From Allacma fusca (lineage: Eukaryota > Arthropoda > Collembola > Symphypleona > Sminthuridae): 64,000 bases of DNA. The notes beneath the pieces are model-generated. The model had not been told where the DNA came from. It made no database searches and was given only the letters and a program-made list of their open reading frames with translations. Position numbers and translations under genes: made by a program. Shown in pieces: positions 1 through 64,000 of the stretch. Position 1 is the stretch's first letter. Each line of letters starts with the position of its first letter. Location of the stretch: assembly GCA_947179485.1 (NCBI GenBank), contig OX359247.1, positions 57,075,131 through 57,139,130 on the forward strand, in the 5' to 3' direction.

Positions 1-2
1 AT

Positions 3-293
3 CTCTCAACCGAGATTAATAAGGATTGGAAGAAGAGCGAGCTAGAAATTGAAAGAGAAGTGCAAAACCTGTCTGTATTTCAGTATTCAAACAGCTCATG
101 GACTACAACAGAAGTTGGACTAACTATAAGTGCATCCATATGTGGAATCATTGCACTTTTGATTGCAACATGAAAATGCATCAAGAAGTTCAAGTCACAG
201 AGACAAGGACGAAATGCAGCAGCAGATGATGGAGAAAAGAAGGAAGAAGCAATTCCTCTTCAAGACATCGTTGAAAATAGTTTTTACAACTGA
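3..293 (+). pseudogene. C-terminal remnant of a retroviral envelope-like protein
   Basis: One reading frame runs from the window edge to a TGA at 291-293 and contains a second TGA at 171-173. The upstream part is polar with an Asn-rich stretch. It is followed by a hydrophobic segment of about 19 residues ending at the internal stop, then a Lys/Arg/Gln-rich tail. Ectodomain, single membrane anchor and short basic cytoplasmic tail is the layout of envelope/fusion proteins of insect endogenous retroviruses (errantivirus type). The body of the gene lies outside the window and the internal stop falls just after the membrane segment, so this copy is broken. Assignment rests on architecture only; another single-pass membrane protein is possible. 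Confidence 0.4.
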
Positions 294-900
294 AAGATGC
301 GTAATAATAGGATTATTATATTAGAAAATTGATTAAGTAAGATGTTCAAATTATTTAGGTAAAACATTAGGAAATAGGATTGACTAATTGTAAGTATGAT
401 TTGTATCATTATAGAATTTATCATGTATGAATGTCATGAAGTAAAAAGAGGAACTGAATGTGCCAACTAAGGGATAACACACTCACAGCAGAGTTTCAAG
501 AGAAGGAAACTTGACCGCGAGGATGCAACGCATTGGACTATGCTGACACAACACATTGATAGTTTTATGATGGTAATAAAACTCTCGGGACTGAAGACCA
601 ACTCAAGACTCAAGACCAGCTCAAGTTTATAGTTTTAAGAGCCTATAAGATTTGTGACACAGTATTTCCCAGATAAAACTTCCTCTTGTCATTTGTACTT
701 TATTTAGATCCTAAATTCAATTTGATGTAAACTTGGGCTACTTAATTTGTATTTAAAATCCGTGACTTTCGCAGAATAAACACAGACGATCGATTATTTT
801 ATTCAGAAGAATATAGAGATTATTGCATATAATCAATATTCACAATAGATGTGAAAGCACTTGAGTGTTTTAAGTTAAAACTAACTCGTGTAATTAACCA
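294..900 (+). mobile_element. Possible 3' LTR after the envelope remnant
   Basis: Non-coding AT-rich sequence directly after the envelope-like frame. A TATA-like tataaga lies at 644-650 and an aataaa signal at 775-780, about 130 bp apart, which fits U3-R-U5 of an LTR. The second LTR is outside the window, so the ends cannot be fixed. This is inferred from position and two weak signals. Confidence 0.3.
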
Positions 901-1567
901 TAAAAATGCAGGGTACCTTTGAGGAAAGAAGTTACTAACTAGAACTTTTAGAAAGATGTTACAAAATCATTATATGTACAAGTATGATGGTCAGATTTCG
1001 ATGGTTTTGTGTAGAATTATGTCAAACTACTGATAAAAATCAACCAATGGAAAACCATGTGATTCGAAAGAGCTCAGTTGTCGAACTTACCCGTGAACAG
1101 ATGTTTAACCAAATTTTTAGAAGTTTTTAGCAAATTCCGTAACAACTAACGATAATGGTAAGACGCAAACGTTTTAGCGTTGCGACTTACTTTTCCTAAT
1201 AAATTAAAGCGCTGAATGACGGTTTGAAAAGTCGCACACAGGATGCAACGCATTAACTATTTCCAGTTCGCAATTTGTGTTTCACCCACCAGAACACATA
1301 TGGATATGTTAATTAGCACAGGGAACCAGGTAGAAGGGCCTTCCATGTGGTCAAATTTAGGTGAAAGACCTGGAAGGTAAAAAATCTGTAAAATTTTGGT
1401 GGAATGTCAAAAGAAAGGTCAAGTAGAAGGTAGCAATCCTGGTGGAAGGTGGATTGTAATTTTGTGGCCGGGAAAGTAGAACTCAGACGGAAGTGTTGAA
1501 TACATTGTGAAAAATTATGGCAGGAGTTCGTTACGAGCAAGATGACCCACGACTTTGGTCCGTTTTC
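901..1567. other. Intergenic, no recognised feature
   Basis: No convincing coding sequence. The short open frame at 1313-1540 has no recognisable domain. A 15-nt string, aggatgcaacgcatt, occurs here near 1240 and also near 524, suggesting a shared repeat fragment. Confidence 0.5.
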
Positions 1568-1591
1568 AATAATAATAATAATAATAATAAT
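1568..1591. repeat. (AAT)n microsatellite, LINE tail
   Basis: Eight AAT units directly at the 3' end of the minus-strand LINE. They read as an ATT-repeat tail in element orientation. Confidence 0.85.
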
Positions 1592-1789
1592 TTATTCTTG
1601 GTCGATTCAAAATGGCCTCAGCCTTTACAACCATTCATACAATACTTCAAAAGTTAGAAAGTTCACGACTTGAGTAAACTCGAGGTTATATTCATATTAA
1701 ATAATCTGTCAAAATTAGCATACATTGATATAAACATTCGTCACCATAGTAATTACAAAAACGCATTCAATTTGTAGTAAGTTTGTATT

Positions 1790-3457
1790 TTATGTGCAGT
1801 CACACTCGTTGAGGAAGTTTTTAACTTTACGTACACCACACCAGAAGTAGTAAATATTCATATATTGTTCATAACTTAATTTTTGATGGAACAGGAGGGT
1901 AATGTAGTCTTTTCTATTCGTTGCTTCTTGTACCATTTCAGGGAGTAGCTGTTTTCTATATACTTTGTACAACGGGCATTCCACCATCACATGATAGATA
2001 TCTTCTTCATTATTAAGATTACATGCATCACATATTGGCGAGTTATCACTTCCTTTCCAGTAGTTCCAGATCCCTTTTAACTTCAGATTCGTTCCCTTTA
2101 TGCACACATACGGCATTCCAGTTCTTAGGTTTTGAATCAGTTTCACCACATTCCACTTTAGCCCGAATTGATAAAAATCACTCACGTTGATGTCCAGTTT
2201 AATATGCCGATAGTGTGGCATGGCATAGCTGTTCACAAGAGATTCAACATCTTTATTGATGAGATTTTGTTTACATTCTCCTAAAATCTTTGAAAAATTG
2301 CTATTGATATCATCCTTTGTCAGCTTCCTCAGATCATATTTAATTCCTACATCTTTCAGGAAATATTCTACTTTTAGAAACCAGTCATATTTAGGTATCA
2401 CATTGCTTTTTATTTCTTCAAAACACTGAAGTGTTATGGAACTGGAGTTTTTATTTAGCACTTTCCGAGTGAAACATAAGATAGATTTTAACACATTGAA
2501 TTTTATATTTAGTGAACCTGTTTCCAGCCGGAGAATGTAATCCGGAACCAGCGATGTAGTGTTACAAATTTTCCGCAGGAACTTTGTCTGCAGCAATTCT
2601 ATTTCACGAAAGTAACCCACCGCCCAGATTGGAGCACAGTAAATCAGAACCGAATTCACAAATGTTACAAACATGTTTTTGATTACGCCTAGGTCTGACG
2701 TTTGACTCTTGTACAGCATGGAGTATATATCGTTTTGGGCTACTTTTGCATGTTTGAAAAAGTGCTCTTTTGCTGAAGAAAAGTTGCCATTATACTTGAA
2801 GGGGACACCAAGGTATGTGTACGTCTCCACTATCTCTATTGGGTCACTCCCCCAGAGGAAAGTAATGTTTCGAGAAATTTTCGACCCCTTCCTGAACACG
2901 ATAACTTTGGTTTTGGTCAGGTTGACTTTGAGGTTGTTTTTCTCAAGGAAGTTTTTCAGGACAAGTATTTGATCTTGTAGACCTTGTACAGTTGTTGAAA
3001 CTAAAATCAAGTCATCAGCATACATCAGGATTAATATCTCGACCAGTGCCATTTGAATACCAGGAATCCCTGATAATTTCAGTAAATTAGCAATTTCATC
3101 CAAGTACATGTTGAAAAGTGTAGGACTGCACGACTCTCCCTGAAGGACTCCGTTGAGTATTTTAATATATTCGGTGAACCCTTCATTGGTGCGAATCTTT
3201 GTTTTAGCTTCAGCATAAAGTTCTTGTATCCTTGAAAGGCAATTCTCACTGATTCCAAGAGCCCGGAGTCGGTTCCATAGTTTAGCATGTGTGATTGAGT
3301 CAAAGGCCTGTGTGAGATCAACGAAAAGTGCAAATAGTTTTCCTTTTTTTGCTGACAATGATTTAGCTATCATTGCATACAGAGCAAAAACATGTTCAGC
3401 ACAGCCTCTTCCTCTTCTAGGCGGCCTGGTTTTCTGATTGGATATTATTGGAGTCAC
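1790..3457 (-). pseudogene. LINE reverse transcriptase, palm/thumb and C-terminal part
   Basis: About 550 codons open. The frame shows FALFVDLTQAFDS (motif A with catalytic Asp), NGVLQGESCSPTLFN (motif B) and LMYADDLILVS (YADD catalytic motif C), followed by thumb sequence. Near the C-terminus, CDACNLNNEEDIYHVMVEC is a C-x2-C-x8-H-x4-C cluster of the kind found after RT in many LINEs. The first ~10 codons are out of register with the true upstream RT sequence, which lies in the overlapping frame 3417-4028. There is therefore one frameshift at about 3420-3440, and this copy could not make full-length protein. Confidence 0.88.
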
Positions 3458-4028
3458 AAATTTTGTTGATTCTGCCCGTGATTATGGACGTGTACAGTTT
3501 TGTAATTGTGTTGAGGAGACTTATAGGGCGATAGTTTTTAGCTTCATTCTGGTCACCCTTCTTGTGAATTGGGGTGGTAATTATTTCACTCCAGTACTTG
3601 GGAAGACCGTGTTTATGTGCATTGGTTAGTATTTTACTTAAGTATTCGAGGCTGGCGACGTCTAAGTTTTTATACACTTCATTGGGAATCCCATCGGTTC
3701 CCACTGCTTTATTATTCGCCAGTTGTTTTGCCACAATGTGTACTTCAGCTGCACAGATCTGTTGATCCAAGATGTGACAGTTTTCTGGATTTTCTGGAGG
3801 GATTACAATTTCAGTGTCATCTCTGTCTGGTACACTTTCGAACACTTTTTGAAAATGGTCTAGCCATTGTCCGTTGGAAATAGAGTTACGGATATTTTTA
3901 TACTTCCCAGTTCTAAACTTATTCATAGCTTTCCAAAATTCTACAGTATTTTTACAGCAATTTACACATTTTTGTAATTTCTCATAATAAATTCGTCTTT
4001 TGGTATTGCTCTCATTTCTATATTTATT
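3417..4028 (-). pseudogene. LINE reverse transcriptase, N-terminal (fingers) part
   Basis: This frame carries the RT N-terminal blocks: NKAVGTDGIPNEVYKNL, then a motif like IITTPIHKKGD, then NYRPISLLNTITKLY. These are the LINE RT motifs 0-2 that precede the catalytic palm. It terminates at 3417-3419 just where the second half continues in a different frame. The reading stays open without a start codon to about 4028, so the annotated beginning is the truncation point and not a real start. No endonuclease domain is present upstream. Confidence 0.8.
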
Positions 4029-4096
4029 TTTCAGATTTTGGATTTTTTTTCAAGCAGTCCGTTTTCAATAAGAACAAAGAGTAAGAAGATACCAAC

Positions 4097-5194
4097 CAGG
4101 GTTGCACAAATGAAAATGCCCTCGGTTTTATGCCTGCCCTCCTGAAAATGCCCTGAAAATGCTTAAAACGCCGAAAATGCCCTGAAAATGCCTTACTCTG
4201 AAAATGCCCGGCATTTTGGGCATTTTTGGCAGGCATTTTGGGCATTTTCACAGAAACTTATGCACTATGACCAGTATTGCTCCTTTAGCAAATATAATAG
4301 AGTTTTTCATATCATAATCAAACCCATCCAGTTTTAAAAAATGTTATACTTGATTTTAAAAAAAGAATTTAATTCGTCTAATTCCCTAAAGTCCCAACGG
4401 AGTTGCAAACCTTCAACGCTGTACAGTAAAAAACCTTTTGGATTTCGAAAGAACAACTTGCACAGTGCCAGCATAAATTCCGTATTTTGATAATGACTTG
4501 CAAAGTACAGAAAATTTGACACTTTCATTAGATACATACAATGCGACGGTTATAATATGTCAAAGCTTGGAGCTTCCGTAGCAAAGTTTGTGTCGACTTT
4601 GAAAACTGCATTTAGTCAGCGGTAGTAAACCAGTGTAATAATTCTAGGAGCTCAAAATGTAACAATAAATACATTTAGATGACGACGAGTTTTAAAGCTC
4701 ACAAACAATGATATTGTTAATCTTTTAACAACTATTTTATCTTTTTGTGTTGCATCTTTGCCCGAATATGTTTGTTCTTGAAATCTAAATAATTACAAAC
4801 GCGGTGTACAAGCAAATCTTTACAACAAAATAAGGAAAATAGAATTATTATTATTTTTCCATAAATATGCCTATATCAACTGGCTCCAAGTTTCAACCTT
4901 TTTGAAAACAGTTTGTTTCTATAATTTTATCATGTAAGCCAGTTGAATATTAAAATTATTTGCAACATACTGTTTTGTGACTTATTTTGCAAAATTAGCA
5001 GGTAGCTAAAGTCATATATTTAAAAAATTGGAGTGAATATGCCGAAAATGCCTGCCCTAAGCTGAATATGCCCAAAATGCCCAAAGTGCCATAGATGCCC
5101 AAAATGCCATGAAATGAAAATGCCCAAAATGCCAGGGCACTTTGGGCAGGCATAATGCCGAAAATGCCATGGCATTTTCAATTGTGCAGTCCTG
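4097..5194. mobile_element. hAT-like non-autonomous element, family A copy 1
   Basis: Termini are CAGGGTTGCACAA at the left and its near-inverse TTGTGCAGTCCTG at the right. Exact 8-bp target duplications ataccaac lie at 4089-4096 and 5195-5202. The terminal CAGGG and 8-bp duplication match the hAT superfamily (consensus YARNG). Both subterminal ~150 bp are packed with aaaatgccc and its complement in opposite orientations, probably transposase-binding repeats (inference). There is no transposase. It is diverged in sequence and shorter (1,098 bp) than copies at 10025 and 48328. Confidence 0.93.
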
Positions 5195-5286
5195 ATACCA
5201 ACACCTATAATTACAACTGAATACATGCATATGTGTATTTGTTGAAGCAATTTTATTTTGTAATTTTGCACTGCATTGTTAACAGA

Positions 5287-6484
5287 TTATCGGAGAAGCT
5301 CGCCAGCAACATTTTACTTATATTCTTGCCGAGATTGGCGAAGTTAATCCCAAAATTGTCCGGTTGGGGAGAGCTAATGGATTTGGTGAAGGATATGAGG
5401 AGCATAACATTAGGGCACGTAGATCAGCACAAAAAATCCTTCCCAGAGAATGGAGTACCCAGGGATTTTATGGATGCTTATATCAAGGAAATTGAGGCCA
5501 CGACAGATCCAGATTCCAGTTTTTACAAGGATAACGGGAGTACGAATTTTATTACCTGAGACAGCTTTTTATCTGAAATTATAGATGTATGTACATACCT
5601 ATTTGTTTCTACTGAATCAACCACCTATGCCCCTAAAGTTAGTGGATGGAGGGTGGCGGAAAGAATGAATACTATATAGTTCTTATTAAGTGTGGGTCAA
5701 ATGATATAAGCCATCCTACACAAGTATGTACTGAAGTTAGAATTAATATTACAAATGTTCTAATAATTATTTCCTTGAATTGTTCGGTCTTTGACAGCTG
5801 TTGTTGGAGATTTATTTGCTGCAGGATTTTAAACTGTCACTTTGACCGTATCGTAGGCTCTACTGTATTTATCAACATTCCAGGAAGTGCAAACGAAATT
5901 CCAAGAGGAGCTGGACAGTGTTGTTGGTCGATACCGTTACCCTGCTCTGGCGGATCGTCCATTGTAATACCATACACAATTTTCGACGGCAGTATTTGGG
6001 ATAACAATTACTGGGCATGCAACTCATTGACTCTTTGACTAAATAGGTTGCCAAATGTGGAGGGCACCATCACAGAAACTCTACGTTATTCTACCATCGT
6101 CCCATTCAATGTATTTCACACTGCAACTCAAGATGCCAAAATTAACGGTTATGACGTTCCCAAAGGAACATGGATCATTAGCACCAACCTTCGCGTTCAT
6201 TTTGACGAGCAGTATTTCCCTAACCCCACCAAATTCGATCCTGCAAGATTTATTTCTAAAGGAAAATTCCAAAACCGGATGCTCTCTTAGCCTTCGGATT
6301 CGGTAAACGCGTTTGTCTGGGAGAAACGTTGGCAAGAGACGAGGTATTTCTTTTCCTGACGAACATGTTCCACCGGTTCAGTATTCGACTTGCAGATGAA
6401 AATCCCAATGCTACCTTCGAACCTAACCCTGGATTTTTACTTTCACCTAAGGATTTTAAAGTTGTCATGACCGAGAGGAACTAG
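5287..6484 (+). pseudogene. Cytochrome P450 pseudogene, middle and C-terminal exons
   Basis: Three exons of a microsomal-type P450 monooxygenase. Exon 5287-~5550 follows a ttaacag acceptor and holds the mid-protein helices. Exon 5798-5963 carries the I-helix (GDLFAAGF) but has TAA at 5830-5832, where the conserved acidic residue would sit, and TAG at 5854-5856. Exon 6047-6484 carries the K-helix EXXR (ETLR), the PxxFxPxRF region (PTKFDPARF) and the heme-binding FGFGKRVCLG with the Cys ligand. A 1-nt shift near 6280-6290 separates the last two. The donor/acceptor pair 5964/6046 keeps frame, so splicing signals survive. N-terminal exons are absent, consistent with a decayed or partial duplicate. 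Confidence 0.88.
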
Positions 6485-6798
6485 AGGTGTGTAATCTATT
6501 CTCCAATTTAAGTGAACATGATTAGCCATTACTTGGTTCTTATCGATGACTTGCAAACTAATGGTAGTATTATTTCCCCTGATTCACATTAAAGTGCGAA
6601 ACACGATTAAAATTAAAATGCAAAACCTGATTAAAATTATTTTGTATTCCTATTTCACATGTGTACTTTCATTTTTGTGTTCTACATTGAACTCCGGAGA
6701 GAAGATATTTATGAAGTTATTGTATTGTCATTTCAGCACACTACCTTAGGTTTGCTTAATGTTCGGAATGTGTATAACAAGCTGTTTCAGATAGTCTA
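6485..6798. other. No recognised feature downstream of the P450 remnant
   Basis: AT-rich sequence between the P450 stop and the next transposon. It may include 3' UTR, but no gene is recognisable. Confidence 0.5.
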
Positions 6799-7710
6799 AT
6801 ATAAATCAGAGCTGTGTTCAAGTCAAGTTATTTTACACAACTTGACTTGAACTTGACTTGAACTTGAAAAAATTGACTAAGCGAGGTATCCGCACTTGTA
6901 CTTGATGAATCAAGTTTCTCAAGCAACTTGAGTATTCAAGTACTCGATTTTCAAGTTCATTTTATTGAACTTGAACTTGATCATAACTTGGCGTTCAAGT
7001 TGGGCACATAACTTGACTTGAACGTGAACTTGAACTTGTACTTGAACTTGATTATTCAAGTATTTTTTCTTAAATGAATAAACAATACTAGCAATTTCGT
7101 CCACAACTATTATAGCTAATAATGGCTAGGTCGTAATTAGGATCAACTAAACGGCATGAGGATGATATTCTTCACTTTAAAATTACTAAAAAATGTAAAA
7201 AACTTGATCAAATAACTAAACATTGTAGTCCAATCTAATTTACTAATTTGCACCATTAAGAGTTTAGAAATCATATTATTGGCCTGTTGACATTAGTGTT
7301 ACACTCATCTGGTGAGTGTAACCAGAAGTTCTGTATATTCATAAATATTTGTCGTCGTTAATTTTACTTAATCATGGTTGATTATATAAGATTGTTGGTT
7401 GTTCGTCTGCGTCATCATGTTTAATAACAGCAAAAATTATTCTTACATGACATAATAAATTATTCTTTAACTTCTTCTTAGCCTCAGAACAGGTGAAGTG
7501 AACAATCACTACATTTTTACAATGGAACAAGAACCCCGAGTGTCAAGAACATCTTTATAAAACAATAAGTCCGAAATTTTACTTATTCAAAATTCAAAGT
7601 ATGGAAACACAACATAAGAATTATTCTCGGCCACTGGGCATCGTAGGGGCAACTTTAATGTCGATGGAATGAAAACAATACGAAGATGTCATTACTATGA
7701 TGATTGACAC

Positions 7711-8523
7711 TAGATCATCACCCCGTAGGATATTTTAGGCCCGTGCCCGCCCGTGGCTCGTAACGTTTTACCCGTACCCGCCCGGCCCGAAATTAATGAT
7801 TATCGAAAAAGCCCGGCCCGGCCCGCAAAATTAAAAAAAGCTCGTAGCCCGCCCGCAAATACCATACATCTTAAATACTGAAAAACTGTATTTTAAAATA
7901 TTGGTGTTCTTGACCCTTACATACAGTCGTTAAACTGCCTTGTTTATTAAGAAGGCAATACAAAAGCTTATGCTGCTATTTCGGCTTTGGTAAGTACTTC
8001 TGGTTGCGTTCTTGAATTTATTACAACGTTAACTTCTGGATTCTTATTACAAATACTTGCACTACTAGCAGGATTCATCTTCTAGACTAAATGGAATTTT
8101 CCACAGTAATGAAGAGCGAAATGAAACTTACTAAATAACAAAGGCAGGTATGCAAGAAAACTTTTCTTGCATACCTGCCTTTGTTATTTAGTAACAGTCG
8201 TACAGACGGGCACGGGCCTAAAATATCCCACCGGGTGATGCTCTATCCAAGCCTTAGTTTGTTTGAAAGCTAAAATTGCAAACGTCTGAAATTCGTTCAA
8301 GTCATTCAAGTCGATGTACATTCACAACCGCTGCTCCTGTATTCACAACTAATGGAATTTCTCACGGTCTTTTACGGGCTTTAACGGTCTTTTTTAACCG
8401 CGATGAAAAGACCATACCCGCCCGTAACCCGTCAAACGTAATAATTTTTACCCGTACCCGCTCGAAGCCCGTGCGGGCTTTTTGCTGGCTTACCCGTAAA
8501 TTTTAACCGCCCGAGATGCTCTA
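7711..8523. mobile_element. hAT-like non-autonomous element, family C copy 1 (acccgcccg repeats), nested in family B
   Basis: Left end TAGATCATCACCCCG, right end CGAGATGCTCTA. Exact 8-bp target duplications attgacac lie at 7703-7710 and 8524-8531. Subterminal regions repeat acccgcccg / cgggcccggg-type motifs. Internally, at about 8205-8247, it contains an inverted copy of its own left end (gcctaaaatatcccaccgg ... gatgctcta), next to a large palindrome. It is therefore a foldback-like rearranged member. A cleaner copy is at 42446-42879. Confidence 0.9.
8128..8194. repeat. Near-perfect palindrome, 33-bp arms
   Basis: 8128-8160 is the exact reverse complement of 8162-8194 with a single C between them. 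It lies between the left half of the family C element and an inverted copy of that element's left terminus. This suggests an inverted duplication with the palindrome centre as junction (inference). Confidence 0.93.
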
Positions 8524-8860
8524 ATTGACACCCAGTATTATTTTTAGTGGGATGCAATGATGCCACTAATTAGGCAACATTACTTTTCAGTGACAAAAAC
8601 TCAAGTTATACTCAACTTTTATTCAAGTACTTCCATTCAGTGCACTTGAACTTGACTTGATTTTGAAATCAAGTTATAAATTATTAACTTGAACTTGATC
8701 GAACTTGAACTTGAAAATTCAAGTTAAAATTATAATTTCACTTGAACTTGATGTTCAAGTTTCCAGTTATAAAATTGTCTGCACTTGACTTGACTTGAAC
8801 TTGATACGCACTTGAACTATTCAAGTTATACTTGAACTTGAACGCAGCTCTGATATAAAT

Positions 8861-9528
8861 AACAAGAATAGCAATTCCAATAATTATGGAAGTTCAATAC
8901 GTTCAGAGTTGAAAAGGTAATCATTAAACCTGGTAGTAGGTATGTACATCCGATAAAAAAATGTGTAAATATATGTAACTTTATACCTTCGTAAATTCAA
9001 TTTTTCTCTTGGGTTACGTAGTCTGTACGGATTACTTTAAATAAAATCTTTTCGAGCATTACTGGGGGGCTACTGAGTCTTAATGTCTTATTGTACTGTT
9101 GGACGGATAACAATTTACGCTGAAAACTTTTGAGTTGGGTTTACTGATTTGGAACACAAATTGATCAAATATTTTAGTAATCGGGCTTTTTTGTGCAATC
9201 CTAGATTAAGTACGAAGCATTGTTCTTCTAAATCAAAAGTTAAAACTTCAAAAGACTTATAAAGGGTGTGTAAGGGTGTACTCACATAAAACGTGTTCCT
9301 TCCGTAACTGTAAATATTTTTGTCAGCATTACGGAAGGAACTAAACGGAAACAACCGCTTACGAACAGACATCTGACATTCACACTTCGTAAGTAATTAC
9401 ATAAGGTCTGAACTTATGTGAGAGGTTTCTCCGTAACGGAAAAAAATTTTACGTGTAAGGACAAAACATGCTTTATGTGAGTACAGCCTAAGCATTTTAA
9501 AAATTGTGCACTCATGTTTGGGAATATG
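8861..9528. other. No recognised feature
   Basis: AT-rich spacer. The open frames at 9115-9372 and 9397-9639 (minus) have no recognisable domain or splice context. Confidence 0.5.
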
Positions 9529-9701
9529 CAGTAAAACCTGTATATAATGGCCGTTCATATAATGGATTCCTGTTAATGTTGGACACATTTTACTTCCCGG
9601 TCCCAACTCCGATCCTTTAACATAGGAAATTCCCTCCATATAATGGTTTCCTATATAGTGGTAACCTGCTCATAAAGGGACTAAAGATCATACCCCTTCA
9701 G

Positions 9702-11758
9702 CAGAGGTGTGGAATATTTTGAAATATTGTATTTGAAATAGTATTTGAAATACATTTAGTATTTCGTATTTGATATTTTTCTAGCCGTAAATTGTTTAAG
9801 GTATTTTGTATTTAGTATTTTGTCAGCACCAGCATGTCTACTGTATTTTTTATTTCGTATTTTGAAGATTACGAACGTGATAGTATTTTGTATTTAATTA
9901 TCTTGTAAAATTTACCCAGCCCGTATTTCAAATACAGAATATAGTTTTAAAATACATGACTGGCAATTTTTAAGGTCGCCTCTAAAACATACTCAAAGAA
10001 GCACTAATTTAAAACATTTTTAAACAGGGTTGCACAAATGAAAATGCCCTCGGTTTTATGCCTGCCCTCCTGAAAATGCCCTGAAAATGCCCAAAACGCC
10101 GAAAATGCCCTGAAAATGCCTTACTCTGAAAATGCCCGGCATTTTGGGCATTTTCGGCAGGCATTTTGGGTATATTGGGCATTTTTACAGAAACTTATAC
10201 ACTATGACCAGTATTTCTCCTTTGGCGAATATAAGGGAGTTTTTCATAGTATAATCAAACCCATCCAAATTTAGAAAATCTTATACTTGATTTTAAAAAC
10301 AAAATTTAGTTCGTCTAATTCCCTAATGGCTATTTCAATAAGCCCCAACGGAGTTGCAAACCTTTAACGCTGTACATTAAAAAAACGTTTGGATTTGGAA
10401 AGAACAATTTGCACAGTCCCAGTATAAATTCCGTATTTTGATAATGGCTTGTAAAGTATAGAAAATTTTACACTTCCATTAGATACATACAATGCGACGG
10501 TTATAATATATGTCAAAACTTGGAGATTCCGTAGCAAATTTTGTGTCGACTTTGAAAACTGCATTTAATCAGCCGTAGTAAACCAGTGTAATAATTCTAG
10601 GAGTTCAAAATGTAACAATAAATGCATTTAGATGACGACGAGTTTTCAAGCTCACAAACAATGATATTGTTAATTTTTAACAACTATTTTATCTTTTTGT
10701 GCTGCATCTTTGCCCGAATATGTTTGTTCTTGAAGTCTAAATAATTACAGACACGGTGTACAAGCGAATTTTTAAAACAAAATAAGGAAAATAGAATTAT
10801 TATTATTTTTCCATAAATATGTCTATATCAACTGGCTCCAAGTTTCAACCTTTTTGGAAACAGTTTGTTTCTATAATTTTATCATGTAATCCAGTTGAAT
10901 ATTAAAATTATTTGCAACATACTGTTTTGTGACTTATTTTGCAAAATTAGCAGGTAGCTAAAGTCATATATTTAACAAATTGGAGTGAATATGCCGCAAA
11001 TGCCTGCCCTAGGCTGAATATGCCCAAAATGCCCAAAGTGCCATAAATGCCCAAAATGCCATGAAATGAAAATGCCCAAAATGCCAGGGCATTTTGGGCA
11101 GGCATAATGCCGAAAATGCCATGGCATTTTCAACTGTGCAACCCTGTTTTTAAACCAGTTTTTAAAACTTGTTTGGCGGGTTTGAAGAACTTACTGTATG
11201 TGTAAATACATAAAATTTATTGTATCTGAGAACTATAATGGTAGCTGAATTAGTGACGTGAATATAAATACATACATTACCCAGGAGTTAAGATTATTTA
11301 TTTAAACGAAATTTATTCTGTACCTAGGACCAAGTTAATTTACTTTGATACACATAAATGCACAGCTCTAAAGTCTAATACAGAAACATGCAGTTACCTT
11401 ACGTAAGTTGATTCATTTTTAAATATATCGTATTATTTGGCCGAATTTTACAAAATACTTTGAGAGAATAACTTTAGATACATCTAAGACATGTACTTTG
11501 AGATAAATTTGAGAGTATTTTCAGTATGTACTTCATATTTCAAATACGGTATTTTTATTTCATATTTTCTCTTTTTGTTGGAACCAAAGTATTTTATTTT
11601 GTATCTTGCCCAAATGACTCCGGATATTTGTATTTTATTTTGTATCTTAACTAATTTACACCTGGTATTTGTAGTTTATATTTGTATTTTAACGTTTCTG
11701 AAAATGTATTTGTATTTTGTATTTCAATAATAAATTTCATGTATTTTCCACACCTCTG
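9702..11758. mobile_element. hAT-like non-autonomous element, family D (gtattt repeats)
   Basis: Termini CAGAGGTGTGGAA and, inverted, TTCCACACCTCTG. Exact 8-bp target duplications cccttcag lie at 9694-9701 and 11759-11766. Both ends consist of dense gtatttgaaatac / tattttgtattt repeats. It interrupts the pogo-like element and is itself interrupted by family A copy 2. Confidence 0.93.
10025..11146. mobile_element. hAT-like non-autonomous element, family A copy 2
   Basis: CAGGGTTGCACAA ... TTGCACAGTTG-type ends (right end ...gtgcaaccctg). Exact 8-bp target duplications tttttaaa lie at 10017-10024 and 11147-11154. Length is 1,122 bp. Every segment I compared is identical to copy 3 at 48328-49449. 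The frame at 10364-10564 is carried by both copies but resembles no protein I know. Confidence 0.94.
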
Positions 11759-12442
11759 CCCTTCAGTTAAAAATGCATCTTAAAGTACCTGTATATAGTG
11801 GTCAGCCAGTCAGAACGAAGGGATACAACTCGTGCGAACCCGAACAAATAACACAGCTGCTTGAGTTTAGCTCAATTAAAGGCATTTGGACTGGACTCCG
11901 TTTTTATTTACAGCGGTTTCATATTGTATGTATGTGTACTAAATCAAAAGCTTATTTATTAGGTCCTGTGTACTTAAGTACTTTGTTTTTTATTAGTGCT
12001 TTGAAGTATTTTTAACTAATTACTAGTTGCTTTTAATCAGCATGATATAATTATTAGTTGCTTTGCAAGAAGTCAAATAATTTAGTAATGATTCGGACAA
12101 AGTTGCGCCAAGTCCTTCTTTCCAATAATTCTGAAGCAGAAAAAATTAGTAATTATTTTTTTTAAATGTAAAATAACTGATTTTCCATAACGTTTATACG
12201 TAAAACTTTGTCAGATTCGTGCTGGTATGCCTGGATGTGTATGTATTTATATAGTGACCCCTGACCACTATATACTTACAAAGTGGCCCGTCTATAGTGG
12301 TCAAATTTTGGGGTCCCAAGGAAAACCATTACATACAGGTTTTACAGTATTGGGTAGCCATAGTATGTATTAAATATCAGATAAAATACCGATCCCATTT
12401 TATACAGAATAAATGTTTCATATTAGCATATATGATCAAGCA

Positions 12443-15400
12443 TTAAAACTCCTTATTGTACAGAAATCTTTCCACTAAATCCAACGCCCATTCTGGCTGA
12501 TCTCGAATGGCAAAATTTCCAGCATTACGAATCATGGCATAGACAAAGTTGTCAGTCGCTTTAATGTAACCTGCCACGTCTCCATTGACTCTCCAGATTT
12601 TTCTCGTGGCTTTAGAGTAATCGTCCTTTCCCTTCCATTTAAGGTTGCTGATTAATCTTGTCAAGCTTTGTTGTACGGTAGCCAAGTCAAATTGTGCCGA
12701 ATAAAAGAGTACGCGGTAGCCCCGGTCGAGCATTTCCTGAATCAAGTCTTCATGAGCACCAGCGAATTCCTTCGTGAAGCGAGTGTAGACATTTGGGTCC
12801 CCATTCAAGAATTTGTGAAGCCCCACGTGAAGATAGTTATGGATTTCTTTTGAGTCGATGAACTTCAGGAATTTGCTTTCGTCAAGTAGAGGTTTGTCCA
12901 TCAAGGCACTTCTCCAGTCCAGGAACCCAGTGGTGTTTTCAAGGAGAGAGCCTGGACCGATTACTGTAGTCCAGAAAAGCTGTGAATTCCATTTTAAGCC
13001 CACTCAAATTTTAAAATTCAAGAAGTTTAACTATTTAAAGTATATGCGCATATGTATTCAACTCATGACAAATTAAGTATTGACATGGCCTTGCTATTTG
13101 TTTGGCGACCTCTGAGTGTCAAAGGAAAATTTCTAGCTTTTCCTGTAGTTACATAAAAGTGAGTTTAGAAACCTTTTGATACTTTAATTTCACAGAAGTT
13201 TTGTTGGGAATTTTCCGTACACATTTCCATCACAGATTCACCTAACTGCAGTTGCAGTGAATAATGCAGGAAGGGAATGATAAACATCTTTTTGACTTGG
13301 CCATGTCATTATGTATGTGTAGATAGATATACGTAACGGTGGGGGAAAAAGTGGCTTTTGATTCTTTTATTGACTATTTTTATTATATTGCTAGAAAGAA
13401 ACAAAACTGAAAATACCTCTGATGCTTTTAGAATGTTTCCCTTGTTAATCTCAACCAATCCCCTACTCATGACATCATCAAACTGCTTCTTTTGCTCTTC
13501 ATCAATCAACCCAAAGTTGTACAAGGTTTGTGACCGATCGATATCTTGCTGAAGGTCAAAATATGGAGAGCCTATGACAACTCCCTTTAAATTTATCTTA
13601 ACATCACTTTTTGAATTCTCCAAATCAATGTGTCTAACGACATATGGAATCAATGTTGCTGTAAATATAAATACATACAAATTATTCTGAAACAATAATA
13701 TTAGAGACAAAAGACATTTGGGTTTTCAAGACCATTTTTTACCAGCATAAGTTTCTCCGGCTAAATAGAAATCTCGTGGCTGAAATTCGTTGAATAGTAT
13801 AAAAAATTGCTTTAACGCCTCGTAAATTTCGATCGCTTCTTCGTCTGAATTACTTGCAAACGCGTTTTTATTGTTAGCAAAACTGAAACCTTCAAAAAAA
13901 ATTGAGAACCAGAAGGTCAAGTGGGAAAAACATGATAAGGAAAGATTTGAAAATTAATTGTATTTTGTCCTTTAATAATGTATTTAAGCTTACCAGTTCC
14001 CACAGGGGCGTCAATATATAACATTGAATGTGTTTTTGTCCATGTCACATTTCTATCCTTCACAACGTTGTTTTCCTTCAGTTCGAAGGGACCCGTTTCA
14101 AAGAATATGCCTTCCAGAGAACTAAACCCAGGAATATCGTTCACCCATAGTATGACTGGGGCTTTGTCAGGATTTTCCTGTTCAATACAAGAACAAACAT
14201 TAAAAAGCTGGAGCTGTATAAGATGGTCTTTATAATGGTCTGTTCTAGCCCAAGAAATGCTTTAGGATTTGCAATTGCAGTATACTGAATTATCTGTATC
14301 TTTGTAAATCTTCTCACTTTATAGGTCAAAATTTGCTTCCTTCAATATAAGGAACGTTTTATTGTGATACTTCAAATTTCAAGCCTTTTATGTGTTTATG
14401 GCGCAATTAAGTAGTATATATTGTAAGCAATAATGTCGCAGAATATGCAGAATACTAATTTGGAAGAACACTCGCATAAAACCGTTTTAATCAGAGATGC
14501 GCAAAAGAAATAGCCTTCCTTCAAGCCTTCGAAGGCGAAAATTCAGTAAAAATTTCCCCTTCAACATATCCTAGAATGAAGGCCTCTAAAAAATCTGCAT
14601 ACCTTCACCCTTCCTTCCAAAATATTTACACTCGTTTTTGCCTTCAGCCTTCTTTTTAAAAATAGCCTTCCTTCAATTTTAAACTACAACCCACTTAAAA
14701 ACTTTTTGCACCAGCAGGTTTCAGTGCAGTGAAGAGAGCGGGCACACATGGTCAGTTGTGAGTTCACGAATTGGCTGCATTGTTGCGCGAGCAGCAAAAT
14801 GTCGTTTCATATGCTATGCTTACACGTTATAGATATGTCGTGTACCTGGAAGCCTTCACGGCCTTAGAGGGCTAATATTTAGGAAGCCTTCCTTCACAAT
14901 CCTTCATTGCTAGTTTTTGTGAAGGCTTCCTTCAGCCTTCAGGAATAAGTATCCCCATCCTTCCATTCCTTCTGCAACGTTAAGAAAGTTACCTTTCCGC
15001 CTTCAAGGAAGCCTTCTTGGAAGGCTAGCCTTCGAAGGCTGCGCATCTCTGGTTTTAATGTCATAGGCTTTCGTATAGTCTTTATTTTTATTTTTGAAAT
15101 GTGACCTTTATTGTTGTCATTCACTTTACTTCTGTCAGTTGATTTAAAAGGTGTGTTTTATCGTTAATAGTGCTTTTATAAGTGTATAAGTTACAAGTGA
15201 CTTTCTTTATAGCATCAAAAAATATTTAGACATTCCTGCTTTCAAGAACGCTAGTTTATCTCATTATATGTGTTTATAATTGCAACAATAAAAGATTTTG
15301 TGTTTTAAGGGGGACTACATGCATCGGGACATTTATAAATGATTTTATCCAAAATCAAAGAGCTTAAACTTAATAAAAACAAACAAACGCATACAGTATT

Positions 15401-15758
15401 TTTACTAATGTAACACAGCGCCCCAAAGGCAATTTAGGACGCCATAAATGTAAATTGTGCTTACATTGCTATGCTATATGCTTATTATCGTCAACAATTT
15501 TATTACCTGAGCAGGAAAGAACCAAAAAAATAGATGTGAATCGGTACTTTCGTCAATTGTGAAGAATCCGCTGTAGCTCTTTAGATCCTTTCCAGTTCGA
15601 ATTAATTTGGTACTGTCTTCAGCGCTAGCTCGAGCCTTGACAAGATCTCCGCTTTTGATTAAAGATGTTAAAAATAAGTCACCTTCAGTCGCTGAAGCGA
15701 AGAATTGTAGGGAGCATAGCCACGAAAGAATGGCCACCAAAAATGAGCGTTTCCCCAT
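12443..15758 (-). CDS. Secreted serine carboxypeptidase-like protein (S10 family), probably catalytically dead
   Basis: Five exons, minus strand: 15758-15507, 14177-13994, 13889-13743, 13658-13417, 12979-12443. All introns read GT...AG and phases agree, giving 453 residues, normal for S10 carboxypeptidases (vitellogenic-like group). Residues 1-23 form a signal peptide. The fold is clear: TGFSFANN, MLYIDAPVG, the nucleophile elbow GETYA, VLFYSAQFD and RNAGNFAIRDQPEWALDL. Three key sites are changed: the catalytic Ser of GESYAG is Thr192; the catalytic His of NAGH is Asn430; and the oxyanion-hole Gly-Gly before Pro-Gly is Asp98-Ile99. Asp373 is retained. No stops or frameshifts occur, so it may be an expressed pseudoenzyme (inference) rather than a pseudogene. 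Intron 1 holds a hAT-like insertion. The exon 5 acceptor at 12980-12981 was chosen because it alone keeps phase. Confidence 0.85.
14492..15051. mobile_element. hAT-like non-autonomous element, family E (ccttcctt repeats), in a carboxypeptidase intron
   Basis: Termini CAGAGATGCGCA and, inverted, TGCGCATCTCTG. Exact 8-bp target duplications gttttaat lie at 14484-14491 and 15052-15059. Subterminal repeats are agccttccttcaagccttcgaag-like. No transposase. Length is 560 bp. It lies within intron 1 of the carboxypeptidase-like gene. Confidence 0.93.
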
Positions 15759-16569
15759 TTCCCGAGTTATGTCGCAAAATCACTAGATAACCTGACAATG
15801 AGAATGTGATGTCACATAGACAACCGTTGTTTTTTACTTTTCAGAGTGTAATTGAGAAATGCTGATTGCAAACCTCAAATTGTGACTGAGTGAAAATCGG
15901 AAGAAGCACGGCAAAACCTTCAGTATTTATGTGATGAAAGAAACTGTAGTGCAATGCGTATGCTTAAGCTAATTTCTTGAAAATAAATGGCTACAAAACC
16001 GGTATTGTTTCAGTAGTAAAAACCGTATATACATAGCTCAATGCCAAACCAAGGTTTCAGCAGTACCGAAGTAGGAAAAAAATTGATAGACTCACTGCAA
16101 TGCTCACCCATATAGATATATAAAAACCTTAAATGGCACTGGTAGAAATGCTGTAAATTATTATCTTTGGCTACAAAGCTTTAAGCATGACTGGAGTCAT
16201 AGAACCTACATGTATACAGACTTAGACGGATTAAATTATAGTCAACGTTAACAGAGTACGTATATCTAAAAAATAAGAGGTACTGTGTGAACGAGACCTA
16301 CATACTTCCCAGGCCAACTGATGAGAATGGATCTGCTGGCTATGTTTGTCACTGAAAAGACAATTTTACCCTTAATTGTTTTCAGAATGGGAATCGCGAA
16401 CGTGTGAAGGTACGGAAGGTTCAATTATTAACTATTTCATTTCCATTCTTAGAATGCTTATATTAGAATAATTATTATTACATGATAATCTAGATTACGC
16501 CTGTGAAGAGACAAACCGGTTTAGAAGCATTTTTGATGAAAACCAAAATACTCTACTTGTAGACTCTGA
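15759..16569. other. Upstream region of the carboxypeptidase-like gene
   Basis: Non-coding and AT-rich. It should contain the promoter of the minus-strand gene, but no clear TATA box or initiator could be singled out. Confidence 0.45.
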
Positions 16570-16584
16570 CTAAAAAGCAGTTCT

Positions 16585-16960
16585 CGGATTGGGTACCGAA
16601 ACCGTGTACCCGTACCCATACCCGTACCCGAATATCGGGTACGTCGAAATGCTGTATCTATACTCGTACCTAGTGCTGTAATATTGTACTCGTTTAGTTT
16701 TTACTTTTGTATTGTTTTTGTCTTTTGGTACAAGACTAAACAAACAATATCCATTTTCGAGATACAAAACTAAAACAAAAACAAAACAGGAATTGAAAAA
16801 AAAAACAATACAATCCAAATTGATAAAGTGATTGTTTAATAGATTTCTAGGGCTAGATTTTACAATCCCGGCCGTTTCCACTTTTCCACCTTTTTTCCCA
16901 CTTTTTCCATCTTTTCCCACTTTGTCCACCTTTTTCCACCTTAAATTTCAAAATTCCCGC
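16585..16960. repeat. tacccg repeats and a Pyr-rich ttttccac tract
   Basis: 16585-16660 is a run of gtacccgtacccatacccg motifs, like the subterminal repeats of the hAT-like family G and of 41555-41710. 16868-16945 is a run of ttttccacctttt / ttttcccac motifs. The paired ends and target duplications were not found, so these are probably fragments of repeat-rich non-autonomous elements. Confidence 0.5.
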
Positions 16961-17811
16961 CGCACAGTCGCCGTATTATTCGGCCAAATTAATGGCCAAA
17001 GGTCACAACTTACGGGATACTACGGATAGGTAAATAACTAAATTGTAAATAATTAGGATACTGATGGTGGATTGACATCCTTTCGAAATCTTATTACTTT
17101 CAATTTGAACTAGGTTAGGTTAAGAATGGAAAAGATTGATCACATCCAGGTTAACATTTTGATTGATAACACCACTCGCCATTTTTATAATTTTACACAG
17201 GTCCGGACTCCTTTAACCATTAACCCTAAAGCTAATAGTCACATGACTTTGACTGTCATCATATTGATTATTAAAGGTTGAAATGGCTGAGGTCACTATA
17301 TGGACCACTAAAACCCTATTAATATTATTATCATATTCATTATTAGATGTAAGAGATACTAATAAGAGATACTGATAAGATGTAAGATGTACTAGTTGTA
17401 GGTTACATTTAATGTGGATTAGTAAGACTTCATGAGAAAGGTCAAGAAATAAATCAACACTGGCTAATGACAATTGAATGGCATCAGTTATGATACCAAT
17501 GAATCGGCACTGATCAATAAAATTGGCTAACCGTATGATTCAAATGTTGACCTGGATAAATCTTGTCTGAGTTAGCGGGTAGACAACAAAGACAAAAGAC
17601 CCAGTCTAACAAAGGAACTATGCGATTTGTAAATGTAGTCCACGCATAGGGGACATCTCTAAATCGATGAAATAGGTGGTAAAAGCCTACGGCTGAGCCA
17701 ATTGAAAATATAGGCATACAGAGCCCACGCGTCTACTCTATCCATTCTAATTTTAAGCAATGGCAGTGAATATTGTTTATGAAATTATGTTGTTCTGGAA
17801 ATTACAATGTG
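16961..17811. other. No recognised feature
   Basis: Single-copy-looking AT-rich DNA up to the Polinton left target site. The frames at 17213-17473 and 17514-17717 (minus) have no recognisable domain. Confidence 0.5.
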
Positions 17812-17817
17812 GTTATC

Positions 17818-17870
17818 AGTAGGCGATATAGTATGGGTGGACCCATTGTTAAATGACCACTGGACATTTC
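17818..17870 (+). repeat. Polinton left terminal inverted repeat, outer part
   Basis: Matches the reverse complement of the right end with two or three differences over about 57 bp, and runs directly into the 51-bp array. The inner part of this TIR (two units resembling the right end) is displaced to about 21926-22010 by array expansion. Confidence 0.92.
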
Positions 17871-20800
17871 CCTATGTATAAGGCATAGGGAAGCCCTTCA
17901 CTTTTTCCCAGTGGACATTTCCCTATGTATAAGGCATAGGGAAGACCTTCACTTTTTCCCAGTGGACAATTCCCTATGTATAAGGCATAGGGAAGCCCTT
18001 CACTTTTTCCCAGTGGACATTTCCCTATGTATAAGGCATAGAGAAGCCCTTCACTTTTTCCCAGTGGACATTTCCCTATGTATATGGCATAGGGAAGCCC
18101 TTCACTTTTTCCCAGTGGACATTTCCCTATGTATAAGGCATAGGGAAGCCCTTCACTTTTTCCCAGTGGATATTTCCCTATGTATAAGGCACAGGGAAGC
18201 CCCTCACGTTTTCCCAGTGGACATTTCCCTATGTATAAGGAATAGGGAAGCCCTTCACTTTTTCCCAGTGGACATTTCCCTATGTATAAGGCATAGGGAA
18301 GCCCTTCACTTTTTCCCAGAGGACATTTCCCTATGTATAAGGCATGGGGAAGCCCTTCACGTTTTCCCAGTGGACATTTCCCTATGTATAAGGCATAGGG
18401 AAGCCCTTCACGTTTTCCCAGTGGACATTTCCCTATGTATAAGGCATAGGGAAGCCCTTCACTTTTTCCCAGTGGACATTTCCCTATGTCTAAGGCATAT
18501 GAAAGCCCTTCACTTTTTCCCAGTGGACATTTCCCTATGTATAAGGCATATGGAAGCCCTTCACGTTTTCCCAGTGGACATTTCCCTATGTATAAGGCAT
18601 TGGGAAACACTTCACGTTTTCCCAGTGGACATTTCCGTATGTATAAGGCATAGGGAAGCCCTTCACTTTTTCCCAGTGGACATTTCTCTATGTATAAGGC
18701 ATAGGGAAGCCCTTCACTTTTTCCCAGTGAACATTTCCCTATGTATGAAGCCCTTCTCTTTTTCCCAGTGGACATTTCCAGGGATGGGAAATTTACACAA
18801 ACGACCTGCTGGATTGGATTAAGGGATTGAGAGAAAAAATGCCGATTACTTGGATTGGAGTAAGGGATTGAGAGAAAAAATGCCGATTACTTGGATTGGA
18901 TTAAGGGATTGAGAGAAAAAATGCCGATTACTTGGATTGGATTAAGGGATTGAGAGAAAAAATGCCGATTACTTGGATTGGATTAACGGATTGAATGACA
19001 AAATTCCGATCACTTGGATTGGATTAACGGATTAAAGTAAGAAACTCCGATCACTTGGATTGGATTAAGGGATTGAGGGAAAAAAATGCGATCACTTGGA
19101 TTGGATTAACGGATTAAAGTAAAAAATTCCGATAACTTGAATTGGATTAATGGATTGACGGGGAAATAGTTGATGAATGAAATTTCGCAGATTTACATTG
19201 GATTTCCAATAAAGATGCAGATATTAAGGAATGATGAGGAAAATCAAAAATTAAATGGAATAGCACATAGACCAATTTAATTCTTATATAAGTCCGATTA
19301 ACGGGTCAACATTTGTTAATACATACTTAGATGGTTTGTGCTATTGGCCACCATAAATTCAGTAATTCAGATTGGGATAATGCGATGACGTGAATATCCT
19401 AATAGTTGGTTAAAATTACAAAGGTCGGTAATATTTATTCGCTTCACATTTTTTGCTCGGGATTTGTTTGAGCCCAACTGTGCTGCTAATTTCCATGCGG
19501 GCTATAATACTAGTAATCAAAATATGCACATATTTGAGGCAAGCGTAAAGAGAATTTGTTACTCCCTGACAAGTAAAAACGCTTGAGGCTTCTACTGCGT
19601 TCCCACGTTGTTTGCTAAGATTTATATTTATGCAAACCATAACGACATGATTCCTGTTTGAAAACATCCTTGGAATTGTGACATGTGAACACAGGCTACA
19701 AGTTCATTACAAAGCCGCTAGATGTTGAAAAATGTAGCAATGAAATAGAAGTAGATATAATCCAATCCACACTACTGACAGCAGTGGATTTTGGGATTAG
19801 GGTTGACCAAATAATTCATTAAGTATTGGATTAGGATTGGGGATTAAATCGTTGCCATACAAATAATTGGATTTAACTAGTCGATTAAAATGAAAGCATT
19901 GAGCCGGGATTGAGGATTAAGGATTAGATCCAAGTTTCCCCAACACTTGGATTGGGATTGGGATTAATTATTTCATATAAATTTTGTAATCCGGGATTAA
20001 TTTAATCCCGGATTAATAATCCATTCCCATCCCTGGACATTTCCCTATGTATAAGGCATATGGAAGCCCTTCTTTTTTTCCCAGTGGACATTTCCCTATG
20101 TATAAGGCATAGGGAAGCCCTTCACTTTTTCCCAGTGGACATTTCCCTATGTATAAGGCATAGGGAAGCCCTTCACTTTTTCCCAGTGGACATTTCCCTA
20201 TGTATAAGGCATATGGAAGCCCTTCACTTTTTCCCAGTGGACATTTCCCTATGTATAAGGCATTGGGAAGCTCTTCACGTTTTCCCAGTGGACATTTCCC
20301 TATGAATAAGGCATAGGGAAGCCCTTCACTTTTTCCCAGTGGACATTTCGCTATGAATAAGGCATTGGGAAGCCCTTCACTTTTTCCCAGTGGACATTTC
20401 CCTATGTATAAGGCATAGGGAAGCCCTTCACGTTTTCCCAGTGGACATTCCCTATGTATAAGGCATATGGAAGCCCTTCACTTTTTCCCAGTGGACATTT
20501 CCCTATGTATAAGGCATAGGGAAGACCTTCACTTTTTCCCAGTAAACACTTCCCTATGTATGAAGCCCTTCTCTTTTTCCCAGTGGACATTTCCCTGTGT
20601 ATAAGGCATATGGAAGCCCTTCACTTTTTCCCAGTGGACATTTCCCTATGTATAAGGCATAGAGAAGCCCTTCACTTTTTTCCAGTGGACCTTTCCCTAT
20701 GTATATGGCATAGGGAAGCCCTTCACGTTTTCCCAGTGGACATTTCCCTATGTATAAGGCATAGGGAAGCCCTTCACTTTTTCCCAGTGGACATTTCCCT

Positions 20801-22010
20801 ATGTATAAGGCACAGGGAAGCCCCTCACGTTTTCCCAGTGGACATTTTCCTATGTATAAGGAATAGGGAAGCCCTTCACTTTTTCCCAGTGGACATTCCC
20901 TATGTATAAGGCATATGGAAGCCCTTCTTTTTTTCCCAGTGGACATTTCCCTATGTATAAGGCATAGGGAAGACCTTCACTTTTTCCCAGTGAACATTTC
21001 CCTATGTATGAAGCCCTTCTCTTTTTCCCAGTGGACATTTCCCTATGTATAAGGCATATGGAAGCCCTTCACTTTTTCCCAGTGGACATTGCCTTATGTA
21101 TAAGGCATTGGGATACACTTCACCTTTTCCCAGTGGACATTTCCGTATGTATAAGGCATAGGGAAGCCCTTCACTTTTTCCCAGTGGACATTTCCCTATG
21201 TATAAGGCACAGGGAAGCCCCTCACGTTTTCCCAGTGGACATTTCCCTATGTATAAGGAATAGGGAAGCCCTTCACTTTTTCCTAGTGGACATTTCCCTA
21301 TGTATAAGGCATAGGGAAGCCCTTCACCTTTTCCCAGTGGACATTCCCTATGTATAAGGCATATGGAAACCCTTCACTTTTTCCCAGTGGACATTTCGCT
21401 ATGTATAAGGCATAGGGAAGACCTTCACTTTTTCCCAGTGAACATTTCCCTATGTATGAAGCCCTTCTCTTTTTCCCAGTGGACATTTCCCTATGTATAA
21501 GGCATATGGAAGCCCTTCATTTTTTCCCAGTGGACATTGCCTTATGTATAAGGCATTGGGAAACACTTCACCTTTTCCCAGTGGACATTTCCGTATGTAT
21601 AAGGCATAGGGAAGCCCTTCACCTTTTCCCAGTGGACATTCCCTATGTATAAGGCATATGGAAGCCCTTCACTTTTTCCCAGTGGACATTTCGCTATGTA
21701 TAAGGCATAGGGAAGACCTTCACTTTTTCCCAGTGAACATTTCCCTATGTATGAAGCCCTTCTCTTTTTCCCAGTGGACATTTCCCTATGTATAAGGCAT
21801 ATGGAAGCCCTTCATTTTTTCCCAGTGGACATTGCCTTATGTATAAGGCATTGGGAAACACTTCACCTTTTCCCAGTGGACATTTCCGTATGTATAAGGC
21901 ATAGGGAAGCCTTTCACTTTTTCCCAGTGGACATTTCCCAATGCGTAAGGCATAGGGACACCCTTTACTTTTATCCAGTGGACATTTACATATGTATAAA
22001 GCATATGAGT
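17851..22010. repeat. 51-bp minisatellite inside the Polinton left TIR, about 57 units
   Basis: The unit is 51 bp, built around cagtggacatttccctatg and taaggcatagggaagccc, in two blocks (17851-18778 and 20036-22010) split by a hAT-like insertion. A variant block with a shortened unit (gtatgaagcccttctc) and a 1-bp-deleted unit recurs every 448 bp (20556, 21004, 21452) and then after 295 bp (21747). 448 and 295 equal nine and six units minus 11 bp. Because 51 is divisible by 3, long stop-free frames appear on both strands (17-residue repeats). These follow from the repeat and are not evidence of a gene. The right Polinton end has only about two units. Confidence 0.95.
18779..20035. mobile_element. 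hAT-like non-autonomous element, family F (ggattggatt repeats), inside the satellite
   Basis: Termini CAGGGATGGGAAA and, inverted, CATTCCCATCCCTG. Exact 8-bp target duplications gacatttc (part of the 51-bp unit) lie at 18771-18778 and 20036-20043. The left side has tandem units of about 47 bp containing acttggattggattaaggg (about eight, 18815-19160). The right side has inverted and direct ggattaat motifs. No transposase is present. Confidence 0.93.
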
Positions 22011-22503
22011 GCATATCTCTTTCATGGACATTTCGAGTAAACAATGTACACACTGATATTACAATTATAGCGGCTGCATATTTAGAGGATAAAGCATGCA
22101 TCAAGCAATGCCACACCCAGTGGCAGAGTAGTTTTCAAAAAAATTATAAACGGCGAAGAGTTCAATCCAGGTCACACCCATCAATAATATATGCATGTAT
22201 GATTTGTTTACAGGTTATGATCACCCCATCCAGTAAGGTAAGAATAAAAATCAAAAATAGTTTGTTTCCCCCTATATATGGGGTTTGTTTTGCTACTGCA
22301 GACTATCATTTCTTCCATATTCAGTCCTAGCAGTGCAAGTCAAAGCAACTATCCAATTTCATTTCAATATTTTTTGAAAATATTTTTCGAAAAAAATGGA
22401 CCTCGTTTTGAGTGTAACTCAAAATTTTGATTTTCTCAAAATTTCCGAAGCGTGAAGGAAATCATTGCGGAAAAATCCGAAGCATTCTGGAGATTTAAAG
22501 CAA
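22011..22503. other. Spacer between the left array and the first Polinton gene
   Basis: No gene recognised. It probably contains promoter sequence for the rightward capsid-side genes. The last satellite-like unit fades out near 22030. Confidence 0.5.
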
Positions 22504-23180
22504 TGCTGTACTTCTTCACATTAAACGTAGCCAAAATTATGGTGAATCACAGCTGTGGGACCAGTTCACACCCGGCTAAAAATTCAATGGACATCCTATG
22601 CCACTGCCCGGAACTTCAATACCTTAGAAGTGAATGGGAGAAGATTTGCTCTAGAATGGAAGATGCGATGTCACATAAACAGCCGGAAACCAGATTTAAA
22701 GAATACTCGGTCATACCAAAAATACACCCTGACATTGATGAGGGGGTCGGATCAAAAATGATTATTAAACACCCGGAATTTCTGGATTCTGTCAAACGCT
22801 TCAACACCTATTCATCACGTAAATTTCTAAACGCTACACATGAGTTATTGGCAGAACGATATTACTTCATGCAACCAAACAGGGTAGTGAGGTGTGTCTA
22901 CTGTGATGCGGAGATAGCCGTAGACTCATTCCACGAATTTAAATATAGACCGGGATGGAAAAGAGATTGTGCGCTCTATGCGGGGCATTGGAATGGTCAT
23001 ATAGATAGTGATAACTATAAAGGGTGGTCTGGAGAATGTCGACCAAAATTGAAACGAAGGAGTGCAAAATCAATAATTTATGAACGATCTGATCTTAGCA
23101 AACGGTCCAATTTAGAAGAGGAGGACATACTTGGTTTAGAGTACTTGAATAAAATTATCAAAAAGAGACGTATTTATTAA
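22504..23180 (+). CDS. Polinton accessory protein with a BIR-like (IAP-type) zinc motif
   Basis: Open for 225 codons from ATG 22504; an open stretch continues upstream to 22452 without ATG, so the start is uncertain. In the middle, RFNTYSSRKF is followed by LLAERYYFMQPNRVVRC and CVYC. This matches the first half of a baculovirus IAP repeat (Arg, Thr/Ser, LA...Y, then VxCxxC). The usual His-x6-Cys second half is not clearly kept; DCALYAGH offers Cys and His as alternative ligands. The C-terminus is Lys/Arg-rich and ends KKRRIY. BIR domains bind caspases or other partners in IAPs; a role in host-death control is inference only. It is one of the few intact frames in the element. Confidence 0.55.
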
Positions 23181-23300
23181 ATATGTTGTAAATATGTTTT
23201 TAAATACTTTGTTATGATAAAATCAATGAGTCATGTTTATCTATATAAAATTGAGTATCCAGTATTACATTTACTCATTCATATTTTGGAATTCATCATG

Positions 23301-24539
23301 GCAGGTTTCACTGTTACTCTTCTCAGTGATGCATCTAATAATTTTTATCCCGAAAACACAATAACTAATTTTAGAAATAAGTTAGCAACTCGTATTGACT
23401 TGGATACACGGGACGTTGAAGTCGCTCTAACTACATGCACATACACATCAACGAATGTTTTCGTTTGTGAGGGCGAAGAAATTGGAATAGCGAGTATTAC
23501 GTCAAAATCGGTCGTGTTCTTGTCTGTTAATTTACTAATTCTTAGTAATGACCATTGGATAGAAGGCAATTCTTTAAAATGCAAGATGTTCGCACCACAC
23601 AATTTTTCTGATCAAATAGATTTTTGTCAATACATTCCAAAAGTTACAAGGGATGTTTATGAAATCAACCAGAGGTCATATGTAGAGATTACAAAAGAAG
23701 CTGGCAATACAAAACTCACATATTCATTTGAATTGTCAGAGCGACTCAAGAAAGTATTTGGAATACTTGAAGGCTTTGCGGAAACACAGAAGGTGCCAAA
23801 ATTAGTAATATCAAATACAAGGGCAGAAGCTTTAGTAGGTTTTGATACTATTAACACAACATATGGGCATATTTGGGAAGAAAACGTCGATGGAAATAAT
23901 GGAGACTGTTCACCAAAAAAAGCAACTACAAAAATAATCATGAGTGATACAAAGATGCACTTAAAGAATTACTTTGATAAGGGTGAAATAATTGCAACAT
24001 CTCAAGATAATCCAAATATTTTCATATCCGCGGAGAGAGACATCACATCATTTGAAGATTTCATGGAGATTCTCAGTTTAGAAATGGATATTGAGTGGTT
24101 TATCGTGAAAGGAAAAATGTATGTTATTTCTCATGAAAATTCAAAGTTTAATGATTTTGATCTCTCACGATCTGCGAGGTATTATTTGGGATTTTTGACT
24201 GCGCAAGCCCCAGCACCATCTGCAATAGTCTTTGAGAAACAACGAGCTCGTCACAAGCTGTATAAGGGATTTGGGGATGATCTTTTATTCGTGTACTGTG
24301 ATATTGTCGAAAATCAATTCGTAGGGGACTCGTATGCACCTTTGATGCGATGTATGCCTTAAACGTACAATAATGGTAAATCCTATGAACATGAATTTTA
24401 CAATCCAACATATCTACCTTCGAAATCCAACTCATTTGACAGTGTTCACGAGTTTATAATGAATGAATCTGGGAAACCACCACCATTCGAATTTGGGGAC
24501 TTCAAGTGTACACTACACTTTCGTGAGCGGAGATATTAA
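23301..24539 (+). pseudogene. Polinton conserved virion-type protein, probable minor capsid/penton-like
   Basis: From ATG 23301 (a longer open frame begins at 23214) the product starts MAGFTVTLLSDASNNFYP, the opening seen in a conserved Polinton structural protein (YP-ENT then FRNKLATRIDL). Near the end, LLFVYCDIVENQFVGDSYAPL and a terminal CTLHFRERRY block are also typical of that family. A TAA at 24360-24362 interrupts it; the same frame continues to TAA 24537-24539, so a single nonsense change truncates about 60 residues. No frameshift is seen. It stands directly before the core-like gene and the major capsid gene. I recognise the family from conserved start and end blocks; the exact virion role is inference. 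Confidence 0.65.
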
Positions 24540-24558
24540 ATAAACATACACGATTAGA

Positions 24559-25117
24559 ATGACTAACACGTTTCAGTGTTCCGATATGGAGAGCAAGTTT
24601 TACAGAATTCATTCTCCTCAATATGGACAAGGTATTCAATATGGTGGTGGAGGAATTTTATTTTATAGGGGGTCTCAAGTTCGTCAAAAAGGTGCTGGAC
24701 TGGGCTCCTTCTTTGCTTCAATTGCTCGAAGGCTTATACCCTTCGCTTCTAAATACCTTCTCCCCCATGCTAAATCAGCCTTAAAAAATGTTGCACTTGA
24801 TGTATTGGAGGGCGGTCGCCCCCTTAGCGAGTCCCTTAAGGATCGTGGTCTTGATGCTCTTAAAGCAGTTGGTCAGGATGTAATGTCTCAGTCTGGTTCT
24901 GGATTTGGAAGAAAACGTAAGGCGGAAGATCAAGGTGGTAACCTTTACCCATATAAGAAAATCAAACGTGCACCTAAAATTGGACGAGGGAAGAAAAAAG
25001 GCAGCTAAGAAACGAGGAAAGAAAAACGGACGTGGAATACTGAAGCTGAATATTTCCAAGAAGACTAAGAAGAGTGCTCCAAAAAGAAAAAAAGGAAATT
25101 CTAGAAATATTTTTTCA
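24559..25117 (+). pseudogene. Polinton basic core/pVI-like protein
   Basis: The frame 24559-25008 encodes a Gly-rich start (GQGIQYGGGG), then GAGLGSFFASIARRLIPFA, an amphipathic helix block, then LEGGRPLSESLKDRG and a strongly basic tail (GFGRKRK, KKIKRAPK). Polintons typically encode such a small protein beside the capsid gene; it recalls adenovirus pVI/core proteins that bind hexon and membranes or DNA. A very Lys-rich stretch continues in another frame to about 25117, so a frameshift near 24990 probably cut off the basic C-terminus. The next gene starts three bases later (25120), consistent with a compact capsid block. Confidence 0.6.
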
Positions 25118-25119
25118 TA

Positions 25120-26439
25120 ATGGCCGGGCATCATTTTTTAAGGAGCGAATTTGATATTTTTAAGCGTGAAGGTTATGATATGTCAATTCAAACAACTCAA
25201 ACATGTGATGTATTCCCAAATTGTCCTTTATCTGAGACTGCTGTGCCATTAACATTCAATGTTAATAGTACAGAGGCCCATTATACTGACCTAATCAAGA
25301 CTCGTCTGTATTTACGCATGAGAATTTTAGATTCTGATGGTAATGCCAATGCTGACAATATAGTTGTTGCTCCAGTCAACAATATTTTACACTCTGTATT
25401 TTCGCAATGTTCAGTGTATTTAAATGAAACATTGATATCCCCAACAAATACTTATTATCCATTTTGATCAATAATTGAGCGCATGTTACTCTTTTCTAAG
25501 GAGTAAAATGAGACTCAATCACAATGTGTGGGTTATTTCAAAGATAATAACACTCCAAATGTTGATGCTAATGTGACGTCATCCTATTATCAACGATGAA
25601 CATTGAGTCGGGGTAGTAAAGTTTTCGAGGTAATAGGAAGACCCCATGCAGACATTTTCTGCCAGCCGGACATCCTACCACCGGGAGTACACCTTAAAGT
25701 AGTATTTCATCGTTCCACAGAAGACTTTTCTGTCCATACTGATTTAGCACTTGTTAACCAACCGCATTATAAATTGCAAATAGTGGAGGCTAAGCTACAA
25801 ATTCTCAGGCATAAAGTCATCCCAGCTGCTGCTCTGAATCATATTCGATTATGGGAGGCTGGAAATGTGGCGAATCTATATTTAAACAAGGTTGATATCA
25901 AGAGCTTTTCATAACCAATTGGGACATTGACACGGATAGAGGAGGATGTATTCAAGGGTGGGCAACTTCCTGATCGATTGGTACTTGCAATTGTACCGAG
26001 TACAAACTTAAATGGAACTTGTACGAGTAATACTTTTGTATTTAGCGACTTTGGACCTACCCACATTAATGTTTCTGTTAATGGAGACACTTGCGAGTCT
26101 TATCCGTTAGATGTCGACTTTCAAGAAAACAGTCTACGTGTACAAGAAGCCCTAAGTAATGTCTATAGAGCTATTGGGATTGACAATAAGGACGCTAGCA
26201 TCGATTACAGTCTTTCCGACTTTTTGAATAACAAGAATCTCTTTGCCTACAAAATCTCACCAATTGTTGATGCCAGATCCGTACCTCGTTTTGGAAATTT
26301 GAAAATTGAACTTCGTTTTCGAGGTGCAACAGCCATACCATTGAGTGTACTCTGTTACACAGAATCCCAAGCTATCTTGAACATTGACAAGAATAAATCT
26401 GTATTCTACACTGATTACACTCAGCAGAATCAGCAATAA
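25120..26439 (+). pseudogene. Polinton major capsid protein (double jelly-roll), four nonsense codons
   Basis: A single reading frame runs 25120-26439 (440 codons with the stop) with no frameshift, but with in-frame stops at 25465-25467 (TGA), 25504-25506 (TAA), 25597-25599 (TGA) and 25912-25914 (TAA). Conserved Polinton capsid blocks are seen: starts MAGHHFLRSEFDIF; VAPVNNILHSVFSQ and VYLNETLISPTNTYYP in the first jelly roll; VIGRPHADIFCQPD; and KGGQLPDRLVLAIVPS in the second. Length is slightly short of the usual Polinton capsid. At least two stops could derive from CGA by one C-to-T change. It follows the core-like gene and precedes the protease, the usual morphogenetic order. Confidence 0.88.
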
Positions 26440-26492
26440 ATACAACTCAAGTTTATAATTATTTACATGTTATATGCAAGCCTAGACGGGCA

Positions 26493-26960
26493 ATGTTTGA
26501 TGTAGTGTCATGTGATGAATTGAAATATGTAAAATTGAATAAGTTTCCATTATGTCTTGTTGTAAATTCAGATCCCAGCACAAAGCCTGGGAATCATTGG
26601 GTAGCTATTTATATAGATAATAAGTCTAGCTTCTTAGAATTTTATGATTCATATGGTTTTGGTACAGATTACTATTCTGATGAATTCAATGTGTTTGAAA
26701 AGAGATGTAAACTTAGAATAAGAGAGAATACAAAGCAGTTGCAAAATTGGGGTTCAACGGTTTGTGGAAGTTATGCATTATATATTTTGTATAAGAGACT
26801 CAGACGTTGCTCCCCCATGAACTTGTACTGCTCATTTTCAAATGACTTAGTTCGTAATGACAAATATGTTTTAATGTTTATTCATTATAAAACATATTTA
26901 TTAAAATCGAATTGTTGTAATAAGAATGTTCATCAATCGGTTACAGAGTTTGCAAAATAA
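26493..26960 (+). CDS. Adenovirus-like maturation cysteine protease of the Polinton
   Basis: 155 codons. The catalytic layout of the adenain (C5) family is visible: His in GNHWVAIYI, the acidic residue in LEFYDSYGFG, and the nucleophile in STVCGSYALYIL with a Gln (LQNW) before it. In adenoviruses and Polintons this enzyme trims capsid and core precursors. The frame is open upstream of ATG 26493 to about 26460, and family members usually have a few more N-terminal residues, so the start may be displaced or the N-terminus damaged. All expected active-site residues are present, making this one of the better preserved genes. It lies 53 bp after the capsid frame. Confidence 0.85.
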   Translation: MFDVVSCDELKYVKLNKFPLCLVVNSDPSTKPGNHWVAIYIDNKSSFLEFYDSYGFGTDYYSDEFNVFEKRCKLRIRENTKQLQNWGSTVCGSYALYILYKRLRRCSPMNLYCSFSNDLVRNDKYVLMFIHYKTYLLKSNCCNKNVHQSVTEFAK

Positions 26961-26970
26961 AAATATAAAA

Positions 26971-28078
26971 CTAAGACTTATTCCATCGTATAACAATTTT
27001 CTTTTTACATCCACTTCCATGTTGTCCATTTTTCCCACCACACCTAATGCATAATGTCTTAGAAATCTTTTTACGTTTTGATTTCGGTCTTACGGAATCA
27101 TTTTTTCATCATCACCATAGCAGGTTTTACGCTTGGTTGGATTCATTATTTTTTCAGTTTTAATCTTCTTTTCAGTAAGTATATACCGTTTTAATTTGTT
27201 TGGCTTGGTTGGTTTAACAGGTGGGGGTAATCCTCAACGACATCGTTATTAATATTTTGAGTGTCAGGTAATGGGTCTGAAAACTTTGTAAATAATCGCC
27301 TCTTGGGTAAAGTTGATGCATCAAAAGTATAATTTTAATAAAATTTTCGTTTAGTCGCGGGAATTCTTCTTGTATCGATATTGTTTTGAATGAATGGAGA
27401 CGGTTCTGAAAACTTTGAAAATAATCGTCTCTTGGGTATAGGTGATTCATCGAAATTGTAATCTTCATAAAATTTCCGCTTTCTCGGTGGAATTCTTGTT
27501 GTATCGATATTGTTTCGAATAAATGATGATGGATCCAAACATTTTGTAACTAAACGCCTTTTGGGGATATATGATTCATCAAAAGTATAATCTTCATAAA
27601 ATTTCCTTTTGGTGGGAGGATTTAATTTATTTGAAATATTTATGCTGTCTGGCCAATGATCTGCAACCTTTAGAACTATTTGTCGATTGTGTATTTCTTC
27701 AAAATCATAATCACAATTATCTTCATGATCATCAAAATCGTAATCATCGTAAATTTTTCGTTTGAGAGGTCTTCTAGTTGCATGGGTTTGATTGATTAGT
27801 TGGCGGGCAGTTCGATTATTTTCTTTATTTGAACTATACTGCTGGGAATTTTGAGGCTTGGACTGTTCATGAATCATTTTTACGAGAAGTGGTTTGTTAT
27901 CTTCATACTGTTTCTTTTGTCTCAGTGATCTAGCATGTTCACAATATAAAACTTGTTTCACATCATCAGGTAATTTTGTAGAGTCCAACATATTTGAAGA
28001 AGATGCTCCATGAGAATTAGCCTCAGACATCATTAGATTATAATGTGCCTCTTGTACTAATTTCATGCGTCGCGCCAT
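26971..28078 (-). pseudogene. Polinton protein with tandem KRKFYEDY repeats and a C-terminal CCHC knuckle
   Basis: The frame starts MARRMKLVQEAHYNLMM, a beginning seen in a small Polinton protein near the mu-like gene. After a polar, Gln/Asn-rich region come tandem units of about 48 residues containing KRKFYEDY, FDES.IPKRRL and an Asn-Asn-Ile-Asp-Thr block. Two full units and parts of two more are visible; the DNA repeat (about 145 bp) spans 27295-27625. The first frame stops at 27335. The continuation in other frames reaches 26971 and includes CIRCGGKNGQHGSGC, a C-x2-C-x6-H-x3-C zinc knuckle, so at least two frameshifts are present. The zinc knuckle suggests nucleic-acid binding (inference). 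Confidence 0.6.
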
Positions 28079-28079
28079 C

Positions 28080-28340
28080 TTACGGAAGGAACTGGGAGAT
28101 TAAAGATGATGCCAATGTTGCAAGGATCGGGATAAAGAACCCACCGCCTTTTTGTAAAACTTTACGTTTATTTTTAAAGGATGACGATTTTAATGAGAGC
28201 GTGTGAAGATGCTTTTTGTAGGGACGCAGCTTTTCAACTGTGCCACGTGAGACTGGAACATTACCTAAAAGGAAATTCTTGGTGCATTCTGACAAAGCTT
28301 TTAGTTCTTCGTTGGTGGCCTTATTGAGGACACGTTTTGC
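28080..28340 (-). pseudogene. Small basic Polinton protein (mu/X-like)
   Basis: ATG 28295 gives 71 residues: CTKNFLLGNVPVS, a Lys/Arg-rich middle (LRPYKKHLHTLSLKS, NKRKVLQKGGGF) and a hydrophobic Gly-containing end (FIPILATLASSLISQFLP). This is the widespread short Polinton protein whose sequence resembles adenovirus core peptides. The conserved frame stays open upstream to about 28375, with KATNEELKALSE just before the ATG, so the original start is lost or lies further upstream. Its stop is 2 bp from the ATG of the next minus-strand gene, as in a compact cluster. Confidence 0.65.
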
Positions 28341-28742
28341 ACATTTCCTGGATTTGCATTTATGAAAAAGACTTTATTATCAATTAATGTCTTCATTTTG
28401 AAAAGTAGATGTTGGACACATGAATGCAACTTTGTCAATGATGAATATAAGTTAGTGCATTTGCATTTATTATTTATTTGATTTCTTGCTCACTGTCATG
28501 GCTGAGGCTAAAATTAAACGTCTGTATTTGAATCCCAAATTTAGAGGGGGTTTTCAGGACTTAATACTTTTATGAAACACTATAAGGGTGGAGAATGTAG
28601 ATCCACAATTGAAAAAGTTCTTCAGTCTATTCCTACATATGCTGATAATAAACCAGCTATACAGACGTTTAAGAGACGGAGTGTATATGTACATGGGATG
28701 GATGAGCAGTGGGTAATAGACTTGATTGAAATCTCCCGATAT

Positions 28743-29993
28743 TAGTGCCCCCCATGGGTACAAAAATGTTGTACCTGGACCTGAACCTGTACCTGAATCA
28801 TAGTAACATGGTTTTTTTGAACCTATACCCGTACCTGTACCTGAATACCTGGGTTCAATTTTCATGAACTTGTACCTGTACTTAAACTAAATCAGGAGTA
28901 CCTGTACCTGAAAAGTACCTGTACCCAAAATGTACCCAAAAAAGTACCTGTACCCGGGTATATTTTAAAAGTACCTGAAACTACCCGGGTATTTTCCATT
29001 GTACTAATTTTAAGGATTAATAAAATATATTACGCGAAATAAAAATTAAAATATCTAGACCAAAACATTTTGACTTATTGTTAGTAGATTTATTTATCAG
29101 ATTAGATTTATTTATATTTTTTATTCTTCGAAAGCATGACTAAGTACTAGAATTATCAGTAGCTATAAATGGTTATCTGTATATAAAGGTTGAAAAGGTA
29201 ATAGATAGCAAAATATACGGTATGAATAAGTTCAATCCAACAATGCAAATGCAGTGTAATATTTTCTAAACTTTCAATAATGCCGAGAAATTAAACTATT
29301 AAGAATTTGGTTTGCACCATGCAATTGCTTTCGCAATGGAAAACATTTTTTTGAATTCAAACTCCTCAGATTTTAACTTCAGCCAAGCTGAGACAAAAAC
29401 ATTTCCTAACGTAACTCCACTCTTATATAAACGTTTATGCGTCAGAAGATCTGGACCATTGGAGAAGGCTTGCTCTATCTGTAGATCTCTGTTCTTTAGC
29501 AGTTCCAGGAAAAAAATCTAAAAAATCTCTGGTCATTCCAGCTAATGCAGGGTAACTAGTCACGTGTTCCTATACGGTGGAATTCTGGAATTTCCTGACT
29601 AAGCTTATACTTTATTACTTACTTTTACTAAATTTTAATGTAAAATGTTTCAAGGTCAAAAATTGGGAGGAGTTTTTAAAGCTCAACAACACCTATACAG
29701 GCGTTACTTGGAAATTATTACTGACTGTGAAGTACCTGAAAGTTCAGGTATTTTACATTCAGGTTCAGGTATTTACCTAGTGCGTACCCGTACCTGATGG
29801 GTTTATACCCAAACGATTGGTTTTTGAACCTGTACCCATACCTGAACCTGAACCTGAATTTTCAGGTATCTAACGACTGAACCTGAACCTGTACCCAAAT
29901 TGGATGGGTACAAGAAGTATGCACCTGATATGTACCTGTACGTGAACCTGTACCCAAATACCCGGGTAAAACCTGTACCCATGAGGGGCACTA
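28743..29993. mobile_element. hAT-like element, family G copy 1 (gtacctg repeats), in the Polinton integrase
   Basis: Left end TAGTGCCCCCCATGGGTACA and its near-inverse at the right (gtacccatgaggggcacta). Exact 8-bp target duplications cccgatat lie at 28735-28742 and 29994-30001. Both ends consist of gtacctgaacctg / acctgtaccc repeats. The centre holds a possible transposase remnant (29312-29521). The subterminal block catgggtacaaaaatg is shared with copy 2 at 51337-52090. Confidence 0.93.
29312..29521 (+). pseudogene. Possible hAT transposase C-terminal remnant
   Basis: Within the family G element, a 69-codon frame contains FPNVTPLLYKRL, then SGPLEKACSICRSLFFSSSRKKI-like sequence. hAT transposases end in a dimerisation block with a Pro/Ser-rich turn, then (V/S)ERxFSxxGxxxxxxRxxL; the order Glu, Ala-Cys-Ser, hydrophobic, Ser-Ser-Arg-Lys resembles it. 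There is no upstream transposase, no start evidence, and the match is short, so this is a tentative call from motif spacing. Confidence 0.35.
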
Positions 29994-30523
29994 CCCGATA
30001 TGCAAAACACAACAATAACTACAGATATATGCTTAGTATTATTGATGTCCTTAGTAAATATGCATTTGTAAAGCCTTTAAAGTAAAAAAAAGTGCAGATG
30101 TACTGAAGGTGTTTCAAAACGTTTTAAAGTCCTCTGGTAGAATTCCTCAACGAATTCAATGCGATAAAGGAACCGAATTTAAAAAGGAATTCCAAGAATT
30201 TTGTGTGGAGAAAGGAATTGGAATTTTCCATGTTCAATCAGAGCTTAAGGCATGTATCGCCGAACGATTTAATAGAACTATTATGGAAAAAATAAGTAGA
30301 TATGTCCAACATAAGTGTAGTTACAAGTTTATACATGTTTTACCTAAGTTGGTTCAAAATTACAATATTACAATACATTCAAGTACTAAGTTTGCCCAAG
30401 TTTCAGAAAATTCGACAAGACCATGGACATTGAAATCAAACAATGCATTAATGCTGTGGAAGGTAATTCGAACGCTGAAACTACATCTATTGGAGGATCT
30501 TATAGTGGGTATCTTTGGATAAC

Positions 30524-30907
30524 ATGGATGTCGATTCCGGAGATGTCTCTGGTGGTGTCTTTAAGCTTAAAGGACCCAAGAAACCAACATTTCGCATTCA
30601 TTGAAATGCAATGGACCCGCACCGCCCAAAGGTTTGGTTCTCAAAGACTGGAGAAGGAACAAAGCGTGTATTCATGCATATTTCAAGACTCTGCCTGAAT
30701 GGAAACAAAATTCGGATGAACTTCAAAGTAAACTAAACCGCTGAAGTTATTAGTAACCTTGTGTATTACTACAAGGTCGTACATGCCGATGTTAATGAAC
30801 TTTATGAAACATTATCCAGCTGTATGGCACAGACTGAAGAACGTATTGCTAAAAGAGACGGTAAAATTTTAGAAAGCGATGACACTCCAGATGGTGTATG
30901 TAAATAG
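30524..30907 (+). pseudogene. Unrecognised Polinton protein with two in-frame stops
   Basis: From ATG 30524 to TAG 30905-30907 one frame reads protein-like sequence, starting MDVDSGDVSGGVFKLKG. It includes a basic/aromatic middle (HRPKVWFSKTGEGTKRVFMHI) and an acidic-helical end (ADVNELYETLSSCMAQTEERI). Two stops interrupt it: a TGA at about 30599-30601 and a TAA at about 30734-30736. No frameshift is needed, and the first stop could come from CGA. It follows the integrase on the same strand. I do not recognise a family. Confidence 0.45.
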
Positions 30908-31365
30908 ATCTAAAAACGTTTGTGTAAAAAGTATAAATAAATATTACATTCACTTTTACAAGTATAAGTGCTGCTCCTCTCTATTCATCATGAACCATTC
31001 TTCGATATTCTCTCATCAACTTGTTTTCATAAATACATTTATGGACATTCGAATTGTACTCCCAATTTTCCTCTTCTTTCTGAGAATTTCAATTAATACA
31101 CTGCTATATTTATTCCTTCATAAACATTGTGCATTCGTAACCCTAGACGTTGGAAATAATGGCTCAGGCTCCGCTAGATAAACAGTGGAAATGGATTCAA
31201 CCATTAGTGGTAAGAATAAGTCATTGCTTCCCCGCAGGCGATTACGGCGGCGCGCGCGCACGTAGCTGTAACGGTTTGGCCGTAAAAAGGGAGGGGGCGC
31301 AGCAAGTCCCAAACCTTATTACATATCTGTCCCTTCCTTCGCCCTTGCGTAGAAACATAATATGA
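30908..31365. other. Gap with a short GC-rich patch
   Basis: AT-rich sequence with a short frame from ATG 31159 (MAQAPLDKQWKWIQPLV) and an unusually GC-rich patch at about 31232-31300 containing ggcggcgcgcgcgcacg. No family recognised. The patch stands out from the AT-rich surroundings. Confidence 0.45.
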
Positions 31366-31950
31366 TTGAGAAGAAATTATCTACTTTTGGTTTTTTCAAT
31401 AGCAGTTGTAGCTAATGTGATTCGTGAGGAAACTTTCATTGATGTGTGTGGTACTTGGGATTGGCTTAAAGTTACACCAATGAACTTTAAGCCATCATAT
31501 TCCCCATCATCGTCGTCTACAGGATCAACGCCTGAAATATCCACTGATGAATCAACCAAGCCAATGATTGATCCAAGAGTGAATAAACGAAAGGCGACTA
31601 CACCTCTCAAAGTTGCGGGTATGCTACAATCAGCAAAGGGTCGTGCAAAGTTGGAAAAACTTACTGTCAAACAGAAGAGGAAGGATAAACATGGTGGTGG
31701 TGTGATTAAAAGACTGTACCCAGTCTTTACTGACCCTGTTGACTCTTATTGTACATTGTGCAAAGACACTTTGGATGCATAACAGATGGAGCGGAATAGG
31801 ACTGTATTTGTCTCCATTGATCGGGTATGCGGTGAATGCGATGAACGACAGTTCACACTCATTCAGGATGGGAATAAGATTTGTATGCGATTTATTGACT
31901 TTGAATTTATCAGTCGGTATTACAAGAATTATTTTAATATGAATATTTAA
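31366..31950 (+). pseudogene. Polinton zinc-ribbon-like protein, one in-frame stop
   Basis: The frame 31366-31782 is Ser/Pro-rich (PSYSPSSSSTGSTPEIS), then basic (VNKRKATTPLK, KLTVKQKRKDKHGGG), then CTLCKDTLDA and TAA. The same frame continues without shift to TAA near 31948 and contains VCGECDERQFTL. The two CxxC pairs separated by about 25 residues resemble a zinc ribbon, a fold common in transcription or nucleic-acid-binding proteins. The start may lie further upstream. No named family is recognised; the nonsense codon lies between the two zinc halves. Confidence 0.45.
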
Positions 31951-32022
31951 TTTTATTTATTTGGATTAATAAAAATAACACAATCATTAACCCACAATAC
32001 ATTGTTTCTGAGTCTATATTTA

Positions 32023-32660
32023 TCATCCTGGGTCTGGCTGCAATAAATCATAAGGTATCCATGGGGTATGGATATTACACTGTTTATATGCCTCCTCTGT
32101 GAGTGGGTACTTCTTACCACAGTTCATCTGGCATCCAATCCGGTTAACTACTTGGGCCTCCCTCGGGTTTTTAAACAGACAAATGTACTTGGCATTAGTA
32201 GTTAGTGGATGCAGCCCATCATGGAAAAGGTTTTGAGTTATGAATATGATGGAGCAATTTCTATTGTGACTCCCTCTAACAAATGCCTGCAGAACTTCTT
32301 TAGACTTTGAAGCCTCCTCCATCAAATCGTCCAAAATGTACAAGTATGGATTAAGAAGATCGTCTCCGTACTCTGTGGGGAGTCCTTCATGGAATTGTAT
32401 TTCAGGGAATTCTTTTTTCATGGATGCAAATACATGGGATTGATTTATCCCATAGCAGTATACCACATACTTTACATTGGAAAATATGATTTCATTTCTG
32501 CGGGCTATTATTAGTAAGGACTGATTTCCCTGACATTGTGGGTACAGAAATAATAAAATTAAAAGGTGCATGAAGAGAGTAGTCAAATACAGGTGCATCC
32601 ACGATGAAGTATGATTTCAGAATAATACGAGAAATGAAGTAAGGTTGCTTATTTGTTTGG
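32023..32660 (-). pseudogene. Polinton FtsK/HerA-type genome-packaging ATPase
   Basis: The long frame ends at 32023 and contains a Walker B region, LNPYLYILDDLMEEAS, then the sensor-like SIIFITQNLFHDG and LFKNPREAQVVNRIG, all typical of Polinton A32-like packaging ATPases. The Walker A loop (VPTMSGKS) is present but lies in a different frame, at about 32540-32565, so one frameshift separates the nucleotide-binding loop from the rest. The N-terminal ~40 residues of the annotated long frame are therefore out of register. These ATPases drive genome entry into preformed capsids. It is convergent with the rightward genes and upstream of the polymerase terminus. Confidence 0.8.
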
Positions 32661-32777
32661 AAGTATTTTTTGACATTTTTCTAGGAATTATTATTATTTT
32701 TTTAACATAAATAACCAATTACGTACATGGTTAATTTATACAATGACATACAATTTATACGTACAGATATACATATA
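32661..32777. other. Short AT-rich spacer
   Basis: AT-rich, no coding signal. It separates the ATPase from the polymerase C-terminus. Confidence 0.5.
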
Positions 32778-35700
32778 TTACACCGGTCTTTGCATGTCAT
32801 CATCAGCAATTCTTAAAAATTCATCTAAATTATTAACATCCGGAATTTTCTTATTCCCATAGGCTAAACTAGAGTTATAATCTATATGAAATCTTTTATT
32901 ATCAAAAGCTGTCAACCTTCTCTTTGTTTCTTCTGTGTTATAAATTCTATGTCCTACAGCGGCTATTTTTCTAAAATTAACCACAGTTCTTGAACCTAGT
33001 GTTTTGAGAATTCTATCATAATCTTCAAATTTCTGATGTCTTTTTACAAAGGACTTTGGAATACCCTTAGCTTTTTTGTCAACTATTCCATCCTGAGATA
33101 TGTATGTATACATTTTAGCTTTTAAAAATATCATGGACTTTATGGGATGACATGCAGATACATCTTTCATTAACCCTCTCACTTTTTTATTTTCGTCTTT
33201 AAAATATGGTGCCCATTCGGGGTCTACTCGAGGTACTACATTAGAGGGTTAAAAATTAGAAAGGTTAAATAACTCATGATTTTCACGCATATCCCTGTAT
33301 GCATCTAACTTATGATTGTCACTCTCAATGTGTACCATAAGACTATCAGCGTCAGTGCCTATTAGTTTGAGCTCACAGCCAGTATTACTATTATACAAGG
33401 TTTTAAGATACCCATAGTAAAAATCATACATTACATTTTTACTAATATCAAGACATGATATTCCTGTATATATGGGCTTATTCAAGTATGCATTAGTTTC
33501 CTCATAATGAACAAAGCTACATCTAGGTTTACCAGTACAATATCCTTCAAAGTTGCCTTTTTTTGCAAAATTATTTGCACGATCAGAAAATATGCAATTG
33601 CTAATACGATTTTGTGTTAACAAATGAATTCGAGATCTATCTCTAACCTGTTCTAAGCTCTTGCCAAATACGACATTTATTAATAGCTTACAGAAATCCT
33701 TCTCAAATTCTGTAGTAGCTAATCTTCTCTGATCTGTGCACAAGTCTATATACACTTTAAGCCAAGCCGATTGTTTAAATCATAAAATTCTATGGACCTT
33801 GTCTAATTTCATTCCTATGCGCAAATATGTTTTTAGAGTAGCATAGTGCACGACATATTTTATTTTCTTATTTAGATCTGTGACTAGCTTACTATTTTTA
33901 AGAGCTCCTTCCGAAACTTTATATTTTTCCTTCATCTCCCATTGGTATGATGACATTTCATCAACTTTAACAGCTCGTTTTTCAGGTGCGAAGGGTAATC
34001 ATTAAAATAGTCATGCAAGCTCTCATCTACACTAAGATCAACCTCAAACAAATACCCTTCTACACCATCATTAGGCAAATTCATATTTGTTTCATGAGAG
34101 AGATACACAACCTCTCCATCTGACAACCATTTAAAACCACCTGTAGAGAGATGAGAGTCCATTGCCTTTGCGTATAATGCATTTGCATCCCAGTACATTA
34201 TGTATGAACATTTTTGGGATTGGTCATAGCTATCCTTCATATATTTATTGTTAGCATCTGCACACCGTATGGACCCCGTACCTGCATAGCCTCCTCGAAT
34301 ACCGGCTTCTAAAAATGCATGGGTGTCATTATCCCTAATGTATTCTAAGTTAACCTTACTAAAATTTAAAGCAGCCTGCCATGTTATCATAGGTTAACTC
34401 AAAAATCTTGCAGGGTCCAGTTGGAATTTTTTTTGAAAAGATCGCGGAAATTTTGAAACACGTCGGCAAGTAAAGAAACATCTAACTGACAATAAAAATT
34501 GCAATATTCTCCCATTGTCTAAATGCTAAATTTTTCCCAAATAAGGTTTGCATGCTCATAGTCTCCTGGAGTAATATGCTCATCTTTTAATTTTGAATAG
34601 AATGCATCAATAGGTGGTAATTCCTGTTTCTGTAAATCACTATATAACTTAATAGCTTCATAAGGAAAACCTCCTTTCCTAAATAAAAGACCCTGTTGCT
34701 CAACTGCCTCGGGAAAATTTTCTGTAAATACCTCTTTAGTTACCCTGAATTTTTCTTCTCCTTCAACCCCTAATATTTCTGTCAATTATCCAGAGAGGAA
34801 TTTAAAAATCGTAGACTGTCAATGACTGTCAATGTATTATTAATCTTAACAGACATAAACTTTTCAGTGCTCAGAGGAACTACAGAGATCCTCAATTAAT
34901 TCATGGTTTAAATTATAGACTATACGATGGCTGTCATATCCACTAAAATTATGTACTACGACTGGTATTTTGGAACACCAGCCAGCCCTAATGTTACAGG
35001 AGTTATGTGTTTGTCCTATGTACATATATGTATAATGATCATGATGCTCTACAGGCGTCCAACCATCTTTCCACTGGGGATCAATGTCCTCATTACAGAA
35101 AAAACAAATCCGATTGACGAATTGATTTATTTCAGCCATTTTCTCAGCACTTGGATATATGCGATTCCGCTTAGCCTGCTCTTGCCTATCCTTTATCTTT
35201 TGACTAAGTGCTTGGGAAAAGGGAATTATATCTCTGAAGAAAGTATCCATGAGATTCTCACCATCTGATTGAATATGGTGAGTACTCTTATGTTCTACTT
35301 TGCCATATGGATCTATACAAATGTATGAATAACTACAGGGAATGTGCTCATGTGTGTACTGCTTACTCCCTCCTGACTTTGAAAGTCTAAATTGGAATTC
35401 ATGAAGATCATGCACCTTTGAAAATCTGTCAATTGGGAGCTGCCCATCAACCTGTACTTTAGGAACTAATTTGGACTCGAAATCTAAATAAATTATGAAA
35501 GGAGCTGGAACCATAAAACTATAAGAATTAAATTTAATCGAAGCTTCAGGACTCTCTACAAAACTTGATTTCTATGCACCTATTTCGACACATCTTTCTA
35601 AATGTCTCTGTAAAGTTTCTTTTGAAACACACATGTGCAATCAATATCTACATAAATACTGCCTGTTTTGACTAGCGGGATTATTAAATAATTGTTGAAT

Positions 35701-37336
35701 ATCGGTGCAAAGGACAAAGTGCTCAGTGGAAGGATCGTCGACTCTAGGCAATATACACTTATTAGAATCAACAATATTTTCTACCTTCTCTGCTGAATTA
35801 TAAGAATTAAGTCTAGTTCATAGTGTACATATTTTTTTATACGTGGTCTGCTAGTCTTCGTGGTATCATTAGTTTCAGCTGGTGCTTTACCCTGAGGCCT
35901 GCTTTTGCTAATGTACAACGGAAAACTATGTTTTTGTAATAATTTTCTCCGTTTCTGTACTAACTGTTTTCCTTTTAATTTCTCTAATAATGGATGACTA
36001 CTGGTAATCCCTGTATCATCAAACCCAAATACATTTACTGAAATATTTGGGTTAAGCTTTTTGAACAATGGAAGTTGTTCAACTGTCATAGGCATGTGGA
36101 TGCAATCTAGCTTAAACTGTTGAATTACTTCTCTATATGTTTTCATTTCTTCTAACTTATATTTGGAAGACTTAATACCTGCAGCTACATCAAATAAAAA
36201 GCATGCATTTAAATCACTATCATTTTTAAACAATGCCTGTCTTTCAGTAAGCACCTCCGAATTATATGCTTCCTGACTATTATCAACATTTATGATTAGA
36301 AACTTTTCTCGACAAGCAAGCAAGTATGGTAATGGTAAATAGGAACCCCCACGAAGTGGTTGGTATTTCATTATTATCATATCTAAAATAGGAATGTCAC
36401 ACAATGCAAGCCCCGAACCATTTTGACAGTACTCGTCAATCATGTTAACTAATTTTTCTACTATGATATTAAGAGTAAATTCTATCGACTCTCTGTTTAT
36501 AATAGTATGCGCAAATGAAGACATCCACTTGTTAAAACGTGACATGCACTCGGGTTCTAATCTTTAAAATATGCAGTGTAAATGAATAATTGTTTTTTAT
36601 ATTTCTAAAATCATCCATGTCTGAATTGGTTTGTTGCATAAGTTGTGACTTTATGCATTCAAAAAAACCTCTGAGGTCGCCAGCCTGTGCAATGTTATCT
36701 ATGTCTATTCGATATGACCTTAATGCATCAGTGAATGCAGCATGAGAGGGGTACAGTGTAAATGTATTATTTATTGATGCCTCAGCACCATCACCAATTT
36801 GAACATTATGAACAAGTGCATTATGAGTGTTAAAATCTAACTGCCTTCTAAATCTCATATTACATAACGTACAAAATAAACTATCTTTATCAATTAGATC
36901 TCTATGACATTGAGCTATATGTATATCAATTTCTTCCTATTAACAAATTCTAAGTTACATAAACTACACCGGTTGTGTCTGTAACAACCATTAATGAAAT
37001 TATACGTACCTCTATTATGATCCATTTGATGACTTGGACCAGCAATTTCATTATCACTATTAACACTGTTGACATCTTCGTGGCTATCGATGTCTTGAGT
37101 ATCGCGATTTTCAATAGGTACATTGCCATCCACAACTGCATCCGGGGTGATCAAGTTGAAGTCCAAATCTAATTTCGAATTCCTCTCCAGGTTGCAAGTT
37201 GTGAATCCACCGTTGAGCACCAGTGTTTTCAGGTTGAGCATGCACATCACTATTTCTCCTGGTAGCCAGGCGCTCAGCAACTTCGTTGGACATACACTGG
37301 TCACATGGGGCAAACCAAGTACATACAGACCCACCA

Positions 37337-38210
37337 CAGTGAATTTCCCATATAGTGGTTTCCTCTTAGATGGCATTCCCTCTTTAATGGCATCAAAAAA
37401 CCCTCCCTAGAGATTTGTAATGTTAAAGGTATACTGTATAGTGGCACCCGCTATAATGGTATTCCCTCTATAATGTCACTATTATGTGTTACGGTGGCTC
37501 AGACGATGCGAAATTATAATGGCAGTTGGCATTAATTAGCTAGATGATGGCTACAAAAGTATAACATGATGTTATAAAACGTGCGGGCGGTTAATAATGC
37601 TTATGTCGGTTGGTTCAATTTTAATTTGAAATGTTAATATAGTTTGATTATTATTGTGGTTTACTGAAGCCCTGGTATGATTAGCTGGATTTACGTCATA
37701 TGATCCGTGACTGAAGTTAAAACGAACAGTTATAACACAAATCATTGCCATTTTTGCCTTGGCTCACTTCTAATAAGTTTCAATTCTAGCTGATTTTTTA
37801 AAATAAATTGAATTATTATATTGAAGATTTAAAATGACATTAAACAGACTGTCAAGCCAAACCTCATAGGGAAAAAAACCACAGAGTAATCAGTGAAAGT
37901 AATTCCCATTTCCATAATTCCAGGAATTTGGTTTCTGGAATGGTGACCTTGCAGTCGAAAAGTTTGTCACGACTAAAATTATTAAAAGTATGAGGAAATC
38001 TAAAATTACTGAACATCTTAAACTCAATGAAGCTTAGCATACCTCATAATTTTGAGTATTCTGTAAACATAAATTTTATGTATTTAGTTACAGTGATTGT
38101 CTATAAACATTAATAGTATATAGCTAACCGTTAGTAACATACAGTGGCATCCCTATATAGTGGCAGGGATTTGTCACTCCCTTGGAAACCACTATATAGG
38201 AAATTCACTG
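37337..38210. mobile_element. pogo/Tc1-like non-autonomous element in the polymerase gene
   Basis: Ends CAGTGAATTTCCCATATAG and, inverted, ctatataggaaattcactg. TA follows the right end and CA precedes the left (TA target with one change). The arms continue with tatagtggtttcc / ggaaaccactata and internal tatagtggca motifs. Length is 874 bp, with no transposase. Terminal motifs resemble those of 9529-12347 (CAGTRAA... tatatagtgg). Confidence 0.78.
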
Positions 38211-38282
38211 TATCACAATCCGGACGAAATCGTGCAATTGGATGTTCAATGGGTTCACCTTGAGAGTTAACAATGGGTAATC

Positions 38283-39970
38283 ATTTAGGAATGAATTATG
38301 CGCTCCCCCCTAACAAGCACATTTTAAAGAATATAAGATTGAAATTCATAGCCACAATGGAATCTCATCTCAAAAATGAAAACATTCCAGAAATTGAAAA
38401 AGAAATCATACGACGCAATATAACCAAAATAGTACAAGATGGACAGTTAATTAAACCTAATAATGAAATCATCAGAATACTTAAGAATTTACAGAAAAAT
38501 GAAAACATCTTAATAATGAAAGTAGACAAAGGTAATGCCACTGTCATAATGAATAAATTAGATTACCACCAAAAAATTATTCAGCTCATTCAAGATGGCC
38601 CATATTCCAAATTATCTAATGATCCCACTGAAACCAATTTAAGTACTTTGAAACAAAAATGCAAGGAATTACTTAATACCAGAAGAATAACCAAGGAACT
38701 TTACAACAGCATTATTACAAATCAACCCAGGATTTCAAAATTTTTTGGTCTTCCAAAAATTCATAAAGACAACACACCATTCCGACCAATCAATGACTAT
38801 AGAGGATCAGTTAACTACAAACTAGCCAGAATATTTAACAGATTAATTTCTCTAACGAATCAATATCCACAAACAACGGTAAGGAATTCTTTCGAATTAA
38901 TGGATATCAAAATTCCTCCGGAATCCATTCTCGTATCTTTTGATGTAAAAAGCTTATATACAAATTTACCATTAACTGAAAGTATCCAAGCAGTAGAAGA
39001 AAGACTAAAAACATCTTCGGATTGGAAAATTCAAGAATTTGAGCTACTTACAATTGAAGACATTATATCTCTCTTGAGAATCTGTCTCAATAATACTTAT
39101 TTCCAATATAACCATGAAATCTACTCACAAGACGATGGCTGTCCAATGGGATCACCTATTTCAGGAACAATTGCTGACATATTTTTACAAAAACTAGAAA
39201 CTGATGTAGTGGTAAATAACTCCAAAATCTTATTCTGGAAACGGTATGTTGACGACGTAATTGCTATTGTTGATAAGTCCAACAAGAATGAAATTCTTAA
39301 CTATTTAAACTCATTTCATCCACAAATCCAATTTACAATTGAAGAAGAGCAGCATAACGAGATTCCTTTCTTAGATGTTCTTATAATGCGCAATGCAGAT
39401 GGCAACATTGAAACCAAAGTCTACAGAAAGAATACACACACAGATAGATATCTAAATTTTAAATCTTTTTATCACACCTCCCAAAAAATTTCAGTCGTAG
39501 ATGCTTTAGTTCACAGAGCTTTTAAAATCTGCCACCCAAAATATTTGGAAGCTGAATTATTACACATCAGAAAAGTACTTACAAGAAATGCATACCCGAT
39601 AAAATTCATAGAAAAAAGAATCAACCGAATGAGAAACAAGTTACATCCGAGGAGAACAATAGTCGCACAAGCAACAATGATAAAAAATCATACAACACCT
39701 GTATCTGCACCAGACACATCAATTTTGCTCTCATCAATCATAGAAACAGAAAACAAGATTGAACCATGGATTCCAATTCCATACATAGGCAATATTTCTA
39801 ATAGGATCGCAGGATACTTGCGAAGAGTCTTGAAATGGAAACCTACTTTCTTACCGGGTATAAAAATCCAAAACTTAATGAAAAGTTTAAAAGATGGAGA
39901 AAATTCTGAGAATGCTGGAGTATACATCATACCTTGTAATACTTGCAATTCAATATGGGGAAACCTATAG
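38283..39970 (+). pseudogene. PLE reverse transcriptase with start of GIY-YIG domain
   Basis: Over 560 codons open. Motifs in order: MKVDKGNATVIM, FFGLPKIHKDNTPFRPI, SFDVKSLYTNLPL (catalytic Asp), DGCPMGSPISGTIADIFLQ, WKRYVDDVIAI (YVDD catalytic pair), EIPFLDVLIMR. This is the telomerase-related RT of Penelope-like elements. The endonuclease opens with AGVYIIPCNTC, but a frameshift near 39957 diverts the frame to a stop at 39970; GETYRHLNTRVQEHKDNV continues in another frame to 40106. The ATG at 38273 lies in the host duplication, so it is not the real start; the N-terminus is truncated. RT motifs are intact and look young. Confidence 0.9.
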
Positions 39971-40106
39971 GCACCTAAACACAAGAGTACAAGAACATAA
40001 AGATAATGTCAGAAGAAAAGAATATAAAAAATCAGCTATTGCAAGACACATAATAAGAAACAGAAGTCATCATATTACATGCAAAGATTGTTGTTCCCGA
40101 CCATAA
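39894..40106 (+). pseudogene. PLE GIY-YIG endonuclease, frameshifted C-terminal part
   Basis: The useful part is from about 39957: GETYRHLNTRVQEHKDNV, then KKSAIARHIIRNRSHHI, matching the Arg/Glu-containing core after the second YIG strand in PLE endonucleases. The upstream ~20 codons of this frame are out of register. The nicking domain is therefore disconnected from the RT. Confidence 0.75.
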
Positions 40107-40369
40107 TCATTTCCTACGACAAATAAAGGAAGGTTTAGTTATCCAATAATCAAAACAGTCATTGATGAACGTCAACCAAGGTTTTATTTTAAGCAACGCA
40201 TGGAAGCCAATAATCCCGAATTTTATAGATTGATCTTGTTTTTTAATTTAAATTGTTGAAAAAATAATTATTTTTTGCAAAATATTCACAACTCAATAAT
40301 TTTAAATTAGAACAATGTAAATTTTTTATAAATACTACATCAAACATGGATAGCATAGTTAGTCATAAT

Positions 40370-40432
40370 TAAGCCCTGAAGATGAACACTGTTTGAGTTC
40401 GAAAGCTTGGCAAATAAATTGATTCTAAGCAA
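40370..40432 (+). ncRNA. Candidate hammerhead ribozyme of the PLE
   Basis: CTGAAGA (40376-40382, matching CUGANGA), a stem-loop gaac...gttc, then GAAA (40401-40404) followed by gctt...aagc. This is the core order of small type I hammerheads known from Penelope-like elements, at the expected 3' position. The cleavage-site UH and stem I were not verified. Confidence 0.45.
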
Positions 40433-40559
40433 TATCCACGTATTCCAATTATTTCAACATGGTTGATATTAATGGGTAATCGATCACTGCCAGTCACATA
40501 GTCATGCATTGGGGAAGGCACTGCACAATTAGCACATAAGTTTCTGGTAAAACATTCCG

Positions 40560-40815
40560 GGTTATCACAATGGGGTACAACAGGCTCCATGATCACTGGT
40601 TCCACAATATTAGGGTCAGCAGGGACAGGCTCCGAGATGATTGGCTCTATAAGAACAGGCTCCGTGATGATTGGCCCCATAGGAACAGGCTCCGGGATGA
40701 TTGGCATCTCAGCAACAGGCTCCGTGATGATTGGCATCTCAGCAACATGCTCCGGGATGATTGGCATCTCAGCAACAGGCTCCGTGATGATTGGCATCTC
40801 AGCAACAGGCTCATT
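40560..40815 (-). repeat. 30-bp coding repeats in the polymerase N-terminus
   Basis: About eight tandem units; the repeat aggctccgtgatgattgg followed by catctcagcaac on the plus strand reads EPVAEMPII(T/P) on the minus strand. Units degenerate to the left. The length is a multiple of three, so frame is preserved. Confidence 0.85.
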
Positions 40816-40866
40816 GGATGAGTTGATGTTAGGGGCAAGGTTGTCCATATCCACGGCAGCAAACAT

Positions 40867-41097
40867 CTCGTCGTCATTGTCATTTGCTCCGCGGCTGGGC
40901 GCTAATACCCGGCTTATTTAATATTTTCTGAACCGCCCTGACCTGGGGAATCTGAATCTGCATTCGGATTTGGTGAATTCCCCCCAGGTTGGGAATTAGA
41001 TTCAATGTTTCCACAAAAAAATGCATTCTATGATTATGCACATGCATTGGCAGTTGGGTTTGCCTTTAACCATATTGAAATAGGTAAAGTGAGAGGC
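40867..41097. other. Right-end spacer of the Polinton
   Basis: Non-coding. It probably contains the promoter of the leftward polymerase gene. Nothing more specific was seen. Confidence 0.45.
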
Positions 41098-41220
41098 CCT
41101 ATGCTTTATGCATGTGGAAATGTCCACTGGATAAAAGTGAAGGGCGGCCATATGCCCTACGCATGGGGAAATGTCCAGTGGACATTTCACAATGGGTCCA
41201 CCCATACTATATCGCCTACT
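41098..41220 (-). repeat. Polinton right terminal inverted repeat
   Basis: Inverse of the left end: 32 exact terminal bases, then about two 51-bp-type units (cttcacttttatccagtgg on the minus strand). These two units match the innermost two of the left array (21926-22010) better than its bulk. The 6-bp target duplication follows at 41221-41226. Confidence 0.9.
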
Positions 41221-41226
41221 GTTATT

Positions 41227-42437
41227 ACAGGGATTATGCACAAATAGGTTGGTGTCACAGAATTGCACCCTTCAAAATTCGACCGTCAACAAATTCAATG
41301 CATCTTATATGGGAGATTAGTCAATGACTGGTTTTTTGATCTTTCACGTGATTTTTAAAAAAGTTGCACAAATCAATTCCTTGCACTAAGATACAACTAT
41401 CACTTTAGCAAACTAACGTCTTCTAGAACCTTAGAACAATACAATACAGATTGCACAAAACAAAACAAAACTCGGAGTACAAAACAATATCTTAGTTGTA
41501 CTTCTTCTGTACTTTTCGCCAAAGTACAATTAAATACTAAAAGGACAAATTACAGCACTACCCGTACCCATACCCGAGTACCCGGGAATTTTTTTCAGTA
41601 CCCGTACCCACACTTAAAGCTAAAATGTAGTACCGGTACCCACAATTTACCCGTACCCGTAATGTACCCAAACCCTGTACCCATACCCGAGTACCTTTTG
41701 TTTGTACCCGGGTATTACGCGGGTACTGACGGGTTTTTCTTATTAAAAATGTCCTACGATATTTGGCTGCCCCGTTAAAAACGCTCGGAAATTGCCAAAA
41801 ATGTCCATTTTGTCCAATTTTTGCTAATTAATTATAATGCCGGGCATTTTTCCTAGGCATTAAAAAACCTTTCAAAATCATTTGAGGTTTATTTTTAAAA
41901 ATCACGGAAGAAATTTAATTGCTAGTACGCTAAAATATTAACCAGATAAATGAAATGAAATATGTTCTCGCAAATAAGCTATTGAATTTTAATTACACCA
42001 TACAAGAATAATTCTTATATGGTGTACGAATAACCAATTGGAACGAATTCTTTAATACCAAAATCTTCATAGCCGGAAACTTGCTTTTCAATTTCGAAAA
42101 CATCAATTTAGTTTGTTCTAAACTAAAGAAATCTTTTCAAAAATATTTGAGCGCAAGTCCGTAGGAGATTATAAGAGACATTTTAGGGAGCTTCTGTGGT
42201 GTAGTTATCGACGTTTAGAAATGTGGGTATTACTAAGAACAAGAATAGTGAAGCAGGAGGAAAGTAGTATTGTCTGATCTTGCCATTTTTCATCAACGAT
42301 CTGATGTATTTATAAAACAATACATTTTAATACTGTTCACAAAATATTATACGAATTAATTTGAATTGAGTATCTTTATTCAAAGTAAATACTGTGGTTC
42401 CAGGGCGTAAATTAGGAGGCAAGACTGAATATTTTAT
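41227..42437. other. Spacer with tacccg-rich element fragments
   Basis: No gene. 41555-41710 is a dense run of tacccgtaccc motifs preceded by ttacagcacta, a junction also found inverted near 16670. 41790-41870 has aaatgcc-type motifs. These look like fragments of repeat-rich non-autonomous elements without recoverable ends. Confidence 0.5.
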
Positions 42438-42445
42438 TTGTTGAC

Positions 42446-42879
42446 TAGAGCATCACCCCGTGGGATATTTTAGGCCCGTACCCGCCCGCGGCCCGTAAAT
42501 TTTTACCCGTGCCCGCTATGTTCAACTAGTATCTGTTTAAACGTTTTTAAAACTTGCAATTTTCTGACTATTTCCTGTAATTTAATACGTTTACATTGAA
42601 TGTCAAGGCATTGTTTTAAATGTAAAATTGCAACCGTTTGAAAATTGTTCCATGGATTCAAGTTATGTACTTTTACAACCCCTGATCCGGCATGCACCGC
42701 ATATGAATTTTTTCACGGGCTTTTACGGGCTTTCACGGTCTTTCTTAACCGCATTGAAACGACCGTACCCGCCCGTAACCCGTCAAGTGTAATGAATTTT
42801 ACCCGTACCCGCCAGAAGCCCGGGCGGGCCGGGCTTTTTACGGGCTTACCCGCAAATTTTAACCTCCCGAGATGCTCCA
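42446..42879. mobile_element. hAT-like non-autonomous element, family C copy 2
   Basis: Ends TAGAGCATCACCCCG and, inverted, CGAGATGCTCCA. Exact 8-bp target duplications ttgttgac lie at 42438-42445 and 42880-42887. Subterminal acccgcccg / cgggcttttacggg motifs occur as in copy 1, but without the palindrome and internal inverted end. Length is 434 bp. Confidence 0.92.
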
Positions 42880-42887
42880 TTGTTGAC

Positions 42888-43215
42888 TAAAACCTCAATG
42901 TTTAACGAAGACAGTCGAAATTACTCTCAAATGTAGTCCCATGAGAGCTTTGAAAGCCAAACGCAGATGCCTACACTATTAACATCAAAATTATCAACAA
43001 CAATCAAAAGGACTGAAATCCAAATAGTGTCTCCAAGGAATTTTATTGTCCAAAATTTCATAAATATTCACTGCAATAAATGCTTTAACCCTAAGGCTCC
43101 TGTTACTTTCATGTCTTATAATCCTGTGGTGTGGCCAGTCTGGCCCCATGTTAAACCCCGGGGCCAGATACATATTTTGAATTAGAGATCCCGAAAGGAA
43201 ATGGCGTTCCTTCAA
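42888..43215. other. No recognised feature
   Basis: AT-rich spacer. 43204-43230 has a ttccttcaagccttcaaag fragment like the family E subterminal motif. Confidence 0.5.
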
Positions 43216-43261
43216 GCCTTCAAAGGGCAGTTTTTAGGGGCGACGTAGACGCCCCTAGTAA

Positions 43262-43521
43262 GATGATCGATGTCCGTCCGTATGTCTGTATGTCTGTATG
43301 TCCGTACGTCTGTATGTTTGTACGTCTGTATGTCTGTATGTCCGTACGTCTGTATGTCTGTATGTCTGTATGTCCGTACGTCTGTATGTCTGTATGTCTG
43401 TATGTCCGTACGTCTGTATGTCTGTATGTCTGTATGTCCGTACGTCTGTATGTCTGTATGTCTGTATGTCTGTATGTCTGTATGTCTGTATGTCTGTATG
43501 TCTGTATGTCTGTATGTCCGT
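43262..43521. repeat. tgtatgtc minisatellite
   Basis: About 260 bp of eight-base units tgtatgtc with ccgtacg variants, arranged in a loose 28- to 36-bp higher-order pattern. Stop-free frames on both strands (HTDIQTYR-type) are by-products of the repeat. Confidence 0.93.
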
Positions 43522-43540
43522 AGGTACGTTCCCACCATTA

Positions 43541-45120
43541 GGGTATGTCGATTGAAAATGCCGACAGTATTTGCCCGCCCAGCTGAAAATTCCCCAAAAT
43601 GCCTGCCAACATGCCCAAAATTGCCCTGATTGAAAATGCCCTGATTGTGGGCATTTTGAGCAGGGCAAGTTGGGCATTTTCACGGCACCAGAATTGGATA
43701 ACTAGTTTAGATTAAAAATACCCGAATGTGTAGGAGCACAGCGAAGGAAAAGGCACAAGTGAATGTCTGTTATTCGCTTGTTCGTTAATTTTAATTCCAG
43801 AAACATTGACAAATCAATTCAATTTAAATGACATGGGGTAATGTAATATGTCTCTCCCTTGAAAATCAATTTAAATCATAGCATGATTGATGTGCAGAAT
43901 AAAAATATATTCAGGCCTAATTATTGGAAAACTGGCTCAAGTAACTACCTAGGTACATCCTCCTTACAGGTCCTCAAATATTGTTTGTTTAGTTTATCTG
44001 TGTAAACAAAAAATTACTGTACGGGTTCTAATTTGAACAGAAAACATGTTTCGCCCATCATCAATACAAATACATGTATAGGGGTATACATGCATATATC
44101 CGTGATGGAGGGATTTCATTTTACGTTGTTACATGCGCCAAATTCACAACAATAAAAATACCTGGCAGGCATTTTCGGACGCTTTTCCGTCCAACTTGCA
44201 ACGACATTTTCAAATCGAATTCCACATTGTACCAATTGTACTATTTTATTTCACTATTCTGCCCAAAATGCCTAATTGTCCTCGAATGAAAATGCCCAAA
44301 TGTGCCCTTTCCCAAACTGCCCTAAATGAAATCGCCCTGAAATGCAAATGCCCAAAATGCCCTAAATGAAATCGCCCTGAAATGCAAATGCCCAAAATGC
44401 AATAAAACGAAATCGCCCTGAAATGCAAATGCCCAAAATGCAATAAAACGAAATCGCCCTGAAATGCAAATGCCCAAAATGCCCTAAATGAAATCGCCCT
44501 GAAATGCAAATGCCCAAAATGCCGGGCATTTTCAAATCAACCTACCCGACCCACCATAACTCAAAACTTAGGGGACCAATTCCGTCGAATTTTTTTTTCA
44601 ACATTGCTTATGTCAGCAGGTAGTCTGAATTCTTATTTGGTTGAAATCGGTTGGAACAATTGGTCAAATAACTTTAGGGCCGAAATCGAGTTCCAAATTC
44701 AATTTCAAGTACAACTTGCATTGAAAGAATTTTATTCCACAAATTTAAAGTAAGCAAAAATGTGTGTATGGCCCCTGTTTACGGCTATTGCAGCATTAAA
44801 TTACATTGAAAATGGCGGATATCTCTGATTCTTGTCCACATTCGATTTTTTTTCAGCCTTCACTGACCTGAATTTTTTCCCCCAAATGGTCAATATAATA
44901 AGTAACGATTACTAATTTTTCTAAACTAAATGCACTAAATTTACACCCTTAAAAAAATTATTTCGTTAAAAAAAATCATTTCGTGGCCGATCTGGCCACA
45001 GCACAGGAACCATAGGGTTAAATGCCTAGTGTCATAAATGCCCTGAATTGAAAATGTCCAGTGTACTAAATGCAATAGATTGAAAATGTCATGGCATTTT
45101 CAAATTGCCGCCCTTGTTTA
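43541..45120. other. aaatgccc-rich region, probable diverged family A relatives
   Basis: Clusters of gaaaatgccc / gggcattttc lie at 43550-43685, 44160-44535 and 45015-45105, separated by AT-rich DNA. 44325-44520 contains tandem aaatgaaatcgccctg-type units of about 44 bp. The last cluster ends aattgccgcccttg. No matching left end or 8-bp duplication was found, so boundaries are unknown. Confidence 0.5.
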
Positions 45121-46821
45121 CTATAGCAATAAGAAACGGATCTGGCAAGAAAATAACAAACGTATATTTATTCTTTAAGTAATATACAGATATAAGTCAT
45201 TCTAATTTTCGGCTTCCAATGAACGTAATTAAATTTAAACTCAAAACTAGGTCCTTGAAATTCTTTTGTAATGAGTTCCACTCTACAAGTAGATAAATAG
45301 GCAATCTGACTGACTCTTAACGTTATATTTCTTTATTATATCCCTGAGATGATTCATTACAAACGTTAGAACATAACTACCATGTAATCAGAATTGAAAC
45401 GAAGCCCCGTTGCTCTTTCACAGATACGAGCACCCGTATACAAAGGAGCAAAGTAGATTTAAAGTCAAACTCAACGGTTCGAAGGATAGTACCCGTAAAA
45501 ATTTACCCGAGTATTACCCATACCCAGTCCAGCACTGCTAAAAACTACCAAAGCTCGGACTGGCCTCATCGTCAGCCAGGAATCCTAGACTGATTTACTG
45601 GATTTTTTTAATTTAAAATTCCACTCCAATTTGGAGAACACCCTTCATCTATACAATCAGGGATCACAATGGTCTGGTCCGGACCATTTATAATGGTCCG
45701 ATCTGGTCCGGTCCGTATGGTCCAATATCAGGACCAGACCAGACTACAGTACCAACCCAGCTAGCACTGGAAGAACATAATGATTTCAGAATGACTTCAG
45801 TGGCACTGTAACGTACTACTCATAATGATAACAGCACTTTCTCAATATGAAATCAAAATGATATAATCATGATTACGAAATGTCCGCTTATTCAGCACAT
45901 TAAGCTGTCGTAATGTCATCAGAGATATTTCGTGCGTGCGGGGCAATTATGACCAGATTATGAGGCAGCAGTGCTTCCATCTAACAGTAATGAAATAATT
46001 TATTCTAAAGTGCTACCGCAACCTCCTTTAGGCCATACACAAAATCTAATCCTTATAAATTAATGACCTAGGTATGGAGTTTGTGGCTATTAAAATTTCG
46101 CGCGCTACTGTTAAAATAAGCGCGCAAGTTTTAGGTCTCCACGACTGGGCTTGATTCCTAAGACATTTAGCCTCTACACCCACACTCACACTACCATCTC
46201 TCCAAGTATGTAATTGTCAATGTGAAGCACAGGGCTGTTACTAGTAGCAATTAAATAGTACAAACTCTACATGCAACTATAAGTAATTATATGAAATGAA
46301 AGTAAAGTCACAGTAAATATAATGATAGGAAATATGCATGCTTTTATTAAATATTTACAACAAAACACTTTAGCCTTCCTCTTGTGGAATTACCTTCCAC
46401 AATAAATGTCACAAGTATAAAACATGTTTATTTTATACTATAAAAAGAACACCCACTACAAAATATTATATCTGTACAGATATAACTATACATTGACATT
46501 GTGAGGCCTGATTCATATAGAGAAAGCACATATGCAATATGCGTTTTTTAAATTGTAGAGTTCAGAGTGTCACTTTTTTTCACTTCCCTCGCATTTAATT
46601 TTTGTTTCACTTGCGCGCGCATTCGCAGTTTCACTTCATTTGTGATTCACACGCGTTTCATTTCATTATAATTTCCTCGCTGTTTCACTTCCTTTGCGAA
46701 TTCTGAGGGCAACGTTTAGTGAAGTGTTTCCCATTATATTCATTTTCTGGAAACTTGAACTGGTTCAATTTTCCGAAGTTTTTTATAAAGAAAATATCGG
46801 CTTCGAGAGTTTTTAACATCG
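45121..46821. other. No gene; short repeat-rich fragments
   Basis: 45485-45540 has tacccg motifs ending agtccagcactg. 45670-45765 has ggtctggtccggacc-type inverted motifs starting near cagggatcacaatgg. Both look like solo ends of hAT-like elements without a partner. The rest is unremarkable. Confidence 0.45.
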
Positions 46822-47003
46822 ACATGGCTGGAAAACGATCTAAGAAACTAAAGCGAGCAGATTTTTGTAGATCTGGTAAAAAATCGTCCTGTATTGTATG
46901 TAAAAACATACACAGGGTATTGAGATGCAGTCATTCGAGCTAATTCATGGAAGAAAATTTACGAGCTATTGGGTGAAAATGACTTCGTGGATTCTGGTAA
47001 AAT
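46822..47003 (+). pseudogene. Possible exon of an unrecognised protein
   Basis: ATG 46824 gives MAGKRSKKLKRADFC, then a Cys-containing segment (CIVCKNIHRVLRC). After a stop at 46939-46941 another frame reads SWKKIYELLGENDFVDSG up to a plausible donor (g|gtaaaata). The sequence has protein-like character and a possible CxxC metal site, but I recognise no family. A frameshift would be needed. Confidence 0.25.
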
Positions 47004-47167
47004 AAATGTCATTATTATTATACTCATCCTAATGTTTAAATAAATATTCACAACAACAGTATACAGTTATGTACATTTTGCATATATGCAACAAGAAATT
47101 GTTAAACAAAATTAAAAAATGATGCTGGTACAAATAAACGTAATAATAATGATGATTTGTTCGTTAG

Positions 47168-47288
47168 GTCCCATGGCTTTGCCTCTGATTGGTAATATGC
47201 TGGAATTAGGAGGATTTTTACACGTGAAACTGGCCAAATCGCAAGACAAATACGGGGATGTTTTTCAAATTTGGTTCGCTGGTAATCG
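47168..47288 (+). pseudogene. Cytochrome P450 N-terminal-region exon
   Basis: A 121-nt exon with cgttag acceptor and cg|gtaggt donor. It encodes the hinge and first strands of a microsomal P450: PMALPLIGNMLELGG (proline-rich hinge), HVKLAKSQDKYGDVFQIWF. This lies about 40 residues after the membrane anchor in typical P450s. The anchor exon was not found. The next matching exon is about 3.9 kb downstream, with a recent hAT-like insertion between. Whether the gene is functional cannot be told; the later exons are missing from the window. Confidence 0.78.
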
Positions 47289-48319
47289 GTAGGTTATGTA
47301 TTTCCGTACAATTATTCGTATTAATTTGTTTTATCTTCCGTTAAATAATTAATGGTAATGAATGAAATACAGAAGGTACCTCGAAACATTCACCCCCAAG
47401 CACGAAGAAAGGATAAAGGTCAAAATCATTCAGTTCCCACACAGTTAGTATCAAATTCAAATATTCTTCTAGATCTTTTAAAATTTGTTCCATCCACATA
47501 GTTCAAACACAGCGCTTATGGAAGTGGACTAAAGTTTTGTAATTTTGACTCGAATTTTTAAATTCTTCAAACAATAAAATTTAAAGCTTCACAGTAACCC
47601 ACGAACGTTGCAGGACTATAGTACCAATGCACAATTCTAACGTTAGCATGGTTGGCGTAACGTTAATAGCGTTCTCCAAACGTTCAAATGTCCGCTTGCG
47701 TAGCGCTCCGCGAACACTAATGGTTATGATTATTGCAACGCCAGATTTTAACGTTCAACTAACTAACGAAGTGTGATTAGTTTAATGGTGGCATGACACT
47801 CGACTAAAATATTGTTAATTACTTAGAATTTTCTACTTACACTAATCTTCACTCTGAATTATAATACAATAGTTAAAATAACTTCAACATGTGACCATAA
47901 TAATTACATTGTTGCGTGTTTTTATTATAACTATTAACTGCTTTAAAAGACCTACATACATATAACAATGGATTAAAACAGCAATTGCACAAAATCGTAG
48001 AAACAAACTCCTGTCATCGTCAAGGCCAGAAAGAGTCCCTTCGTTATTCTCCAACTGATTTAACATCAATCTGTAGTAGAGACAGCTGAGGAATGAACTC
48101 TGAAAACATAAAATAAAATCCAAAAGTTACACCATTAAAATCTTATTTTATTTTTTATAATACATTTCCAATGTTCATGAAATCTGAACATAAGTATACA
48201 TTACAGCCAATTTTAGCATGCTAACTTGTAATAATACCTAGTACTTACTAGGATCCTAGTACTCCTAGTATCCACTGAAATCCCAGTTCCATTTAAAGGT
48301 CAATTTCAGCAGCAAAGCC
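47289..48319. other. P450 intron sequence
   Basis: No gene. 47590-47780 contains aacgttag / gcgtaacg motifs. Similar motifs occur inverted at 49840-50090, so an older repeat-rich element may span this intron, but no target duplication was found. Confidence 0.4.
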
Positions 48320-48327
48320 ATCAGTAT

Positions 48328-49449
48328 CAGGGTTGCACAAATGAAAATGCCCTCGGTTTTATGCCTGCCCTCCTGAAAATGCCCTGAAAATGCCCAAAAC
48401 GCCGAAAATGCCCTGAAAATGCCTTACTCTGAAAATGCCCGGCATTTTGGGCATTTTCGGCAGGCATTTTGGGTATATTGGGCATTTTTACAGAAACTTA
48501 TACACTATGACCAGTATTTCTCCTTTGGCGAATATAAGGGAGTTTTTCATAGTATAATCAAACCCATCCAAATTTAGAAAATCTTATACTTGATTTTAAA
48601 AACAAAATTTAGTTCGTCTAATTCCCTAATGGCTATTTCAATAAGCCCCAACGGAGTTGCAAACCTTTAACGCTGTACATTAAAAAAACGTTTGGATTTG
48701 GAAAGAACAATTTGCACAGTCCCAGTATAAATTCCGTATTTTGATAATGGCTTGTAAAGTATAGAAAATTTTACACTTCCATTAGATACATACAATGCGA
48801 CGGTTATAATATATGTCAAAACTTGGAGATTCCGTAGCAAATTTTGTGTCGACTTTGAAAACTGCATTTAATCAGCCGTAGTAAACCAGTGTAATAATTC
48901 TAGGAGTTCAAAATGTAACAATAAATGCATTTAGATGACGACGAGTTTTCAAGCTCACAAACAATGATATTGTTAATTTTTAACAACTATTTTATCTTTT
49001 TGTGCTGCATCTTTGCCCGAATATGTTTGTTCTTGAAGTCTAAATAATTACAGACACGGTGTACAAGCGAATTTTTAAAACAAAATAAGGAAAATAGAAT
49101 TATTATTATTTTTCCATAAATATGTCTATATCAACTGGCTCCAAGTTTCAACCTTTTTGGAAACAGTTTGTTTCTATAATTTTATCATGTAATCCAGTTG
49201 AATATTAAAATTATTTGCAACATACTGTTTTGTGACTTATTTTGCAAAATTAGCAGGTAGCTAAAGTCATATATTTAACAAATTGGAGTGAATATGCCGC
49301 AAATGCCTGCCCTAGGCTGAATATGCCCAAAATGCCCAAAGTGCCATAAATGCCCAAAATGCCATGAAATGAAAATGCCCAAAATGCCAGGGCATTTTGG
49401 GCAGGCATAATGCCGAAAATGCCATGGCATTTTCAACTGTGCAACCCTG
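48328..49449. mobile_element. hAT-like non-autonomous element, family A copy 3
   Basis: CAGGGTTGCACAA ... gtgcaaccctg with exact 8-bp target duplications atcagtat at 48320-48327 and 49450-49457. Length is 1,122 bp. It appears identical to copy 2 (10025-11146). It sits between two P450 exons. Confidence 0.94.
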
Positions 49450-49457
49450 ATCAGTAT

Positions 49458-51060
49458 ATACCTCTGCTAATCCGGCCGGTTCCCTGAAATTATGCAAAAA
49501 ATACAATGCACAAATTTTGAGCTAACTGTTAATAATTAATTCATTGAATAGAAATCTACAATTTTAAGCAAACTAATTATGAGTGTAGGTACAAATGTAT
49601 TCCAGAACATTTATGCAATAATATTTCCGACTGTATAATTGCATTTTAAGAAGGTTGAAGATGATTCCTGGATTGCACCACTTCAAGTAAATTCCCAGAT
49701 CTGGTATGGAATTATGGTGTAGTCTGGTTAACGAGATTCCGGAATAATTTTATTTTAACAAAACTTCCCGTCAAAATAAACTTTCAATTCAACGGACAAT
49801 CCGGTTTTCCCTCTAAGATACATTAGACGCATCGTTCACGCGCATGGCCATTCACTCTAACGCTAAATCAGCGTTATGCAAGCGTTTGAGCAAAAACGGT
49901 TTTGAACCTTTTCCTCATAGCGTTTCACTAATGTTAATTTTAAGTGATTGCTGAACCGTTTTTAAAAGCGGAGAGCAAATGCTGGAAAAGCATTTACACC
50001 ATAGCGTTATTGGGCAAGACAGCATTAGTTTTTGATGGCAAAAACGGAACGTCACGTTTTAACGTTAGGACAACCTACCGTGGTTTACTGGGTTATTTAT
50101 AGCAAATTTAAAGCACAATAGGAGAGCCCTAAATTGAAAAGTTTAGGCACAGGACGCCCCAAGTAACAAAATTTAGCTAGATAAATGCTGGCCCGATGGT
50201 GTCATAACGATATTAAGTTTTGTTCAACAGGCCATCAAATAACCGATTATTATATTCCAGCAAATTAACGGCTGTTTTTCAACTAGAACCTGTAACATAC
50301 TTAATGCTGGAAACATGGGTGTGGTTTTGTCGTTCCTTCATCTTAACGACCGTTTGCCGTTCCCAAGTCCAATGTATATTCATTAATGTTTCGCATTATA
50401 TCCAACATTCGTTCGCTATTTTGCAATCAGTAATCCACTGACTCGACATTCAATTTCATGCAGCAATGAATGAAATTCAAGATGGACAAATATTTTCAAT
50501 ATTTTTTTTCAAAATTTTCGTGATCATTGTTTGTGTTGAAAACTCGTAACAGTTAGTTATTGATTGAAATCGGTCGGCGAGTTCGTGCGAAATCATAAAT
50601 TTTGAAGAAAGAAAAGGGAAATATTAAAAAGACCAACAAATGATTACCGGTGGGGAAACTTGAGATCGTCACCAAATTATTTTGGCTTCTCATTCACGGA
50701 CAAACGCAAAAATTGCTATTTTTGCAAAGAGCGTATTATTATTAAAAAATAAACTTTTAACGTCAGTAAAATGGGCAAATTCGCTCTGAATTCCATCTTG
50801 AATCAACAGTTACAAATTAAAACTCCAGAAACATCCTGCATAAAGAGCGCAGGAGCCGAGACAAAGTTTAATACTAAAATTTTGACGAAGTTGCTTCGTC
50901 TGGGACTATGGCAACTTGGATTACAACAAATTATTTGCAAATCATACTGAGATCTTGTACCTTAGGCACACCAAATTTATTTTGGCCAACAGTTTGTCTA
51001 AAATATATTTTGACGCCATTCTTGACTAATGTTTTGGGGATTTCCGAGATCACAAGTTTG
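49458..51060. other. No recognised feature
   Basis: AT-rich, probably intronic to the P450 remnant. 49840-50090 has aacgtt-type motifs (see 47289-48319). The frame at 50220-50441 has no recognisable domain. Confidence 0.45.
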
Positions 51061-51139
51061 GTATGATTGTGGTGCTTACAGGAATAATTCTAAAATACAT
51101 GAAACATGCTGGATACAACTGCCTGAACTTCTGGTACAC

Positions 51140-51320
51140 TTCCGGTAATGTTACCAGCATGTTCACAGTTGACACTGTCAGCGCTTGTAGTATTGTTAGG
51201 ACCAAGGGCGACAGTAACTGGGATCGTGAGATCGAATTATTTGCAAAACATTCTGTGATTGACGGAGGTGATTTTGTATCCATTCCTGCGATAGCCAAGA
51301 GTTTTCGGAATGGTCACGGT
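51140..51320 (+). pseudogene. Cytochrome P450 exon (B-C helix region), partial
   Basis: The open frame contains SGNVTSMFTVDTVSACSIV, then a segment ending VIDGGDFVSIPAIAKSFRNGHG. In arthropod P450s the exon after the hinge has a strand with F-x-x-D, a helix, then an R-x-G-x-G stretch before the C helix, which this fits. The WxxxR C helix should follow but instead a hAT-like element starts at 51337, 20 bp downstream. No further P450 exons are found to the right. Exact splice sites are uncertain. Confidence 0.5.
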
Positions 51321-51336
51321 TGTCAGAGATTTGAAC

Positions 51337-52090
51337 AAGTGCATCGCATGGGTAAGGGTAGTACCTGAGTATTTGGGTACAGGTCCAGGTCCGAAATGGG
51401 TACTCGGTTTAAGTACCCAAACTGAATGGGTACTTTATGGGTACTAACTAAATGTACCCATATTTTGGGTACAAAACCAGGTGTTAGGTACAGGTACAAA
51501 ATTGATTTGTTGGATTGTACCTGACAGGAACAGGTACAAGCTTTCAATATCCTGGACCTGACAAATTAATACACGAAAATGTGGGTACTTTTACGAACAG
51601 AAATCCATCTTACTAGACATCTAATGTAGAATGCAACTCTCTCTCCTACCTACAGATTTATTTTGATATTCAGCGTGTTTTCAGGAGTGCGTCGTAATTT
51701 TTAGCTTAGCACAACGTGCCGGCAATAAGTACGTGTAACTACAAAGTTCACTTCTGATTCAGAATTTTTTCTAGCTTGTAATTGCTTTGATGTAAATCAT
51801 CGGATGTCATCTTGTTGAATCGTTTACAGTAATTGTTTTTAAAGTACCTGATTGGGTAAAGGTACGTAGGAAAATTTTTCAGGTACAGGTCCATATATTG
51901 GGTATATTTTGGGTACGGGTAAAATTCAGATACAGGTACGCACTACTTGCAAAATAATCAGGTCGAGGTACCAATATTTATGTAATGGGTACTTTTATTC
52001 AGGTACGGGTTTGGGTACGATGCTTGCCGGAACCCTTGGGGTCCAGGTTCAGGTCCAGGTACAGCATTTTTGTACCCATGCGATGTACTG
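51337..52090. mobile_element. hAT-like non-autonomous element, family G copy 2
   Basis: Left end AAGTGCATCGCATGGGTA; the right end inverts to CAGTACATCGCATGGGTA. Exact 8-bp target duplications atttgaac lie at 51329-51336 and 52091-52098. Subterminal gtacctg / gggtacagg repeats fill both ends. Shares catgggtacaaaaatg with copy 1, but terminal bases differ. Confidence 0.88.
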
Positions 52091-52098
52091 ATTTGAAC

Positions 52099-53280
52099 TA
52101 ACGTATAACTTACGTATGTTTATAAAATGTATCAGTGGTCTTTCGACGAAAAACACCGAGTCTAACAATTATCCCTGTTTGTTCCTTTCATTTTTCTGAG
52201 AATAGGCAAAACATCATCAGCAAGGTTACCCCCCCCTGGTATACACCTCCCTCCCCCAAAAATGAAACGTAATATGTGCACACTCCCTCAGTGCAATGAA
52301 TCTATGATACCTCTATTTGAAATCCATAAAATTTTACTAGTGTCTAGTGTTTGTAAGAAAAGGTTTCTAATATACGAGATTTGTGTCTTTTGTGAAAGTT
52401 TGTTCTTCTAAAACTAATTTAAAAAAATTAGAACCTCTATAATTTGCACGTTTATATGATTAGCTAGCAAAAATTATGTGTAATTTTATATGTACATACA
52501 TACGTTGGTACATGGAAACTAAAACTAATTAATAAATGTTGTTCCCCCACTTTTTCGGCCGTTCCGGATTGCTTGAATTGTCAATAAAAGTCTGCCATTA
52601 TCTTGCGGACGGACAGCCAGATATAAGGACGCTAACAATAGGGAACTCCGTTTCATTTCACCTCTAACACTAACATTGGAATACATGAATTCCCAAATAT
52701 TTAATCCATGCACACATAAGTCTCCTATAAGTAGTGGTTTGTTGTAGCAAGTACACAGGCAGTATTTACACATGCAGTGCACTAAATTCACCCGTACACG
52801 CCCGATTCGAATTTGAAGTTCAACGACAACGCCCGGCACGGCCCCAAAAAATGTAAAAACGTGCGTAGCCCGCCCTTAAATACTACCATTTCAGCTTGTA
52901 AATCATTAGTTAGACCCAGAAAAATTTACAAATTCAATTTTGCTCTGTACCAATCTTGTATTTTTCGACTTTTTTAATGAAATTGGTAATAGCTGGGGTT
53001 GCTTCCAGGCATCTGTAACATCGTGTAGGATTCACATAAGTGATGTCCCGTGATGGGGTAAAAAGTATCCTCTCAGGCTATTTCCAAAATACTTTGTTTA
53101 AGCCAAACCCGACGACACAAACGTGTTCAACACCATACCAAGAGCTTAAATAAACCTTTATTGCCCATTCGTGTAACAGGATACCCGACTTAGGTTAGCA
53201 TGATAACATCCCGATAACTGCCGTTTGTAATGACCAATTAGGACCAAACAAAATGTAAATCCACTTATGGTTTATAGTCT
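52099..53280. other. No gene; one family C-like fragment
   Basis: 52785-52885 contains acccgtacacgcccg and cgtagcccgccctta, as in family C internal sequence. Otherwise AT-rich and unremarkable. Confidence 0.5.
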
Positions 53281-53574
53281 GTTGCTTTACTGCTAACACA
53301 AATATCCGGCGGGTATTAGGACCAGATAATACAATAACCGATATTCGGCCGGGTATTATACGGGCCGGGTTATTATTATACGGCCGGGTGGATGGTGTGG
53401 GGGTTCGGATTACTCCGGATGCCATTATCACTTAAATAGTCAGACGCCTAACAATCATTAAAACATTTTGATGCAGCGAAAGTCACTAGATAATTTTTGA
53501 ATATTTATGGATATCGGGTAATGTATTACCCGGTTCCAGTACTCGCCGGATATTTGTGTTAGCAGTAAAGCAAC
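53281..53574. mobile_element. Small inverted-repeat element (294 bp)
   Basis: 31-bp perfect inverted arms: 53281-53311 (gttgctttactgctaacac...) and 53544-53574. Inner sequence continues with gggtatta / tacccgg motifs in opposite orientation. No target duplication was identified, so the superfamily is unknown. Confidence 0.65.
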
Positions 53575-54535
53575 GCCTGTCCAGTAGAATTAACATAACC
53601 TGAACGCCCGAAACGACTGGTTAGGTTTTCAAATTCGGATTGTGCCCAGAAATTGTTAATACCTAATCATTTCGAATCAACAAGAAGAATCCCGGACCTA
53701 TTTGAATTCAATTGATACCACATATATACCTTACGGGAATTTCAATTATCAGTATAATATAACCTCAATTGATACCAAGTCTAAATCTAGTGCTTCCTTT
53801 CCCTAAACCCTAGCCCCAAACCAAAAAACCAATCTTTCTAACGTGCCCTTTAACATACTTTTTTCCTGGTGTAGCAAATGCCTGGTACAATTGTATTGTA
53901 CCACAGTATACGCTATTATATCTTACATTCCTTGCTCCAGGTATTTTTCCCGGTACAATCCATTAACAACTTCCACATATTGTGCCAGATATAATCTCCA
54001 TGTAAAATCCCTATGTACCAGGTAAGAAAGTGAGGGCTTCCTTGAGACCGCGGAAGCTGTTTTTGGGATCTGCCTTACTGCGCGCAATTTTTTGCAGCAC
54101 TTCACTCCAACAACTCAAATTGGCACTGGTTCACACCACTAACGCTCGAAGGACCAAGTTTTTTCCTGATGTATGGCTATGAGTTGATGTTCAATGAGAT
54201 GAGTTTGTGAAAATAAAATGCAAATATGTGGAAACTGAAACGGTTAAACTGAACCAAAAATAAAGGATTTTAATAAGGAAAATTGTGGAGCTGTAAAAAA
54301 GTCAGTAGTTTTCTTATACATTATATTCTTTAGGTTTAGTTTTTACAATAGGTCATCGAAATATTCACATTTTTAAGGGTAGATTAATTAAGTAAAAATA
54401 GACATAGGGGTTTTCCCGCTGACAGTGCAGGTTTAGAGTAGGTCATTCTGATAAGGTGGCTTGAGTTCGCTACATTACCATACCTGGTCAGTTAACTAAA
54501 TATACGTAAACACAGATCCCTAACATCCTACTTGT
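53575..54535. other. No recognised feature
   Basis: No coding signal above background. The small frames at 53843-54025 (plus) and 53923-54105 (minus) overlap each other and match nothing I know. Confidence 0.5.
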
Positions 54536-54543
54536 ACGCCAAC

Positions 54544-55376
54544 TAGGCATGTTCATAACGATATACCGATACGATATTATCGTTCATATCGTGCATTTTT
54601 TAGAAACGATATAGAACGATATTTATCGTGGTTTCCCGACGATATATCGTCACATGATTCTATCGTACATTCGCGAGTAATATCAAGAATTGTGCATTTT
54701 TTTGCATCAAAACTTGGGGACAAAATCTTTTTACGACTTTCGAAAATCACACCACTCCAAGTTCGGTCTAAAGATATTGAAGATGTTTTTTTATTTTATT
54801 CCCGATCCATTTAAGTCAACATTAATGAACTGAACCGTCATTCTAATACACAGGATTTAGCATTTTTCCGAATAAAAATGTGCAACTATAACTTTGGATT
54901 TTCGCTATTTTGTTTACTTTACTTAGTTTGAAAACTTTGAAAAACTTGAAAAAGAAACTTTAATGACTTAAGTTCCCTTATAAGGCTAGCCGAGTTGTCA
55001 ACGTAATGATGAACAGAAATTCTATGGTGTAATTATTATGGTAGTTTTATTGTTTTCTTACTGATGCTGATGCCTTGCATTATTATCTTTGAAATGCTTC
55101 AAGTTATACATACAACTCAATGCGTTTTTGACTCATGTATTTGGAATAAAATGTAATCTGTGCTAATTTGGGTTGCAAATGTGGTTCTTCAGGAGCCCTA
55201 GTAATAATAATTAACTTGTACACGAAATTAAAGTTCCATTAATTTTCGTTAAATAATGTCAGAAGCCACAAAGTGGTATATCGTTATACCGTTCCCCGAT
55301 ATCGTTATCGGTAATTTTTCAGAGAACGATAACGATATGAACGATATTTTAAAATCGAACAATATGAACATACCTA
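54544..55376. mobile_element. hAT-like non-autonomous element, family H (acgata repeats)
   Basis: Termini TAGGCATGTTCATA and, inverted, TATGAACATACCTA. Exact 8-bp target duplications acgccaac lie at 54536-54543 and 55377-55384. Subterminal cgatatcgtt / acgatata motifs crowd both ends. The 14-bp TIR starting TAGG is like Buster-type hATs. No transposase. Length is 833 bp. Confidence 0.93.
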
Positions 55377-55384
55377 ACGCCAAC

Positions 55385-57929
55385 AGTTTAAAAAATTAAA
55401 TTCTACAATAGTCAACTTATTAAGCCCAGCTTCAGGCTGCAACCACTGTTATGTGACCCTGAAGCTCTTTTCACTCTCTGCTTGAATACTGTAGTTGTTA
55501 TCTTCCTACTGATATTATGCTGACTGCAGCTCTCGAATACGGCCATTCATCTATTATGTATATAATGCGACCCGGAAATATGAACAGGAATCTCGTCATT
55601 CTCTGCTGTTAATTCTAACTTTGTTGTGGGAATGTTGGTATCGTTGTGCCCACGGAGGAAATATTGTTAGATCACCAATAATGGAATCAAAATGAGGAAT
55701 ATTAATAGAATTGAGAGAGAGAGAGAGTGAGTTGATGGGGAAATGTGTAGACGGTAGAGATTTCACACACTTGGAGTGAGGGATTGCGGGTTATGGTCTC
55801 AAGATACAAGAAATAAGACGCGTATGTGCGTATATGCAGTTACTCACGAGATATACTTTATTCATATATAGTGCGTAGATTTGATACACTTTGTTCGTCT
55901 CTTGCGTGTGCTCTTGCTTGTGTTTAGCACGAGATCTGAAGTTTCTCTCTTCTTCGTACCTTCGGAGGCACGAATTTTTCTACGGAGGTGAGCACTCAAG
56001 AGCCCACCTTCAGTATTTTCTTTAGATTTCATTTTAACCAATAATAGTAAGTTATTGCAAGTACCTAGCGTATTTTTCGTACAAAATTACTTCTTAACAA
56101 TACATGTATGTACGCCAATGTTATTACTATATGCACTGAAAGTCACAAAACCAAATATCGGTTAACATTCTACGGCGGCGGAGAAACAATGTCCCCATTG
56201 TTTAAAAGAGTAGGAACTTTAAATAGTCGAACTTTGGCTTGGAATTTTTTGCTGTTTGCTGGTATTTTTAGGCCGCTCCCAATTTGGACCGGGACGACGT
56301 AGTTTCTTGAAGTCTTCTTCGCGTTTTCTTTGCTTGAACTTTTCCCATTGGAGTTGAATAAACGTTTTAGCTCTGCAAATATTATTTTAACATATAGAAT
56401 ATACATAAAACTGTATTTGTTCTTAAAAATAACATCAAAATTGTGCAGTGTTAGCGTAAATGTTTGTATAAACTTCCTGGAGTGGCAGAAAATTCTGTCC
56501 CCAGAATTCTTAAGACAGAATTGAGTAAAATTTGGAGAGGGGATTCGTAAGATGGAGACCGTATACACGGTGAGTAACAATTTTTCTATTGGATTAGTGA
56601 GATTGAAATTGAAAAGGAGCTTATAGTATGAACTTAAAGTGTGTGTATAATAGATTTTACAGAATTGTTTGTGTGTATACAGGGTGTCTAATGGGAAGTG
56701 GCGAAATGTAGTGATCAATTACAATTTCTGGAAATAAAGAAAAATGTGTTGGGAGCTGCAGCTCATAGTACAGAGGTATAGAGTGAAGACAGAAATTGCT
56801 AATTGTGTGATATAAGAATGTGATGTGTGAGAATTATGTGAAAGTGTTTGTGAAGCTAGGAAAAATTGCTAGTAATTAAATATAATATATTTTTTTGTAT
56901 TTTGTTTCTGATTGTAGATGACTTGCAAATGTCATGGCGTCCCATGTGTGCTTGCAGTTGTAGCTGTCATCATAGAGGGTGCTGACCTGAACATCCGTGA
57001 ATGTGGGTCATGGTGTGAAGTCTGCAAAAGTGAGTGAGGAATTTCGCTGGAACTCAGAAATAAATTTGCTCATTAGAATTATGCTCAGAATAAACTTGTA
57101 ATGCCGTGTTTGTAATGTTACAGGGTGACAACGGGATTATGTGTGCTGCCGAGGTTCATCATTGGAGAAGTTGTGAAGTTCCAGTTAATATTATTTGTTC
57201 TTCGTATAATGTTTTTCTTTTCTTTGTAATTTTTTGTTTTTGTTAGGAGACGGGTCTGCGGTTGTCTTGCCCTGGCAATTCGTAGATCCGGGTAATTTGT
57301 TAATGATGGTCGGTTATACTGTAATTGAGGTGGCTAACGTTATGAGCACACAGAGACTTGTTGGTCCGAAGCGTTCAATGGGAGTTCAAGGCACCTGAGA
57401 GGGTCGGGAACCCCTGCCATAGGATGGTTGTGTGTGTGTTTAATAACGTTGGTCAATTTTAATAACACTTGGGACTTAGACAAATTACCGAGGATGTGAC
57501 CTTTGAAAAGGCACAGATTTTTGTATTGAATTTCTGTAGTTGTTCTTGATACAGTACTTCTGGTTAGGTGAAGGAGACAGGTCATCATGTGATACCTTTA
57601 GAAGGGCTGAGACTCAATGGGGGAGGGCCACTCCGTGAGGGAGGGGTGACCTTCCACTTAGGGGGGGTTGGGGGGGTAAACCCTCGGGTGGTCCCGTCGC
57701 ATACGGGTCACGCCAAAATGTTTCGTGAATAAAGACTTAGAGAATTTTGAGGAACGTATAGTGGCATTATGCAGTGTATGGAATTTCTGATTTGTAAACG
57801 ACTCCGAAATGGGAGTTGTATGTGTTATGTGTGGAATAAAAGTTCTAATGTAACTGAAGGGTTGTCCATGAATTTTGTGTAGCCTAGAGCATATATTTGC
57901 AAATGAAGTTGGACCCAATGTTTGGGTGG
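55385..57929. other. Region left of the Gypsy element; LTR not delimited
   Basis: The 3' LTR of the minus-strand Gypsy element should lie here. A minus-strand TATA-like and aataaa pair near 55860-55875 is the best hint, but TG...CA ends were not established. A (ga)n tract lies at 55713-55727. G-rich runs occur at 57618-57680. A minus-strand frame at 56170-56718 has no recognisable domain. Confidence 0.4.
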
Positions 57930-59447
57930 CTATAGTGGATAACTGTGATTGTTGGTAGGCCGAACCGTTGCATAGTGGTATAAACTATCCATAGCATGAA
58001 TATTAGTCCGGGTGCTACGTCTAAATTCCGAATCTGTACGGGAATAAAAATCTGTGGGTAATATTTGTTGAGACTCTTGTTGTAATAGTTGCTGTTGGGT
58101 TCTCCTAATACGTTTATTAGGAATTGTTATAGAGGAGGAATGAGGAATCTCCCCTGGGGAATCCTTAGGTATAGATAATAGAGCGTCTCTATACGTAGGT
58201 TTATAAGGTTGCTCTTGAATTTCTGGAGTAGGAGTAGGAGTAGGTTGGACAGGGAATGGAGGCACTGTATCCCGTAATGGGAATGCATGATCTTTTATTG
58301 TTGGTAATTCTGGTGCAAGAATAATGTCAGATGTCGGACTTGAGAGCTTTTCAGAAATAATCTCGGGGATAATTTCAGGGTCTGGAGAAGGTAGTTCATC
58401 TGTAGATTTAGTTAGTTCTTGAGGAATGTCTTGTAGATTTGTAGAAGATTCCTGCACTTGAGGTTCATAATCATTATTGAGGAGAGTTTTGGTATTGAAC
58501 ACATTAGGGCGTTCATGAAATATCTTTAATCGGGACACGTGAACCGTGAGAGTTTTAACTGTGTTACCAACAGATCCTCTAATAGTGTAGTTAACTTCAG
58601 AGGGTTGATCAATGACAGAAAATGGTCCTTTCCATCTGGGTAATAATTTTGTACTCGTTCCAGGCTGGACTGATGTATGTTCAAGAAGTACATTATCTCC
58701 GATGTTGTAGTTTACTGTTCGTTTAGACTTATTTACACGGGCAGCATATTTTTCTCTATGACGGGTTAAAATTTCGTGGGTATTTTTCCAAAGAGTAGTC
58801 ATGTCAGTTACATTTGGATTTGCAGGAGTAAAGGTAGGAAATGCATTTCTTAGCGGGGTGCGTGCATGAAAACCATGCAACACATAGAATGGGGTAAATC
58901 CGTGAGAGGTGTGAGGTGTATTGTTGAGATGGAAGATGATTGCAGGAAGTGCTTAGGGCCAATCAGCCTTGTTCTCAGCCCTATATATGGAAATGAGATC
59001 TCCTAATGTCTGATGGGTCCTTTCAATGAGGCCCTGACTTTGGGGGTGAAAGGCTGTTGAATACTGCATTTTGAAGTCGAAGACTTTACTAAGTTTGGTT
59101 ATAACTACAGTATGGAATTCTGTACCTTGATCACTTTGTATTATTTCGGGAAGGGAGTAAACTGCGGCTATTTTGTTGAAAATGAATTTTGCTATAGCGG
59201 GAGCATCAGCTGTAGGTACAACTTCAGCTACGAGAAACTTAGTTAAGTAACAAATTGCAGTTATGATATATCTTGGACGTCCCTCTTTGTTTGTTAATGG
59301 ACCCTGTACGTCGAGCTGGATTCTTTCAAAGGGTCTGAGAGGAATGGGAATAACTTGAAACTCTCCTGGCTCCTTGTTTCCACGGGGAGTTTTGCGTTCC
59401 TGACAATATTTGCAAGATTGTATAAATTCCTTAATATCCTTACTCAT
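57930..59447 (-). pseudogene. Gypsy integrase core, GPY/F domain and C-terminal tail, one nonsense codon
   Basis: 59447-58953 gives CKYCQERK (zinc-finger Cys pair), RIQLDVQGPL (Asp 1), IIQSDQGTEF (Asp 2) and SQGLIERTHQTL (Glu), then TAA at 58953-58955. The same frame resumes through 58883-57930 with the GPY/F block (LLPRWKGPFSVIDQP) and a long Pro/Thr/Glu-rich tail. A single in-frame stop therefore separates core and C-terminal domain. The integrase inserts the cDNA. The N-terminal His pair lies in the upstream overlapping frame (59444-59956), so a frameshift is also present near 59450. Confidence 0.9.
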
Positions 59448-60140
59448 TGTCTTCCAAAAGTAACTTTGTAGATTTCTTTCAGAGCTTTGGTATGTCCTGT
59501 GTGGGATACTGGGTTATCGTGACGTTTAATTATATCCGGGACCATGTGTTGTGGTATCATTAGTAGTGATTTTTCTCCCAGTTTTTTGTTATGCTTGTAT
59601 AAGATGTTATTGTAAAGCGCGTACGTTGAGCGTACTCTCCAATTTGTTGGGAGTTTATTAATTATTTCCATAAGTGCTGGATCTTTTGCTTGCTCTTGCT
59701 GGATAATACCAATGTCTATGGTATGAACAGATAGGCAGGCTTCCGCGTCGGTCTGGGAGTGTGTGGGCTCTTGGAAAGGATTGCGGCTGAGGCAATCTGC
59801 CACCTTATGAGTTGTGCCTTTGACGTATTTGATTTTGATATCAAAGGGCATTAACAGTAATTGTAAGCGCTGGAGTTTAGGATCGGTGATCATCTTTGCT
59901 TTTGAAAATATAGCATAAGGAGTGGTGGTCAGTTTTGACCGTAAATGGTATACCAAGTAAATATTCCTTGAGCTTCATGACGGACCAAGTTATGGCTAGG
60001 AGTTCCAAAATGCGTATGTGATATTTAACTTCGTACTTATTTAGACGTCTGCTTAAAAAGAAGACGGGATGTTCTAGTCCGTCGGGGTGAAGTTGTGTAA
60101 TGTAAGCACCAAGTCCTTGGTAGGAGGCGTCTGTGTACAA
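59444..60140 (-). pseudogene. Gypsy RNase H and integrase zinc-finger region, frameshifted
   Basis: 60140-59877: RNase H with YTDASYQGLGAYITQ (Asp), RILELLAITW (Glu) and VKTDHHSL (Asp). 59956-59444: connection sequence (PFDIKIKYVKGTTHKVADCLSR) and the start of the integrase HHCC finger (IKRHDNPVSHTGH). Frames change near 60175 (from RT), near 59890 and near 59450. RNase H would remove the RNA template during cDNA synthesis. All three acidic residues are present, but they are split from the RT frame. Confidence 0.88.
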
Positions 60141-60169
60141 AAATGTTTCCTTTTGTGGATCATAGTGAG

Positions 60170-62460
60170 CTAAAACGGGTTTTCACACAATAATAAGTTT
60201 TTCAGGGCCTGAAATGCTTGATCACATTCGTGAGTCCACTCGAATGGCGTGTTCTTCGTTGTCAATGCTCTTAATGGGGAGGCGATATGAGCGAAGTTTG
60301 GGACGAATCTTCTAAAGAAGTTAGACATTCCAAGAAAAGACTGGACTGTAGTAATGTTAGTTGGAACTGGCATCATCCGTAAACCATTAAGGTTATCATC
60401 GTAGGGCTGGATTCCATAGGCATTGATGGTAAAGCCGAGCAGATTTATTTGTTCGTATCCAAACCGACATTTCGTGGGTTCAAATTTGAGGTTATGCTGG
60501 GCGAAGCGTATGAATATTTTTCTGAGTTTAGAAATATGTTCGTCAATGGTTTGACAAGCAATGACAATATCGTTCACATATGCCATGGCAGTATTATACT
60601 TTAGATCTGCCAAAATAACATCTATCACCCGGCAAAAATGCGAGGGTGAGTTTCGTGTTCCGAATGGCATGTCCTTATACTGATACTGTCCATTTCTTGT
60701 TATGAAGCTAAGTTTCTCTCTGGAGGCTGGCTCGACCGTTATCTGATGAAACCCTGATGCGAGGTCTAGAGTGGAAAAATAGCGTTGATTCTGGAGTCTT
60801 CTGAGAATCTCATCAATGGAATGTAACGGCCAATGCATTGCCTTAGTGATTGCATTGAGTGACCTAAAATCAATAACCATACGTGGCTTTCGTATTCCCT
60901 GGTCATTTGGTTTCTTGAAAACAATGATGACGGGACTCGAAAAAGGTGAAGTGGATGGTTCGATTATGTCATTATCGAGTAATTTCTTAATTTCGGCATC
61001 GATAATTGAGTCCTGATAAGAGGAGGTCTTATAGGGCTTATGAGCTACTATACCTCCATGTTGGAGTTCGACTTTGAACGGAATTGTTGAGCATTTACCA
61101 AGCTCGTGAGGATGGAAAGCGAATGAGCTCCTATATTCTCTTAACAATGGACGGAGTTTAGTTTGATCATCAGGGTGTAGATCCGGGTTGATTTTAAATG
61201 ATGCTATTTCAGTTTCCAATTGGGAATTATCGATCGCATTGATATGTATGGGGTTCATAGAATTATCCTGTGTGTCAAAAGGGGTTAAATTTCCGAGACC
61301 CAAACCGTCTGGTAAAGTAATAATCATAGAAGTTGGGTTTGTGAGAAGGAAGATTTTAGAGTCAGGACTGAGTATTGCATGAGGAGCAAGGATATGAAAT
61401 TGTGTATGTAAGGAGTCATGAGGTTGGAAATATAAAGGCGAAGTTTGTTCAATTGAGTGTATAGTTGCAATGGTGACATGAGACCTGGTTTGAATGACCT
61501 GTGTGCCTTTTACTCTTAGAACATCGTCAGCGATGGTGTTGGAAACACACAAAATAGGAATTGTTGTAAATTTGGACGGTTTAGAAGGTTTAGCTGAGAC
61601 GGATGATATGGGAGTAGGTGGAGTTTTGAGAGTAAATTTTCTGGGAGTAGAAATACGTCGGCGGAGTGGATGGGTTGAGCTATGGAAGTATTCCTGGTCC
61701 GTCTCATCAGAAGACATGTCTGGAGTTGGAGAATATTTTTCTTGAGGTGGGGAATATTTATTCCCATGTATAGATTTTGACTTTGTTGTTGGAAACGTTT
61801 GAGAAGCAGTATCTTGAAAACTGGGAAGAGTTTGGGTAGACGTGGAGACTGGAAAAGAGGTCACAAGTGGTGTAGGAGATGCTAACCAAGGGTTGGGCAG
61901 GAAGGTAGTTTCCTGGTCTTTGTCAGAATGAGATTTATTTGACAGTTGTGTTCTGGTTGATGAGTTTTCTATGGGTTCCACTGGAATTTCGCATTGTTTC
62001 TTAAGTGCATTATCGTGTTGTAGGAGCGTATGGATTAATGGAATGTGTCCCGTAAACTTGTTGAATATTGTATTTTGTTGAGTGTTGATAATGAAACCTC
62101 CTTTGGAGTATAGGAAATCTGTTAACAGGATGCAGCAAATAGCTGTAGAAGGAGCAATGATGAAAGGGTGTAGAAATGTACATTTTCCTATCTTGATTTT
62201 TATAAGGGCGAGTCCTGTATTGGACATGCTATTTCCTGAGGCATCTATGAGTGTGAGATTGTTCTGTGTGATTTGTGTGCCATGAGGTACGTACGAGGGA
62301 TGGATCAAAGAGGCAGCTGCCCCGGTGTCGATAAGACACGGGAGGCAGTTGCCGTTAATATTGACAATGATTTTAAGTGAGAATGATAAGGAATGTACGC
62401 TGATGTGAATTGTACGTTCTGTAGTAATGGAAGGAATTATTAGTGGCTGTCTTGTGAGTT
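60170..62460 (-). pseudogene. Gypsy protease and reverse transcriptase; catalytic YVDD changed to YVND
   Basis: The pol frame opens near 62460, overlapping the end of gag, and contains the aspartic-protease motif CLIDTGAAASLI (Asp at 62327-62329). It then runs through a long linker into RT: KPRMVIDFRSLNAIT, YFSTLDLASGFHQI (motif A Asp), MPFGTRNSPSHFCRV (motif B) and MAYVNDIVIACQT (motif C). The first Asp of the YxDD pair is Asn (codon AAC at 60574-60572), which should abolish polymerisation. The frame ends at 60170 by a shift just before RNase H. The thumb and connection (LGMSNFFRRFVPNFAHIAS) are typical. Confidence 0.92.
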
Positions 62461-63360
62461 TTGGTGGTCTGCAGCTTGTATAGGCAGAAGCTGGCGTCGG
62501 GGCAGGCCTTGTGGAGCCTGCCCGTTGGAGTTTAAAGGCCGACTTTGTAGTTGTTGTTCTCTTTCTTCACGTCGTTGTTGAAGGTATTGTGGGAATCTAT
62601 GGTAATGCATGGGCATAGATTGCCGACAACGGTTTGCATGATGTCCCGGACGGGAGCAACGACCGCAAATTTCTGGGCATTGAGCAGCTGTATTCTGAGG
62701 CTGAGGTGGCCGTGTTGGACAATACCGTGCCGTATGGCCGGTTTGGTTACACTTGTAACACGTGTAGGTTCGTGGGATGTTAGAACCTTTTCCATGTTGA
62801 AAATTGTTGTACTGTGAGCGCTGTGGCTGAGCATGTTGAGTAATTGCCATAATGGGAGCTTCTTTAGCTTCCAATTTCTCGATTTTCTCTAGAAGTGTGG
62901 CCAGGGTTTTTTCTAATGATGTAGGAAGGAATGGAGTTGGAAGAGTAACAGCACTGTGGTCTGTATGGAAAGTGGTGCATGATTCATAGTCGCGTAAAGC
63001 ATCCAAGAGATGATTGAAATTTTTAATTTTCAGATTCTTGCTTGTTATAAAAATCTTGACAGTGGTGTCGAGTTTTTCCAACAGTGTTTTCACTGTAGTG
63101 GCCCCTGGAAATGTGGACCAGTCTGTGCTTAAAGCAGACTTAACTCGTAACACGAACTTGGTTGGTGGTTCATGTGGATATGGTGTCATAGATAGGGCGT
63201 CCAAAAGTTTGCTTTTTCTGTCGGGAATATCCCGGGGCATTTTATTCAAAATTTCGTCTCGAAACTGCGCGTACGTTTGACGAGCTGTAGATGTGAGGTT
63301 GTAATAATGAGCCAAATAATCCTTGTCTATTTTAGTGGCATCTGAGAGTTTGCTGTACAC
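62440..63360 (-). pseudogene. Gypsy gag: capsid and nucleocapsid with two zinc knuckles
   Basis: Capsid-like helical sequence is followed by two CCHC knuckles, CYKCNQTGHTARYC and CGRCSRPGHHANRC, then a Gln/Arg-rich end and TAA at 62440. The knuckles bind genomic RNA during packaging. The annotated start (63360) is only where this frame opens; the capsid continues upstream in another frame, so gag is broken near 63360-63470. Confidence 0.88.
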
Positions 63361-63369
63361 AAGACTTTT

Positions 63370-63942
63370 TCATCTTGTCATCAGTTTGAAAGGTATTGAA
63401 GAAATCATCGCAACGTAATAAAAATTCTGATAGTTCTTCCGAAGAGATTTAGGAAGAAGGATAAGCCGGTTTATCGAAAAGAAATCTTGTGTAATCCATG
63501 GTGGGATTTTTTGTAGGAATAGTTGTAGAATAGGTGGAGGAGTTGGAATAGGAGAAGTGGAACGAGAAGAGGAAGAGCTATTCGTAGCGGTGGTGAAATG
63601 GAGGGATTCCGAGTGGAGTGATCCTGAATCAGAGTGAGAGTCAGAAAGAGGTGGAGGAGTTACGTTGATGTTATAGAGAGGGTTGTCACTGTCGTATGCG
63701 GCGGTGGTGTCAACGTCGGGAATGAGGACAGCGGTATTGTCCTGTGGAGCTGTATGAGAATGTGTATTGTCTGGAAGGTCCGGAATAATGACGGGAGTAG
63801 AAAAAATGTCAGGGTATGTCTGAGTAGCAATGGAAATAAATTCCTGGTCTAAGAGAAAGAGTCCTTCTTTGTAGGCTTGTTGAGAGGAGAAATGGCAATG
63901 GTTGTGGGTATATTTTGAGGTGAGATGAAATTCCTGTACCAA
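63370..63942 (-). pseudogene. Gypsy gag N-terminal part
   Basis: 190 codons, Ser/Thr/Pro-rich with an acidic Asp-rich middle and a stretch of five Ser (TNSSSSSRSTSP), then PPWITQDFFSINRLIL. It stops at 63370 where the capsid continues in a different frame. Placement immediately before the capsid/knuckle frame makes it the gag N-terminal domain. ATG 63942 is plausible, but the reading continues toward the window edge. Confidence 0.65.
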
Positions 63943-64000
63943 GCCTAAGTAATATGCGTAACTGAGAAGATGGGTAATGTCCTGAGTAGAATTTTGTGCT

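Follow-up and report, generated by a model that had tools for sequence, protein, structure and literature searches.

The window analysed here, a 64-kb stretch of Allacma fusca DNA, contains an old, broken Polinton-type element at 17818-41220 in which tandem 51-bp units fill a long array at the left end and are scarce at the right. This arrangement raises the question of whether the array is an accident of one copy or the outgrowth of a feature that related elements share, and by which route it reached its present size.

Structure of the element

The left terminus begins at 17818 with AGTAGGCG, and the reverse complement closes the right end at 41220. As claimed in the preliminary description, 32 bases are exactly inverted at both element ends, where about 1e-10 such pairs would be expected by chance in 64 kb at equal base frequencies. 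The 6-bp flanks claimed there, GTTATC and GTTATT, are also present and represent the target-site duplication expected of Polinton/Maverick elements, with 5/6 bases identical at this element. Additionally, the termini (AGTAGG...CCTACT) are of the AG...CT type expected of this group. The features are listed in Table 1.

Table 1. Features of the element, with positions in the 64-kb window.
Feature	Position	Strand	Details
Left flanking duplication GTTATC	17812..17817	.	Right copy GTTATT, 1/6 different
Left outer terminal inverted repeat	17818..17849	+	32 exact bases
Left junction palindrome	17850..17870	.	Decayed GAAATGTCCAcTGGACATTTC, two substitutions
Array, part one	17858..18778	+	18 full units and left part of split unit
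Nested insert, taken to be hAT-like	18779..20035	.	1257 bp, inside array; 12-bp exact inverted ends CAGGGATGGGAA
Array, part two	20036..21924	+	Remainder of split unit and 37 full units
Innermost units (two variants, one partial)	21925..22032	+	Counterparts of right-end units
Adenovirus-type protease piece	26493..26960	+	Peptidase_C5, E 3.3e-4, 20.8 bits vs curated cut-off 21.3
Integrase piece	30109..30522	+	rve, E 0.0023, below curated cut-off
DNA polymerase B region	32778..36545	-	Separate broken pieces
Right-end units	41090..41180	-	One full and one partial
Right junction palindrome	41168..41188	.	GAAATGTCCAcTGGACATTTC, intact
Right outer terminal inverted repeat	41189..41220	-	
Right flanking duplication GTTATT	41221..41226	.	

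Polinton-type identity is supported by the AG...CT ends, the flanking duplications of 6 bp and one piece of polymerase B; the integrase and protease matches are weak, both lying below the curated cut-offs. Within the polymerase B region, a search linked only the piece at 33249-33755 to polymerase B, and the other pieces are assigned by position and by eye. On its own, this piece matched no Pfam family. An 80%-identical relative at C8:13753608 lies within a 1670-aa frame that matches DNA_pol_B_2, and through this relative a protein-primed DNA polymerase B, as expected of a Polinton, is predicted for the window element. An 823-aa piece from the polymerase frame of an intact relative gave no family in a Pfam scan, but this relative was matched when the genome was searched with DNA_pol_B_2. 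The piece at 25927-26439, which we take to be a capsid protein candidate, had no significant match in Pfam, homologue or PDB searches. Similarly, the piece at 32023-32598, a packaging ATPase candidate by eye, had no Pfam match, and no homologues were found for the piece at 34864-35514. In viral contigs, the exact unit and terminus patterns had no matches, and eight stretches fitted the pattern of the polymerase B piece, none of which was confirmed.

The array spans 17858-22032 and comprises 57 full 51-bp units, five of them of a shorter deletion type, and one unit split by the insert. These values agree with the previously claimed 57 or so left-end copies, array length of about 2.9 kb without the insert and roughly two right-end copies, and the left/right asymmetry is real. 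The array had also been placed between the outer and inner terminal inverted repeat (TIR), and the bulk units indeed sit between the terminus and the right-matching inner units. The further claim that the two right units are matched better by the two innermost units on the left than by the bulk holds for the first right unit, whose top match is left unit 21925 (score 37; runner-up 33, median 29). It holds only partly for the second, for which 21925 is again the top match and 21976 is tied third at 20 (median 18.5), with diagnostic bases in common with it. In the second array part, a higher-order periodicity of about 6 units and of about 9 units is observed, and the 55 bulk units contain only 18 singleton variants. 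The nested insert is flanked by an 8-bp duplication, GACATTTC, and two of its siblings show 100% (rounded) identity across 451 bases; its insertion into the array was probably recent.

An end plan shared across the clade

In the host genome, 43 ends fit AGTAGG...GAAATGTCCACTGG, compared with 0 for the reversed control, and these ends bear the same 51-bp unit in short runs. The first part of the junction palindrome is exact at 43 ends besides the left end of the window element, its right end among them. In the end plan of the clade, a terminus of the AGTAGG type, about 32 bp long, is followed by the palindrome GAAATGTCCAcTGGACATTTC and then by a run of units of about 51 bp (iterons), of which most left ends have about 2-6 and most right ends 1-3. 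At least one unit is retained at every right end seen. Moreover, left ends of the window family such as L009, L014 and L016 have bulk-type units between the palindrome and the inner units, and the four right ends examined (window, L010, L012 and one L013 end) have inner-type units only.

In a survey that scored 40 of 50 candidates, 37 unit loci were recorded besides the window; the exact end pattern is present at 33, and the remaining four comprise two AGTAGG-type ends and two decayed ends. None of the unit loci examined besides the window exceeds about 9 units. The preliminary description had named two observations that would speak against it, namely the same array at many loci without a Polinton and other copies with the terminal sequence in a different position. 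Comparison with the ends of other copies revealed neither: the short runs sit at Polinton-type ends, and the sole long array among the scored candidates is that of the window.

With the window excluded, 11 facing end pairs lie within 30 kb, with flanks identical at 6/6 bases in ten and at 4/6 in the eleventh. Among the ten other elements with perfect 6-bp flanks, eight are left-heavy (3.4-5.5 vs 1.2-2.7 units), with left defined by the polymerase piece; these eight are related by descent and hence are not independent counts. The other two have equal ends (C1:46691068-46711949, 3.0/3.0 units, with a polymerase-like match inside; C1:69820711-69836548, 2.0/2.0 units), and none of the ten is right-heavy. 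Because eight of ten other paired elements are left-heavy and none is right-heavy, the repeat with its left bias is characteristic of the clade, and only the size of the array is unusual in the window copy. The earlier view of the repeat as peculiar to this copy was not borne out, and we rejected its reading as a one-off oddity, since relatives carry the unit with mostly the same left bias.

Run length was compared within subfamilies. It is 219 bp at all three ends of one recent subfamily and 235 bp at all six ends of another, with flanks all different in both. In a third subfamily the values are 280, 280, 280, 282, 283 and 331 bp, the last end being about one unit longer; two of the ends in this subfamily have common flanks and represent one duplicated stretch.

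Conservation of the unit

Across 104 distinct non-window units, the 51 columns of the unit differ in their amount of change (dispersion 4.0, chi-square p 5e-20), with a certainty that is overstated because the common ancestry of units and gene conversion are left out of the test. The least-changing stretches are TGGACATTTCC (85-100% per column) and CTTCAC (94-99%). The low-change columns are only weakly clustered, with 4011, 7461 and 771 of 20000 permutations reaching the observed value at three thresholds. A hairpin in the unit (TTCCCTATG...CATAGGGAA) was rejected as a conserved structure, though striking in the window; pairs 15/29, 10/34 and 14/30 are formed in 41%, 37% and 63% of the 104 units, and three loop-side pairs in 90-97%.

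By alignment, the unit resembles a box that occurs singly at each end of more distant Polintons in the same genome. The right-end unit L067 was aligned with the box found singly in the TIRs of three other Polinton groups, g62, g57 and g56; of 1000 shuffles, 3, 0 and 2, respectively, reached the observed score. Weaker comparisons are those of the bulk unit with g57 (51/1000) and g56 (96/1000) and of the window right unit with g74R (71/1000). Two other Polinton groups have one copy of the related box at each end; in the 56% group, the right end was found and the left end was not located. One possibility is that the unit is an end-recognition site that became duplicated in tandem.

Origin of the array

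We consider it probable that three elements belong together: the end plan of the clade, putative end-site iterons and an expansion to 57 units at this locus. The 51-bp unit would derive from the box that more distant Polintons have singly at each end, would have undergone tandem duplication within this clade, and would be a protein-binding site used at element ends; judged from sequence, its likeliest role is that of an auxiliary site for end recognition or replication start. The 57-unit state most likely arose at the window locus, after insertion, and may have grown mainly within the chromosome, as blocks of several units slipped or were exchanged unequally, like other minisatellites. The higher-order periodicity and the few singletons fit block-wise exchange. 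As expected of a TIR-derived minisatellite of the Tetris type, short tandem runs occur in the TIRs of relatives and a long array in at least one place.

The array could instead have grown before the window copy inserted, during protein-primed replication. Its position between outer and inner end sequences, near the expected replication start, agrees with this, as does the third-subfamily end that exceeds its sisters by about one unit. Slippage in such replication, as proposed in the preliminary description, is unsupported: the constancy of run length in the two recent subfamilies (3/3 and 6/6 ends) disfavours routine slippage, though run length varies in the third subfamily. In addition, no other examined locus exceeds about 9 units, and the known jump-back of protein priming copes with a few nucleotides only. 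Overall, we judge growth during replication quite unlikely. It is still far less likely that the array length results from faulty assembly; misassembly is frequent in long tandem arrays, but many variants distinguish the units here, and a clean insert with its own duplication interrupts them. Least likely of all, to the point of being hardly credible, is a host satellite picked up by the Polinton or its landing site. The size and purity of the unit are typical of a minisatellite; however, elsewhere the unit lies inside the terminus at Polinton-type ends, and no unit array was found away from Polinton ends among the scored candidates.

A different function is conceivable, namely that the left-end iterons form a packaging domain and give packaging polarity. 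According to the consulted portion of PMC5033970, the adenovirus packaging domain contains seven functionally redundant A-repeats 220-400 nt from the left end, and it also functions at the right, provided that the ITR is no more than 600 bp away. The likeness lies in redundant repeats near the left end, with several similar, left-biased copies within a few hundred bases of it here, and in the terminal protein at adenovirus genome ends. In contrast, the motif is unrelated, and packaging function is demonstrated for adenovirus (same portion of PMC5033970) and conjectural for the springtail iterons. Moreover, the repeats are left-biased rather than confined to the left, one or two units being kept at the right end, and two elements are equal-ended. 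The single related box at both ends in two other groups is better explained by an end-recognition site. A packaging domain thus seems unlikely.

Comparison with known systems

Tlr elements of Tetrahymena, which are Polinton-like, carry 19-mer tandem repeats inside long inverted repeats. In the parts of the Polinton/Maverick literature consulted, no description of left-biased tandem units was found. Vertebrate Maverick TIRs measure 46-1447 bp in the section consulted of PMC8097293. Outside Polintons, the Tetris foldback transposon of Drosophila virilis has TIR-220 units in tandem inside its inverted repeat, up to 66 in long arrays, and the unit has a stretch in common with the outer end (excerpt of PMC4079207). 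Unit number varies in Tetris, with allelic copies of three and four, and unequal crossing-over was proposed (same excerpt). In contrast to the present element, Tetris is not a Polinton, its units are 220 bp, and its long arrays occur in many contigs rather than in one place (same excerpt). Similarly, Galileo subfamily F has internal TIR tandem repeats whose number is unequal between the ends of one copy, but it belongs to the P-element superfamily and has at most three copies, each about 210 bp long (excerpt of PMC3573991). That excerpt discusses TIR tandem repeats as secondary transposase binding sites and, citing earlier work, states that expansion of Polinton inverted repeats was already reported.

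The progression from a single box at each end up to 57 units suggests a way in which a minisatellite can originate from the end of a transposon. The conserved, mostly left-biased iterons beside the palindrome are a concrete candidate for a cis-acting signal of Polintons; such signals are, to our knowledge, little studied, and our literature search found no description of them. As a speculative and unlikely extension, Polintons of this clade might bear a polar left-end cis-element of iterated ancestral end boxes. Through it, the two ends of the linear genome would differ in their roles in replication or packaging, in partial likeness to the left-end domain of adenovirus, and the 57-unit copy would then be a natural over-amplification of this cis-element. 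The genome also has many Polintons with long open polymerase frames.

Structure of the window element

Based on its ends, flanks and polymerase, the window element is a Polinton, and its genes are present as broken pieces. The polymerase piece (33249-33755) matched no Pfam family alone; it shares 80% identity with its counterpart in the element at C8:13753608, which lies within a 1670-aa frame matching DNA_pol_B_2. The protease and integrase pieces gave matches under curated cut-offs, and two further pieces are capsid and ATPase candidates. Inside the element, a 565-aa reverse transcriptase frame lies on the + strand at 38273-39970 (RVT_1, E 3.5e-10), which we take to be a nested Penelope-like element.

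Five of the full array units are of a shorter deletion type, and the right end carries one full and one partial unit. The preliminary description held that the two right units match the two innermost left units better than the bulk. This was borne out for the first right unit, which scores highest with the unit at 21925 (37, against 33 for the runner-up and a median of 29); for the second the likeness is weaker, with 21925 again best and 21976 tied third. From its inverted ends and 8-bp duplication, we assume the insert to be hAT-like. It is young, since two siblings elsewhere are identical (100%, rounded) across 451 bases. An inner 41-bp tandem repeat occupies 18810-19158 of the insert.

Coordinates of the window element and unit numbers in related elements
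Feature	Location	Left units	Right units	Remarks
Polinton	17818-41220			32 exact inverted bases at ends; flanks alike at 5/6 positions
51-bp unit array	17858-22032			inside left end; 57 full units and one insert-split unit
Insert in array	18779-20035			12-bp exact inverted ends, 8-bp duplication
Element	C1:70893001	3.4	2.7	
Element	C8:60272933	4.2	1.7	
Element	C8:13742576	4.3	1.4	
Element	C1:45194191	4.3	1.4	
Element	C1:33534700	4.6	1.4	
Element	C1:57832454	4.6	1.4	
Element	C1:61359427	5.5	1.2	
Element	C8:1229395	4.5	1.2	
Element, equal ends	C1:46691068-46711949	3.0	3.0	47%-identical polymerase match with stops inside
Element, equal ends	C1:69820711-69836548	2.0	2.0	no polymerase match inside, among matches listed (150/505 candidates scored)
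Short element (fetched stretch L013)	C1:58185567-58187271	4.9	1.7	1.7 kb; flanks 4/6; left-type and right-type ends

Unit numbers at the left and right ends of related Polintons

The outer end plus one unit gave at least 131 genome matches (40 of 51 candidates scored) and two bulk units at least 96 (40 of 50), both lower bounds; among the matches listed, the window's is the sole long array. For the end pattern AGTAGG, 18-40 bases, GAAATGTCCACTGG, the genome has 43 instances, and for the reversed control 0. The window's left end falls outside these 43 owing to two palindrome substitutions. Among the matches listed, 33 of 37 other bulk-unit loci have an exact pattern end, two an AGTAGG-type end and two a decayed end. 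All 43 ends entered the paired-end and run-length analysis, and 39 distinct ends entered the unit decomposition; the window's right end was handled separately, and three more were omitted as duplicates of another end over their first 400 bases.

Here, the right end is the one near the polymerase B start, and unit number is the aligned span divided by 51. Eleven facing pairs lie at most 30 kb apart, with perfect 6-bp flanks in 10; the window pair is missing because its left end is decayed. The ends are unequal in eight of the 10 perfect-flank pairs, and the larger is the left in 8/8, the side being set by the polymerase piece, while 0 of the 11 pairs are right-heavy; these elements are kin by ancestry and do not count as independent events. 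Window-family left ends (e.g., those in the fetched stretches L009, L014 and L016) have bulk-type units between palindrome and inner units, and right ends have inner-type units only (4/4 seen). The single end at C5:1225094, outside this tally, carries 8.8 units. The 1.7-kb element is perhaps a recombinant between copies. The two equal-end elements have a common inner flank, unlike other left or right flanks.

At least 82 DNA_pol_B_2 matches above cut-off were found in the genome (91 of 424 candidates scored; e.g., C5:4795910, C1:16252676). Many lie in equal-length open frames (1511 or 1520 aa), which look like recent Polinton bursts.

Timing of the expansion

The array could have grown before the Polinton landed or afterwards, at the window locus. 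One subfamily has a 219-bp run at 3/3 ends with three different flanks, and a second has a 235-bp run at 6/6 ends with six different flanks. In a third group the runs vary (280, 280, 280, 282, 283 and 331 bp); two of the 280-bp ends have an identical flank and probably result from duplication of one stretch. These run lengths indicate that the element's cycle mostly preserves unit number and that a shift by roughly one unit has occurred at least once. Given these mostly stable numbers elsewhere, the broken genes and the unmatched array size, we favour growth at the locus after landing. Within the array, 55 bulk units have 0-7 substituted positions against the ruler and 18 singleton variants in all, and they recur blockwise, with roughly 6 and 9 units to a block. 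Part of the array is older than the hAT-like insert, and most of it probably is as well.

Origin and putative function of the unit

One element was inspected from each of three outgroups named by polymerase identity, and the 51-bp run was absent from both ends of the 62% and 57% elements and from the right end of the 56% element. Instead, a single box, CCCCATG..G.AGGTATAGG.GACCTT, stands near nucleotide 38 in each of the three. The right-end unit of fetched stretch L067 scored against the 62%, 57% and 56% ends at levels matched by 3, 0 and 2 of 1000 shuffles, and the weakest of 20 unit-box comparisons were bulk against 57% (51) and 56% (96) and the window's right unit against the 74% group's right end (71), figures that flatter the match because segments were picked after looking and shuffles preserve single-base content only. 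In our reading of these sequences, the unit may have arisen from a single end box by tandem duplication in the window's clade.

The 56% element also has the ACAAGTGCAG motif several times further in from its right end (L086, ~2900-3300) and a nearby 97-bp repeat of 2.4 copies; thus, in this genome, tandem repeats near Polinton ends are not confined to the window's clade. In the flanks of a 56% group Polinton, the ACAAGTGCAG motif and 97-bp and 24/207-bp tandem units were observed (L086 ~2900-3300, L080 1-234, L081 1110-1990), those in L081 perhaps lying outside the element. In the 74% group element (~C1:29409431-29425926), the exact inverted repeat is 67 bp long and comes with its own palindrome and, read by eye, looser CCTTTCACTTTT-type repeats. 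A long palindrome, GAATTGTCCCATGCTctttAGCATGGGACAATTC, lies in that group's terminal repeat (L077 ~2932, L073 ~4427).

Across 104 distinct non-window units, per-column change counts show four times Poisson variation (chi-square p 5e-20, ignoring gene conversion and shared ancestry). TGGACATTTCC and CTTCAC are least changed, and several spacer columns are often changed; low-change columns cluster weakly into runs (at three thresholds, as much clustering arose in 4011, 7461 and 771 of 20000 permutations). The unit is a putative end-recognition or replication-start site and, as a second choice, a packaging domain; this order fits a site present at both outgroup ends and multiplied mainly at the left. 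Adenovirus-like restriction to the left end is not seen. The full hairpin of the window's unit was rejected as a conserved structure, as units of relatives do not preserve it in full.

Left-biased tandem units at Polinton ends are not described in the accessible parts of PMC8097293, PMC12220804, PMC6431247, PMC8547959, PMC3573991, PMC8504770, PMC4028283 and PMC12628747, within a mainly non-subscription literature. Some change in terminal repeat length is already known, since PMC3573991, in the part available, states that Polinton inverted repeat expansion has been reported. Tetris is a close parallel: its terminal repeats grew into long arrays (PMC4079207, in part).

Other features of the window and genome

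A serine carboxypeptidase piece (12443-13003) has a 99% match in Allacma that covers 55% of the query protein, so the most probable host is Allacma fusca or a close relative. Similar short tandem repeat sets at 4141-5133, 10069-11085 and 48372-49388 are probably copies of one repeat. Elsewhere, five near-full-length COX1 matches (C12:58139742, C5:4638854, C12:57617062, C8:22971501, C91:3428) contain 11-13 internal TGA codons and no stop codon of another kind. Four lie on large contigs; the matches may reflect recent nuclear insertion of mitochondrial DNA, and C91 may be the mitochondrion itself.
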